The position numbers and the translations under genes are program-made. From an uncultured Oscillospiraceae bacterium (GTDB lineage Bacteria; Bacillota; Clostridia; Oscillospirales; Oscillospiraceae), in contig CALXDC010000022.1 of assembly GCA_944386975.1 (NCBI GenBank), positions 1 to 42,940 on the forward strand: a stretch of DNA of 42,940 nt, in the 5' to 3' direction. Shown in pieces: positions 1-42,940 of the stretch (its first letter is position 1; every line of letters starts with the position of its first letter). The notes under the pieces were generated by a model, which was not told the DNA's origin, did no database searches, and was given only the letters and a program-made list of their open reading frames with translations.

Positions 1-151
1 GGCAAGGTTTTGTCATCGGACAAAACCTTGGACGCGCCAAAGGCGCGGCGCGCCTGCGCGCGCGGGCGACTGGCAGGGATCCCTCTCTTACTCCAGGCCC
101 TCCAGCTCCTCCAGCCACAGTGCCGCCACGGCGTCGCTGGGCATCCGCCAG
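1..151 (-). repeat. Upstream copy of a direct repeat carrying a nadE 3'-end remnant
   Basis: This stretch repeats 226-376 at an offset of 225 bp with about three mismatches. It contains the last ~20 codons of nadE (the C-terminus ending [10 protein letters not shown] and its stop) plus the downstream flank with a hairpin whose arms are CAAGGTTTTGTC and GACAAAACCTTG. The similarity stops abruptly at 151, so no gene body is attached and the remnant cannot be expressed as NadE. In the coding part the two mismatches fall in third codon positions and are silent (GCT/GCC for Ala, GTT/GTG for Val). The repeat begins at base 1, so more copies may lie outside the window. Confidence 0.85.
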
Positions 152-154
152 ATT

Positions 155-255
155 CCCCATGGAAGCCTTGCTTCCATGGGGACCCCCTTGATTTCATATC
201 CTCGGCGGGAATGAATCCCGCCTCCGGCAAGGTTTTGTCATCGGACAAAACCTTG
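155..255. repeat. Hairpin cluster between the two nadE tails
   Basis: Three perfect inverted repeats lie close together. CCCCATGGAAG pairs with CTTCCATGGGG (155-181, 5-nt loop). GGCGGGA pairs with TCCCGCC (204-222, 5-nt loop). CAAGGTTTTGTC pairs with GACAAAACCTTG (228-255, 4-nt loop). The last is also present at 3-30 in the upstream repeat copy. No U-tract follows, so these do not look like simple intrinsic terminators. Their clustering resembles the hairpin string downstream of degV at 3355-3470. Confidence 0.75.
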
Positions 256-376
256 GACGCGCCAAAGGCGCGGCGCGCCTGCGCGCGCGGGCGACTGGCA
301 GGAATCCCTCTCTTACTCCAGGCCCTCCAGCTCCTCCAGCCACAGTGCCGCAACAGCGTCGCTGGGCATCCGCCAG
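226..376 (-). repeat. Second copy of the direct repeat, containing the true nadE 3' end
   Basis: This copy includes the functional end of nadE (stop at 313-315) and about 87 bp of downstream flank. It matches 1-151 closely, including the non-coding part, where I see one mismatch (around position 79 of the unit). The unit therefore reads as nadE tail plus hairpin flank, repeated in tandem with a period of 225 bp. Confidence 0.85.
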
Positions 377-2241
377 TCGCCCCGGGGGCTGAGGGCCACG
401 GAACCCACCTTGGGACCGTCGGAGAGACAGGAGCGCTTGAACTGCTGGGAGAAGAACCGGCGGTAGAAGTTCCTGAGCCACTTCAGCAGCGTGGCCCGGT
501 CGTACCGCTTGCCCATGGCCTGCTCCGCCAGCCGCAGCACCTTCCGGGGCGAAAAGCCCCAGCGGACGGCATAATAGAGGTAGAAGTCGTGGAGCTCGTA
601 GGGCCCCACCAGATCCTCCGTCTTCTGGGCGATCTTCCCCTCAATGGCGGGCAGCAGCTCCGGAGACACGGGGGTGTCCAGAATATCCGCCAGGACGGTG
701 GAGAGCTTGGGGTCCTCCGCCTCCTTGTCGTCGCTGATAAAGCTGACCAGATGGCGCACCAGGGTCTTGGGAATCCCGGCGTTGACGGCGTAGTTGCTCA
801 TGTGGTCCCCGTTGTAGGTGCACCAGCCCAGGGCCAGCTCGCTGAGGTCCCCGGTGCCGATGACCAGGCCCCCGGTCTGGTTGGCAATATCCATGAGCAC
901 CTGGGTCCTCTCCCGGGCCTGCCCGTTTTCAAAGGTCACGCTGTGATCCTCCATGGACTGGCCGATGTCGGTGAAGTGCTGCTTCACCGCCCGGCCGATG
1001 TCGATGGTCCGCAGGGTGCAGCCCAGCCGCTCCGCCAGCAGCACCGCGTTGGACTTGGTCCGGTCCGTGGTGCCGAAGCAGGGCATGGTCACCGCCAGAA
1101 TATCCGTGGAGGGGCGGCCCAGCATCTGCATGGCCACCGCCGTGATGAGCACCGCCAGGGTGCTGTCCAGCCCGCCGGAGAGTCCCACCACCGCCGTCCT
1201 GGCGTTGGTGTGCTCCAGCCGCTTCTTCAGCCCCAGGGCGGCAATATAGAGAATCTCGTTGCACCGGTCCGCCCGGTCCGTCTCATCCCGGGGGACGAAG
1301 GGGGTGGGGGACACGGACCGGGTAAGCTGGGTCTTGCCGGGGTTCAGGGCAAAAGAGCTCTCGCAGGTGTGGAACGGCCGGGCGGAACAGGCGGGGAAGG
1401 TGTTCATCCGCTGCCGCTCATACCGGAGCCGGTCCACGTCGATCTCGCTGACGGTGAGGCCGCCGGCAAACCGCCGCTCCGCTAGAATCGCCCCGTTTTC
1501 GGCAATCATATTGTGACCGGCGAATACCAGATCGGTGGTAGACTCCCCTTCCCCGGCGTCGGCGTAGACATAGCCGCATACCAGCCGCCCCGACTGGCCG
1601 GACACCAGGGAGCGGCGGTAGGCCGCCTTCCCCACCAGCTCGTTGGAGGCGGAGAGATTCAGGATCACCGTGGCCCCCTCCAGCGCCAGAGAGGTGGAGG
1701 GGGGCTCGGCGGCCCACAAATCCTCGCAGATCTCCACCCCCACCACCAGATTGGGCACCGTCTCGCAGCGGAAGAGGGTCTGGCCTATGGCGTAGGATTC
1801 CCCGCACAGCTCCGCCTCCACGCACATCCCGGGCTGGCCGGGGGTGAACCACCGCTGCTCGTAAAACTCCCCGTAGTTGGGCAGACAGGTCTTGGGTACT
1901 AGCCCCAAAATCTCTCCTTTTTGTATAACAGCGGCACAGTTATACAATTTGTTGTCATATTTCCCCCGGACAGGCAGGCCCACGGCGGCAAGCATATCCA
2001 GATTCCGGGTGGCGTCCAGGATGGTCTGGAGTCCCTCCTGTGCCCCTCTCAGCAGGGCGGACTGGAGGAACAGATCGCCGCAGGTGTAGCCGGTGAGGCA
2101 CAGCTCCGGCAGGGCCAGTACCTTGACGCCCTGCTGGTCCGCCTGGCGCATCAGGGTAAAGATCTGTTCGGCGTTGTAGCGGCAGTCGGCCACCCGGATT
2201 TTGGGGGTGCCGGCGGCGACTTTGACGAATCCATCTCTCAT
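313..2241 (-). CDS. nadE: Glutamine-dependent NAD(+) synthetase
   Basis: NadE makes NAD from deamido-NAD, ATP and glutamine in the cytoplasm. The 642-residue protein has the two-domain glutamine-using form. An N-terminal nitrilase-type amidase carries the Glu-Lys-Cys triad (E46 in LPELCLTG, K117 in LVPKTCLP, C172 in VEICEDLW). A C-terminal synthetase carries the PP-loop SGGLDS at 355-360 and later [12 protein letters not shown]. The ATG at 2239-2241 is chosen because AAAGGAGGAG lies 7 nt upstream. A longer reading to 2400 would run through the promoter. It is transcribed alone, divergently from degV. The last ~20 codons are duplicated downstream (1-151), an oddity treated separately. Family length and motifs are normal, so the enzyme should be active. 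Confidence 0.96.
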
Positions 2242-2280
2242 AAAAGCTCCTCCTTTGTGGGGTGTTGGTTGTTTGGCGGT

Positions 2281-2309
2281 ATTATACCGCTTTTTTTCGG
2301 AAAACACAA
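2281..2309 (-). promoter_or_regulatory. Predicted sigma-A promoter of nadE
   Basis: On the minus strand TTGTGT (2304-2309) is followed 17 nt later by a perfect TATAAT (2281-2286). The predicted start lies about 35 nt upstream of the nadE ATG. I see no riboswitch-like fold in the short leader. Confidence 0.7.
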
Positions 2310-2348
2310 TCAAAAAGGGGGAAGAGAACAATCCCGGAGGCGGAAGAA

Positions 2349-2377
2349 TTGCAATACTTAAAAAGATATGGTATACT
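2349..2377 (+). promoter_or_regulatory. Predicted sigma-A promoter of the degV gene
   Basis: TTGCAA (2349-2354), a 17-nt spacer and TATACT (2372-2377) form a good sigma-A promoter about 70 nt upstream of the degV start. It is divergent from the nadE promoter, with about 40 nt between their -35 boxes. Confidence 0.7.
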
Positions 2378-2450
2378 GACCAGGAAAATACGCGGCGCAC
2401 CGTCGCTGCCGTCTCAGGCGGCGACGTCTGAAAAAAGGAAGGGATACGCC

Positions 2451-3317
2451 ATGAAAGACTTTGTTCTGATGACCGACAGCTGCTGCGATCTCACCGCCGG
2501 GATGGCAGAGCAGCTGGGACTGATTGTTCTGCCTCTCTCCGTTCTTCAGGAGGGCAAGGAGTACCGCAATTATCTGGACCACCGGGAGTTAGACCCGGCG
2601 GTGTTTTACGACAAGCTGCGGAAGGGGTCCATGGGCTCCACCTCCGCCGCCAACGTGGCCGCCTTCCACGAGGCCATGGAGGCCGTCCTCAAGGAGGGGA
2701 AGGACATCCTCTGTATGAGCTTCTCCTCCGCCCTGTCCACCACCTACCAGTCTGCCTCCATTGCCGCCCAGGAGCTGCGGGAGGCCTATCCCGACAGCAC
2801 CATCTACGTGGTGGACACCAAGTGCGCCTCCATGGGGCAGGGGCTTCTGGTGTATCTGGCGGGCCGGGAGAAGGCCGCCGGAAAGACCATCGACCAGGTG
2901 AAGGACTATGTGGAGGAGACCATCCCCCACCTGTGCCACTGGTTCACCGTGGACGACCTCAACCACCTCAAGCGGGGCGGCCGGGTCTCGGCGGCGGCGG
3001 CGCTGCTGGGCACCATGCTGCAGATGAAGCCGGTGCTCCATGTGGACGACGAGGGCCGCCTCATCCCCGTGGGCAAGGTCCGGGGCCGGAAGGCCTCCAT
3101 CAAGGCGCTGCTGGACAAGATGGAGGAGCTGGCGGTGAACACCGAGGACGTGTTTATCAGCCACGGCGACTGTCTGGGCGAGGTGGAGGAGATGGCCAAG
3201 GAGATCCAAAAGCGCTTCGGCACGAAGAAGGTCCATATCAACTACGTGGGCCCCGTCATCGGCAATCACTCCGGTCCGGGTACCGTTGCGCTGTTCTTCC
3301 TGGGCAAGCACCGGTGA
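2451..3317 (+). CDS. DegV family fatty-acid-binding protein
   Basis: DegV proteins bind a long-chain fatty acid. In FakB-type members they present it to the kinase FakA for phospholipid synthesis. This 288-residue protein has the family signatures: the N-terminal MTDSCCDLT motif, the central SSALSTTYQSA loop, and the C-terminal GNHSGPGTVALFF motif that helps bind the carboxylate. The ATG at 2451 follows AAGGAAGGG; upstream in-frame sequence is promoter and leader. No fakA homologue is next to it, so whether it works as FakB cannot be told from context. Its last ~17 codons occur again at 3474-3526, separated by a row of hairpins. The proximal copy belongs to this gene; the distal copy is followed by the natural-looking terminator. 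Confidence 0.92.
   Translation: MKDFVLMTDSCCDLTAGMAEQLGLIVLPLSVLQEGKEYRNYLDHRELDPAVFYDKLRKGSMGSTSAANVAAFHEAMEAVLKEGKDILCMSFSSALSTTYQSASIAAQELREAYPDSTIYVVDTKCASMGQGLLVYLAGREKAAGKTIDQVKDYVEETIPHLCHWFTVDDLNHLKRGGRVSAAAALLGTMLQMKPVLHVDDEGRLIPVGKVRGRKASIKALLDKMEELAVNTEDVFISHGDCLGEVEEMAKEIQKRFGTKKVHINYVGPVIGNHSGPGTVALFFLGKHR
3265..3317 (+). repeat. Direct repeat copy 1: 3' end of degV
   Basis: The final ~53 bp of degV, encoding HSGPGTVALFFLGKHR and the stop. It matches 3474-3526 at an offset of 209 bp with four base differences. Those in the Arg codon (CGG against AGA) are silent, and GTT against ATC is Val to Ile. Confidence 0.85.
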
Positions 3318-3354
3318 GGATTACCGGACAGCTGCCCCGGTGATTGCCGACTAC

Positions 3355-3470
3355 CGCCGCAGGTGCGGCGTCATTTCCGGCTTTGCCGGAAATGGCTTTG
3401 GGCGGATTCACTTCGCCCAAAGCGTATGAAATTCCGGGGGTCCCCGCGCCGTCCCCAGGACGGAGCGGGG
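3355..3470. repeat. Row of four hairpins inserted between the two degV tails
   Basis: Four inverted repeats follow each other almost without gaps: CGCCGC/GCGGCG (3355-3370), CATTTCCGGC/GCCGGAAATG (3372-3394), GCTTTGGGCG/CGCCCAAAGC (3395-3423) and CCCCGC-CCGTCC/GGACGG-GCGGGG with one unpaired base on each side (3442-3470). The second copy of the degV tail starts immediately after the last one. No credible gene is present in 3318-3581. Confidence 0.8.
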
Positions 3471-3473
3471 CAC

Positions 3474-3526
3474 ATCACTCCGGTCCGGGTACCATCGCGC
3501 TGTTCTTCCTGGGCAAGCACAGATGA
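3474..3526 (+). pseudogene. Duplicated C-terminal fragment of degV
   Basis: Encodes HSGPGTIALFFLGKHR and a stop, nearly the same as the true degV end, but there is no start codon or gene body in a sensible context. It is directly followed by a strong intrinsic terminator (3537-3567). That suggests this distal copy marks the ancestral gene end and the 3318-3473 segment was added later. Confidence 0.8.
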
Positions 3527-3536
3527 CCAACATCAA

Positions 3537-3567
3537 GGGGACGGCCCCGAGGCCGTCCCCCTCTTTT
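3537..3567 (+). terminator. Intrinsic terminator downstream of the degV tail copy
   Basis: GGGGACGGCC and GGCCGTCCCC form a 10-bp stem with a 4-nt loop, followed by CTCTTTT. It lies just before the prmA ribosome-binding site. Confidence 0.75.
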
Positions 3568-3581
3568 CGGAGGATATGACT

Positions 3582-4535
3582 ATGAAATGGCTGGAACTGC
3601 ACATCGACACCACCCCCGCCGGGCTGGAGCCCGTCAGCGAGCTGCTCCGGGACCAGGGCATCGAGGGCCTGGTCATTGAGGACGAGGGGGAGTTCCACAC
3701 CTTTTTGGAGCAAAACCGGCAGTACTGGGACTATGTGGACGAGTCCCTTACCCGGGAAATGGCGGGGAAGAGCCGCGTCACCTTCTACCTGGAGGACAGC
3801 AATGCCGGCTACACCGCCCTGGCGGCGGTGCGCATCGCCCTCACCGCCGTAAAGAAGGATCACCCGGAGTACGGCCCCCTGATTCTCTCCATGGAGAACG
3901 TGGAGGACGCGGACTGGGAGAACAACTGGAAGGCCTTCTACAAGCCCATGGAGATCGGGGACCGGCTCATCGTCATCCCCGACTGGGAGGAGGCGGAGGC
4001 GGGGGACCGGGTGGCCCTGCGCCTGAATCCCGGCCTCATCTTCGGCACCGGCAGCCATGCCACCACCCGGCTGTGCCTCCAGGCCCTGGAGCGGATTGTG
4101 ACGCCGGGGATGGCGGTGCTGGACCTGGGCTGCGGCAGCGGCATTCTGTCCATCGCCGCCCTCCTTCTGGGGGCGGAGCGGGCCTACGGCTGCGACATCG
4201 ACGACAAGGCGGTGGACGTGGCCTATGAGAACGCCGCCCTCAACGGCATCGGCAGGGACCGGTATACCGTCCGGGCCGGGGATGTGCTCAGCGACGAGGG
4301 GCTGCGGCGGGACATGGGGAGCGGCTACGACATCGTGGTGGCCAACATTGTCTCCGACGTCATCATCGGCCTTGCGCCCACCGCCCGGGGGCTGAAGAAG
4401 CCGGAGGGGTATTTCCTCTGCTCCGGCATCATCGACGACCGGGCGGAGGAGGTGCGGCAGAAGCTGGAGGCGGCGGGTCTCACCATTTTGGAGACCCACA
4501 GCAGCGAGGGCTGGTTCAGCTACCTCTGCCGGTAA
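3582..4535 (+). CDS. prmA: Ribosomal protein L11 methyltransferase
   Basis: PrmA uses S-adenosylmethionine to trimethylate amino groups of ribosomal protein L11. The 317-residue product has an N-terminal substrate-recognition domain (start MKWLELHIDTTPAGLEPV), the conserved FGTGSHATTRLCLQALE segment, the SAM-binding motif DLGCGSG at 181-187 and the catalytic-loop region NIVSDVI. The ATG at 3582 is preferred because GGAGG at 3569-3573 lies 8 nt upstream; another ATG at 3576 is too close to it. Size is normal for the family. It stands alone between two terminators, without the dnaJ or rsmE neighbours often seen. Confidence 0.94.
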   Translation: MKWLELHIDTTPAGLEPVSELLRDQGIEGLVIEDEGEFHTFLEQNRQYWDYVDESLTREMAGKSRVTFYLEDSNAGYTALAAVRIALTAVKKDHPEYGPLILSMENVEDADWENNWKAFYKPMEIGDRLIVIPDWEEAEAGDRVALRLNPGLIFGTGSHATTRLCLQALERIVTPGMAVLDLGCGSGILSIAALLLGAERAYGCDIDDKAVDVAYENAALNGIGRDRYTVRAGDVLSDEGLRRDMGSGYDIVVANIVSDVIIGLAPTARGLKKPEGYFLCSGIIDDRAEEVRQKLEAAGLTILETHSSEGWFSYLCR

Positions 4536-4552
4536 CAACAGAATATGGACAA

Positions 4553-4585
4553 GGAGGCCCCGCTGCCGACGGCAGCGGGGCCTCC
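4553..4585. terminator. Bidirectional terminator between prmA and the anti-sigma gene
   Basis: A perfect 15-bp stem (GGAGGCCCCGCTGCC with its complement, 3-nt loop) sits between two converging genes, prmA (+) and the anti-sigma gene (-), and can serve both. There is no long U-tract on either side. Confidence 0.65.
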
Positions 4586-4597
4586 TGCGCTGCTATG

Positions 4598-5218
4598 TTA
4601 AGGTTTTTCCTGTTTCCGGCCCCTCCTCCACAGATGGCCCAGCAGGCTCCCGACGCCGAGGCCCCCCGCCATGCCGGTGCAGCTGAGGATGGTCAGCCAC
4701 AGCAGCATGCCGATGAACTCCCCGTTGTTCTCCCCGAACAGCGTCATAAAGATCTGCAGCGTATAGGAGAAGGGAATGAGCACCAGCGTCAGCGCGACGG
4801 CGTCCAGAACCAGGAAAATCAGGCACAGCACCAGCAGGGTCCGCCTCCGTTTCCGCCGGAAGGCCCAGGCGATCAGGGTCCCGCAGACCAGGGGGATCAG
4901 CAGGAAGAGGCCCAGGCTATATAGCGCATTGACTTCCACCAGCCGGTTCAGGGTGAGGATCAGGACATAGGTGAGGACGAAGGTCAGCGCCACTAAGAGG
5001 AGAACCGTGATGTGCTGATGGCGCTTGAACTCCCCCAGAAAGTCCCGGTGGGGCTGGGGGGCGTGGTCCAGCTCCAGCCGGGCGGTCATGGCGTCCCGCA
5101 CTGCCCGGCAGTCCGGGCAGCCCTCCAGGTGGTCCTCCACCGCCCGGGCGGTCTCCCTGCTGGTGAGCCCATCCACAAAGGAGGGCAGCAGGTCCTTTAC
5201 GATGTGGCAGGGCAGCAT
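4598..5218 (-). CDS. Zinc-finger anti-sigma factor, membrane-bound
   Basis: Likely the regulator of the adjacent ECF sigma factor. The 206-residue protein begins with a zinc-finger anti-sigma motif: C4-H5 in MLPCHIV, then H30 and the pair C34/C37 in DHLEGCPDCRA, with the conserved helix ETARAVEDHL. The rest holds about four hydrophobic segments (roughly 68-91, 97-116, 124-147 and 165-192), so the protein sits in the membrane with its zinc finger in the cytoplasm. The ATG begins one base after the sigma stop codon (TGA-C-ATG), and AAGGAG lies at the end of the sigma gene, so the pair should be translationally coupled. I cannot tell the signal it senses. Confidence 0.88.
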   Translation of the reverse strand: MLPCHIVKDLLPSFVDGLTSRETARAVEDHLEGCPDCRAVRDAMTARLELDHAPQPHRDFLGEFKRHQHITVLLLVALTFVLTYVLILTLNRLVEVNALYSLGLFLLIPLVCGTLIAWAFRRKRRRTLLVLCLIFLVLDAVALTLVLIPFSYTLQIFMTLFGENNGEFIGMLLWLTILSCTGMAGGLGVGSLLGHLWRRGRKQEKP

Positions 5219-5219
5219 G

Positions 5220-5702
5220 TCAATCCTCTCCTTCCATCAGCTTCTGCTTGGCCCGGTAGAAGGTCACCCGGGCCCAATTCTCGCTCTCCCCCAGAATGGC
5301 GCCGATCTCCCCGAAGGGCAGCTCTCCCGCCAGGCGGAGGTAGACCACCTCCCGCATCCGCTCCGGGAGATCGTGGATGCGGCGGAAGAGGACCGCCCGC
5401 CGGTCGTTTTCCATGGCCCGGGCCTCGGCGCTGTCGGCGTGGAGAAGGAACTCCGCCTCCTCCAGCGGGACGTGCGCCCGCCTGGCCCGGCGGCCCAGCT
5501 CCTTTTTCAGAAGGTTCTTGGCGATGCCGCAGAGATAGGTGGAGGGGGCGGCGTCGCCCCGGTACTTCCCCGCCTGGCGGAGGGCCTCATAGAAGGTCTG
5601 CTGGGTCAGCTCCTCGGAGAGATCCCGGTCCCGGGTCAGGGAGAACAGGTAGCGGTAGACGATATCGGCGCTCTCCCGGTAGATCTGGTCGAAGTGTTCC
5701 AC
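5220..5702 (-). CDS. ECF-type RNA polymerase sigma factor
   Basis: An extracytoplasmic-function sigma factor of about 160 residues. Region 2 is seen in FDQIYRESADIVYRYLFSLTRDRDLSEELTQQTF, which includes the DLSEELTQQTF helix. Region 4 is LPERMREVVYLRLAGELPFGEIGAILGESENWARVTFYRAKQKL, a helix-turn-helix. I choose the GTG at 5702 because GGGAGGGGAGG lies just upstream and a recognisable ECF promoter (5730-5754) would start transcription downstream of the alternative ATG at 5768. The longer form would have 182 residues. It is coupled to the anti-sigma gene. The promoter resembles those recognised by such factors, so autoregulation is likely. Confidence 0.9.
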   Translation of the reverse strand: MEHFDQIYRESADIVYRYLFSLTRDRDLSEELTQQTFYEALRQAGKYRGDAAPSTYLCGIAKNLLKKELGRRARRAHVPLEEAEFLLHADSAEARAMENDRRAVLFRRIHDLPERMREVVYLRLAGELPFGEIGAILGESENWARVTFYRAKQKLMEGED

Positions 5703-5729
5703 GTCCTCCCCTCCCTTCTGCCTGTATGT

Positions 5730-5754
5730 GACGGCGTCGGGCCCGTTCGTTACA
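5730..5754 (-). promoter_or_regulatory. Predicted autoregulatory ECF promoter
   Basis: On the minus strand TGTAACG (5748-5754) and CGTC (5730-5733) are separated by 14 nt. This is the spacing and sequence style of many Gram-positive ECF promoters (TGTAAC-CGTC). It points into the sigma gene and implies a short leader before the GTG start at 5702. Confidence 0.6.
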
Positions 5755-5798
5755 TGCCGGAGAAACATTTTTTGCCGCCTCTGAGGCCGGATAAAACA

Positions 5799-5829
5799 GC
5801 GGAGGAACGGCCCCCGGCCGTTCCTCCGC
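5799..5829 (-). terminator. Terminator of the carbohydrate operon
   Basis: A 14-bp perfect stem, GCGGAGGAACGGCC with its complement around a 3-nt loop, lies just downstream of the deoR-type gene stop. On the minus strand it is followed by TGTTTTAT. Confidence 0.75.
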
Positions 5830-5841
5830 GCTCTGACGCTC

Positions 5842-6606
5842 CTATACCCGCTTGATCTTCAGCCCCAGGTCCGTGTACTGTCCGTAGAGGTCGTCGGACA
5901 GCTCGCTGCCGGTGATCACCAGGGCCACCTCAGAAAAATCCCAGGCCTTCAGGAAGGCGCTGCGGTGAAATTTCTCGTGATCGGCCAGCACGATCAGCTC
6001 CCCCGCCATGTGGCCGATTTTCTGCTTGATGGCGATATCCTCGATGTTGGTCAGCATCAGGCCGTTGGTGGTGGAGATGGCGTCGATGCCCATAAAGGCG
6101 TAGTCCACCTGCATTCTGCCCACAAACTGGTCGGTAAAATAGCCGCTGAGGGAGTAAAACCCCTGGCGCAGCACCCCGCCGGTGACCATCACCACCAGAT
6201 TGGTCGCGGCCGACAGGTCCCCGGCGATGAGCACGTCGTTGGTGCAGACGGAGACCCCCTGCTTGGAGATCAGCGACTCCGTCATCTCCCGCACAGTGGA
6301 GCTGGCGTCCAGATAGATGCTGCTGTTGGTGGAAATCAATGTGGCGGCATAGGCCGCAATGCGCTTTTTCTCCGTCTCATTGCGGCGGCGCTTGATGGCG
6401 TAGGGGTGCTCAAAGGTGTTGCCGGAGCCCCGCAGCACCGCGCCGCCCCGGATACATTCCACCACCTTCTTCTGTTCCAGCTCCTTGATGCTCCTGCGAA
6501 TGGTGGCGGGTGAGGTCTGAAAAGCCTCCGCCAGCTCGTGAATGCTGGCGTACTTGTTTGCGACAAGATAGTCGCGGATTCGCTCCAATCGTTCGGCGTG
6601 CAGCAC
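5842..6606 (-). CDS. DeoR-family transcriptional regulator
   Basis: A 254-residue DeoR/GlpR-type repressor. The N-terminus is a winged helix (ERIRDYLVANKYASIHELAEAF with QTSPATIRRSIKELE as recognition helix). The larger C-terminal domain has family motifs such as YLDASSTV, CTNDV, VTGGVLR and FMGIDAIS, the sugar-phosphate-binding fold. The start is GTG at 6604-6606, with GGAGG nearby. It is the last gene of the sugar operon and probably represses it until a phosphorylated sugar made by the FGGY kinase binds. That link is inferred from position. Confidence 0.92.
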   Translation of the reverse strand: MLHAERLERIRDYLVANKYASIHELAEAFQTSPATIRRSIKELEQKKVVECIRGGAVLRGSGNTFEHPYAIKRRRNETEKKRIAAYAATLISTNSSIYLDASSTVREMTESLISKQGVSVCTNDVLIAGDLSAATNLVVMVTGGVLRQGFYSLSGYFTDQFVGRMQVDYAFMGIDAISTTNGLMLTNIEDIAIKQKIGHMAGELIVLADHEKFHRSAFLKAWDFSEVALVITGSELSDDLYGQYTDLGLKIKRV

Positions 6607-6681
6607 GGTGGCACCTCCAGGATGGATATGTCATGCTTTATTTCCCTATAATTATACCATTTTTGCTCCATTTTGCAACGC

Positions 6682-7527
6682 TCATTTTCCGCCGGGCAGG
6701 GACTGCAGCATCCGGGCCGCCTCCGCAAAGGCCAGGGCCATGCCGCCCTGCTCCACGGAGGGCACCACCCGGTCCGCCGCCGCCCGCACCGCCGCCGCGG
6801 CGTTCTCCGGGGCAAAGGCGTATCCCGCCAGCTCCAGCATGGGCAGGTCCGTCAGGCCGTCCCCGGCGCAGAGGAAGCGGCCCGGCGGAATTCCCACGAG
6901 ACGGGCCAGCCGCAGCAGAGCGTCCCCCTTGGCGGCCCCCGCCGCCACCACGTCCACAAAGCTGCGGCTGGCAAAGGTGAAGCGGTAGCGCCCCTCCGGG
7001 AAAAACCGGCGGCAGGCCTCCAGGCGGGCGGGCTCCTCACAGCACAGCGTCAGCTTCAGCACCGGCCCCTCCACCTCCTCCACACTGCGCAGAGGCCCGA
7101 CATTCTCCTCCGGCACCCCCGCCGCGTTCAGGCGGCGGTTGCGCCGCAGCACATAGCTGGTTTTCTCCGTCAGCGCCTGGACGCTGACAGAGGGGGCCTG
7201 GACCAGCAGGGCCCGGAGGATCTCCATCACCTCCGGGGGCAATGGCCGGAGATCGAGATACCGGCGGCTTTGAAAGTCATAGAGGGCGGCGCCGCCGCAG
7301 AGAACGGAGGGCGCATTGACCCCCAGACGGCGCGCCGTCTCCTCCGCCGCGGGCAGGGAGCGGCCGGTGCAGAGGGCCAGACGTCCCCCCAGGGCCGTGT
7401 AGCGCCGGGCCGCCTCCGCCACCGCCGGCGGCAGGGGAACATTCCGCCGCAGCAGCGTGCCGTCCACGTCTGTCAGAAAAAAGCAGGTGTCGGAATACGC
7501 CCCGCCCCGCGGCAGACCATTTGTCAT
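6682..7527 (-). CDS. Cof-type HAD-IIB phosphatase
   Basis: A 281-residue cytoplasmic HAD phosphatase of the Cof/YidA subgroup, which commonly dephosphorylates sugar phosphates and FMN-like compounds. Motif I is TDVDGTLL with the two catalytic aspartates D20 and D22; motif II is CTGRS; motif III/IV is the C-terminal AAKGDALLRLARLVGIPPGRFLCAGDGLTDLPML. A cap domain of about 110 residues lies between them. The ATG at 7527 has GGGGAGAGG upstream. It is the second HAD enzyme of the operon. With the kinase it suggests handling of phosphorylated intermediates, but the substrate is unknown. Confidence 0.9.
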   Translation of the reverse strand: MTNGLPRGGAYSDTCFFLTDVDGTLLRRNVPLPPAVAEAARRYTALGGRLALCTGRSLPAAEETARRLGVNAPSVLCGGAALYDFQSRRYLDLRPLPPEVMEILRALLVQAPSVSVQALTEKTSYVLRRNRRLNAAGVPEENVGPLRSVEEVEGPVLKLTLCCEEPARLEACRRFFPEGRYRFTFASRSFVDVVAAGAAKGDALLRLARLVGIPPGRFLCAGDGLTDLPMLELAGYAFAPENAAAAVRAAADRVVPSVEQGGMALAFAEAARMLQSLPGGK

Positions 7528-7598
7528 GTTCCTCTCCCCTCCCTGCAGCACGTTTCCTTTTCGCGAAAGCTCATTTCTCTCCCCGTCAAGAGTAAGGG

Positions 7599-7625
7599 AC
7601 GCCCCGCGGCACAGCCGCGGGGCGT
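7599..7625. other. Intercistronic hairpin upstream of the Cof-type gene
   Basis: ACGCCCCGCGGC and its complement form a 12-bp stem with a 3-nt loop in the 131-bp gap between the BtpA-like gene and the HAD gene. There is no U-tract on the minus strand, so it may stabilise or attenuate the upstream message instead of ending the operon. Confidence 0.55.
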
Positions 7626-7658
7626 TTCTCTTCCCTCTGTGAATCTCCTCGGAGGCGC

Positions 7659-8477
7659 TCAGCACAGCGCGCCCGTCTCCCGGAGGGAACGGACCTTGTC
7701 CATAAACCGCTTGACCCGCTCCTGGTCCACATGATTTTCAAACACGCCGTCCTTCTTGAAGGTGGTGCCCACCACGGCGCCGTCCGCCACCGCCAGCTGC
7801 TGCTCCACGTTCTCATAGCGTACGCCGGTGTTGGCAAAGACCACCGTGCCGGGGACCGTGTCCTTCACCCGCTTGAGCAGCTGGGTGTCGGTCATGGCGC
7901 CGGCGGTGAGGCCGGAGACGCACAGGGCGTCGGGCCGGTTGTTGAACACCGTGGATTTGGCCACCGACTCGATATCCCGGTCCGCCATATACTTGGCCGC
8001 CTCGGGGACAATGTTGAACAGCAGCTTCACCTTCTCCGCGCCGATCATGTGCTGATGGCGGATGGTCTTGCCCACGTTGGTGTTCCAGATGCCAAAGTCG
8101 CTGGCATAGACGCCGGTGAAGATCTCCCGCACAAACTTGGCGTCTGTGGCCACCGCCAGATCCAGAGATTTCTCCGGATCCCACAGCACGTTGACGCCGT
8201 AGGGGATCCGAATGTCCCGCTTCAGCTCCCCGATCACCCGGGCCATGGCCGCCACGGTGACGGTTTCCACACTGGTGAGATAGGGCAGGCTGAACTCATT
8301 GGAGAACATGACCGCGTCCACGCCGCCGTCCTGCAGGGCCATCAGGTCCTGACGGGCGTGCTCGATCACCTGCTCCATGGTGCTGGAGCTATAATAGGGA
8401 TCTGCGGGCAGCGGGTCCAGATGGCACATGGCGATGATGGCCTTTTCCGTGCCGATGACATCAGTTAACCAACTCAT
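7659..8477 (-). CDS. BtpA/SgcQ family TIM-barrel protein
   Basis: A 272-residue protein of the BtpA family. Its recognisable features are the start TDVIGTEKAIIAMCHLDPLP, the QDGGVDAVMFSNEFSLPY segment, GVNVLWDP, the VREIFTGVYASDFGIWN stretch, and a C-terminal phosphate-binding style loop (DGAVVGTTFKKDG). The namesake is needed for photosystem I in cyanobacteria, while SgcQ belongs to an enterobacterial sugar locus; the biochemical role is unclear in both. Here it sits between a permease and a sugar-phosphate phosphatase, arguing for a metabolic enzyme on the imported carbohydrate. The ATG at 8477 is chosen because AGGAGG lies 9 nt upstream. Confidence 0.85.
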   Translation of the reverse strand: MSWLTDVIGTEKAIIAMCHLDPLPADPYYSSSTMEQVIEHARQDLMALQDGGVDAVMFSNEFSLPYLTSVETVTVAAMARVIGELKRDIRIPYGVNVLWDPEKSLDLAVATDAKFVREIFTGVYASDFGIWNTNVGKTIRHQHMIGAEKVKLLFNIVPEAAKYMADRDIESVAKSTVFNNRPDALCVSGLTAGAMTDTQLLKRVKDTVPGTVVFANTGVRYENVEQQLAVADGAVVGTTFKKDGVFENHVDQERVKRFMDKVRSLRETGALC

Positions 8478-8541
8478 TGTATGATTCCTCCTCATGGTAT
8501 TTCCAGTTTTCGATATGTTGCGTCCGGGACGGCGCGGGGCG

Positions 8542-9411
8542 TCACGCGGTCCGGTTCCGGGAGATCCTGACGAACAGGAACGCGATGGGGATGATGAGCA
8601 GCAGCAGCAGGTAGCTCATGGCGGAGGCCTTGCCGATCTCCAGATACCGGAAGGCCTGCTGGTAGATGTGATAGCTGATGACCTCCGTGCTGGTACCGGG
8701 GCCGCCCCGGGTGAGGACGAAGATCAGGTCGTAGGTCTTCAGCGCGGTGATGGTCCGCAGCAGCAGCACCACAGAGAAGGTGGGCAGCATCATGGGCACC
8801 GTCAGGCGGAAGAAGCTCTGGGTGCGGGAGGCGCCGTCGATGGCCGCCGCCTCATAGGGTTCGGCGGGCAGGGTCACCAATCCCGCCAGAATCACCAGCA
8901 CCATGTAGGGCACGTTCTGCCACACATCAATGAACATCACCGTCTTCAGCGCCAGTGAGGAATCCGCCAGCCAGGCCTGACCGGAGATTCCCACCAGGGA
9001 GAGCATGTAGTTGACAATCCCCAGGTTGGCGTGAAGCAGCAGCCGCCAGATCAGGCCCACAGCAATAGGGGTGATCATCATCGGTACAATGATAATGGTG
9101 AAAAAGAAGTTCCGGCCCTTGCGGATGTTGTTGAGCAGAAGGGCGATGGCGAGACCGGCCAGGAACTCCACCACCACCACGCCCACGGTGAACTTGGCGG
9201 TGGTGACAACCGATTCGATAAAATATTCGTCCTGAAGGACACTGGCGTAGTTGGACAAACCCACAAAATCGCCCAGGCCCTGGTATTTCAGATTGGTATT
9301 GAAAAAGCTGGTGATCAGGGAGTAGCCCAGAGGAATTGCCAGCACCAGCAGCAGCGCAATCAGCGAGGGCAGCATGAACACCGTGAAATTTTTTCTGCGT
9401 ATGGATCTCAA
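8542..9411 (-). CDS. ABC sugar transporter permease (MalF/UgpA type)
   Basis: A 289-residue inner-membrane permease of the CUT1 (carbohydrate) group with about six membrane segments, the first at MLPSLIALLLVLAIPLGYSL. The cytoplasmic EAA loop that docks the ATPase is EPYEAAAIDGASRTQSFFRLTVPMM. The start appears to be TTG at 9409-9411, preceded by a GGGGGG-rich ribosome site; no better ATG exists before the first membrane helix. Its partner permease (10838-11662) lies on the other side of the binding protein. No ATPase gene is present, so it probably borrows a shared MsmK/UgpC-like ATPase encoded elsewhere. Confidence 0.92.
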   Translation of the reverse strand: MRSIRRKNFTVFMLPSLIALLLVLAIPLGYSLITSFFNTNLKYQGLGDFVGLSNYASVLQDEYFIESVVTTAKFTVGVVVVEFLAGLAIALLLNNIRKGRNFFFTIIIVPMMITPIAVGLIWRLLLHANLGIVNYMLSLVGISGQAWLADSSLALKTVMFIDVWQNVPYMVLVILAGLVTLPAEPYEAAAIDGASRTQSFFRLTVPMMLPTFSVVLLLRTITALKTYDLIFVLTRGGPGTSTEVISYHIYQQAFRYLEIGKASAMSYLLLLLIIPIAFLFVRISRNRTA

Positions 9412-9448
9412 GTCAATGGTCCCCCCTTGTCTGTGTTCTCATGCGGTG

Positions 9449-9470
9449 GGGCGCCCCGGGCGGGGCGCCC
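9449..9470 (-). other. Hairpin between binding protein and permease genes
   Basis: GGGCGCCCC and GGGGCGCCC form a 9-bp GC stem with a 4-nt loop just after the binding-protein stop. Such hairpins often stabilise the binding-protein message and lower permease expression. No U-tract follows, so it is not a clear terminator. Confidence 0.55.
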
Positions 9471-9479
9471 TGCCGGAGG

Positions 9480-10781
9480 TCACTGCATTTCCTGCATCTC
9501 CTGGGCCACCATATCCAGGGCCTCCTGGGCGCTCTTGGAGCCGGTGACGGCCTCAGACAGCTCCCGTCCCAGCACCTCGATCAGCTGGGGAGCGTCCTCC
9601 ATGATGGGGATCATCTTGGACTGCTCCATGATGGTCTGCACCGTGGCCAGATAGGGGCAGGCCTCCAGCACCTCCGGATCGCTCATCACGTCGCTGCGGG
9701 TGGGAGAGCCGCCGTCGAGCGCCCGGGCCTTGCAGACGTCAAAGGACTCCACCCACTGCAAAAACTGCCAGGACAGCTCCGCATCCGGCGCATTGTGGGG
9801 AATGGCCCAGCCCCAGCCGGCATTGAGGGACACGCCGCCGGGCATGGGGGCGATATCGCACAGCCCCGCCACGCTGGACTCGGAGGCGTTCTGCAGCTTG
9901 GGCAGCATCCAGTTGTAGGTAACGTAGGAGGCGGCTCCGCCCTGGGCGATCACGTTGAAGGCCTCGTCAAAGCCGAAGCCGGGCGCGCCGGAGGGGGCGG
10001 CGTTGGTCATGTTGTCCACATACAGCTCCAGGGCGTGAACCGCCTCAGGGCTGTTGATGACGATATCGCCATTGTCGTCATAGAAGTCTCCGCCGCAGCT
10101 GAAGAGATAGTTGCACCACTCCATGGCGATGGGGTCGGGCCGCAGGCCCTGCATCACCGCGCCGGCGAGAGATTCTCCCTTGACGCTGGTGATGTACTTG
10201 CAGGCCTCCACATAGTCCTCCATGGTGCCGTTGACGGTCAGCTCCTTGCCGGTGGCCTGGCGGTAGCCCTCCTGCAGCGCTTCATCCTCCCACACGTCGG
10301 TGCGGTAGACGAGGGACAGCATGTAGTTGTAGAAGGGCAGCATATAGGTGGCGCCGTCCACCTCGCCCACCATGTTCATCATGGAGTCGATGTACACCGA
10401 GGTGTCGAATCCGGAGGATTCGATCAAGTCGTCCAGGGGCTGGATCCATCCGGCCGTCACAAATTCGCCCACCCAGTAGCAGTCCACCACGATGATGTCG
10501 TAGGCGTTGGTGGAGCTGAGCATCTGGGTAAGAATCTTCTCGTGCATGGAGGAGTAGTTGACGGACTCGATGTTCACCGTGATGCCGGTCTCCGCCTCAA
10601 ATTCCTCCAGATGGGCCGCCACACACGCGGTATCGGGCACGTCTTCCATGAGGATGTTGATGGTCTTCTTCCCGTCTCCGCCGCCCGCATCGGACTTCTT
10701 GCCGCAGCCGCTCAGCGCCAGGGAGAGCACCATGACCGCCGCCAGCAGGAAGGCGGCTGTGCGGATCCTGTTTCGTTTCAT
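9480..10781 (-). CDS. Extracellular solute-binding lipoprotein (sugar ABC transporter)
   Basis: A 433-residue family 1 binding protein anchored to the outside of the membrane. It has a lipoprotein signal peptide (MKRNRIRTAAFLLAAVMVLSLALSGC) with Cys as the predicted first mature residue, followed by a GKKSDAGGGDGKK linker. The body has two-lobed periplasmic-binding-protein features (INILMEDVPDT, DIIVVDCYWVGEF, LPFYNYML, QGGAASYVTYNWMLP, GWGWAIP). AAGGAGG precedes the ATG. It delivers substrate to the two flanking permeases. The gene order permease - binding protein - permease is less usual than binding protein first. The sugar cannot be read from sequence. Confidence 0.92.
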   Translation of the reverse strand: MKRNRIRTAAFLLAAVMVLSLALSGCGKKSDAGGGDGKKTINILMEDVPDTACVAAHLEEFEAETGITVNIESVNYSSMHEKILTQMLSSTNAYDIIVVDCYWVGEFVTAGWIQPLDDLIESSGFDTSVYIDSMMNMVGEVDGATYMLPFYNYMLSLVYRTDVWEDEALQEGYRQATGKELTVNGTMEDYVEACKYITSVKGESLAGAVMQGLRPDPIAMEWCNYLFSCGGDFYDDNGDIVINSPEAVHALELYVDNMTNAAPSGAPGFGFDEAFNVIAQGGAASYVTYNWMLPKLQNASESSVAGLCDIAPMPGGVSLNAGWGWAIPHNAPDAELSWQFLQWVESFDVCKARALDGGSPTRSDVMSDPEVLEACPYLATVQTIMEQSKMIPIMEDAPQLIEVLGRELSEAVTGSKSAQEALDMVAQEMQEMQ

Positions 10782-10837
10782 CTCAAATTCCTCCTTGTTG
10801 TATGATCATTCTGCCGCGGTCCCCGCCGCGAAACGTC

Positions 10838-11662
10838 TTATTTTACCGAGCCGAAGGTAAGTCCCTGCACCAGATATTTTTTAATGAATACCGTCAGGAA
10901 AATGACCGGCAGGATGGCCACAATGGTGGAGGCGCACAGCTCCGCGATCATCACGCCCTGCTGGGTGTCCAGGCTGGCGATGGCCACAGGGATGGTGCGG
11001 GTGTTGAGGCCGGTCAGATTCAGGGCAAACATGAACTCGTTCCAGCAGACGATGAAGCTGTACACCGCCGTGGCCATGATCCCCGGCATCACCAGGGGCA
11101 GCACCACCCGGAAATAGGCCTGCACATGGGTGCAGCCGTCCACAGCGCAGGCGTCGTCCAGCTCCCGGGGGATGGCCTCAAAGTGGCTGAGCAGCATCCA
11201 GATCACATAGGGCAGGTTGAAGGAGAGGTACGCCATGATCAGGGCGAAGTAGGTGTCGTCCAGCCCCAGGGATTTGATAACCAGGGACAGGGGAATGATC
11301 ATCACCACCGGCGGAATCATCTGGGTCACCAGGATGGCCACCTTCAGCCGCCCGTTGTGCCGGGCGCAGCGGCAGATCCAGTAGGAGGACATGGCGCCCA
11401 GCAGCACGGAGATCAGGGTGGAGACCAGGGCGATGAAAAAGCTGTTGAGGAAATAGCTGCCGAAGGGATTGTCGGTAAAAATGCTGATGTAGTTGTCCAG
11501 GGTCACCTCCGCCATCCAGTTGGGCGGAATTTTGTAGGCCTCCACCTTGGTGATCAGGGATGTGCGCAGAATCCACAGCAGAGGCAGCAGGAAAAACAAT
11601 GTGATGAGGGTCAGTGCCACATAGGTCAGGCCCATCTCCCATTTGGATTTTCGTCTATGCAA
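10838..11662 (-). CDS. ABC sugar transporter permease (MalG type)
   Basis: A 274-residue permease, the MalG-like half of the CUT1 importer. Six hydrophobic segments are visible, beginning with LTYVALTLITLFFLLPLLWIL. The EAA loop is ELDDACAVDGCTHVQAYFRVVLPLVMPG, and the C-terminus ends in KKYLVQGLTFGSVK, as usual for this group. The start appears to be TTG at 11660-11662 after AGGTAGGTG, 14 nt downstream of the preceding HAD gene. Both permeases seem to use TTG starts, which may keep membrane-protein synthesis low. Confidence 0.9.
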   Translation of the reverse strand: MHRRKSKWEMGLTYVALTLITLFFLLPLLWILRTSLITKVEAYKIPPNWMAEVTLDNYISIFTDNPFGSYFLNSFFIALVSTLISVLLGAMSSYWICRCARHNGRLKVAILVTQMIPPVVMIIPLSLVIKSLGLDDTYFALIMAYLSFNLPYVIWMLLSHFEAIPRELDDACAVDGCTHVQAYFRVVLPLVMPGIMATAVYSFIVCWNEFMFALNLTGLNTRTIPVAIASLDTQQGVMIAELCASTIVAILPVIFLTVFIKKYLVQGLTFGSVK

Positions 11663-11676
11663 TGTGCTTCACCTAC

Positions 11677-12438
11677 CTATTCTTCCAAGCAAATTTCATC
11701 CAGACTATGGAGCACAATGGCGCCCAGGTCCCGCATCTGCCGGGCCATCTCCTCCGTCTCCGGAATTCCGATTCCCACAGCGCCCGCCGTCCGGGCCATC
11801 TCCATATCCACATAGGAGTCCCCCACCATGGCGATGCGGTCCATGGGCAGCCCCAGACGGTCCGCAGCGGCCTGCAGCATGTCCGGGTGGGGCTTGCCCC
11901 GGGCAACATCCCGGGGCGAGAGGATAAAGGAGAGGGCCTGGGGGGCGTCAAAGAGGCGGAAGGAGGCCAGAACCCGCTCCGTAGTGTCGGAGGTGGCCAC
12001 GCCGTAGGGGATGCCCCGGCGGCGCAGGCGCTCCATGATCCCGGGGAAGCCGGGCCGGGGCCGCAGGGCTCTGCGCAGATCCAGCTCCAGATCCGCCTGG
12101 GAAAAGACCCGGTCCGCGGCGTTTCGGGCCTCGGTCCACCGCAGGCCCGCCGCCTGGACAATGAGGGCGGCGGTGGCGGCCACCTCTTCCCCTGGGGAGG
12201 CCACCGCCAGGATTCCCTGGGGGTCCACCTCCGTCACCCGGACGCCGTCGGCGGTGTCTACGCCGAAGCAGGCGGCCCACCGGTCCGGAAGACCGGGGAT
12301 GTTCAGGCCCCGCAGCTGCCGCAGCCGCTCCTCCGCCAGAGCAATCCAGAAGGCCCGGCTCTCAAAGAGAAGCCCGTCCTTGTCGAAGACAAAGGCGTCC
12401 ACCGTCAGGCTACGGCCGCCGACCCGGACCCGGCTCAT
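11677..12438 (-). CDS. HAD-IA phosphatase (phosphoglycolate-phosphatase-like)
   Basis: A 253-residue HAD phosphatase. Motif I is AFVFDKDGLLF with D19 and D21; motif II is VATSDTTE; motif III is the Lys in KPHPDMLQAAADRLG; motif IV is MVGDSYVDMEMA. A helical cap (residues ~30-95) follows motif I as in beta-phosphoglucomutase/Gph relatives. The ATG at 12438 overlaps the stop of the upstream SDR gene (ATGA), indicating coupled translation. It may dephosphorylate a sugar phosphate of this pathway. The lysine at the second motif I position is common in this subgroup. Confidence 0.9.
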   Translation of the reverse strand: MSRVRVGGRSLTVDAFVFDKDGLLFESRAFWIALAEERLRQLRGLNIPGLPDRWAACFGVDTADGVRVTEVDPQGILAVASPGEEVAATAALIVQAAGLRWTEARNAADRVFSQADLELDLRRALRPRPGFPGIMERLRRRGIPYGVATSDTTERVLASFRLFDAPQALSFILSPRDVARGKPHPDMLQAAADRLGLPMDRIAMVGDSYVDMEMARTAGAVGIGIPETEEMARQMRDLGAIVLHSLDEICLEE

Positions 12439-13214
12439 ACCAGATTGGCGCCGCCGGCCACGTTCACCGCCTCGCCGGTGAGGAACTTGGCCTCGGGGGA
12501 CACCAGAAAGCCCACCACGTCGGCCACGTCCTCCGGATCGCACAGGCGGCCCAGCGGCGTGCGCTCCACATAGCCCGCCAGCACCTGCTGCGGCGTGATG
12601 CCCCGCATTTCACCTTCCCAGACGATCTCCCGGGCCTGCATGTCGGTTTTCACATAGCCGGGGCAGACACAGTTGACGGTAATCCCCCGCTCGGCAAACT
12701 CCAGCGCCACCGCTTTGGTCAGACCCAGCACGGCAAATTTGGAGGCGGTGTAGTGGGGAAGGGTGGGGTCCGGCTTCACCGCCGCCATGGAGCAGGTGTT
12801 GACGATGCGGCCGCCCTGCCGCAGCAGGGGCGCCGCCGCCTGGGTCACCAGGAACATCCCCTTCACGTTGACGTTGAAGTTGAAGTCCCACTCCTCCTCC
12901 GTCAGATCCACCAGATGGTGCATGGTGGAGACGCCGGCGTTGTTCATCAGCAGGTCCAGAGCGCCGTAGTGCTCCTTCACCCAGGCCATGGCCTCCTGGA
13001 CGCCGGCCTTGCTGGTGACGTCCACCTGCAGCGGGGCGTGGCGCTGGCTTCTGGTGGGATTGGGCAGCAGCGCCACCGTCTCCTCAGCGCCCCGGAGGTT
13101 CAAATCGGCCACCACTACACTGGCCCCCAGAGCGGCGAATTTCCGGGCGATGGCCCGGCCGATCCCGCCGCCGGCCCCTGTGACAAACGCCACCTGTCCT
13201 TCGTTTTGCAGCAT
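12435..13214 (-). CDS. SDR-family oxidoreductase
   Basis: A 259-residue classical short-chain dehydrogenase/reductase. The nucleotide site is TGAGGGIG at 12-19, and DLNLRGAEE after the second strand suggests preference for NAD(H) because of the acidic residue. NNAGV is the structural motif, and the catalytic Ser, Tyr and Lys are in NTCSMAAVKPDPTLPHYTASK. The C-terminus VNVAGGANLV is typical. It resembles sorbitol-6-phosphate or polyol dehydrogenases in style. Between the FGGY kinase and a HAD phosphatase it probably oxidises the imported polyol or sugar or its phosphate. AAAGGAGG precedes the ATG. Confidence 0.9.
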   Translation of the reverse strand: MLQNEGQVAFVTGAGGGIGRAIARKFAALGASVVVADLNLRGAEETVALLPNPTRSQRHAPLQVDVTSKAGVQEAMAWVKEHYGALDLLMNNAGVSTMHHLVDLTEEEWDFNFNVNVKGMFLVTQAAAPLLRQGGRIVNTCSMAAVKPDPTLPHYTASKFAVLGLTKAVALEFAERGITVNCVCPGYVKTDMQAREIVWEGEMRGITPQQVLAGYVERTPLGRLCDPEDVADVVGFLVSPEAKFLTGEAVNVAGGANLV

Positions 13215-13230
13215 ACGAACTCCTCCTTTG

Positions 13231-14751
13231 TCAAACGGTCTTTTGCTCTTCGTTGTACAGTGTGCCCAGGCTCTCGCAGGAGGGCCGGAGCTGGGAATAC
13301 AGATTCCGGTAGATGGGATAGGCCCGGCGGTAGACCTCCGCGGCCTCGGGATTGGGCTTGTAGATCCGGTACTGGGTCAGGAAGCGGCCGATCTCCTCCC
13401 ACTCCCGGAAGATCCCGGCCTGCATGCCGGCCAGGAAGGCCACCCCCAGCGCCGAGCCGGGGTGGGAGGGGTAGGCCCGCACCTCCGCATTCAGCACATC
13501 CGCCGCAATCTGACACCACAGCGGGCTCTTTGCGCCGCCGTCGGTGGCGATGATCTGGCGGGGGTGGTAGCCCATCTCCTCAATCACCTCCACATGGTGG
13601 CGGAAGCCGTACAGCACCGACTCCAGAATGGCCCGGAAAAGGTGGGCCCTGGTGTGAGAGAGGGTCAGGCCGAAGAAAACGCCTCTGGCGTTGGGATCAA
13701 ACAGCGGGGTCTTCTCCCCCAGGAAGTAGGGCAGCACCACCAGTCCGTCGGCGGCGGGGGGAATCTCCTCCGCCTCCCGATCCAGGGTCTGGAGAATGTG
13801 GGGGTCCTGGGAGCGGAGAATGTCGTGGGTGTACCATTTGACCAGGGAGCCGCTGGAGGCCATGCAGCCGTTGATGAGATAGCGGCCCGGCACGTCGTGG
13901 TAGTCGAAGAAGAGCTGGGGGCTGGTCTTCAGCTGCCGGGTGCAGTAGAGAATGTCCCCGGCGCCGCCGAACTTGATGAGCAGGTCCCCCTCATCCAGAA
14001 TTCCGGCGGCCAGCGTGGAGGCCACGTGGTCGGCGCTGCCGCCGATAATGGGAATCCCGCCGGGCAGCCCCATCAGCGTCTCCATCTCGGGGGAGGTGAC
14101 GGCCACCGCCTCCATGGGCTCGCTCACCCGGGGCAGCCAGCCGGGGTCCACACCGAACTGCTCCAGCTGATCGGTGAGCCATACCCGGCGGTGAATGTCG
14201 AAGCAGCCGCTCTCCGCCGCCCAGTTCAGCTCCAGGGATTTGACGCCGGAGAGCCGGTAGAGAATGTAGTCGTAGGACCCCATGACGGTGCGGGTTCTGG
14301 CCCAATTGTCCGGCTCGTGCTCCTTGACCCAGAGCAGCCGGGGCAGAATGTGCTGCTGGTTGGTCCGGCCGCCGGTCTGCCGGTAGAGGGTCTCCTGATC
14401 AAGGGCGGCGGCCACCATCTCGATCTCCCGAACGGCACGGGCGTCGTTTTGCTGGATGGAGTTTCGCACCGGCGTCCCATTTTCGTCCAGCATTACAATG
14501 GCGGGCACCATACCGCTGCAGCCAATGGAGACCACCTGCCGCAGGCAGCCGGGAATTTTTTCGCCGATCTCCCGCACCGTCTCCACCGCGTTCTGCCACC
14601 ACAGCTCCGGCCGCTCCTCCGCCCAGTTGCGGTGGGGAGAGAGGAGATCGTGACCCCGGGTAGCCTCCGCCGCCAGCTGACCGGAAGCGGAGAGGAGCAC
14701 CGTCTTGACGGAAGTGGTGCCGATGTCAATACCCAGAACATATTTTTCCAT
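13231..14751 (-). CDS. FGGY-family carbohydrate kinase
   Basis: A 506-residue sugar kinase, first gene of the operon. It has the N-terminal phosphate-binding motif GIDIGTTSVK (7-16), the substrate loop ending in a QQNDAR segment, the conserved GGSADHVAST with the probable catalytic Asp, and the second FGGY signature region YGFRHHVEVIEEMGYHPRQI followed by ATDGGAKSPLW. The overall look is xylulokinase-like, but the substrate is not certain. The ATG at 14751 is preferred to the GTG three codons earlier because AGAGG is better spaced. It traps the imported sugar as a phosphate, the likely effector of the DeoR regulator. Confidence 0.92.
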   Translation of the reverse strand: MEKYVLGIDIGTTSVKTVLLSASGQLAAEATRGHDLLSPHRNWAEERPELWWQNAVETVREIGEKIPGCLRQVVSIGCSGMVPAIVMLDENGTPVRNSIQQNDARAVREIEMVAAALDQETLYRQTGGRTNQQHILPRLLWVKEHEPDNWARTRTVMGSYDYILYRLSGVKSLELNWAAESGCFDIHRRVWLTDQLEQFGVDPGWLPRVSEPMEAVAVTSPEMETLMGLPGGIPIIGGSADHVASTLAAGILDEGDLLIKFGGAGDILYCTRQLKTSPQLFFDYHDVPGRYLINGCMASSGSLVKWYTHDILRSQDPHILQTLDREAEEIPPAADGLVVLPYFLGEKTPLFDPNARGVFFGLTLSHTRAHLFRAILESVLYGFRHHVEVIEEMGYHPRQIIATDGGAKSPLWCQIAADVLNAEVRAYPSHPGSALGVAFLAGMQAGIFREWEEIGRFLTQYRIYKPNPEAAEVYRRAYPIYRNLYSQLRPSCESLGTLYNEEQKTV

Positions 14752-14847
14752 ATCTGTCACCTCTTTGTACCTTTTCCGAGGGGCCCCTGCACCGGCGCCG
14801 CCCTTTTATACAAATTGTCCACATGCAACCCCCTGTTTCTTGGCGAT

Positions 14848-14876
14848 ATTGTACCATGGCAAGGTGCAGAATACAA
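14848..14876 (-). promoter_or_regulatory. Predicted sigma-A promoter of the sugar operon
   Basis: On the minus strand TTGTAT (14871-14876) and TACAAT (14848-14853) are separated by 17 nt. The start would give a leader of about 90 nt before the FGGY kinase ATG. Operator sites for the DeoR regulator are expected nearby, but I see no unambiguous one. Confidence 0.65.
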
Positions 14877-15228
14877 GAAAATATTCCAAATTTCATCATT
14901 TAGTTTCAATATTTTACAACGAAATGATATATTTTGAAAAAAGTAAACAAGGATTTTGCAGAGAGGAAATCAAGAAATTCCAATTTTTGCCGAATTATTT
15001 GCGGCATACTCAAAAGAATTCAAAAAATTCTTTTAAAACAGTGGACAAATTCTGAATTTACGAAAAGTGTCAATATTTTTCAAATTCTTTCATAATTTTA
15101 GCTGAAAACAAGAGATTTTTGTCATATTGCACAAGAATACACCACTCCCCGCCTTCCCAAACCGCCTCTATCGGCTCTGTGCGCAGGGAGAAAGCGCCTG
15201 CCGCGGCCCCACGCGGTGGAAAGAAAAA

Positions 15229-15266
15229 GGGGGAGGTCCTGCGGCTTTTGCCGCGGGACATCCCCC
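15229..15266 (-). terminator. Intrinsic terminator downstream of the small exported-protein gene
   Basis: A 17-bp stem with one mismatch and one G-U pair around a TTTT/AAAA loop. On the minus strand it is followed by TTTTTCTTT, a strong intrinsic terminator. Confidence 0.75.
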
Positions 15267-15293
15267 TCCGACGCACCGTGGGCCGGCAGGCAA

Positions 15294-15326
15294 AAGGGCG
15301 CCCTGCCATACCGGCAGGACGCCCTT
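15294..15326. terminator. Second hairpin/terminator, 28 bp away
   Basis: AAGGGCGCCCTGCC and GGCAGGACGCCCTT pair over 14 bp with one mismatch. U-rich sequence follows on the plus strand (CTTCTTGTTCTTTT) and a short T run on the minus strand. Confidence 0.6.
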
Positions 15327-15378
15327 CTTCTTGTTCTTTTCCTGGAAACCGTCTGCAAAACTGTCTTTTCCGCTCTCC

Positions 15379-15588
15379 TCACCGGCTCTGGCGACGGGTG
15401 AGCGCCAGCGCCCCCAGAGACGCCGCGGTAGCCGCCGCTACCAGCCCCAGCGTCACCAGGGGGTCCGCCCCCTGCCCCGCCGCCCCAACGGCGGACGCTT
15501 TCTCCCCCAGCGCTGCCGCCGGCATCGTCAGTGCCCATGCCATGGACACACCCGCCGCCGCCAGCCGCTTCCAGCCACTGCTTTTCAT
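15379..15588 (-). CDS. Small exported or membrane protein of unknown function
   Basis: A 69-residue reading frame with a credible export signal: positive N-terminus (MKSSGWKR), hydrophobic core (LAAAGVSMAWALTMPAAALG), then a short Gly/Ala linker (EKASAVGAAGQGADP), a second hydrophobic helix (LVTLGLVAAATAASLGALAL) and a positive tail (TRRQSR). The layout resembles the C-terminal anchor of small surface proteins, but there is no sortase motif I can defend. Support for it being real: a ribosome-like AGAAGGT upstream, a possible promoter with direct repeats at 15644-15675, and two terminators downstream. I do not recognise a family. Confidence 0.6.
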   Translation of the reverse strand: MKSSGWKRLAAAGVSMAWALTMPAAALGEKASAVGAAGQGADPLVTLGLVAAATAASLGALALTRRQSR

Positions 15589-15643
15589 ACCTTCTGCCCC
15601 CTCTCCCGGCCCTGTACAACCGACCGTTTTTCTCTATGAGAGC

Positions 15644-15675
15644 AGTATACACGAAAAGGGTTACTTCTTGGTTAC
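15644..15675 (-). promoter_or_regulatory. Possible activator-dependent promoter with direct repeats
   Basis: On the minus strand TATACT (15644-15649) is a good -10 box but the -35 position is poor. Two GTAACC words (15670-15675 and 15659-15664) repeat with an 11-bp period across the -35 region, the arrangement seen for OmpR-family response regulators. The target would be the small exported protein. Confidence 0.4.
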
Positions 15676-15828
15676 TTTTTTATAATTTTTTCTTTTTTCT
15701 TTTCAAGGATTTTTTCTACCTCAATTTATAGTTCTATAAAATTATAATATTTATGCTTACTTTTTAATTTTATGTCGAAATATACGGTTTTTTATTGGTT
15801 ACAATTTTGTCCTGTGGCGTTGGAAAAA

Positions 15829-15852
15829 CCGCCTCCGGCAAACCGGAGGCGG
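15829..15852 (-). terminator. Terminator of the mrdA-maf-mreCD operon
   Basis: CCGCCTCCGG and CCGGAGGCGG form a 10-bp stem with a 4-nt loop; on the minus strand TTTTTCC follows. It lies 22 bp beyond the mreD stop. Confidence 0.75.
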
Positions 15853-15874
15853 CGAAATTGCGAAAAGCCGGCGT

Positions 15875-16375
15875 TCAATACTCAATGGTGGTCTTTCTGT
15901 TCACCCAGCGGTACACAGGAAACACCACCAGCAGCAGCGGCAGGGTCACCAGAAACTCCCGCAGGGCCAGATAGGCCCCTGTCTCCCAGGCCTCCCGACC
16001 CAGAAGCAGCAGCCGCCCCAGAGCGGTGATCAGGTAGCACACCGTGGTGGAAGCCAGGCTGCAGAGAAACCCCGGGGAGAACAGATGCTCCGCCATCAGG
16101 GCCGCCGCCAGAGCCGCCGCCGTGAAGGTGAAGGTAAAGAAGGCCGCTGCCGGGGAGGGGGTTCCCAGGTCGCACAGGATTCCCAACACCAGGGCGAACA
16201 GCGGCCCCGCCAAACTCCCCTCATAAGAGGCCACCACCCCCACCAGCATGGGAGCCAGGTAGGCCGTCACCCCCCACACCGTCACATAGTCCAGCACCCA
16301 GGTCTGCACCTGGAGCAGCAGCAGGGTGGCCAGGGCGTATACCACCCATTTGAACACGATATACCGCTTGGGCAT
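15875..16375 (-). CDS. mreD: Rod-shape-determining protein MreD
   Basis: A 166-residue integral membrane protein with five or so hydrophobic helices (first at FKWVVYALATLLLLQVQTWVL, then YLAPMLVGVVAS, GPLFALVLGILCDLG). This fits MreD, the membrane partner of MreC in the elongasome that guides side-wall peptidoglycan synthesis. Identification rests strongly on its place right after mreC, since MreD sequences are poorly conserved. The ATG at 16375 has AAGGAGGGG upstream, overlapping the mreC stop. It is the last gene before the operon terminator. Confidence 0.88.
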   Translation of the reverse strand: MPKRYIVFKWVVYALATLLLLQVQTWVLDYVTVWGVTAYLAPMLVGVVASYEGSLAGPLFALVLGILCDLGTPSPAAAFFTFTFTAAALAAALMAEHLFSPGFLCSLASTTVCYLITALGRLLLLGREAWETGAYLALREFLVTLPLLLVVFPVYRWVNRKTTIEY

Positions 16376-16387
16376 CTCCGCCCCTCC

Positions 16388-17227
16388 TTACTCCACCACC
16401 GTGAAATCCTTCACCACAAACACCTGCTGCAGCTCCTCCAACGCCGCCGCAGGCTCCAGCACCGCATACTGGGCCAAACCGTCGTCGTCGGTCATCACTT
16501 CCCGGATATAGCCGATGACCATCTGGGCCGGGTAGTACCCCCCCAGCCCGGAGGTGACCACCAGATCCCCCACCTGGGGCGTGGCCGCCGCATCTAAATA
16601 GCCCAGCCGCAGCTCCCCTTCCTGCATCAGATTGAAGTCGCCCTCGGCCACCCCCACGTCACCGGTGCGGAAAATCACCGCGCCCATGGAGAATTCCGTG
16701 TCAATGAGGGCCGTGCAGGTGGACCAGTTGCTCCCCGCGTCGGTGATAAGTCCCACCAGGTACCCCGCCTCCGTAATGACGCAGTCCCCGACCTCCACGC
16801 CGAAATCGGTGCCTACGTTGAGGGACAACGTGGCCTCCCAGTTGGAGGCGTCCCGCTGGATCACCCGGGCGGACTCCCACTGGAGGTCCCGCTGTTGTTC
16901 CCGCAGGTCCAAGAGCTTCCGAAGCCGCTGGTTCTCGTCGCTGTCCGCCTCCGCCTGCCGGAGCTGCTCCTCCATCTTCGCAATCTCCAGCTCCAGCTCC
17001 TGGATCCGCTCCTTCATGGCGTCGTACTCCGAGGCGTAGCGCAGCTTCTCCCCCACCCATTCCGCTACCGCTGCGCTGGCGGAGCGAAAGGGCGTGGACA
17101 CGGTGTTGACGATGTTGGTCAGAAGGTCCGTGTTGCTGGAGAAAAAGGACACCAGACTCAAAACCACCGCCACCGCCGTGGCCGCGGAGAGCACCAGAAT
17201 CCCGTGCTTGGTGAGAAACCGTTTCAT
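16388..17227 (-). CDS. mreC: Rod-shape-determining protein MreC
   Basis: A 279-residue bitopic protein. A membrane anchor near the N-terminus (ILVLSAATAVAVVLSLVSFF) is followed by a coiled coil (about residues 65-110, MKERIQELELEIAKMEEQLRQ) and the extracytoplasmic beta-barrel domain with ARVIQRDASNWEATLSLNVG and VTSGLGGYYPAQMVIGYI, typical of MreC. It scaffolds PBP2 and MreD in the elongation complex. It starts 9 nt after the maf stop. No mreB gene is present in this cluster. Confidence 0.94.
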   Translation of the reverse strand: MKRFLTKHGILVLSAATAVAVVLSLVSFFSSNTDLLTNIVNTVSTPFRSASAAVAEWVGEKLRYASEYDAMKERIQELELEIAKMEEQLRQAEADSDENQRLRKLLDLREQQRDLQWESARVIQRDASNWEATLSLNVGTDFGVEVGDCVITEAGYLVGLITDAGSNWSTCTALIDTEFSMGAVIFRTGDVGVAEGDFNLMQEGELRLGYLDAAATPQVGDLVVTSGLGGYYPAQMVIGYIREVMTDDDGLAQYAVLEPAAALEELQQVFVVKDFTVVE

Positions 17228-17236
17228 ACTCTTCTC

Positions 17237-17821
17237 TTACTCCTCGCCCAGAAGATATACCCCAAAGTCCTCCAGCATCCGGCGCAGCCGCCGGACTGGC
17301 AGGCCCATGACGTTAAAATAATCCCCGGTGATGCCCTCCACCAGAAGGGCCCCCTTCCCCTGGATGCCGTAGGCCCCCGCCTTGTCCATGGGCTCCCCGG
17401 TGGCAATATACCACCGGATCTCCCCCGGGGTCAGAGGGGCAAAGCGGACGGCGGTGGTCTCCGCCTCCGTCCGCACCATCTCTCCCCGGCGGACCGTCAC
17501 CCCGGTGCACACCAGGTGCTCCCGCCCGGAGAGGGCCGACAGCATCCGAAAGGCCTCCGCCTCGTCGGCGGGCTTCCCCAGCCGTTTGTCGTCCAAAAAC
17601 ACCATGGTGTCCGCCGTGATGAGAATGTCCTCCGCCCCGCACAGCTCCGCCGCCGCCCGGGCCTTCTCCCGGCTGATATGGCAGACGGTCTCCTGGGGAC
17701 TCATGGCCGGGTCATAGCTCTCGTCGGCGTGGGGGACCACAATTTCAAAATCCTGCACACCCATCCGCTCCAGCAGCTCCTGCCGCCGGGGGGACTGGGA
17801 ACATAAGATGATCTTGCTCAT
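17237..17821 (-). CDS. maf: Maf-type nucleotide pyrophosphatase
   Basis: A 194-residue house-cleaning enzyme that hydrolyses non-canonical or dTTP/UTP nucleotides to monophosphates. Diagnostic motifs: SQSPRRQELLERMG at the start, VPHADESYD, the catalytic region ADTMVFLDDKRLGKP, and the GAYGIQGKGALLVEGITGDYFNVMGLPV end. The subtype is probably YhdE-like (dTTP/UTP), judging by KPADEAEAFRML. The ATG at 17821 follows AGAGG; a longer start is unlikely. Maf next to mreC is a common Firmicutes arrangement. Confidence 0.95.
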   Translation of the reverse strand: MSKIILCSQSPRRQELLERMGVQDFEIVVPHADESYDPAMSPQETVCHISREKARAAAELCGAEDILITADTMVFLDDKRLGKPADEAEAFRMLSALSGREHLVCTGVTVRRGEMVRTEAETTAVRFAPLTPGEIRWYIATGEPMDKAGAYGIQGKGALLVEGITGDYFNVMGLPVRRLRRMLEDFGVYLLGEE

Positions 17822-17898
17822 AAAACCTCTACGATTTGTATTATACTTCAAATTTTATCCGAAACGTTTTATATTTTTCGGAAAAACCGGCGGTTAGG

Positions 17899-19995
17899 TC
17901 AGGGCAGAAGGGTGCCCTCGCTCTCCACGGTACCGCTGCCGGACTGGGAGAAGTAGGCGTTGATAATGTCCACAGCCACATTGGACATGGCCGTGCCGGT
18001 ACCGCCCCGCTCCACAGTGACCGCCACAGCAATCTGGGGATCGTCAAAGGGGGCAAAGCAGACAAAGACGCCGTTGTCGGTGTCGGTACCGGTCTGGGCG
18101 GAGCCGGTCTTGGCGCCGGCGGTGACCACGCAGTTCTGGAAGACGCTGCGGACGGTTCCCTCGGAGACCACCATACCCATACCGGTCTTTACTGCCTCAA
18201 GGGTGGAACCGCTGATCTCGATGGAGTTCACCGGCTCCGGCTCGTAGGCGTAGATCACCTCGCTGTTGTCGTAGCTCTTGACGGTCTTGAGGAGGTGGGC
18301 GGGATAGCGGTCGCCGCCGCTCATGAGGGTGGCCACGTAGTTGGCCAGCTGGAGAGGAGTGAACAGGTTCTCGCCCTGGCCGATGGAGATCTGGAGAAGG
18401 TCGCCGCCGTAGTACTCGTGGCCCACCTCCGCCCGGTGCTCCGGGCCGTCCAGGGAGCCTGTCTTTTCGGCAATCTCAATGCCGGTGGGCTGCCCCAGAC
18501 CGAAGGCCTCGCCGTACTTGTCGATGGCCTCGATACCGGTGAGGCGGCCCGCCTCATAGAAGAAGTAGTTGCAGCTGTCCCGGAGAGCCTGGGACACATT
18601 GATGGTGCCGTGGGTCCGCCCGGTGGAGCGGTAGATCCAGCAGGCGGGGGTGTAGTCCTTGTAGTAGCGGTAAACGCCCTTATCGGTGATCTTGGTGGAG
18701 GGCGTGATGATGCCGGTCTCCAGGGCCGCCACGGCGGTGACCATCTTGAAGGTGGAGCCGGGGGGATAGGTGCCCATGGTAGCCCGATTGTAGAGGGGGC
18801 TGCCCACGGCGTTGAGGAGACTGGCGTAGTCGGCGGGGTCGTAGGTGGGGTAGGAGGCCATAGCCAGCACGTCGCCGGTTCCGATCTCGATGACCACGGC
18901 GGCGCCGCCCCGCTCCTCGTAGCCGTCCTCCTCGATGAGGGTGTGGACCCGGTTGGTGAGGGATTCCTCCGCCACCTGCTGGAGGTCGATGTCAATGGTG
19001 AGAGCCACGGTACTGCCGGGCTGGGGCTCGGTGGAGTAGACCTCACCGGTAATCTTGCCGTCCTCATTGGTGGTGATGATCCGCTTGCCGTCCTTGCCCC
19101 GGAGGTACTCCTCAAAGGCCTTCTCCACCCCCTCCAGGCCCACCAGGTCGTCGGCCTGGTAGCCCTGGGCCTTGTACGCCTCCAGGTCCTCTGGGCCGAT
19201 GGAGCCGATGCGGCCCAGGATATGGGCGGCGTACTGGGTGTTATACTCCCGGACAGACTGGGTGCCCACCACCACGCCGGCGTAGTCCCCGTCGCTGAGA
19301 ATAGAGATCATCCTGGTGTCCACCTCGCTGGCGAAGACGTAAGCGGTGGTATTGACAATGCTGCGGATGGCCAGCTCATAGCGGACGCCGATAATCTTTC
19401 GGGCCTCGGACATGGGGAGGGAATCGTCGATCTCGAAGTAGTCCCGCATAAGCTCCAGCAGGTCCCCGGCGGAGATATTGGCGTTGGTGAGGCCGGTGTC
19501 CGCCATGGCCTCGGCGGTGAGGCGGGGGTTGGGGCTGGTCTCGGTAATCTCCTTCTCCGACCAGCCGCACTTGGCCAGAAACTTCTGGAAGCGGCTGCGC
19601 TGGATGTCGGTGGTGTCGGCGGTGGTGTAGGTGTAGGGGGCCTCCTTGGAGATAGGGAGGTTGTCGTCCCAGACGACGTCGAAGGACTCGCTGAGCTGAA
19701 TGAGGCGGAGAATGGCGTAGTTGGGGTCGTCGTCCTCGTCCAGCTCGGAGCTGTCGAAGGTGATGGTGTAGACCTGACGGTTGCTGACCAGGACCTTGCC
19801 GTTGCGGTCGGTGAGGATGCCTCGGCTGGCGGTGACGATCTCGCTGTCGGCAATGCGGCTGGTGGACTGCTTGTAATAGTCCTCGTAGTGAACGACCTGG
19901 GCATCGTACAGGACGGCGCCGAAGAGCATAGCGCACATACAAAAAATTCCAAAAAGAATTCCCAGACGTCGAAGATAGTGTTTATCCGGCTCCAT
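17899..19995 (-). CDS. mrdA: Penicillin-binding protein 2 (class B transpeptidase)
   Basis: A 698-residue cell-elongation transpeptidase anchored by an N-terminal helix (LGILFGIFCMCAMLFGAVLY). A dimerisation/pedestal region (ASRGILTDRNGKVL and LGRIGSI...GLEGVEKAFEEYLRG) leads to the catalytic domain with SxxK (S414-T-F-K417), SxN (S474-C-N476) and KTG (K629-T-G631). It cross-links peptidoglycan together with a SEDS RodA, not present here. AAAGGAGGCGCCT precedes the ATG. The ribosome site lies at the edge of the large inverted-repeat element E1 (outer arm from 20017). Being first, ahead of maf-mreC-mreD, is an unusual order, since mrdA usually follows mreD. Confidence 0.95.
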   Translation of the reverse strand: MEPDKHYLRRLGILFGIFCMCAMLFGAVLYDAQVVHYEDYYKQSTSRIADSEIVTASRGILTDRNGKVLVSNRQVYTITFDSSELDEDDDPNYAILRLIQLSESFDVVWDDNLPISKEAPYTYTTADTTDIQRSRFQKFLAKCGWSEKEITETSPNPRLTAEAMADTGLTNANISAGDLLELMRDYFEIDDSLPMSEARKIIGVRYELAIRSIVNTTAYVFASEVDTRMISILSDGDYAGVVVGTQSVREYNTQYAAHILGRIGSIGPEDLEAYKAQGYQADDLVGLEGVEKAFEEYLRGKDGKRIITTNEDGKITGEVYSTEPQPGSTVALTIDIDLQQVAEESLTNRVHTLIEEDGYEERGGAAVVIEIGTGDVLAMASYPTYDPADYASLLNAVGSPLYNRATMGTYPPGSTFKMVTAVAALETGIITPSTKITDKGVYRYYKDYTPACWIYRSTGRTHGTINVSQALRDSCNYFFYEAGRLTGIEAIDKYGEAFGLGQPTGIEIAEKTGSLDGPEHRAEVGHEYYGGDLLQISIGQGENLFTPLQLANYVATLMSGGDRYPAHLLKTVKSYDNSEVIYAYEPEPVNSIEISGSTLEAVKTGMGMVVSEGTVRSVFQNCVVTAGAKTGSAQTGTDTDNGVFVCFAPFDDPQIAVAVTVERGGTGTAMSNVAVDIINAYFSQSGSGTVESEGTLLP

Positions 19996-20016
19996 AGGCG
20001 CCTCCTTTCCTGTGTT

Positions 20017-20038
20017 GTCCCCTCGCCGCCGGGACCGG
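20017..20038 (-). repeat. Outer arm end of element E1, next to the mrdA ribosome site
   Basis: A GTCCCC-CCGCCGGGACCGG word, found in the same place relative to the other elements (for example 32666 onward beside E4, and inverted before miaA). Read on the minus strand it is the last repeated block before AAAGGAGG of mrdA. Confidence 0.6.
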
Positions 20039-20126
20039 CTCCTGTTTTGCCCTCGGGCCGGGCGGGCCGTCCGCTGACGAAGATTCTTCTTTCTGTCGGT
20101 GCCCGACGGGCTTCGTTACCTTCCTT

Positions 20127-20812
20127 GCCTCCGGCGGCCTACTTTTGTCGCTGAACAAAAGTAGGCATCTCCGCGCTAAGAGCCTCGCTTCGCTCGGTTG
20201 CGCTCCGAAACACCTCGCTGCGGCTTGGTGAAAATCAGCTTAGAACCAAGGTTCTAAGGACTCCTTTATTATTACCAAGACCGGATGGTCAGAGAGGCTT
20301 TTCCCTGGGGGAAAGAGGCGAAGCGCCGCCTGGGGCGGAAGAAGCGAGCCTCTTTTGAGGAAGCGGCACGATTGGCGGGCGCGAACAGCGCCCGGGAATC
20401 GTTTTGCCGCGACGGTGGTCAAGGTGGCACGGCGCAGCCGTGACGGATGAGGGGAACGCCATCGAAAAACTCCGGACCAACTCAGAGGAAAAACCAAAAT
20501 CAAAGTTTCACGGAAAATCGCTTCCGAATAAGTCAAGTGCGCCTCGATACCTTTCCCCTCATCCGCCCCCTTCGGGGGCACCTTCCCCCAGGGGAAGGCT
20601 TAGAGAGGGCCATCGTCAACTCACCGCATCAGCGCGAAGCGCGGCGCAGATGCAGAAGATGACCCAAATCGGCGTCACCCGTACAAAGCCTCAGCCAAAA
20701 GCCTCCCTGACCATCCAGTCTTGGTAATTAACGAAGGGAGTTCTTAGAACCGCAGGTTCTAAGTCAACTTTTGCCTACTTTTCTTTGACGAGAAAAGTAG
20801 GCCGCCGGAGGC
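20127..20812. repeat. Nested inverted-repeat element E1 (686 bp)
   Basis: Bounded by GCCTCCGGCGG at the left and CCGCCGGAGGC at the right. Each end is followed inward by a CCTACTTTT hairpin. Further in on both sides is a CTTAGAACC/GGTTCTAAG palindrome (20239-20258 and 20743-20763). The right half (read inverted) carries the block with GACGCCGATTTGGGTCATC; the left half is a shorter, related block. A 43-bp module (20168-20210) interrupts the left arm. It fills the gap between the U32 peptidase stop and the mrdA leader. I see no gene in it. Confidence 0.85.
20168..20210 (+). repeat. 43-bp module shared with element E5
   Basis: An inserted block that starts TCTCCGCGCTAAGAGCC and ends TTGCGCTCCGAAA. 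The same block appears inverted at 38778-38820 inside E5 with one mismatch in 43. It sits in different positions of the two elements, so it behaves like a module on its own. Confidence 0.8.
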
Positions 20813-20901
20813 ATAACACCAAACGCAACGCGTCGGGTACCGACAAAAAAAGACTAACCCCTCGTCAGAGGGCAAAAATCCCCCTGCCCTTTGGGGAGAG
20901 G

Positions 20902-22998
20902 TTATTCCACCCCACGGTAGAATAGCCCTCGTGTCAGCGCTTTGGGGTCGGGGGCCCAGCCCCCATCCCCCCGGTACCGCCGCAGCACGGCGGCGCACTC
21001 CTCCGCCCCCTCGGTGGTGAACCGCAGCCGGGCGTAGGCAAGGCCCATCCGCTGCCACTCCGGTTTGTCCGCTAAGAACAAAATCTTCCCGTTCTCGATC
21101 TCGCTGCGGCAGCCGAAGGCGGGACACACCGGGAACCGTTCCCCCCGCCGGTCTACAAGACCGTGGCCTGCGGCACAGGGGCCCTTCAAATCCTTACTTC
21201 TGCAGCCGTACCGGTTTCTTACCAGACAGTTCTCCGTAATCATCAGCGGCAGCCGCCCGTAGACCACCGCCTCACAGGGGAGAGTCTTCCGCACGTCCCG
21301 CATCTGCTCCCACCTCAGCTCAAAGGACAGCGTAGCACAGGTAAGCCCTTCCTCCCTCAAAAATTCTACCGCGAAGCTGTTGAAGATATTCAGCCCAAAG
21401 TCGCCACGGGGCAAAAGTCCCGCCCTTTGGACCAGGGCAATCTGGCCGATGTTGTGGACCTGGGCGGCGGCGTAGCCCCGCTCCCTGGCCTTCTCCATCT
21501 GCTCTGAGAGCCAGGGCTCGTCCTTGTCCCGCCAGATCCGGGGCAGCTCCAGGGAGAAGAGGGTCTCTCCCCTCCCCTGCTTCGGGTCCACCTGCTCCCA
21601 CAGCCAGATGGGCACGGAGAGGACCGCCGGCTCCTCCGCCAGCAGCTTTGCCGTCACCTGGTCCGGCCGCATCACCGACACGGTGAGGGACGGGGCCTCC
21701 CGGCGGCGCTCCGCCTCCGGCAACGACGGCGTGGGACAGCTCCGCCGCTTTGGCAGGGCCGTCCGCTTTTCCTCCAGGGCCTCCAGGCCCGCCCGGCGCA
21801 GGGCGTTCAAATCCCCGGCGCTGAGGTACAAATCCTCCCCCACCTCCGCCGTGACGGACCGGCACACAAAGGTGGTGCCCCCGGTCTTCCCCAGGCGGTC
21901 CTCCGCCTCCGCCGCCGTGAGGCCGCGGCTCCGGGCGCTCTGGGGCGCCGCCCCGGCCACGGTGACGGTGTTCCCGTCCTCATCCCGGACGGTAAGGGAC
22001 GACGGCTCCCCCGCCCGGAGCCGGGCGGTGAGGTCCACCGGGATCCGGCGCAGATCCTCCCGGTCGTAGGCCGCCTTGGCCTGGGCGAAGAGGTCCGCCG
22101 GGTCCTGGGCCTTCTCCGGTCGGACGCCGAACATGTCCGGCCCCTTCCTCCCCCGCCAGTACCCGTCGGTAAAGCCGCTGCGGGAGAAGGCCAGGGCCAG
22201 GGTCTCCTCCTCTTCCGCCGTGGCGGCGCGGTTCTCCTTACATAGACGGCTGTAAATCTGAGTGATGACGGCCACGTACTCCGGCCGCTTCATGCGGCCC
22301 TCCAGCTTGAGGCTGGCCACCCCCATCCGGAGAAGCTCGGGCATGTACCGGGCAAGACAGGCGTCCTTCAGGCTGAGGGGATGGCCCTGCTTGCCCCCGT
22401 CCATAGCGTAGGGCAGGCGGCAAGGCTGGGCGCAGGCCCCCCGGTTGCCGGAGCGGCCGCCGATGAGGGCGCTCATGGCACACTGACCGGAGTAGCACAT
22501 GCAGAGGGCCCCGTGGCCAAAGACCTCAATGGCCATGGGGCTCCTCTCACAGATGGCGGCAATTTCCTCCCCACTGAGCTCCCGGGCCAGCACGGCGCAG
22601 CGGATGCCCAGCTTCCCCAGGGCCTCCACCCCGGAGAGGGTGTGGACGGACATCTGGGTGCTGCCGTGGAGGGGCAGGTCCGGGGCCACCGCCCGGGCCA
22701 GGGATACCACCCCCCAGTCCTGGACAATAATGGCGTCCACCCCGCAGCGGGAGGCCTCCCGGAGAAGGTCCGCCGCGCCGCTCAGCTCCCGGTCGGTGAG
22801 GAGGGTGTTGACGGTGAGGTACACCCGCACCCCCCGAAGGTGGCAGTAGGCCACCGCCCTTGGCAGCTCCTCCAGGGTGAAATTCCTGGCGCCCCGGCGG
22901 GCGTTGTAGTCGCCCACGCCGAAATATACCGCGTCGGCCCCGTTCTGGACGGCGGCCACCATGGCCTCCCAGTGGCCGGCGGGAGACAAAATCTCCAT
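20902..22998 (-). CDS. U32 family peptidase (collagenase-like / RlhA-like)
   Basis: A 698-residue U32-family protein. The N-terminal TIM-barrel domain starts EILSPAGHWEAMVAAVQNGADAVYFG, with the U32 signature EVFGHGALCMCYSGQCAMS followed by GNRGACAQPCRLPY (cysteines of a probable Fe-S or metal site). An insertion region and a C-terminal second domain follow (ending CPAFGCRSEIENGKILFLADK). Some U32 members are now known as hydroxylases of 23S rRNA or tRNA (RlhA, TrhP), so 'peptidase' may be a misnomer. The start is ATG 22998 or GTG 23004; both overlap or abut the zapA stop, so translation is coupled. The 3' end abuts element E1. Confidence 0.88.
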   Translation of the reverse strand: MEILSPAGHWEAMVAAVQNGADAVYFGVGDYNARRGARNFTLEELPRAVAYCHLRGVRVYLTVNTLLTDRELSGAADLLREASRCGVDAIIVQDWGVVSLARAVAPDLPLHGSTQMSVHTLSGVEALGKLGIRCAVLARELSGEEIAAICERSPMAIEVFGHGALCMCYSGQCAMSALIGGRSGNRGACAQPCRLPYAMDGGKQGHPLSLKDACLARYMPELLRMGVASLKLEGRMKRPEYVAVITQIYSRLCKENRAATAEEEETLALAFSRSGFTDGYWRGRKGPDMFGVRPEKAQDPADLFAQAKAAYDREDLRRIPVDLTARLRAGEPSSLTVRDEDGNTVTVAGAAPQSARSRGLTAAEAEDRLGKTGGTTFVCRSVTAEVGEDLYLSAGDLNALRRAGLEALEEKRTALPKRRSCPTPSLPEAERRREAPSLTVSVMRPDQVTAKLLAEEPAVLSVPIWLWEQVDPKQGRGETLFSLELPRIWRDKDEPWLSEQMEKARERGYAAAQVHNIGQIALVQRAGLLPRGDFGLNIFNSFAVEFLREEGLTCATLSFELRWEQMRDVRKTLPCEAVVYGRLPLMITENCLVRNRYGCRSKDLKGPCAAGHGLVDRRGERFPVCPAFGCRSEIENGKILFLADKPEWQRMGLAYARLRFTTEGAEECAAVLRRYRGDGGWAPDPKALTRGLFYRGVE

Positions 22999-23000
22999 GG

Positions 23001-23327
23001 TCACTTCTTCTGCAGCTGCTGCTGGAGCTTGAAGACCTCCCGCTTGAGGTCGGAGGCCTCCGCCTTGGCCCGGTTGGCCTCGTCCAGATAGCCCTTCAGC
23101 TGGCTGCGGATGTTTTCGCTGCTGCTCTGGCTTTTCAGCAGCTCGTCGGCGATATTCACCGCCGCCAGAATGGCGGCGTCGGTGAGGCTCACCCGGCCTC
23201 CGGCCAGGATCTCCGACATGCGGCTGTCCACCATAGCGGCCACCTTCTGCATGTAGGAGGGGGACTCCTCAGCGGTGAAGGTGTACTCCTCTCCGCAGAT
23301 GCTGACGGTGATGCGGTTGTTTTCCAT
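23001..23327 (-). CDS. zapA: Cell division protein ZapA
   Basis: A 108-residue FtsZ-ring stabiliser. It starts MENNRITVSICGEEYTFTAEESPSYMQKVAAMVDSRM, the ZapA N-terminal domain, and continues with VSLTDAAILAAVNIADELLK and a C-terminal coiled coil (QLKGYLDEANRAKAEASDLKREVFKLQQQLQKK) that mediates tetramerisation. AAGGAGG is 7 nt upstream of the ATG at 23327, and a promoter is predicted at 23375-23402. The stop overlaps the start of the U32 gene, so both are cotranscribed. Confidence 0.92.
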   Translation of the reverse strand: MENNRITVSICGEEYTFTAEESPSYMQKVAAMVDSRMSEILAGGRVSLTDAAILAAVNIADELLKSQSSSENIRSQLKGYLDEANRAKAEASDLKREVFKLQQQLQKK

Positions 23328-23374
23328 ACCATATCCTCCTTGGGCGGCATATTCTCCCATTTTTCTATCTATTC

Positions 23375-23402
23375 AGTATACCATATCCCTCCGCCGGGAC
23401 AA
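23375..23402 (-). promoter_or_regulatory. Predicted sigma-A promoter of zapA
   Basis: On the minus strand TTGTCC (23397-23402), 16 nt spacer, TATACT (23375-23380). It gives a leader of about 40-50 nt. Confidence 0.6.
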
Positions 23403-23439
23403 GAGGGCCGGGCGGAAATTTTCAAAATGTTCTATTTTT

Positions 23440-23973
23440 TCACCGGCAGAACTTCTCCACATAGGCGTCGAAGGCCCGGCGGATCAGCGCCACCGCCTCC
23501 TTCCGCCCGTGGACGCTGTCCACCTCGGCGTTGGTGTCCGGCTCCAGGTGCTTGTAGATGCTGAAAAAGTGGCTGATCTCGTCGGAGAGATGGCCCGGCA
23601 GCTCCTCCAGCTCCCGATACTCGTTATACACCGGGTCCCCGAAGGGGATGGCCAGCACCTTCTCGTCCATGGCGCCGCCGTCCCGCATGGTGATGTATCC
23701 CACCGGGTATACCCGCACCAGACTCAGGGGGCGGATGGACTCGCTGCACAGCACCAGCACGTCTAAGGGGTCTCCGTCGTCGGCGTAGGTCCGGGGAATA
23801 AAGCCGTAGTTGGCCGGGTAGTGGGTGGAGGTGTAGAGGATCCGGTCCAGCCGCAATGCCCCCGTCTCCTTGTCCAGCTCGTACTTGTTCTTGGAGCCCT
23901 TTTCGATCTCAATCACCGCCAAAAAGTCCTCCGGCGACATGCGGCCGGGGCGGATGTCGTGCCATAAGTTCAT
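23440..23973 (-). CDS. ppa: Inorganic pyrophosphatase (family I)
   Basis: A 177-residue soluble enzyme that hydrolyses pyrophosphate to phosphate, pulling biosynthetic reactions forward. The family I signature is DGDPLDVLVL, preceded by the conserved IEIEKGSKNKYELDKETGALRLDRIL and YPANYGFIPRTYADDG, with Glu, Lys, Tyr and Asp residues of the active site in place. GGGAGG lies upstream of the ATG at 23973. The downstream ~100 bp up to the zapA gene hold the zapA promoter; no obvious hairpin terminator was seen. Confidence 0.95.
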   Translation of the reverse strand: MNLWHDIRPGRMSPEDFLAVIEIEKGSKNKYELDKETGALRLDRILYTSTHYPANYGFIPRTYADDGDPLDVLVLCSESIRPLSLVRVYPVGYITMRDGGAMDEKVLAIPFGDPVYNEYRELEELPGHLSDEISHFFSIYKHLEPDTNAEVDSVHGRKEAVALIRRAFDAYVEKFCR

Positions 23974-24055
23974 ACCATCGCCTCCCTCGTTTTTATTTTC
24001 TTTAGCTTATCACAGGACCGGGGAAAAGGCAACCGAGGGGCAGGAGGGAAAATTC

Positions 24056-24084
24056 TTGTCAGGCGGGAATACTTATGCTATAAT
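24056..24084 (+). promoter_or_regulatory. Predicted sigma-A promoter of miaB
   Basis: TTGTCA (24056-24061), 17-nt spacer, TATAAT (24079-24084), close to consensus. The start of transcription would be about 40 nt upstream of the miaB start. Confidence 0.75.
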
Positions 24085-24132
24085 ATACGCTGAATTATTG
24101 TGGGGCAAAGGCCCCTGGACAGGAGAATCGTT

Positions 24133-25545
24133 TTGAAGAGAACCGATGTTTTACTCTCCCCCGACGCCATGGCGCGGCAGCGGGAGTTTACGGAAAAGAT
24201 CGCCGCCCACCACCGCACTCTGGACCACCGGCCCCTGGCTCTGGTGGACACCTTCGGCTGCCAGCAGAACGTGGCGGACAGCCAGCGCATCATGGGCATG
24301 CTCCGGGACATGGGCTGTGATTTCACAGAGGACCCCATGGCGGCGGACATCATCCTTTTGAACACCTGCGCCATCCGGGAGAACGCGGAGAAGCGGGTGT
24401 ACGGGGCATTGGGCCAGCTGACCCACGCCAAGGCAGCCAACCCCAAACAGATCATCTGCCTCTGCGGCTGCATGGCCCAGCAGAAGACGGTGGCGGACAA
24501 GGTCCGCGCCTCCTACCGCCATGTGGACTTGGTCTTCGGACCCCAGGCCCTCTGGAAGTTCCCGGAGCTTCTCTGGGAGGTCTACACCCACCACGGCCGG
24601 GTGTTCTCCATCGAGGACGAGCACGGCACCATCGCCGAGGGCATGCCGGTGGTCCGGGAGAGCGCCGTGAAGGCCTGGGTGTCCATCATGTACGGCTGCA
24701 ACAACTTCTGCTCCTACTGCATCGTCCCCTACGTCCGGGGCCGGGAGAGGAGCCGGGACCCTGAGGAGATTCTGGCGGAGGTCCGGGGACTGGTGGCGGA
24801 GGGCTACAAGGACATCACCCTTCTCGGCCAGAATGTGAACTCCTACGGCAAGGATCTGGATGCCCCTATGGACTTTGCGGACCTGCTGGCCGCCATTGAC
24901 GAGATCCCCGGGGACTATCTCATCCGCTTCATGACCAGCCACCCCAAGGACGCCGGGGCGAAGCTCTTTGAGACCATGGCCCGTTGCCCCCACGTGGCCA
25001 AGCAGCTTCACCTGCCGGTCCAGTCCGGCAACAGCCGGGTTTTGAAGGAGATGAACCGTGGCTACACCCGGGAAGGCTACCTTGAGAAGGTGGCCATGGC
25101 CCGGCAGCTGATGCCGGATATCGTCCTCACCAGCGACATCATCATCGGCTTCCCCGGGGAGACGGAGGCGGAGGCCATGGACACGATTTCTCTGGTGCAG
25201 GAGGTGGGCTACGACGCCCTCTTCACCTTCATCTACTCCCCCCGGCCCGGCACCCCGGCGGCGAAGATGCCGGACCCGGCCACCCGGGCGGAGAAGCAGG
25301 TGTGGTTTGACCGGTTGCTGGAGGCTCAGAACGAGATTTCCGCCAAGCGCCACGCCTCCTATGTAGGGAAGACGGTGCGGGTGCTGGTGGACGGGGAGAG
25401 CGGCGACAGCCGCTGGCCCCTCCAGAGCCGCACCGACGGCGGGCGGCTGGTCCACCTGGTGGGGGACAAGTCCCTCATCGGGCAGTATGTCCAGGTGAAG
25501 ATCACCGATAGCAACACCTGGGCCCTCTTTGGGGAAGCGGAATGA
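24133..25545 (+). CDS. miaB: tRNA-2-methylthio-N6-dimethylallyladenosine synthase
   Basis: A 470-residue radical-SAM methylthiotransferase that adds a methylthio group to i6A37 of tRNAs, the step after MiaA (encoded downstream at 33446). The N-terminal domain has three cysteines of the auxiliary cluster (TFGCQQN, NTCAIREN, CGCMAQ). The radical-SAM motif is C189-x3-C193-x2-C196 (CNNFCSYC), and a TRAM domain ends the protein. I place the start at TTG 24133 because AGGAG lies 7 nt upstream; a possible upstream ATG at 24100 has no ribosome site. Its stop overlaps the next ATG. Confidence 0.94.
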   Translation: MKRTDVLLSPDAMARQREFTEKIAAHHRTLDHRPLALVDTFGCQQNVADSQRIMGMLRDMGCDFTEDPMAADIILLNTCAIRENAEKRVYGALGQLTHAKAANPKQIICLCGCMAQQKTVADKVRASYRHVDLVFGPQALWKFPELLWEVYTHHGRVFSIEDEHGTIAEGMPVVRESAVKAWVSIMYGCNNFCSYCIVPYVRGRERSRDPEEILAEVRGLVAEGYKDITLLGQNVNSYGKDLDAPMDFADLLAAIDEIPGDYLIRFMTSHPKDAGAKLFETMARCPHVAKQLHLPVQSGNSRVLKEMNRGYTREGYLEKVAMARQLMPDIVLTSDIIIGFPGETEAEAMDTISLVQEVGYDALFTFIYSPRPGTPAAKMPDPATRAEKQVWFDRLLEAQNEISAKRHASYVGKTVRVLVDGESGDSRWPLQSRTDGGRLVHLVGDKSLIGQYVQVKITDSNTWALFGEAE

Positions 25546-25886
25546 TTCTGGTTTTCTTGTGGGTGCTGTTCCCGCTGCTGGCGGGGGCGGTGCTGTATGG
25601 GCTGGAGCGGCTCATCTGCTGGCTGGACGTGCGGTTCTGCTGGGTGCTGCCGCTCCTGATGGCGGTGATCGCCTTTTTTGCCGTCCGCACGGGGCTTCAT
25701 AACAACCCGGACACCTCCTATCTTCTGACCTTCTTTTTCGTGCCCCAGGGCATCGGGTGGACCGCCGGGCTGGTCCTTGGCGTTCTCCACGGCCTCCGGG
25801 GGCCGAAGCGGTTTCGGCGGCCGAAACCGCCCCGGGGGAAGAGGGGGCCGCGGCCCCGGACGCTTCGAGAGAGCAAGCGGAAGTAA
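25542..25886 (+). CDS. Small membrane protein of unknown function
   Basis: A 114-residue protein whose start codon overlaps the miaB stop (ATGA), so it is expressed with miaB. It has three hydrophobic stretches (ILVFLWVLFPLLAGAVLYGL, CWVLPLLMAVIAFFAV, and YLLTFFFVPQGIGWTAGLVLGVL) and a strongly basic tail rich in Arg, Lys and Pro, with the segment PKRFRRPKPPRGKRGPRPR. The hairpin at 25869-25902 includes the stop codon. No family recognised. Confidence 0.75.
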   Translation: MILVFLWVLFPLLAGAVLYGLERLICWLDVRFCWVLPLLMAVIAFFAVRTGLHNNPDTSYLLTFFFVPQGIGWTAGLVLGVLHGLRGPKRFRRPKPPRGKRGPRPRTLRESKRK

Positions 25887-25902
25887 GGTTCCGCTTGCTC
25901 TC
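25869..25902 (+). terminator. Hairpin at the end of the miaB operon
   Basis: GAGAGCAAGCGGAA and its complement form a perfect 14-bp stem (6-nt loop) that contains the stop codon of the small membrane protein. There is no U-tract after it, so termination strength is uncertain. Confidence 0.5.
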
Positions 25903-25955
25903 CGGCGAGGGCGAGACCGTTTGATTGGCGGCCGACGCACATCGGCAGGTGTTTT

Positions 25956-26431
25956 GCCTCCGGCGGCCTACTTTTCTCGTCAAAGAAAAGTAGGCAAAAG
26001 TTGACTTAGAACCAAGGTTCTAAGAACTCCTTTTGGCCTATTATGGGAAATCCGTACCATTTTTATCGTTAAATTGTGCGGCTGACCCATCAAGGGTGTC
26101 GGAGTTCCCCTGTTTCCGCGCTTCGGCGCGCTTCCCCGGTGGTTGTTATAGCTTCTGCACCGATGCTGACAGACTTACCAAAGCCGTACACACTCATTCG
26201 CGGAAAAGCGGTAGACGAAAACATCTGCGTCTACCCACCGCATGAGCGCGCTTAAAGCGCGGCGCAGAAGCAGAAGACGACCCAAACAGGCGTCACCCGT
26301 ACCAAACCAACAATCAAACGCCTCCCTGACTCCCAAGTTTCGGTAGGAAACGAAGGGAATTCTTAAAACCGTAGGTTTTAAGCTGATTTTTGCCTACTTT
26401 TGTTCAGCGACAAAAGTAGGCCGCCGGAGGC
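25956..26431. repeat. Nested inverted-repeat element E2 (476 bp)
   Basis: Left end GCCTCCGGCGG with a CCTACTTTTCT hairpin; right end CCGCCGGAGGC with a CCTACTTTTGT hairpin. CTTAGAACC/GGTTCTAAG lies at 26005-26024; at 26362-26382 both arms have changed to CTTAAAACC/GGTTTTAAG. Its left half is a 'type B' block (GGCCTATTATGG, TTGTGCGGCTGAC, GTCGGAGTTCCCC) and its right half, read inverted, the 'type A' block with the GACGCCTGTTTGGGTC word, the reverse order to E3-E5. It separates the miaB operon from mutS. Its outer arm (26432-26530) reaches the AAAAGGAGG of mutS. Confidence 0.85.
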
Positions 26432-26544
26432 AAAACACCTGACGGTACACCGTCGGACAAAAGAGAACAACACGCCCTCGTCAGAGGGCAAAGAAAAAGA
26501 ACGGCCAGTCCCGGCCAGAGGGACAAAAAGGAGGCACGCACACA

Positions 26545-29142
26545 ATGGCAGAACTCACCCCCATGATGCGGCAGTATCTGGAGATCAAGGAACAAAATAA
26601 AGACGCGATTTTGTTCTTCCGCCTGGGCGACTTTTACGAGATGTTCAACGAGGACGCCCTCACCGCCTCCCGGGAGCTGGACCTCACCCTCACCACCCGG
26701 GACCGCTCCAAGCCCGAGGAGGAGCGGACCCCCATGTGCGGCGTGCCCTACCACTCCAGCGACGGCTACATTGCCCGCCTCATCGCCAAGGGCTACAAGG
26801 TGGCCATCTGCGAGCAGACCGAGGACCCCGCCACCGCCAAGGGCCTCGTCAGCCGGGACATCATCCGGGTGGTCACCCCCGGCACCGTCACCGACTCCGC
26901 CTCTTTGGACGAGGGCCGCAGCAATTTCCTCTGCGGCATCTTCCTCGATAAGCACGTGGCCGGCGTCAGCTTCTGCGACATCACCACCGGCCAGACTCTG
27001 GCTACCGCCTTCGAGGGCAAGGACCGTTTGGACCACCTCCTCAACGAGCTGGGCCGCTTCTCCCCCGCCGAGGCGGTGCTGAGCCCGGAGGCCTTTGAGG
27101 ACCCCCAGCTCACCGCCATGCTGAAAGAGCGCCTGAGCTGCCGCCTGGAGCGGGGCGAGCCCCGGAGCTTCAAGGCTGAGGCCGCCGAGCGGTCCGTCAG
27201 CCGCCAGTTCGGCGACGAGCAGCGCCGTGCCCTCCCCCGGGACAACCCGGCGGCCCTTCTCTCCCTGGGCGGCCTCCTCCACTACCTCTACGCCACCCAG
27301 AAGACGGACCTCAGCCACATCAAGACCCTGGAATACTACCGCCAGGGCCGGTTTTTAGAGCTGGACCTCACCGCCCGCCGGAACCTGGAGCTGACAGAAA
27401 CCCTCCGCACCAAGGAGAAGCGGGGAAGTCTCCTCTGGGTCCTCGACAAGACCAAGACCGCCATGGGCGGCCGCCTCCTCCGCTCCTGGCTGGAGCGTCC
27501 CCTTTTGGACGTGGCGGCCATCCGCCGCCGGTCCTCCGCCGTGGAGGCGCTGGTACACGACACCCTCTGCCGGGAGGAGCTGATTCTGGCCCTCACCGGC
27601 ATCCCCGATATGGAGCGGCTCATGGGCCGGGTGGCCTACGGCAGCGCCGGGGGCCGGGACCTGGTGAGCCTCCGCAACGCCGCCGAGCACCTTCCGGCGG
27701 TGAAGGAGCAGCTTCAAAAGCTCCAAAACCCCCGCCTCGCCCAGCTCAACCAGGGTCTCAGCGATTTGAAGGACATGCTGGACCTCATCTCCATCGCCAT
27801 CGACGACGATCCCCCCTTCTCCGTCCGGGAGGGCGGCTTCATCCGGGACGGCTACAACGACGAGGTGGACCGGCTCCGGGAAATCCAGAACGGAGGCACC
27901 TCTGTCATTGCTCAGGTGGAGGCCCGGGAGCGCCAGCGCACCGGCATCCGCTCCCTGAAGGTGGGCTACAACAAGGTCTTCGGCTACTACATCGAGGTCA
28001 GCAAGTCCTTCTACGACCAGGTCCCCGACGACTACATCCGCAAGCAGACCTTAGCCAACTGCGAGCGCTTTATTACCCAGGAATTAAAGGATCTGGAGCA
28101 CACGGTGCTCACCGCCAAGGACCGGGTGGTGGCCCTGGAATACGAGCTGTTCCGGGACGTGTGCCAGCAGATCATTCAGCAGACGGAGGCCATTCAGGCC
28201 ACTGCCGCGGCGGTGGCGGAGGTGGACGCCCTCTGTTCTCTGGCGGCGGTAGCGGTGAGCCAGAACTACTGCTGCCCGGAGGTGGACGACAGCGACGTCA
28301 TTGAGATCCACGACGGTCGCCACCCGGTGGTGGAGCGGGTCTTGAAAGACAGCCTCTTCGTCCCCAACGACACCTACATGGGGGAAAAGGAGAACCGGGT
28401 GGCCATCATCACCGGCCCCAACATGGCGGGCAAGTCCACCTATATGCGTCAGGTGGCCCTTATTACCCTCATGGCCCAGATCGGGTCCTTTGTCCCCGCC
28501 CGGGCGGCCCACATCGGCATTGTGGACCGGATCTTCACCCGCATCGGCGCCAGCGACGACCTGACCTCCGGCCAGAGCACCTTCATGGTGGAGATGAACG
28601 AGGTCAGCGAAATTCTCCGCTGCGCCACCAGCAAAAGCCTTCTCATCTTAGACGAGATTGGCCGGGGCACCAGCACCTTTGACGGCATGTCCATTGCCCG
28701 TGCGGTGCTGGAGCACTGCGTGAAGAAATTAGGGGCCAAAACCCTCTTTGCCACCCACTACCACGAGCTCACGGAGCTGGAGAACACCCTCCACGGGGTG
28801 AAGAACTACAACATTGCCATCCGGACCCGTGGGGAGGACATCATTTTCCTCAGGAAGATCGTCCCCGGCGGGGCCGACCAGAGCTACGGCATCGAGGTGG
28901 CGAAGCTGGCGGGCCTGCCCGACACGGTGGTCCGCCGGGCCCGGAAGATTCTGGAGGAGCTGGAGAGCGCCGGGGGCCGCTCCGCGCCCCTGCTGGCCGC
29001 GTCCCCGGGGGCGGAACAGGTGAGCATGGAGGCTCTGGGGGAGGCGGAGGTCATCGACCGCCTGCGCCGCACCCAGCCGGACACCCTCACCCCCATTGAG
29101 GCCATGAGCCTCCTCTACGAGCTGAAGCAGAAGCTCAGCTGA
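26545..29142 (+). CDS. mutS: DNA mismatch repair protein MutS
   Basis: An 865-residue mismatch-recognition ATPase. The N-terminal mismatch domain holds the Phe-x-Glu motif (FFRLGDFYEMF). Connector, lever and clamp domains follow, then the ATPase with Walker A GPNMAGKST at about 624-632, LLILDEIGRGTSTFDG (Walker B and signature) and FATHYHEL (switch His). Length and motifs are normal. AAAAGGAGG precedes the ATG; the leader from the element E2 edge (26432) to there is shared in sequence with leaders of mutL, miaA, mrdA and a HAD gene. It works with MutL at 30650, from which it is separated by a CPBP protease and element E3. Confidence 0.97.
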   Translation: MAELTPMMRQYLEIKEQNKDAILFFRLGDFYEMFNEDALTASRELDLTLTTRDRSKPEEERTPMCGVPYHSSDGYIARLIAKGYKVAICEQTEDPATAKGLVSRDIIRVVTPGTVTDSASLDEGRSNFLCGIFLDKHVAGVSFCDITTGQTLATAFEGKDRLDHLLNELGRFSPAEAVLSPEAFEDPQLTAMLKERLSCRLERGEPRSFKAEAAERSVSRQFGDEQRRALPRDNPAALLSLGGLLHYLYATQKTDLSHIKTLEYYRQGRFLELDLTARRNLELTETLRTKEKRGSLLWVLDKTKTAMGGRLLRSWLERPLLDVAAIRRRSSAVEALVHDTLCREELILALTGIPDMERLMGRVAYGSAGGRDLVSLRNAAEHLPAVKEQLQKLQNPRLAQLNQGLSDLKDMLDLISIAIDDDPPFSVREGGFIRDGYNDEVDRLREIQNGGTSVIAQVEARERQRTGIRSLKVGYNKVFGYYIEVSKSFYDQVPDDYIRKQTLANCERFITQELKDLEHTVLTAKDRVVALEYELFRDVCQQIIQQTEAIQATAAAVAEVDALCSLAAVAVSQNYCCPEVDDSDVIEIHDGRHPVVERVLKDSLFVPNDTYMGEKENRVAIITGPNMAGKSTYMRQVALITLMAQIGSFVPARAAHIGIVDRIFTRIGASDDLTSGQSTFMVEMNEVSEILRCATSKSLLILDEIGRGTSTFDGMSIARAVLEHCVKKLGAKTLFATHYHELTELENTLHGVKNYNIAIRTRGEDIIFLRKIVPGGADQSYGIEVAKLAGLPDTVVRRARKILEELESAGGRSAPLLAASPGAEQVSMEALGEAEVIDRLRRTQPDTLTPIEAMSLLYELKQKLS

Positions 29143-29184
29143 CAGCGGGCTTCCACATCCAAAAGAAAGCGAGTTTTTTGTACC

Positions 29185-29889
29185 ATGGCGAAAAAAAGTG
29201 CGGGCGGCGGCTGGCTGACGGATTTTGAGCGGGTGGCCGGCGGCGTGTTCTTTGTGTTGTATGTGGTGGTGTTCCCCCTCACCCTCACCTGGATCTTCCG
29301 GGGAGTGGAGGCTCTGCTGGGCACCTCCTTCTCCGCCCAGCGAGAGCAGGAAATTTACTATTACATCATCTTTGTGGTCACGCTGGTTATTTTTTACAAC
29401 TTTATCGGCAAGACCACCCAGTGGCTGCTGGGGAATTTTGTCCACACGCTGTCCACAGCGGCGGTGGGACTGGTAGCCTTTTACGGGCTCAACGAGCTGC
29501 TGTACCGGTTGAGCCACACCCTCCTGGGGGGACAGACCAATTTGAACGATGTGGCCATCAGCGCACAGACGGCCACAGTGGGGCGGCCCACCCTGCTGAT
29601 CCTGATTTTTCTTGCGCCTTTTGTAGAAGAGGTGCTGTTCCGGGGGTATATTTTCGGTATACTCCGGCCCCGGAATCGGGTGCTGGCCTACGCGGTGTCG
29701 GCCTTGTTGTTTGCGTTCCTCCACGTGTGGCAGTTTGCCGCCGGGGGGTTCAGCGTGCAGCACCTGGTGCTGCTGGTGCAGTATCTGGTGCCCGGTCTGG
29801 TGTTGTGCTGGACCTACGACCGGTGCGCCACCGTGTGGTGTCCGGTGCTCACCCATGTGTGTGTGAACGCGCTGTCCATCCTGCTGTGA
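29185..29889 (+). CDS. CPBP family intramembrane metalloprotease
   Basis: A 234-residue membrane protein of the CPBP (CAAX/Abi) family. The three signatures are EEVLFRG (E148-E149 to R153), the FAFLH pair in LLFAFLHVW, and HVCVNA near the C-terminus, which supply the catalytic Glu and metal-binding His residues. About six membrane helices are visible. Some relatives process prenylated or exported proteins or give immunity to bacteriocins, but no partner gene lies beside it. It begins 42 nt after mutS, so likely expressed with it. The ribosome site (AAAGAAAG) is weak. Confidence 0.9.
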   Translation: MAKKSAGGGWLTDFERVAGGVFFVLYVVVFPLTLTWIFRGVEALLGTSFSAQREQEIYYYIIFVVTLVIFYNFIGKTTQWLLGNFVHTLSTAAVGLVAFYGLNELLYRLSHTLLGGQTNLNDVAISAQTATVGRPTLLILIFLAPFVEEVLFRGYIFGILRPRNRVLAYAVSALLFAFLHVWQFAAGGFSVQHLVLLVQYLVPGLVLCWTYDRCATVWCPVLTHVCVNALSILL

Positions 29890-29972
29890 GCAGGACAGCC
29901 AGTGCCGGTATGGAGTGGGCTGACGATGGGGTTCTCCCCTAACCGGGAGATGGTGTTTCGATACCTTGTCCT

Positions 29973-30549
29973 GCCTCCGGCGGCCTACTTTTCTCGCGGA
30001 AGAAAAGTAGGCAAAAGTCCGCTTAGAACCTACGGTTCTAAGAACTCCCTTGTTTTCTACCGAAACTTGGAAGTCAGGGAGGCTCTCTATTGCTGGCTTG
30101 GTACGAGTGACGCCGTTTTGGGTCATCTTCTACTTTACGCGCCGCGCTTCGCGCTGATTCGGTTGGGTCGACGATGGCCCTCTCTAAGCCTTCCCCCGCT
30201 GGGGGAAGGTGCCTCCGAAGGAGGCGGATGAGGGACCGCGCGGTGCAAGGTGTCAGTAGAAGGAAATCTCTGCTCTTGGGCCCCCCTCATCCGTCACGGC
30301 TCCGCCGCGCCACCTTCCCCCAAGGGGGGAAGGCCTAAGGATGCAGAAGCCCCTACAACCACCAGGGCAGCGCGCTTAAAGCGCGGAACAAGGGGAACCC
30401 GGTCACCCCGCTGCTGCGTCAGATGCACCAGAGCCCGAATAAGGCATCAGGACTACCAGTACAAGGAAATAAAGGAGTTCTTAGAACCATTGGTTCTAAG
30501 CTGATTTTTGCCTACTTTTGTTCAGCGACAAAAGTAGGCCGCCGGAGGC
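29973..30549. repeat. Nested inverted-repeat element E3 (577 bp)
   Basis: Ends as in the other copies: GCCTCCGGCGG...CCGCCGGAGGC, CCTACTTTT hairpins next, then CTTAGAACC palindromes at 30022-30042 and 30480-30500. The left half is 'type A' (ACCGAAACTTGGAAGTC, GACGCCGTTTTGGGTCATC, GCGCCGCGCTTCGCGC); the right half read inverted is 'type B'. The core holds back-to-back copies of a CCTTCCCCC palindrome block with CTCATCCG. It sits between the CPBP gene and mutL. No gene seen. Confidence 0.85.
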
Positions 30550-30649
30550 ATAACACCAGACAGTACACCGTCGGCCACCGACAAAAAAGAAAAAACTTCG
30601 TCAGCGGTCGGCCCGCCCGGCCCGAGGGCAAAAAAGAAAGGACCCCCCT

Positions 30650-32659
30650 ATGGCACATATTGAACAACTCTCCCCCCATATTGCGGACCTGATCGCCGCC
30701 GGCGAGGTGGTGGAGCGCCCCGCCAGCGTGATGAAGGAGCTGCTGGAGAACGCCATCGACGCCGGGGCCACCCAGGTGGTGGCCGAGATCCGGAACGGCG
30801 GCATGACCTACCTCCGGGTGGCCGACAACGGCTGCGGCATCGCCCCGGAGGAGGTACCCACCGCCTTCCTCCGCCACGCCACCAGCAAGCTGCGGCGGGC
30901 CGAGGACCTCTCCGCCATCGGCACCTTAGGCTTCCGGGGCGAGGCCCTGGCCGCCATCTCCGCCGTGTCCCGTCTGGACATCTTTACCCGTCAGCCGGGG
31001 GCAGAGGCGGGGGTCCGCCTGAGTCTGGAGGGCGGCGTCCCCCAGGGCGCTCCCGAGCCCGCCGGGTGCCCCGAGGGTACCACCATGGTGGTCCGGGACC
31101 TCTTCTTCAACACCCCCGCCCGGATGAAATTCATGAAGAAGGACAGCGCCGAGGCCAGCGCCGTGGCCGCTGTGGTCCAGCACCTGTCCCTCTCCAACCC
31201 CCACATCTCCTTCCGCTTCCTCAAGGATGGGGCGGAAGTCCTCCACACCCCCGGAGATAACAAGCTCTCCAGCGCCATCTATGCCACCCTGGGCCGGGAC
31301 TTTGCTCTGGGGCTCCAGGAGGTGCAGGGTCAGGGGGACGGCGTGGAGGTGTCCGGCTACGTCACCAAGCCCATCAATGGCCGGGGTACCCGCGGCATGC
31401 AGATCTTTTTTGTAAATGGACGGCTGGTGAAGTCCCAGATGCTCACCGCCGCTCTGGAGGAGGCCTACAAAAACCAGCTTTTGAAGGGGAAATTCCCCGG
31501 CTGCGTTCTCCACATCACTCTCCCCAAAAACCAGGTGGATGTAAACGTCCACCCCGCCAAGACGGTGGTGAAGTTTGCCCAGGAGCGGCCCGTTTTTTCT
31601 GTCGTGTACCATGTGGTCCAGGACGCTCTGGATGCCGCCGGGCGGCCCGCCCCCTCCGTTACCGCCGTCTCGGCAAGCACCGGCAGCGCCGTTCCCCGGA
31701 AGGACTTTTACCAGACCATGGACGCCAGGACCTTCCGGGCGCAGCAGGCGAAAAAAGCGGAATCCCCCGCCCCTGCCTTTCTCACCCGGGTACCTCCGGT
31801 GTCGGTGGAGATGGGGGGCCGGGTGGCCGTCAGCGACGTGAGCCGCCGCCCGGCGGCCACCACGCCGCTTTCGTCGGAGCGGCCCCGGCCTGTCTCCCTC
31901 TCTCCGGCGCGGCAGGAAGTTTTCCCCAAACCTTCCACCGCGGTGGAAAACATGGTGGAAAGAGCGGAAGCATTTTCCCCGGCAAAGGGCCAGGAGACAC
32001 AGAAGGCCACGCCTTCCCTCCGGACCGGTCCGGACGCCTCCCCGGCGCCTCCCGCGGAGGAGCCGGAGCAGGTGACGATGACCCCGGCCCCCGCGCCCCG
32101 GTGGCGGATGGCGGGGGAGGTGCTGCGGACCTATATTCTGGCGGAGGATGGGGAAAATGTGTGGCTCATCGACAAGCACGCCGCCCATGAACGGATCAAC
32201 TTTGACCGGCTGAAGGCCAACACGGAGCCCATCATGGGGCAGACTCTTCTGGCAGCGGAGGCGGTAAAGCTGGCCCCGGAGGACGCGGCGGCGCTGCTGG
32301 AGCACCTGCCGCTGCTGGCGGAGTTCGGCTTTGAGGCGGAGGAGTTCGGCGGCGACAGCCTGCTGGTGCGGGCCATCCCCTCGGACATCGACGCGCCGCA
32401 GATTCAGGAGACCCTGGAGGAGCTGGCCCAGAAGCTGCGGACCTGCGGCACGGCGGACCCCGCCGCCGCCCGGGACGCCATGCTCCACACCATGGCCTGC
32501 AAGGCGGCCATTAAGGGCGGCTGGGTCAGCGACCCTGCAGAGCTGCAAACCCTGGTGGACAAGGTGGCCAGCGGGGAGGTGCGGTACTGCCCCCACGGGC
32601 GGCCCGTGGCAGTGAAGCTCACCCGCTATGAGCTGGAGAAGATGTTCAAAAGAGCGTGA
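30650..32659 (+). CDS. mutL: DNA mismatch repair protein MutL
   Basis: A 669-residue MutL with the GHKL ATPase at the N-terminus (ELLENAIDAG, VADNGCGI, TLGFRGEALAAIS), a variable Pro/Ala-rich linker (about residues 335-485), and a C-terminal domain. The endonuclease metal motif is DKHAAHERINFD at 508-519, where the second residue and the last acidic residue differ from the usual DQHA-E-x4-E. ACKAAIKGG and CPHGRPVAVKL, the other metal-site motifs, are present. So it is probably a nicking MutL, typical of bacteria without MutH. AAAGAAAGGA before the ATG is a moderate ribosome site. Its leader is the outer arm of E3. Confidence 0.96.
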   Translation: MAHIEQLSPHIADLIAAGEVVERPASVMKELLENAIDAGATQVVAEIRNGGMTYLRVADNGCGIAPEEVPTAFLRHATSKLRRAEDLSAIGTLGFRGEALAAISAVSRLDIFTRQPGAEAGVRLSLEGGVPQGAPEPAGCPEGTTMVVRDLFFNTPARMKFMKKDSAEASAVAAVVQHLSLSNPHISFRFLKDGAEVLHTPGDNKLSSAIYATLGRDFALGLQEVQGQGDGVEVSGYVTKPINGRGTRGMQIFFVNGRLVKSQMLTAALEEAYKNQLLKGKFPGCVLHITLPKNQVDVNVHPAKTVVKFAQERPVFSVVYHVVQDALDAAGRPAPSVTAVSASTGSAVPRKDFYQTMDARTFRAQQAKKAESPAPAFLTRVPPVSVEMGGRVAVSDVSRRPAATTPLSSERPRPVSLSPARQEVFPKPSTAVENMVERAEAFSPAKGQETQKATPSLRTGPDASPAPPAEEPEQVTMTPAPAPRWRMAGEVLRTYILAEDGENVWLIDKHAAHERINFDRLKANTEPIMGQTLLAAEAVKLAPEDAAALLEHLPLLAEFGFEAEEFGGDSLLVRAIPSDIDAPQIQETLEELAQKLRTCGTADPAAARDAMLHTMACKAAIKGGWVSDPAELQTLVDKVASGEVRYCPHGRPVAVKLTRYELEKMFKRA

Positions 32660-32758
32660 AGATTTGTCCCCTCCGCCGCCGGGACCGGCGTCTTATTTAC
32701 CCTCTGACGAGGGTGGGTCGCGTTTTTTCGGTACCCGACGGGCGCTGTTTGGTGTTTT

Positions 32759-33337
32759 GCCTCCGGCGGCCTACTTTTGTCGCTGAACAAAAGTAGGCAA
32801 AAGTCAGCTTAAAACCTACGGTTTTAAGAATTCCCTTCGTTTCCTACCGAAACTTGGAAGTCAGAGAAGCTTTTCGTCGTTGACGTTGCTCGAGTGACGC
32901 CTGTTTGGGTCATCTTCTGCTTGAAGCGCCGCGCTCCGCGCTGATTTGTTGGGTAGACGATAGTCTAAAGCCTTCCCCCGCTGGGGGAAGGTGGCACGGC
33001 GGAGCCGTGACGGATGAGGGACCGCGCGGTACAAAATATCGATAGAGGGAAGTCTCTGCCCTTGGGTTCCCCTCATCCGCCTCCTTCGGAGGCACCTTCC
33101 CCCAGCGGGGGAAGGCTTGGATGGTGCAAATGCAGAGGCCCTAACGACCACCAAGGCAGCGCGCTGAAGCGCGGAAGGAGGGGAACTCCGACCCCCTTGC
33201 ACCCGTCAGCCGCACAAAGTAACGACAAAAACGGAACAAGACTATCCATAATAGGCCGAAAGGAGTCCTTAGAACCATTGGTTCTAAGCTGATTTTTGCC
33301 TACTTTTGTTCAGCGACAAAAGTAGGCCGCCGGAGGC
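32759..33337. repeat. Nested inverted-repeat element E4 (579 bp)
   Basis: The clearest copy. Ends GCCTCCGGCGG/CCGCCGGAGGC; hairpins with CTACTTTTGTC arms; palindromes CTTAAAACC/GGTTTTAAG at 32808-32828 and CTTAGAACC/GGTTCTAAG at 33268-33288. The left half is type A and the right half read inverted is type B. The core is two inverted CCTTCCCCCGCTGGGGGAAGG blocks with CTCATCCG. Its outer arms also pair: from 32666 (GTCCCC...CCGCCGGGAC) with the inverted copy before miaA (ending about 33430). The whole mutL-to-miaA gap is therefore one large inverted repeat of about 770 bp. Confidence 0.88.
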
Positions 33338-33445
33338 AAAACACCTGCCGACGTGCGTCGGCCATCGAAAAAACGACCTCCGCCCTCGTCAGCGGGCAAA
33401 AAGCCCGTCCCGGCGCATGAGCGGACAAAGAAAGGAGGCCCCCCT

Positions 33446-34402
33446 GTGGAACAGAAAAAACAAAATACCGTGGTCTGCGTGGTGGGCCCCACCGCCTGCG
33501 GCAAAACCAAAATGGGCGTGCTGCTGGCCAAGCAGCTCAGCGGCGAGGTGGTCAGCGTGGACTCCATGCAGATTTACCGGGGTATGACCATCGGCACCGC
33601 CGCCCCCACGCCGGAGGAGATGGACGGCGTCCCCCACCACATGGTAGCGGTGGCGGACCCCAAGGAGCAGTGGTCCGTGGCCCGGTTCGTCCAGGCCGCC
33701 GATGCCTGCGTTCAGGACATCCTCCAAAGAGGCAAACTCCCCGTGCTGGTGGGAGGCACCGGCCTCTACCTGGACGCCCTCATTGCCGGGCGGGACTTTG
33801 CCGCCGGTCAGGCCGGAGGGAAAATCCGAAGAGAGCTGGAGGAGCGCCTCCAACAGGAGGGCGTCGAGCCTCTTCTCTCGGAGCTCCGCTCGGCGGACCC
33901 GGAGACCGCCGCCCGCCTCTCCCCCGCCGACCACAAGCGGATCCTCCGGGCCCTGGAGGTCTTCCGGGAGACCGGCAAGCCCATCTCCCGGCACAACGCC
34001 GAGAGCCGCCAGAAGCCCGGCAAATACCGGCCCATCTATATCGGCCTCGCCTTCCGGGACCGGGAGGATATGAAAGCCCTTATTGACCGGCGGGTGGACG
34101 AGATGGTCCGCTCCGGTCTCCGGGAGGAGGTGGAGGCCCTCCTCCGCGCCGGACTGCCTCCGGGGGCCACCGCCCTCCAGGCCATCGGGTACAAGGAGTG
34201 CCTCCGGTGGCTTCAGGGAGAGGCCTCCTTTGAGGAGGCGGCGGAGGAGATCAAGCTCCGCTCCCGGCAGTACGCCAAGCGCCAGCTCACCTGGTTGAGA
34301 AGAAACCCCGACATCCACTGGATCTATTGGGACAAGGAGCGGGATTTTGATAAAGCCCTGCAGGAAGCGACAGAAATCCTGTCGGCCCTGGGGGTAGGAT
34401 AA
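33446..34402 (+). CDS. miaA: tRNA dimethylallyltransferase
   Basis: A 318-residue enzyme that adds a dimethylallyl group to A37 of tRNAs reading U-starting codons, making the substrate of MiaB. P-loop VGPTACGKT, the DSMQIYRGM motif and PHHMVAV, the VGGTGLYLDAL strand, and the tRNA-binding tail RSRQYAKRQLTWLR are all present. The start is GTG at 33446 because AAAGGAGG lies 7 nt upstream; upstream in-frame residues come from the repeat leader. miaA followed by hfq is a widely conserved order. Confidence 0.95.
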   Translation: MEQKKQNTVVCVVGPTACGKTKMGVLLAKQLSGEVVSVDSMQIYRGMTIGTAAPTPEEMDGVPHHMVAVADPKEQWSVARFVQAADACVQDILQRGKLPVLVGGTGLYLDALIAGRDFAAGQAGGKIRRELEERLQQEGVEPLLSELRSADPETAARLSPADHKRILRALEVFRETGKPISRHNAESRQKPGKYRPIYIGLAFRDREDMKALIDRRVDEMVRSGLREEVEALLRAGLPPGATALQAIGYKECLRWLQGEASFEEAAEEIKLRSRQYAKRQLTWLRRNPDIHWIYWDKERDFDKALQEATEILSALGVG

Positions 34403-34444
34403 TGTCTGATCCAAACCCAACTACATCAAAAGGAGATCAGACAC

Positions 34445-34672
34445 ATGACAAAGACAGAAGCATTTCAGGACGTATTCCTCGCCGCGGCCCGGCGCAGCGC
34501 CTGCCCGGTTACCGTCTTTCTGGTCAACGGCTTCCAGATGCGGGGCACCATCGAGGGCTTTGACCCCTTCACCGTGGTCCTCCGCAGCGACGGAAAGCAG
34601 AACATGATCTACAAGCACGCCATCTCCACCATCGCCCCCAGCCGGGCCCTGGAGTTCCAGGAGGAGGCGTGA
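34445..34672 (+). CDS. hfq: RNA-binding protein Hfq
   Basis: A 75-residue Sm-like RNA chaperone that forms hexamers binding small RNAs and mRNAs. The Sm1 region is [25 protein letters not shown] and Sm2 is [12 protein letters not shown], with the conserved YKHA residues of the U-binding pocket. The N-terminal helix ([16 protein letters not shown]) keeps the conserved Gln. AAAAGGAG precedes the ATG 42 nt after miaA, so the two are cotranscribed. Firmicutes Hfq proteins are often dispensable in the lab, so its importance here is unknown. Confidence 0.95.
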
Positions 34673-34721
34673 GGCGGGGCGCCGTCCTGCCCGGTCCCAC
34701 CGGTCCGGAGAAAGGCGCCGC

Positions 34722-36002
34722 ATGAACAAAACCAATTTCGTTTGGAGAACCTTGGGGCTCGCCGGTATCGCCGCCGTGTTCCTCTACTTTATCGGCAGCA
34801 TCGCCGGATATCTCCTGGACCCCCTCACCACCGCCGTGGCCTACTCCTACCGCAGTGAGGACAGCGTCACCGTGGCCGGCTACCTGGTCCGGGAGGAGGG
34901 GGTGCTGGCGGACAACCCCGGTCTCGTCTACATCACCCGGGAGGAGGGGGAGCGGGTGTCCAAGGGCCGCAGCGTGGCCGTGGTGTACCACAGCCAGGAG
35001 GCCCTGGACCAGGCGGAGGAGCTGGAGGACCTGCGCATCCAGCTGGAGCAGCTGGAGTACGCCCAGAGCGTGGCCTCCGGCAGCCAGGAGGTACTGAAGC
35101 TGGACAGCAGCATTATGGACAGCATCTACGCCATCCGCCAGTGCATGACCGACGAGCAGTACACCGACGCGGAGAAGGAGGCCTCCTCCCTGCGCACCCT
35201 GATTTTGAAGCGGGACTACACCTACAGCGGCGAGGGGGATATTGAGGGACAGATCGAATCCCTTACCGCCCAGATCCGCTCCCTGTCCTCCGCCGCCCAG
35301 TCCGACTCCTCCGCCGTCACCGTGTCCCGGGGAGGCTACTACTCCTCCCTGGTGGACGGCTATGAGACGGTGCTGACTCCGGCGTCCCTGGAGGACCTGA
35401 CCCCCTCCCTGCTGCGGTCCATTCAGCCCGATCCCACCCTGACCTCCTCTGTGGGAAAGATGATCTACGGCAACACCTGGTACTACGTCACCGCCATGGC
35501 CACCGACGAAGCCGCCCTCCTGGAGGAGGGGGACAGCGTCAGCCTCCGGTTTGTCAGCGGTCTCCAGCAGGACGTACCCATGACCGTGGACCGCATCGGA
35601 GCCGATGAGCACGGCCAGACCATTGTGGTGCTGTCGGCGGATCAGTACATCTCTATCACCACCCTTCTCCGGGACCAGAACGCCCAGATTATTTTAAAGA
35701 GCTACGACGGCATTCGGATACCCCAGGAGTCCTTGCGGGTGTGGAAGCGAACGGTGGAGAACGAGGACGGCACGGAGACCACCGAGTCTCTGGTGGGGGT
35801 CTACTGCCGCATCGGCGTGGAAGCCTGGTTCAAGCCGGTGACGGTGGTGTACCAGGGGGAGGACTACTATCTGGTAACAGCCAACCCCACCGCCATGGGA
35901 AGCGGGATGTCGGAGAAGCAGACGGAACTGTATACCCTCCGGGCAGGGGACGAAGTGGTCGTCACCGCCAAGGATCTTTATAACGGAAAGGTGATCGGAT
36001 AA
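34722..36002 (+). CDS. HlyD-like membrane protein
   Basis: A 426-residue protein with one N-terminal membrane helix (TLGLAGIAAVFLYFIGSIAGYLL) and a large outside part. Two lipoyl-like halves (VAGYLVREEGVLADNPGLVYITREEGERVSKGRSVAVVYH and the C-terminal end VVVTAKDLYNGKVIG) flank a coiled coil (about 90-200) and a beta-rich middle, giving a membrane-fusion-protein (HlyD) look. The region between hfq and yggS/sepF/divIVA places it in the division cluster, and its stop is one base from the yggS start, so it is cotranscribed. No export partner is adjacent. Exact role unknown. Confidence 0.72.
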   Translation: MNKTNFVWRTLGLAGIAAVFLYFIGSIAGYLLDPLTTAVAYSYRSEDSVTVAGYLVREEGVLADNPGLVYITREEGERVSKGRSVAVVYHSQEALDQAEELEDLRIQLEQLEYAQSVASGSQEVLKLDSSIMDSIYAIRQCMTDEQYTDAEKEASSLRTLILKRDYTYSGEGDIEGQIESLTAQIRSLSSAAQSDSSAVTVSRGGYYSSLVDGYETVLTPASLEDLTPSLLRSIQPDPTLTSSVGKMIYGNTWYYVTAMATDEAALLEEGDSVSLRFVSGLQQDVPMTVDRIGADEHGQTIVVLSADQYISITTLLRDQNAQIILKSYDGIRIPQESLRVWKRTVENEDGTETTESLVGVYCRIGVEAWFKPVTVVYQGEDYYLVTANPTAMGSGMSEKQTELYTLRAGDEVVVTAKDLYNGKVIG

Positions 36003-36003
36003 C

Positions 36004-36693
36004 ATGAGCATTGCAGAAAATATTCAGTCCATCCGGCAGCGGATGGCGGCGGCGGCCCAGGCCGCCGGCCGGGAGGACCCCATCCTTCTGGTGGGCGCCA
36101 GCAAGATGAACGACGCGGCGGCCTGCAGGGAGGCGGTGGCGGCCGGCATCGACGCCCTGGGAGAGAACCGGGTCCAGGAGCTGCTGGGCAAGTATGCCGA
36201 GGGGGCCTATGAGGGCGCGCCCCTCCACTTCATCGGCCACCTCCAGCGCAACAAGGTACGGCAGATCGTGGGAAAGGTGTCCCTGATCCACTCCGTGTCC
36301 TCTCTGGAGCTGCTGGAGGAGATCCAGCGCCAGGCGGAGAAACAGGGCCTCACCCAGGCGGTGCTGCTGGAGGTGAACATCGGCGGGGAGGAGAGCAAGA
36401 GCGGCTTTGCCCCGGAGGAGGTGGAGGCCGCCGCCCGCCGGGCGGCGCAGCTGCCCAACATTTCCATGGAGGGTCTCATGACCATCCCTCCCATTCAGAC
36501 GGTTCCCCATGAAAATCTTCCCTATTTCCGGGATGTCTATCGTCTTTATATTGACATAGGGGAAAAAGTGTTCCATAATAAGCTAAAATATCTGTCCATG
36601 GGCATGAGCGACGATTTCGAGGACGCCATTGCCGCCGGCGCCAACATGGTCCGCGTCGGAAGCGCCATTTTTGGCGCCAGACATTATATTTGA
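36004..36693 (+). CDS. yggS: PLP homeostasis protein (YggS family)
   Basis: A 229-residue alanine-racemase-like fold that binds pyridoxal phosphate and buffers its level in the cell. The cofactor lysine lies in LLVGASKMND near residue 36; GENRVQELLGKY, HFIGHLQRNKVRQIV, LLEVNIGGEESKSGF and SMGMSDDFEDAIAAGANMVRVGSAIFG are the family motifs. It starts two bases after the HlyD-like stop codon. Position ahead of sepF and divIVA matches the ylmE-ylmF order in Firmicutes. Confidence 0.95.
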   Translation: MSIAENIQSIRQRMAAAAQAAGREDPILLVGASKMNDAAACREAVAAGIDALGENRVQELLGKYAEGAYEGAPLHFIGHLQRNKVRQIVGKVSLIHSVSSLELLEEIQRQAEKQGLTQAVLLEVNIGGEESKSGFAPEEVEAAARRAAQLPNISMEGLMTIPPIQTVPHENLPYFRDVYRLYIDIGEKVFHNKLKYLSMGMSDDFEDAIAAGANMVRVGSAIFGARHYI

Positions 36694-36710
36694 GACAGGA
36701 GGTACCCTCC

Positions 36711-37217
36711 ATGGGAATTTTTGACGAGGTGAAGAAGATCTTCAACCCCTATGAGGACGAGGACGACTACGATCAGGACTACGAGGACCAGGAATCCTCC
36801 CCCTTTGTGGACGAGCGGGAGCGGGACCGGGACCGCGACCGTGACCGGGATCGGGACCGTCAGCGGGACAGCGGCGACCGCCGTTCCTCCTCCGCCTCCT
36901 TTGACGAGCGGCGCAACAAGGTGGTGAACATCGCCGCCACCACCCAGCTGAAGGTGGTGCTGGTGAAGCCGGAGCGCTTTGAGATGGCCAGCGAGATTGC
37001 GGACCACCTGAAGGAAAAGCGGACGGTGCTGCTGAACCTGGAGTCCACTCAGAAGGACATTGCCCGCCGTCTTGTGGACTTTCTCTCCGGCGTGGCTTAC
37101 GCCAGCGAAGGCCGCATCAAGAAGGTGGCGGCCAACACCTACATCATCACCCCCTATCACGTGGAGATGGTGGGGGATCTGCTGGACGAGCTGGAGAGCA
37201 ACGGCCTGTACTTTTGA
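36711..37217 (+). CDS. sepF: Cell division protein SepF
   Basis: A 168-residue FtsZ-associated membrane-tethering protein. The N-terminal amphipathic helix (MGIFDEVKKIF) anchors the membrane. A charged linker follows, acidic first (EDEDDYDQDYEDQE) and then a block of Arg-Asp dipeptides (about residues 35-53), and the C-terminal SepF domain carries RNKVVNIAA, KVVLVKPERFE and GVAYASEGRIKKVAANTYIITP. AGGAGG lies just upstream of the ATG at 36711. The Arg-Asp tract is an expansion in the linker and is discussed as a finding. Confidence 0.94.
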   Translation: MGIFDEVKKIFNPYEDEDDYDQDYEDQESSPFVDERERDRDRDRDRDRDRQRDSGDRRSSSASFDERRNKVVNIAATTQLKVVLVKPERFEMASEIADHLKEKRTVLLNLESTQKDIARRLVDFLSGVAYASEGRIKKVAANTYIITPYHVEMVGDLLDELESNGLYF

Positions 37218-37239
37218 CCCTTAGAGGAGGAAGAGAGAG

Positions 37240-38229
37240 ATGTTGACCCCCCAGGAAGTAAGCAGCAAGACCTTCCCCAAGGCGGTGATGGGCGGCTACG
37301 GCATGGCCGCGGTGGACGATTTTCTGGACAAGCTCACCGAGGACTATACCGCTCTGTTCCAGGAGAACACGGCGCTGAAGGCCAAGGCCAAGCAGCTGAG
37401 CGACGAGATTGAGCGCTACCGGAAGGTGGACGATCAGATGCGGGCCACCCTTCTGGCGGCTCAGGAGATGGCGGAGAAGACCGTGGCCGATGCGGAGCAC
37501 CTGCGCCAGTCGGTGGAGCAGGAGGTAGCGGAAAAGCGGAAGGCCCTTTTGGGCGACGCGGAGAAGGCCGCCAAGGAGCGGATGGATGCGCTGCGCCGGG
37601 AAATTGCCGACGAAGAATACCGCCTGGCGGAGAAGAAGGCCCAGGTGGACGCGGCCATTGCCGGCGAGGAGCTGCGGCTGGAAAAGGCTCGGGCGGCGGT
37701 CGGCAAGTTTATGGAGATCGCCAGGGGCAACTGCCAGGAGCAGCTGAAGATTCTGGAGCGCCTGCAGAATATGGTACCGGCGGTGCCGGTAAAGCACCCG
37801 GAGCGTCCGGCTCTCAAGGAGGAGGCCCCCAAGGAGGCGCCCGCCCCGGCGGCGAAGGAGGCGGAAGCCCCTGCCGCTTCTGCCGAGGAAGAGATTCCCT
37901 CCATTCCGGAGATGGCGGCAGCCGCTGAGGCCCCGAAGGCGGAGGAGCCGCCGGTGCAGCTGGATGAGAATTTCTTCACCGCCCAGGTACCCAGCATGTC
38001 CGCTCTCCGGGAGCGGATGCGCCAGGAGATGCACAAGCCGGAGGTACACCATAAAAAGCAGGAGGAGACCGCCCCCGCCGAGGAGGAGCCCTCGGTGGAG
38101 GAGAGCATCCGCAGCGCCATGGAGGAGCTGAAGGTGGAGGGCGCCGCCTCTTACGACGACGCGGAAGCCACCCGGGTCATCAACCTCGACGACCTGCAGT
38201 TTGGCCGTAACTACAAACGAGGGGAGTAA
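37240..38229 (+). CDS. divIVA: DivIVA-like cell division / septum protein
   Basis: A 329-residue DivIVA. The membrane-binding N-terminus (MLTPQEVSSKTFPKAVMGGYGMAAVDDFLDKL) with the usual Gly-Tyr turn leads into a long coiled coil (about 35-185). Then come a Pro/Ala/Glu-rich linker (about 190-230) and a C-terminal tail with RVINLDDLQFGRNY, much longer than B. subtilis DivIVA. It marks negatively curved membrane at septa and poles. AGGAGG precedes the ATG. It is the last gene before a terminator and element E5. Confidence 0.93.
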   Translation: MLTPQEVSSKTFPKAVMGGYGMAAVDDFLDKLTEDYTALFQENTALKAKAKQLSDEIERYRKVDDQMRATLLAAQEMAEKTVADAEHLRQSVEQEVAEKRKALLGDAEKAAKERMDALRREIADEEYRLAEKKAQVDAAIAGEELRLEKARAAVGKFMEIARGNCQEQLKILERLQNMVPAVPVKHPERPALKEEAPKEAPAPAAKEAEAPAASAEEEIPSIPEMAAAAEAPKAEEPPVQLDENFFTAQVPSMSALRERMRQEMHKPEVHHKKQEETAPAEEEPSVEESIRSAMEELKVEGAASYDDAEATRVINLDDLQFGRNYKRGE

Positions 38230-38233
38230 GCCC

Positions 38234-38271
38234 CTTCGGGGAGCATCCGCCAGATCGGACGCTCCCCGAAG
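38234..38271 (+). terminator. Terminator of the hfq-divIVA run
   Basis: CTTCGGGGAGC and GCTCCCCGAAG form an 11-bp stem followed by TTTTCTG, just after the divIVA stop. Confidence 0.75.
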
Positions 38272-38375
38272 TTTTCTGTAAGAACGCCCTCAGGCCGGGC
38301 GGGGCCGGTTTTATCCTTCTGACGAAGGATGGCGTCGTTTTTATCGGTACCCGACGGTGTACCGTTTGGTGTTTT

Positions 38376-38861
38376 GCCTCCGGCGGGTGACTTTTCTCGC
38401 CAAAGAAAAGTCACCAAAAGTTGGCTTAGAACCAAGGTTCTAAGAACTCCTTTCTTTCCTACCGGAACCGGAAAGTCAGGGAGGCTTTTGGCGGGGGCTT
38501 TGTACGAGTGACGCCGATTTGGGTCATCTTCTGCTTGAAGCGCCGCGCTCCGCGCTGATGTGGTGGGTTGACGTAGCCTTAAGCCTTCCCCCGCTGGGAG
38601 AAGGTGGCGCGAAGCGCCGGATGAGGGATCGCGTGGTGCAGGGTAACGATAGAAAAAAGTCTCTGCCCTTGGGCTTCCCTCATCCTCCCCAGTGTGCCCA
38701 CTGGGGCACCCCGCAGCGTTAAGAAAACATGCCGGTGGCATGTTTTTAGCGTAGGCCACATCGCGCCCGCAGGCGCATTTCGGAGCGCAACCGAGCGCAG
38801 CGAGGCTCTTAGCGCGGAGATGGTGACTTTTCTTCCGCGAGAAAAGTCACCCGCCGGAGGC
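38376..38861. repeat. Nested inverted-repeat element E5 (486 bp)
   Basis: Same ends (GCCTCCGGCGG / CCGCCGGAGGC), but the first hairpin is GTGACTTTTCT on one side and its complement on the other: TGACTTTT replaces CTACTTTT on both arms at both ends. A CTTAGAACC palindrome at 38425-38444 is present on the left only. The left half is type A (TTGTACGAGTGACGCCGATTTGGGTCATC). The right half differs: an AAAACATGCC/GGCATGTTTT hairpin (38724-38746) and the 43-bp module shared with E1. It lies between divIVA and a HAD gene and reaches the latter's AAAGGAGG through its outer arm. Confidence 0.82.
38778..38820 (-). repeat. 43-bp module shared with element E1
   Basis: Inverted copy of 20168-20210, one mismatch in 43 bases, placed just inside the right end hairpin of E5. 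Confidence 0.8.
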
Positions 38862-38975
38862 AAAGAAGGTATCGAAACACCGTCGGCCTTCGACAAAAAA
38901 GCCCCCGCCTTCGTCAGAGGGCAAAAAAGGAACCGTGCCGGTCCCGGCGAGCGGACAAAGAAAGGAGGCCCCCGG

Positions 38976-39848
38976 ATGGAGGAGCGGTCCCGGCCCATTG
39001 TGGCTCTCCTGTATGACTACGACAAGACCCTCTGCACCCAGGACATGCAGAACTACAGCTTCATCCCCAGTCTGGGCATGGCCCCGGAGGATTTCTGGCG
39101 GCTGGCCAATCAGTTCGGCTGGCAGCAGAAGATGGACGGTATCCTGGCGTACATGTACACCATGATCCAGGTGTGCCGGGAAAAGGACATCCCCATCACC
39201 CGCCAATCCCTCCGCCGCCACGGCCGCAGCATCACCTTTTTCCCCGGCGTCACCGACTGGTTCGACCGCATCAACCGCTTCGGGCGCTCCCAGGGTGTGG
39301 AGGTGGAACACTATGTCATCTCCTCCGGCCTGCGGGAGATCATCGAGGGCAGCGCCATCGCCGGAGCCTTCAAGGAGATCTATGCCAGCGAATTCTACTA
39401 TGACGACACCGGTGCTCCCGTCTGGCCCAAGCTGGCCGTCAACTTCACCGCCAAAACCCAATTTGTCTACCGCATCAACAAGGGTGTGTTGGATGTGTCC
39501 GACGACAAAACGCTGAATGCATCCATGCCCGACGACAGCAAGCGCATTCCCTTTCCCAACATGATCTACGTGGGCGACGGCCTCAGCGACGTGCCCTGCA
39601 TGAAAATGATGCGTGCCTACGGCGGCCAGGCCATTGCCGTCTACCAGGCCACGAGCCGCCCCGGCGTGGAGCAGCTCATGCAGGACAGCCGGGTGGATTT
39701 CATCTTCCCCGCCGACTACCGGGAGGGCAGCGGCCTGGAGCGCACCATGCAGAATATCATCCGGAAAATGGCCGTCTCCCACCGTCTGGAGGAGGAGAGC
39801 AGCCGCCAGCTGCAGGCTATCCGAAACCAACCGTGCAAACACAAATAA
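38976..39848 (+). CDS. HAD-family hydrolase
   Basis: A 290-residue haloacid-dehalogenase-fold phosphatase. Motif I is LLYDYDKTLC with D14 and D16, followed by a cap (about residues 20-75); motif II is VISSGLREI; motif IV is YVGDGLSDVPCM. It resembles the phosphoserine-phosphatase-like HAD group, but I cannot name a substrate. The ATG at 38976 has AAAGGAGG 6 nt before; the shared leader between E5 and this gene supplies that site. It is followed after 15 bp by the zinc-ribbon gene and likely cotranscribed with it. Confidence 0.85.
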   Translation: MEERSRPIVALLYDYDKTLCTQDMQNYSFIPSLGMAPEDFWRLANQFGWQQKMDGILAYMYTMIQVCREKDIPITRQSLRRHGRSITFFPGVTDWFDRINRFGRSQGVEVEHYVISSGLREIIEGSAIAGAFKEIYASEFYYDDTGAPVWPKLAVNFTAKTQFVYRINKGVLDVSDDKTLNASMPDDSKRIPFPNMIYVGDGLSDVPCMKMMRAYGGQAIAVYQATSRPGVEQLMQDSRVDFIFPADYREGSGLERTMQNIIRKMAVSHRLEEESSRQLQAIRNQPCKHK

Positions 39849-39863
39849 GGAGGAACCAACAAT

Positions 39864-40076
39864 ATGTATCGTATGGAAGATTGTCCCGCCTGCCGGGAGG
39901 GTGTGGGCTCCCTGGAGCACGAGGGTGGCTGGTGCTGCTATGTCCAGTGCCTGGACTGCGGCGCACGTACCGCCGAATTTCCCTACCGCAATGAGGAGGA
40001 GAAGGAGGCCGCCGAACAGGCTGCCCTGCGCATGTGGAATATGGGCAAGGTCATCCGCAGCGACCCGGGAGAATGA
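39864..40076 (+). CDS. Small zinc-ribbon protein, Lar-like
   Basis: A 70-residue protein with two cysteine pairs (C8-x2-C11 in CPAC and C30-x2-C33 in CLDC, plus two more Cys in GWCCY) and the conserved C-terminal GARTAEFPYRNEEEKEAAEQAALRMWN. This matches the pattern of the Lar family, best known as phage restriction-alleviation proteins, also used for small Zn-ribbon proteins of unknown function. AAGGAGG precedes the ATG. It follows the HAD gene. No phage genes are adjacent, so a housekeeping role is possible. Confidence 0.7.
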   Translation: MYRMEDCPACREGVGSLEHEGGWCCYVQCLDCGARTAEFPYRNEEEKEAAEQAALRMWNMGKVIRSDPGE

Positions 40077-40100
40077 TTCCACTTGGAATTATTTATATTT

Positions 40101-40121
40101 TATAATACAGGCCGTATTATA
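40101..40121. other. AT-rich inverted repeat
   Basis: TATAATAC and GTATTATA around a 5-nt centre, between two converging genes and before the shared terminator. No assigned function. Confidence 0.4.
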
Positions 40122-40133
40122 TTTGACAAAAAA

Positions 40134-40171
40134 ACAGCCTCCCGCCGGGATATTCCCGGCTGGGAGGCTGT
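40134..40171. terminator. Bidirectional terminator
   Basis: A stem of about 17 bp with one bulge (ACAGCCTCCC/GGGAGGCTGT and inner GCCGGGA/TCCCGGC). On the minus strand TTTTTTTG follows, ending the MATE gene; on the plus strand CGCATTTTTT follows. Confidence 0.85.
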
Positions 40172-40183
40172 CGCATTTTTTCT

Positions 40184-41581
40184 TTATGGCTGCGCCTGTT
40201 CCCGCTCCATCGCCCGGATATCCCGGAGGAAAATGGTGCAAAACAGCAGGGCGGAAATGGCCACACTGATAAAATCCGCCACCGGCTCCGCCAGGAACAC
40301 AGCAAAGACCTTGTTCTCAAAGAAGTGGGGCAGGATGTAGATGAGAGGGATCAGCAGCACGACCTTCCGCATGCAGGCGATGACCAGGGAGGCCTTGGCC
40401 TTGCCGGTGGAGAGGAATGCCTGCTGGGCCGACATCAGAATCGCCAGAAGGCACATCACCGCTGTGTACACCCGCAGGGCCCACACGCCCATATCCATCA
40501 GGGCCTGGGACTCGCTGTTGAACAGCAGCACGAACACCTGTGGGAACAGCTGCACCGCTCCCCACAGCACCACCATATAGGCGGCGCTGATGCCCAGCAT
40601 CACCCATACCGCCTTCTTCACCCGCTTGGGATTCCTGGCGCCGTAGTTGTAGCTGATAATAGGCTGCGCCCCCTGGCCAATGCCCTGGGCGGGGAGCCAC
40701 ACCATCTGCATCACCGTGCTGGCGATGGTCATGGCCCCCACCGCCACATCCCCGCCGTATCGGCGGAGAGAGGAGTTGAAGGCCACGTTGAGGACGGCCT
40801 CGGTGGCCTGCATTACGAAGGGAGCCAGACCCAGAGCCAGCACCGGCAGCAGAATCGACACCTTGGGCCGCAGATGTTCCCGCCGGACCCGAAGGGTGGT
40901 GTGGGGGCTCTTCACCAGGAACCACACAATGAACGCCGCCGACAGGGCCTGGGACAAAATGGTGGCCAGAGCCGCCCCGCTGACGCCCATGTGGAGGGCA
41001 TAGATGAAGATGGGGTCCAGCACGATATTGGTTACCGCGCCGATGAGGACGGCGGCCATGGCGAAGTTGGTGTAGCCCTGGGTGGTGATGAAGAGATTCA
41101 GCCCCAGGGCCAGCATGACGAACAGGGAGCCGCTGGCGTAGATTTGCATATAGGGCAGGGCATACACAATTGTGTTGTCACTGGCCCCGAAGAGATAGAG
41201 CATAGGCTCGCTGAACACCAGGAAGACAGCCGTTAAAGGAATGGCGGTGAGAATCAGGGAGGTAAAGCAAGTGCCAAGGATCCGCTCCGCCTCCCGGTTG
41301 TTGCCCTTGCCCATCTCAATGGAGGCCCGGGGTGCGCCGCCCTGGCCCAGCAGCATGGCAAAAGCAGAAATGAGGTAAATTACCGGGAAGCACAGTCCCA
41401 CGCCGGTGAGGGCAGTCTCCCCCACCACCGGCATGTGACCGATGTAAATCCGGTCCACGATGTTATATAGGAGATTGACCAGCTGGGCCAGGACCGTGGG
41501 AACGGCCAGCTTCAGCAGCAGGCGGCCTACAGGGGCCGACCCCAGCTGAATACTCATGTCAGGAGATGTGCTGTGTTGCAT
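40184..41581 (-). CDS. MATE-family multidrug/sodium antiporter
   Basis: A 465-residue membrane exporter with about 12 helices in two repeats. It starts MSIQLGSAPVGRLLLKLAVPTVLAQLVNLLYNIVDRIYIGH, the usual MATE entry, then GLCFPVIYLISAFAMLLGQGGAPRAS and a second half with PFVMQATEAVLNVAFN and QGIGQGAQPIISYNYGARN. Such proteins expel drugs or metabolites using sodium or proton gradients; the substrate is not predictable. The ATG at 41581 follows AGAAGGG; it is 21 bp after the SDR stop, so the pair is cotranscribed. Confidence 0.92.
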   Translation of the reverse strand: MQHSTSPDMSIQLGSAPVGRLLLKLAVPTVLAQLVNLLYNIVDRIYIGHMPVVGETALTGVGLCFPVIYLISAFAMLLGQGGAPRASIEMGKGNNREAERILGTCFTSLILTAIPLTAVFLVFSEPMLYLFGASDNTIVYALPYMQIYASGSLFVMLALGLNLFITTQGYTNFAMAAVLIGAVTNIVLDPIFIYALHMGVSGAALATILSQALSAAFIVWFLVKSPHTTLRVRREHLRPKVSILLPVLALGLAPFVMQATEAVLNVAFNSSLRRYGGDVAVGAMTIASTVMQMVWLPAQGIGQGAQPIISYNYGARNPKRVKKAVWVMLGISAAYMVVLWGAVQLFPQVFVLLFNSESQALMDMGVWALRVYTAVMCLLAILMSAQQAFLSTGKAKASLVIACMRKVVLLIPLIYILPHFFENKVFAVFLAEPVADFISVAISALLFCTIFLRDIRAMEREQAQP

Positions 41582-41602
41582 GTAATTCCCTTCTTTTTTA
41601 AG

Positions 41603-42337
41603 TTACAGGATAAACCCGCCGTCGGCGGTGAGGACCTGACCGGTAATAAAAGCGGAACGGTCGTCGGCAAAGAAGGCCACCGCCTGGGCGATGTCCTCGG
41701 GGGTGCCCAGACGGCCCACCGGGGTTTCCTCCCGGAGCTGGGCCATGGTCTCCTCCCCCAGCTGCCGCACCATATCCGTTGCAATAACGCCGGGGGCCAC
41801 GCAGTTGACCCGAATGCCCGAGGGGGCCAGCTCCGCCGCCAGAGAGCGGGTAAGACCAATAACAGCGGCCTTGCTGGCGGCGTAGGCCACCTCGCAGGAG
41901 GCGCCCCGAAGGCCCCAGATGGAGGAGAGATTGACAATGGAGCCGTGTTTCACGTGAAGCATATGGGGCAGCACCGCCTGACAGGCGTAAAAAGGGCCGT
42001 CCACGTTGACGGCAAAGATTCTGCGCCAGGTCTCCGGCGTCACGTCCTGAAACAGCTCCTGCCGGGCAATCCCGGCGTTGTTTACCAGCAGGGAGATGGG
42101 GCCCAGCTCCTCCTCCGCCCTCTGGATGGCGGCGGTAATGGCGTCCCGGTCTGCCACATCGGCGGTATAGACGGCACAACGGCCCCCTTCTTTCTGAAGC
42201 TCCTGTGCCAGCATCTCTGCGGCCTCCCGGGAACGAAGGCAGTGGAGGGCCACAGTCCACCCCTCCCGGCTGAGGCGGCGGGCCACGGCGGCTCCGATCC
42301 CTCGAGCGCTGCCGGTAACAAAAGCGGTTTTTTCCAT
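41603..42337 (-). CDS. SDR-family oxidoreductase, FabG-like
   Basis: A 244-residue classical SDR. TGSARGIG is the cofactor loop, NNAGI and the catalytic Ser-Tyr-Lys (SSIWGLRGASCEVAYAASK) are in place, and the C-terminus GQVLTADGGFIL is typical for FabG-like 3-oxoacyl-ACP reductases. The basic residues after the second strand (HCLRSREAA) suggest NADPH preference. There are no fatty-acid genes nearby, so it may be a paralogue with another substrate. A promoter is predicted at 42378-42406. Confidence 0.85.
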   Translation of the reverse strand: MEKTAFVTGSARGIGAAVARRLSREGWTVALHCLRSREAAEMLAQELQKEGGRCAVYTADVADRDAITAAIQRAEEELGPISLLVNNAGIARQELFQDVTPETWRRIFAVNVDGPFYACQAVLPHMLHVKHGSIVNLSSIWGLRGASCEVAYAASKAAVIGLTRSLAAELAPSGIRVNCVAPGVIATDMVRQLGEETMAQLREETPVGRLGTPEDIAQAVAFFADDRSAFITGQVLTADGGFIL

Positions 42338-42377
42338 GGACTTCTCCCCTTTTTCTTTGGTGTGCCTGATTTTGTCT

Positions 42378-42406
42378 ATGCTATCAAAATTTTACGCCGA
42401 TTGCAA
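42378..42406 (-). promoter_or_regulatory. Predicted sigma-A promoter of the SDR-MATE operon
   Basis: On the minus strand TTGCAA (42401-42406), 17-nt spacer, TAGCAT (42378-42383). Divergent from the tRNA promoter; their -35 boxes are 10 bp apart. Confidence 0.5.
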
Positions 42407-42416
42407 CAATTAGGTG

Positions 42417-42445
42417 TTGACAAATCGTAAACTTTAGGGTAATAT
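42417..42445 (+). promoter_or_regulatory. Strong sigma-A promoter of tRNA-Val
   Basis: TTGACA (42417-42422, perfect), 17-nt spacer, TAATAT (42440-42445). Transcription would start about 10 nt before the tRNA. Confidence 0.85.
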
Positions 42446-42460
42446 ATGACTGTTCTGTTC

Positions 42461-42537
42461 GGACGCTTAGCTCAGCTGGCTAGAGCACCTGCTTGACGTG
42501 CAGGGGGTCAGCGGTTCAAGTCCGTTAGCGTCCACCA
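42461..42537 (+). tRNA. tRNA-Val (anticodon GAC)
   Basis: A full cloverleaf: acceptor arms GGACGCT and AGCGTCC, D-arm GCTC/GAGC, anticodon stem CCTGC/GCAGG with loop TTGACGT, so the anticodon is GAC (42495-42497), reading GTC/GTT valine codons. The T-loop is TTCAAGT and the encoded CCA end is at 42535-42537. Confidence 0.95.
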
Positions 42538-42540
42538 CGA

Positions 42541-42574
42541 AACCCTTAGAGCCTCAAGGCTTTGAGGGTTTTTT
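42541..42574 (+). terminator. Terminator of tRNA-Val
   Basis: AACCCTTAGAGCC pairs with GGCTTTGAGGGTT over 13 bp with two G-U pairs and a 4-nt loop, followed by TTTTC. Confidence 0.85.
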
Positions 42575-42620
42575 CTTTTTATCTATTTCCTTCTTTGTTA
42601 GTAACTTGTTTGCAACGTAA

Positions 42621-42657
42621 AACGATCCCCCGGACGGTTCTGGTCCGGGGGATCGTT
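42621..42657. terminator. Terminator of the holin-like gene
   Basis: A perfect 15-bp stem (AACGATCCCCCGGAC and complement, 7-nt loop). T-rich sequence flanks it on the plus strand (TTTTTATTC); on the minus strand it lies just beyond the stop of the holin-like gene. Confidence 0.75.
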
Positions 42658-42658
42658 T

Positions 42659-42940
42659 TTATTCTTTGTGCTGTGTTTCGTCGTCTTTGCTTTCCTCCTG
42701 GGGGATCACCCGGTCCCCGGCCTCGTCCACCGCCGTCTTCACGGCGGCCAGACCCCGGATCAGGAACTCCGGCACGTCCACCCCCAGGGCCACCATGTTT
42801 TCCAAAATGCTGGTCAACTCATTGATGATGTACAGAGCCAGGACGAACCAGCCGATGAGCTGAAGGAAATCCAGCCTGACGCCGATCACCGTGCCCAGCT
42901 CTACAAACACCGCGCTGAGGCCGAAGGCCAGGGCGATCAC
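42659..42940 (-). CDS. Phage-type holin family protein (5' end outside window)
   Basis: The last ~93 residues of a small membrane protein, cut by the window edge. Two hydrophobic helices (MIALAFGLSAVFVELGTVIG and LQLIGWFVLALYIINELTSI) precede the segment ILENMVALGVDVPEFLIRGL and a charged tail (QEESKDDETQHKE). The NELTSILENM...G..VP..L......K pattern is characteristic of the phage_holin_4 (toxin secretion / lysis holin) family. It may belong to a prophage or be a stand-alone domesticated holin. Adjacent lysis genes, if any, lie beyond the window. Confidence 0.75.
   Translation of the reverse strand: MIALAFGLSAVFVELGTVIGVRLDFLQLIGWFVLALYIINELTSILENMVALGVDVPEFLIRGLAAVKTAVDEAGDRVIPQEESKDDETQHKE

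Follow-up and report, generated by a model that had tools for sequence, protein, structure and literature searches.

Genomic locus of the repeat elements

The window, a 42,940-nt stretch of contig CALXDC010000022.1 from the draft genome of an uncultured Oscillospiraceae bacterium of the gut, carries miaB, mutS, mutL and miaA among other genes, and five repeat elements in the gaps between them. The elements are bounded by GCCTCCGGCGG and CCGCCGGAGGC and span 686, 476, 577, 579 and 486 bp, at the coordinates given for them in an earlier note on this DNA. Each arm has two hairpins, E and F, and the loop of E is complementary to the tail just before F, giving an H-type pseudoknot. The features are listed below.

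20017..20126, no strand: outer small-hairpin layers by element 1 (GTCCC..GGGAC, CCGCTGACG, GTCGG..CCGAC)
20127..20812, no strand: element 1, 686 bp; flanking genes on the minus strand, U32-peptidase-like (20902-23004) and penicillin-binding protein 2-like (17899-19995)
20137..20257, plus: element 1 left arm; hairpin E, ~63-nt insert, tail TCAGC (20235-20239), palindrome F (20240-20257)
20732..20812, minus: element 1 right arm; E, pseudoknot tail and F; loop GTCAA, tail TTGAC
25956..26431, no strand: element 2, 476 bp; miaB plus a small ORF (to 25886) on one side, mutS (26545-29142) on the other
25956..26035, plus: element 2 left arm; loop GTCAA, tail TTGAC
26351..26431, minus: element 2 right arm; loop GCTGA, tail TCAGC; F stem TTAAAACC
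29973..30549, no strand: element 3, 577 bp; flanking genes CPBP-protease-like (29185-29889) and mutL (30650-32659)
29973..30053, plus: element 3 left arm; loop GCGGA, tail TCCGC
30187..30334 (ends approximate), no strand: element 3 central extra palindromic insert, AGCCTTCCCCC ... GGGGGAAGGC with CTCATCCG words; families D11, D13, I25
30469..30549, minus: element 3 right arm; loop GCTGA, tail TCAGC
32759..33337, no strand: element 4, 579 bp; mutL on one side, miaA (ORF 33353-34402) on the other
32759..32839, plus: element 4 left arm; loop GCTGA, tail TCAGC; F stem TTAAAACC
32969..33116 (ends approximate), no strand: element 4 central extra palindromic insert
33257..33337, minus: element 4 right arm; loop GCTGA, tail TCAGC
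38376..38861, no strand: element 5, 486 bp; flanking genes DivIVA-domain (37240-38229) and weakly HAD-IB-like (38976-39848)
38376..38455, plus: element 5 left arm; loop GCCAA, tail TTGGC
38822..38851, minus: element 5 right arm; hairpin E alone, with another palindromic repeat in place of tail and F

Each of the ten window arms has hairpin E just inside its end. A CTTAGAACC-type palindrome occurs on both sides in four of the five elements, reads TTAAAACC in two arms and is absent from the right side of element 5; both observations agree with the earlier note. Its term "nested" suits the additional palindromes, which lie centrally and within some arms; the basic plan is a pair of structured arms in inverted orientation. 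In the left arm of element 1, tail TCAGC is complementary to E loop GCTGA despite the ~63-nt insert. Small-hairpin layers like those beside element 1 also flank the other elements; such outer layers are common to the best-matching copies and reach some tens of nt outside the end word.

Copy number and layout in the genome

About 50 copies of the family, including the five of the window, are present in this genome. A scan of its 2.66 Mb with a 20-base end word (at most 3 mismatches) gave 46 forward and 50 reverse matches, and a reversed control word gave none. Two places with 3 mismatches, C16:14777 and C61:10117, look unrelated to the family. From fetched stretches of the genome, 43 left/right pairs were assembled; seven of the nine unpaired end words lie at contig ends. 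Arm repeats break assemblies, as seen at six contigs of this draft that terminate in or beside an arm.

Elements of this genome are 350-800 bp long in total. Their arms are mostly convergent, with ~350-1070 bp between partners, and the plan is that of two inverted arms of ~80 nt and flanking small hairpins around two mostly unlike inner halves. Half classes X and Y were defined post hoc from co-occurring half types, and an X+Y excess is partly built in. The elements are thus short, non-coding and bounded by terminal inverted repeats, as MITEs are, and their hairpin units form inverted pairs, as in REP/REPIN sequences. With a simple codon-based caller, no coding ORF lies wholly within any of 43 elements of this genome and 33 of a congener (G006), in line with the earlier report that no gene is inside. 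No autonomous parent sharing the ends was seen among the same elements, with other genomes covered in part.

The gaps are co-directional in 27 cases, convergent in 12 and divergent in three, with one element at an edge. Placement between one gene's 3' end and the next gene's 5' end, as earlier described, therefore holds in the window and does not extend genome-wide. Convergent gaps make up 12 of 42 element gaps, compared with 31 of 338 background gaps, and the median distance to a gene 3' end is 109 nt. Five element-free contigs had been chosen for zero end-word matches; the associated post hoc p of 1.8e-4 is given no evidential weight.

Covariation in the arms

The arms usually keep the pairing of E loop and pre-F tail in cis through many sequence changes within the genus. 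In an alignment of 32 congeneric arms, 97.1% of cells are paired (78.9% when shuffled) and 150 cells show changes on both sides (45.4 when shuffled). All five pairs of the pseudoknot helix show changes on both sides, and slid versions of this helix are only 34-57% paired. Further pair types amount to 25, fewer than the 28.6 of the shuffles, which counts against the pattern, and the first pseudoknot pair fails in 11 of the 32 arms. The loop-to-tail complementarity had been missed in the earlier note, whose idea of a structural element is more strongly supported than could be seen then, by arm covariation and by the loop-tail matches.

A wider set of 121 distinct arms, almost exclusively congeneric, served for counting G-U pairs. 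Of 484 cells for pseudoknot pairs 2-5, 476 are Watson-Crick and none is G-U; of 605 cells for stem pairs S2-S4, T1 and T2, 594 are Watson-Crick and one is G-U. Combined, this is one G-U in 1089 cells, a count of related sequences that comprise a few dozen independent types only; outside the genus, the filters used favoured Watson-Crick pairs. Acceptor and T stems of 12 tRNAs in the same loci gave 10 of 144. Over all positions except the poorly paired S1 and PK1, G-U occurs five times and A-C nine times. According to PMC6993869, G-U is maintained in noncoding-RNA sets, and maintenance of G-T is weak in single-stranded DNA sets. The arms thus show the compensatory change of a structured RNA and lack its G-U intermediates. 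In these covarying arms, the near-absence of G-U from the pseudoknot pairs points to a fold in single-stranded DNA rather than RNA.

A role of the arms as structured RNA, in untranslated regions or as non-coding RNA, with a pseudoknot that works in the transcript (stability, attenuation, protein binding), is unlikely in our estimate. In RNA, H-type pseudoknots often occur with an A-rich third loop, compensatory change in the 32-arm alignment is strong, and the elements lie close to gene 3' ends. Besides the rarity of G-U relative to the tRNA stems, however, the positions apart from S1 and PK1 show none of the strand bias between G-U and A-C that RNA would give, and the arms are inverted, hence one of the two is always read as the complement. 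Within the window, polarity relative to the next gene downstream is not uniform (element 2 differs from 3 and 4), and the window elements have no match in Rfam 15 at gathering score. At E up to 5, the sole Rfam match in the window is a weak sRNA inside mutS, with none at the elements.

Two further structural relations were considered. The two arms of an element show no mutual covariation, and arm-to-arm pairing was rejected as a conserved structure, since it is no stronger inside elements than between different ones. The idea that the outer flanks form halves of a target palindrome was likewise rejected: left/right complementarity in this genome is slightly raised at 20-60 nt (11 of 2000 permutations as high; 97 of 2000 at 0-20 nt) and has no counterpart in G006, hence no general claim is made. 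By eye, and with exceptions, the 5' strand of F is linked to the letters after F (GAACC/ACTCC, GGGGC/ACCCC, AAAACC/ATTCC).

Orthologous gaps and turnover

Presence/absence polymorphism at orthologous sites, typical of MITEs, was found. More distant congeners have short gaps at the gene pairs of window gaps 1, 3 and 5. The closest tested relative has a paired element in 18 of 22 comparable gaps, and two of 22 are empty in G006, which could be deletions. Occupied gaps are thus common to close congeners, with their contents exchanged. According to the earlier note, a mobile origin would fail if relatives always held the same sequence with ordinary point divergence and without empty sites. The outcome is mixed: empty sites exist, yet most comparable gaps are filled in the closest relative, and what fills them is not the same sequence with point divergence. 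At the 18 filled gaps, end identity is 0.653, compared with 0.643 when permuted (1649 of 5000 as high), and flank similarity is clear beyond ~60 nt. Because the flanking genes align there while the element ends match each other no better than random pairs, the sites appear to be old and their contents to turn over.

The best copies within a genome, in alignments above 380 bp, are 88.6% (own genome) and 90.0% (G006) identical and thus give no sign of recent transposition. No transposase or autonomous copy was found for the family, and no target-site duplication could be made out at the two close-relative empty sites, whose hairpin-rich DNA does not let the element ends be placed. A non-autonomous repeat family, as the earlier note suggested, agrees with the high copy number, inverted arms, missing internal gene and short same-place gaps in distant congeners. 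Its reading stands as regards repeat family and structure; mobilisation in trans can be proposed only conditionally, since the analysis turned up neither an enzyme nor a target-site duplication nor near-identical copies.

Invertible promoter segments (phase variation) would also be bounded by inverted repeats, here around 350-800 bp and often upstream of genes, and polarity at orthologous gaps, inspected by hand, is sometimes opposite. We nevertheless give this explanation hardly any credence: ~50 similar sites would recombine among themselves, the 12 convergent gaps need no promoter, and contents are replaced, which is more than a mere flip.

Distribution in the family and position near dnaA

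With a covariance model, arms were found in 63 of 200 family genomes and 43 of 106 genera. Other genera show the loop-tail match in different letters: of 56 arms from outside the genus, 38 have a match of at least 4, spelled by 25 distinct words (shuffling gave 6.1 on average and at most 14 in 1000), a count that leaves out the own-genus loci L119, L278, L333, L338 and L343. Convergent partners occur in 9 of 18 small loci. In phages, plasmids and viral contigs, neither one element nor one arm pattern had a match. None of the titles and abstracts among the openly licensed PMC matches listed describes these repeats.

In the complete genome G160, 38 of the 59 arm matches are found no more than 150 kb from dnaA, where 6.1 would be expected. 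A convergent pair occupies its dnaA-dnaN gap, and arms are present in gaps around mutS and mutL, 40 kb from dnaA. Its arms near the origin have a loop-tail match of at least 4 in 26 of 45 cases (shuffled mean 8.1). A second complete genome, G157, has 8 of 32 matches within 100 kb (2.5 expected), and nearly all loop-tail matches read there are below 4. In G006 and G004, an element lies directly upstream of dnaA. The repeats might accordingly be chromosome-organising or replication-linked sites, with cruciform or single-strand structures near oriC that are bound by host proteins and selected by the host. We judge this to be quite improbable. Arms were found in only the 63 genomes above, the excess in G157 is modest, G157 shows no arm around mutS, and G009, G065 and G136 have no arm within 1.5 kb of dnaA. 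Element contents exchange freely, and the genome of the window is a draft, the distances to dnaA being those of G160 and G157.

Comparison with known repeat families

REPINs are doublets of REP sequences. REP/REPIN sequences with RAYT transposases resemble the present elements as intergenic hairpin units in inverted pairs, with many copies and no internal gene. The elements described here differ in their ~80-nt arms with two hairpins and a loop-tail pseudoknot, their length of several hundred bp and their mostly unlike halves; alignment A1 of the arms has no GTAG/GTGG head beside the palindrome, by the REP definition in PMC2817692.

Palindromes derived from REPIN/RAYT or IS200/IS605 and moved by a Y1 HUH transposase would explain inverted hairpin pairs in gene gaps at high copy without an internal gene, and IS200/IS605 enzymes recognise stem-loops, as PMC2817692 states. 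Y1 is somewhat commoner with arms (31 of 63 genomes, compared with 51 of 137 without), but the association over 200 genomes is not significant (p 0.12). Y1_Tnp was not found in G000 (90% complete) or G004 (84% complete), its single copy in G006 has an internal stop, and it is missing in 14 of 24 genomes with 11 or more arm matches. Element length and pseudoknot also differ from the REPIN and IS200/IS605 types. Co-occurrence gives no support to Y1/RAYT as mobiliser, and such an origin is very unlikely.

MITEs such as Correia/NEMIS, RUP, ERIC/RU-1 and YPAL/RU-2 (PMC2229807, PMC10969869) are likewise non-coding, intergenic and multi-copy with inverted-repeat ends. In contrast to them, no parent insertion sequence or target-site duplication was found here, the ends conserve fold more than sequence, and dozens of genera have arms; the main text of PMC10969869 nowhere uses the word pseudoknot. 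BIMEs, mosaic palindromic clusters, also combine and exchange palindromic modules (PMC2817692), whereas here one module type stands at both ends, usually convergent, with a specific interior. Overall, the repeats resemble a family of DNA that moves or recombines and of which little is known so far.

IS608-type elements recognise a tetranucleotide target via base pairing outside the loop. Their pairing of guide and cleavage site (PMC5934647) is similar as a short Watson-Crick code lying beside a hairpin in mobile DNA; in the present elements, the partner of the hairpin loop is the tail of its own arm.

Proposed origin and significance

To one explanation we give an even chance: a non-autonomous intergenic DNA element, recognised by structure, that was dispersed long ago and now evolves by exchange among copies, resembling a very large REPIN or MITE. 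Elements would have entered gaps in ancestors, often at gene 3' ends. The pseudoknot would form in single-stranded DNA and serve as recognition site for a trans-acting recombinase or another structure-reading protein, and present-day turnover would proceed through gene conversion or replacement among copies. More tentatively, the arms may be single-stranded DNA pseudoknot "locks", whose Watson-Crick loop-tail code is read largely independently of sequence by a dedicated enzyme or host protein, in a family-wide Clostridia element that is neither MITE nor REP and is concentrated at the origin in some chromosomes.

Covarying pseudoknots are textbook evidence of functional RNA. Here inverted repeats between genes carry the same signature with almost no G-U, which points to single-stranded DNA as the target of selection. 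If true, mobile or chromosome-organising DNA would gain a further principle of recognition, a model would be at hand for annotating many unexplained repeats in gut Clostridia, and the reason for their clustering around dnaA, seen in at least one genome, could be put to the test.

Architecture of the element family

The window holds five elements, and the segments and end words that an earlier note had named were recovered at its coordinates:

20127-20812, element 1
25956-26431, element 2
29973-30549, element 3
32759-33337, element 4
38376-38861, element 5

Each element is bounded by two inverted arms of ~80 nt. Read inward from either end, an arm consists of the 20-base end word, hairpin E (12 bp, core CTTTT/AAAAG), an A-rich link, a 5-nt tail and the palindromic hairpin F. 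The tail is complementary to the loop of hairpin E, as in an H-type pseudoknot. The organism's own genome yielded 93 arms. A strict loop pattern is matched by 71 of them, and an exact loop complement is found downstream in 66 of these 71, in four cases beyond an insert of ~63 nt. In another four of the 66, with the loop GCGGA, the counted match falls within the insert itself; a proper tail also follows the insert in three of them and is absent in one, the right arm of element 5. The five strict-pattern arms without a match comprise one cut by a contig end, one with a one-base tail change and three with an insert after E, two of which are followed by a tail of another class. Among the 22 arms outside the strict pattern are other loop classes, variants differing by a single base and a collapsed element.

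In an alignment of 32 arms, hand-picked for diversity and all from congeners, 97.1% of the cells are paired. Changes on both sides occur in 150 cells versus 45.4 in shuffles and affect 5/5 pseudoknot pairs, the first of which is weak (unpaired in 11 sequences). Further pair types number 25, below the 28.6 of the shuffles. In columns 55-57 and 75-76, the letters after hairpin F tend to vary with the 5' strand of F in a parallel sense (GA/CT, GG/CC, AA/TT), with exceptions. Folded as single-stranded DNA with a tool that leaves pseudoknots unmodelled, eight window arms form hairpins E and F with z-scores of -4.8 to -6.6, and element 2 with its flanks reaches -10.8.

Inward of the arms, the two halves of an element are usually unlike. 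Half types were assigned by simple word rules and grouped into class X (T1, T4) and class Y (T2, T3, T5). The X+Y counts are only descriptive because the classes were drawn after seeing which types co-occur: 31 of 38 fully typed elements in the own genome (same-class 7/38; 5/43 not fully typed) and 22 of 23 in the congener G006 (10/33 not fully typed). This predominance implies that most elements have polarity. The X halves are T1 in 33 and T4 in 3 cases in the own genome, versus T4 in 22 and T1 in 7 in G006. The centre of the elements often carries a second palindromic repeat (AGCCTTCCCC..., CTCATCCG words), some copies of which hold additional unrelated inserts. Some arms have another repeat (ATCTCCGCGCTAAGAGCCTCGCT...) behind hairpin E; in element 1, the loop-tail complementarity is kept despite it.

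30187-30334 and 32969-33116, central palindromic insert; similar in elements 1 and 5
20167-20230 and 38735-38821, repeat ATCTCCGCGCTAAGAGCCTCGCT... behind hairpin E

Copy number and distribution

With ≤3 mismatches, the end word has 46 forward and 50 reverse matches in the 2.66-Mb draft genome, whereas the reversed control word has none. The sequence retrieved around these matches yielded 43 paired elements, 42 of them 348-799 bp long. The remaining one is a collapsed 50-bp form (locus L124:4106-4155) of end words and a single hairpin, the layout expected from a deletion between two inverted E hairpins. Contig ends account for 7 of the 9 unpaired end words. Six contigs (C13, C46, C56, C63, C65, C76) end within ~120 bases of an arm; the repeats thus break the assembly and the copy number is a lower bound. 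Among 60 relatives, similar counts are found only in the congeners G004 (46+41) and G006 (45+48). Congener G009 has 4+14 matches, nearly all of a variant word, and counts are 0-6 in the remaining congeners and 0-5 in other genera, the latter close to the 0-2 obtained with the control word.

An arm covariance model that covers the hairpins only (E up to 1e-4) matched 63/200 genomes of the family and 43/106 genera, own genus included. Within the genus, 11/11 genomes were matched, with 9 to 106 matches each. A class-level scan matched 8/291 genomes, 6 of them outside the family. Both arms of a convergent pair were seen in 9 of 18 small loci, two of which are from congeners and some of which are cut by contig ends. 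In other genera, a loop-tail match of 4 or more recurs in 38 of the 56 distinct arms, with 25 different words; shuffles of these arms gave a mean of 6.1 and a maximum of 14 in 1000. Two genomes depart from this pattern: almost all of the loop-tail matches read in G157 are <4, and in G160 26 of 45 near-origin arms have a match of at least 4 (shuffled mean 8.1).

Genomic context

The window elements lie between housekeeping genes, named by best profile matches of which some fall under the curated cut-off: miaB, mutS, mutL and miaA, and genes for penicillin-binding protein 2, a U32 peptidase, a CPBP-like protease, a protein with a DivIVA domain and a weakly HAD-IB-like protein. The miaB-mutS-mutL-miaA row is broken up by elements. 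At gathering level, Rfam matches the window just once, at a tRNA gene (42461-42534). According to a simple codon-based gene caller, 27 own elements lie in co-directional, 12 in convergent and 3 in divergent gaps, with 1 at an edge; background gaps on five element-free contigs number 272, 31 and 35, and the G006 elements 25, 5 and 3, respectively.

In G160, a complete genome starting at dnaA, 38 of 59 arm matches among those listed (loci L345-L357; E up to 0.01, after removal of three hairpin-only rows) lie ≤150 kb from dnaA, where 6.1 are expected. At E up to 1e-4 these are 19 of 25 listed matches, and after merging of the listed matches into loci 29 of 47 (expected 4.8). The G160 dnaA-dnaN gap holds an arm pair with matching loops and tails. 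The concentration is weaker in G157, with 8 of 32 matches ≤100 kb (expected 2.5) and 18 of 32 ≤350 kb from dnaA (expected 8.8), using 32 of 36 matches. An element lies directly upstream of dnaA in G006 (contig C41) and G004 (C165), and no arm was found within 1.5 kb of dnaA in G009, G065 and G136. The match to dnaA in the own genome lies on a 4.7-kb contig, starting at its base 26, and this contig ends in an arm. That the arms are a host chromosome-organising site is one of the main rival explanations, and the less probable one in our estimation. In G160, 40 kb separate mutS from dnaA; single or weak arms precede mutS and occupy the mutS-mutL gap, and a stronger group follows mutL. No arm was found within 1.5 kb of mutS in G157. 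The occupation of mutS/mutL gaps in both G160 and the window may be a chance coincidence, since so many copies lie near the G160 origin.

Turnover at orthologous gaps

The genes flanking element 1 are only tens of bases apart in five congeners (G007, G009, G002, G010, G003). Gap 5 is short in G008, G007 and G009 and about 175 in G005, and gap 3 ranges from ~25 (G007) to ~980 bp (G008, with an arm present). From G006, 1.12 of about 3.0 Mb were fetched, which made 22 of the 43 own elements comparable: a paired element is present in both genomes at 18 gaps, two are empty in G006, one is larger with no pair detected and one has a single detected arm. The empty sites (elements 1 and 12 of the own list) are both hairpin-rich, and one of them could be a deletion remnant.

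The flanks of the 18 filled pairs are ~79-95% identical. Over their terminal 150 nt, elements at the same site resemble each other (0.653) no more than elements from random sites do (0.643; 1649/5000 permutations as high). Orthology of the flanks is clear beyond ~60 nt outside the end word; similarity is slightly raised at 20-70 nt, and no excess is seen at 0-30 nt or further inward. The best within-genome copies over at least 380 bp share 88.6% (own) and 90.0% (G006) identity. From these sequence comparisons, we read the sites as old, with exchange probably ongoing among the elements. The flanks of one G006 element (C41:8859) match two separate places in the own genome (L125, L147), so that elements also mark rearrangement points.

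Selection and mechanism

Pair types were counted in 121 distinct arms, almost all of which come from the own genus. The four inner pseudoknot pairs have 476 Watson-Crick and 0 G-U cells out of 484, and the five variable stem pairs 594 Watson-Crick cells and 1 G-U out of 605; these sums leave out S1 and PK1, where pairing often fails (95 and 74 of 121), and S5 (4 G-U). The stems of 12 tRNAs from the same loci have 10/144 G-U. According to PMC6993869, noncoding-RNA sets are under selection for G-U and single-stranded DNA sets maintain G-T only weakly. Taken with the tRNA control, the near-absence of G-U suggests selection acting on DNA, with the caution that the arms are related to one another. 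An RNA function of the arms, the other main rival, appears unlikely.

No gene was found inside the own or the G006 elements, in line with the earlier note. Searches of phages, plasmids and viral contigs with one element or one arm pattern found no carrier. Y1_Tnp was not found in G000 (the own genome) or G004; it occurs in 31/63 genomes with arms versus 51/137 without (p 0.12, 200 genomes), and in 10/24 with at least 11 arm matches. A literature search and Rfam 15 yielded no description of these repeats. We favour, at about even chances, a non-autonomous DNA element recognised by its structure, with a putative enzyme. REP, REPIN, MITE and BIME are known related kinds, and the new feature of the present elements is their paired pseudoknot ends.
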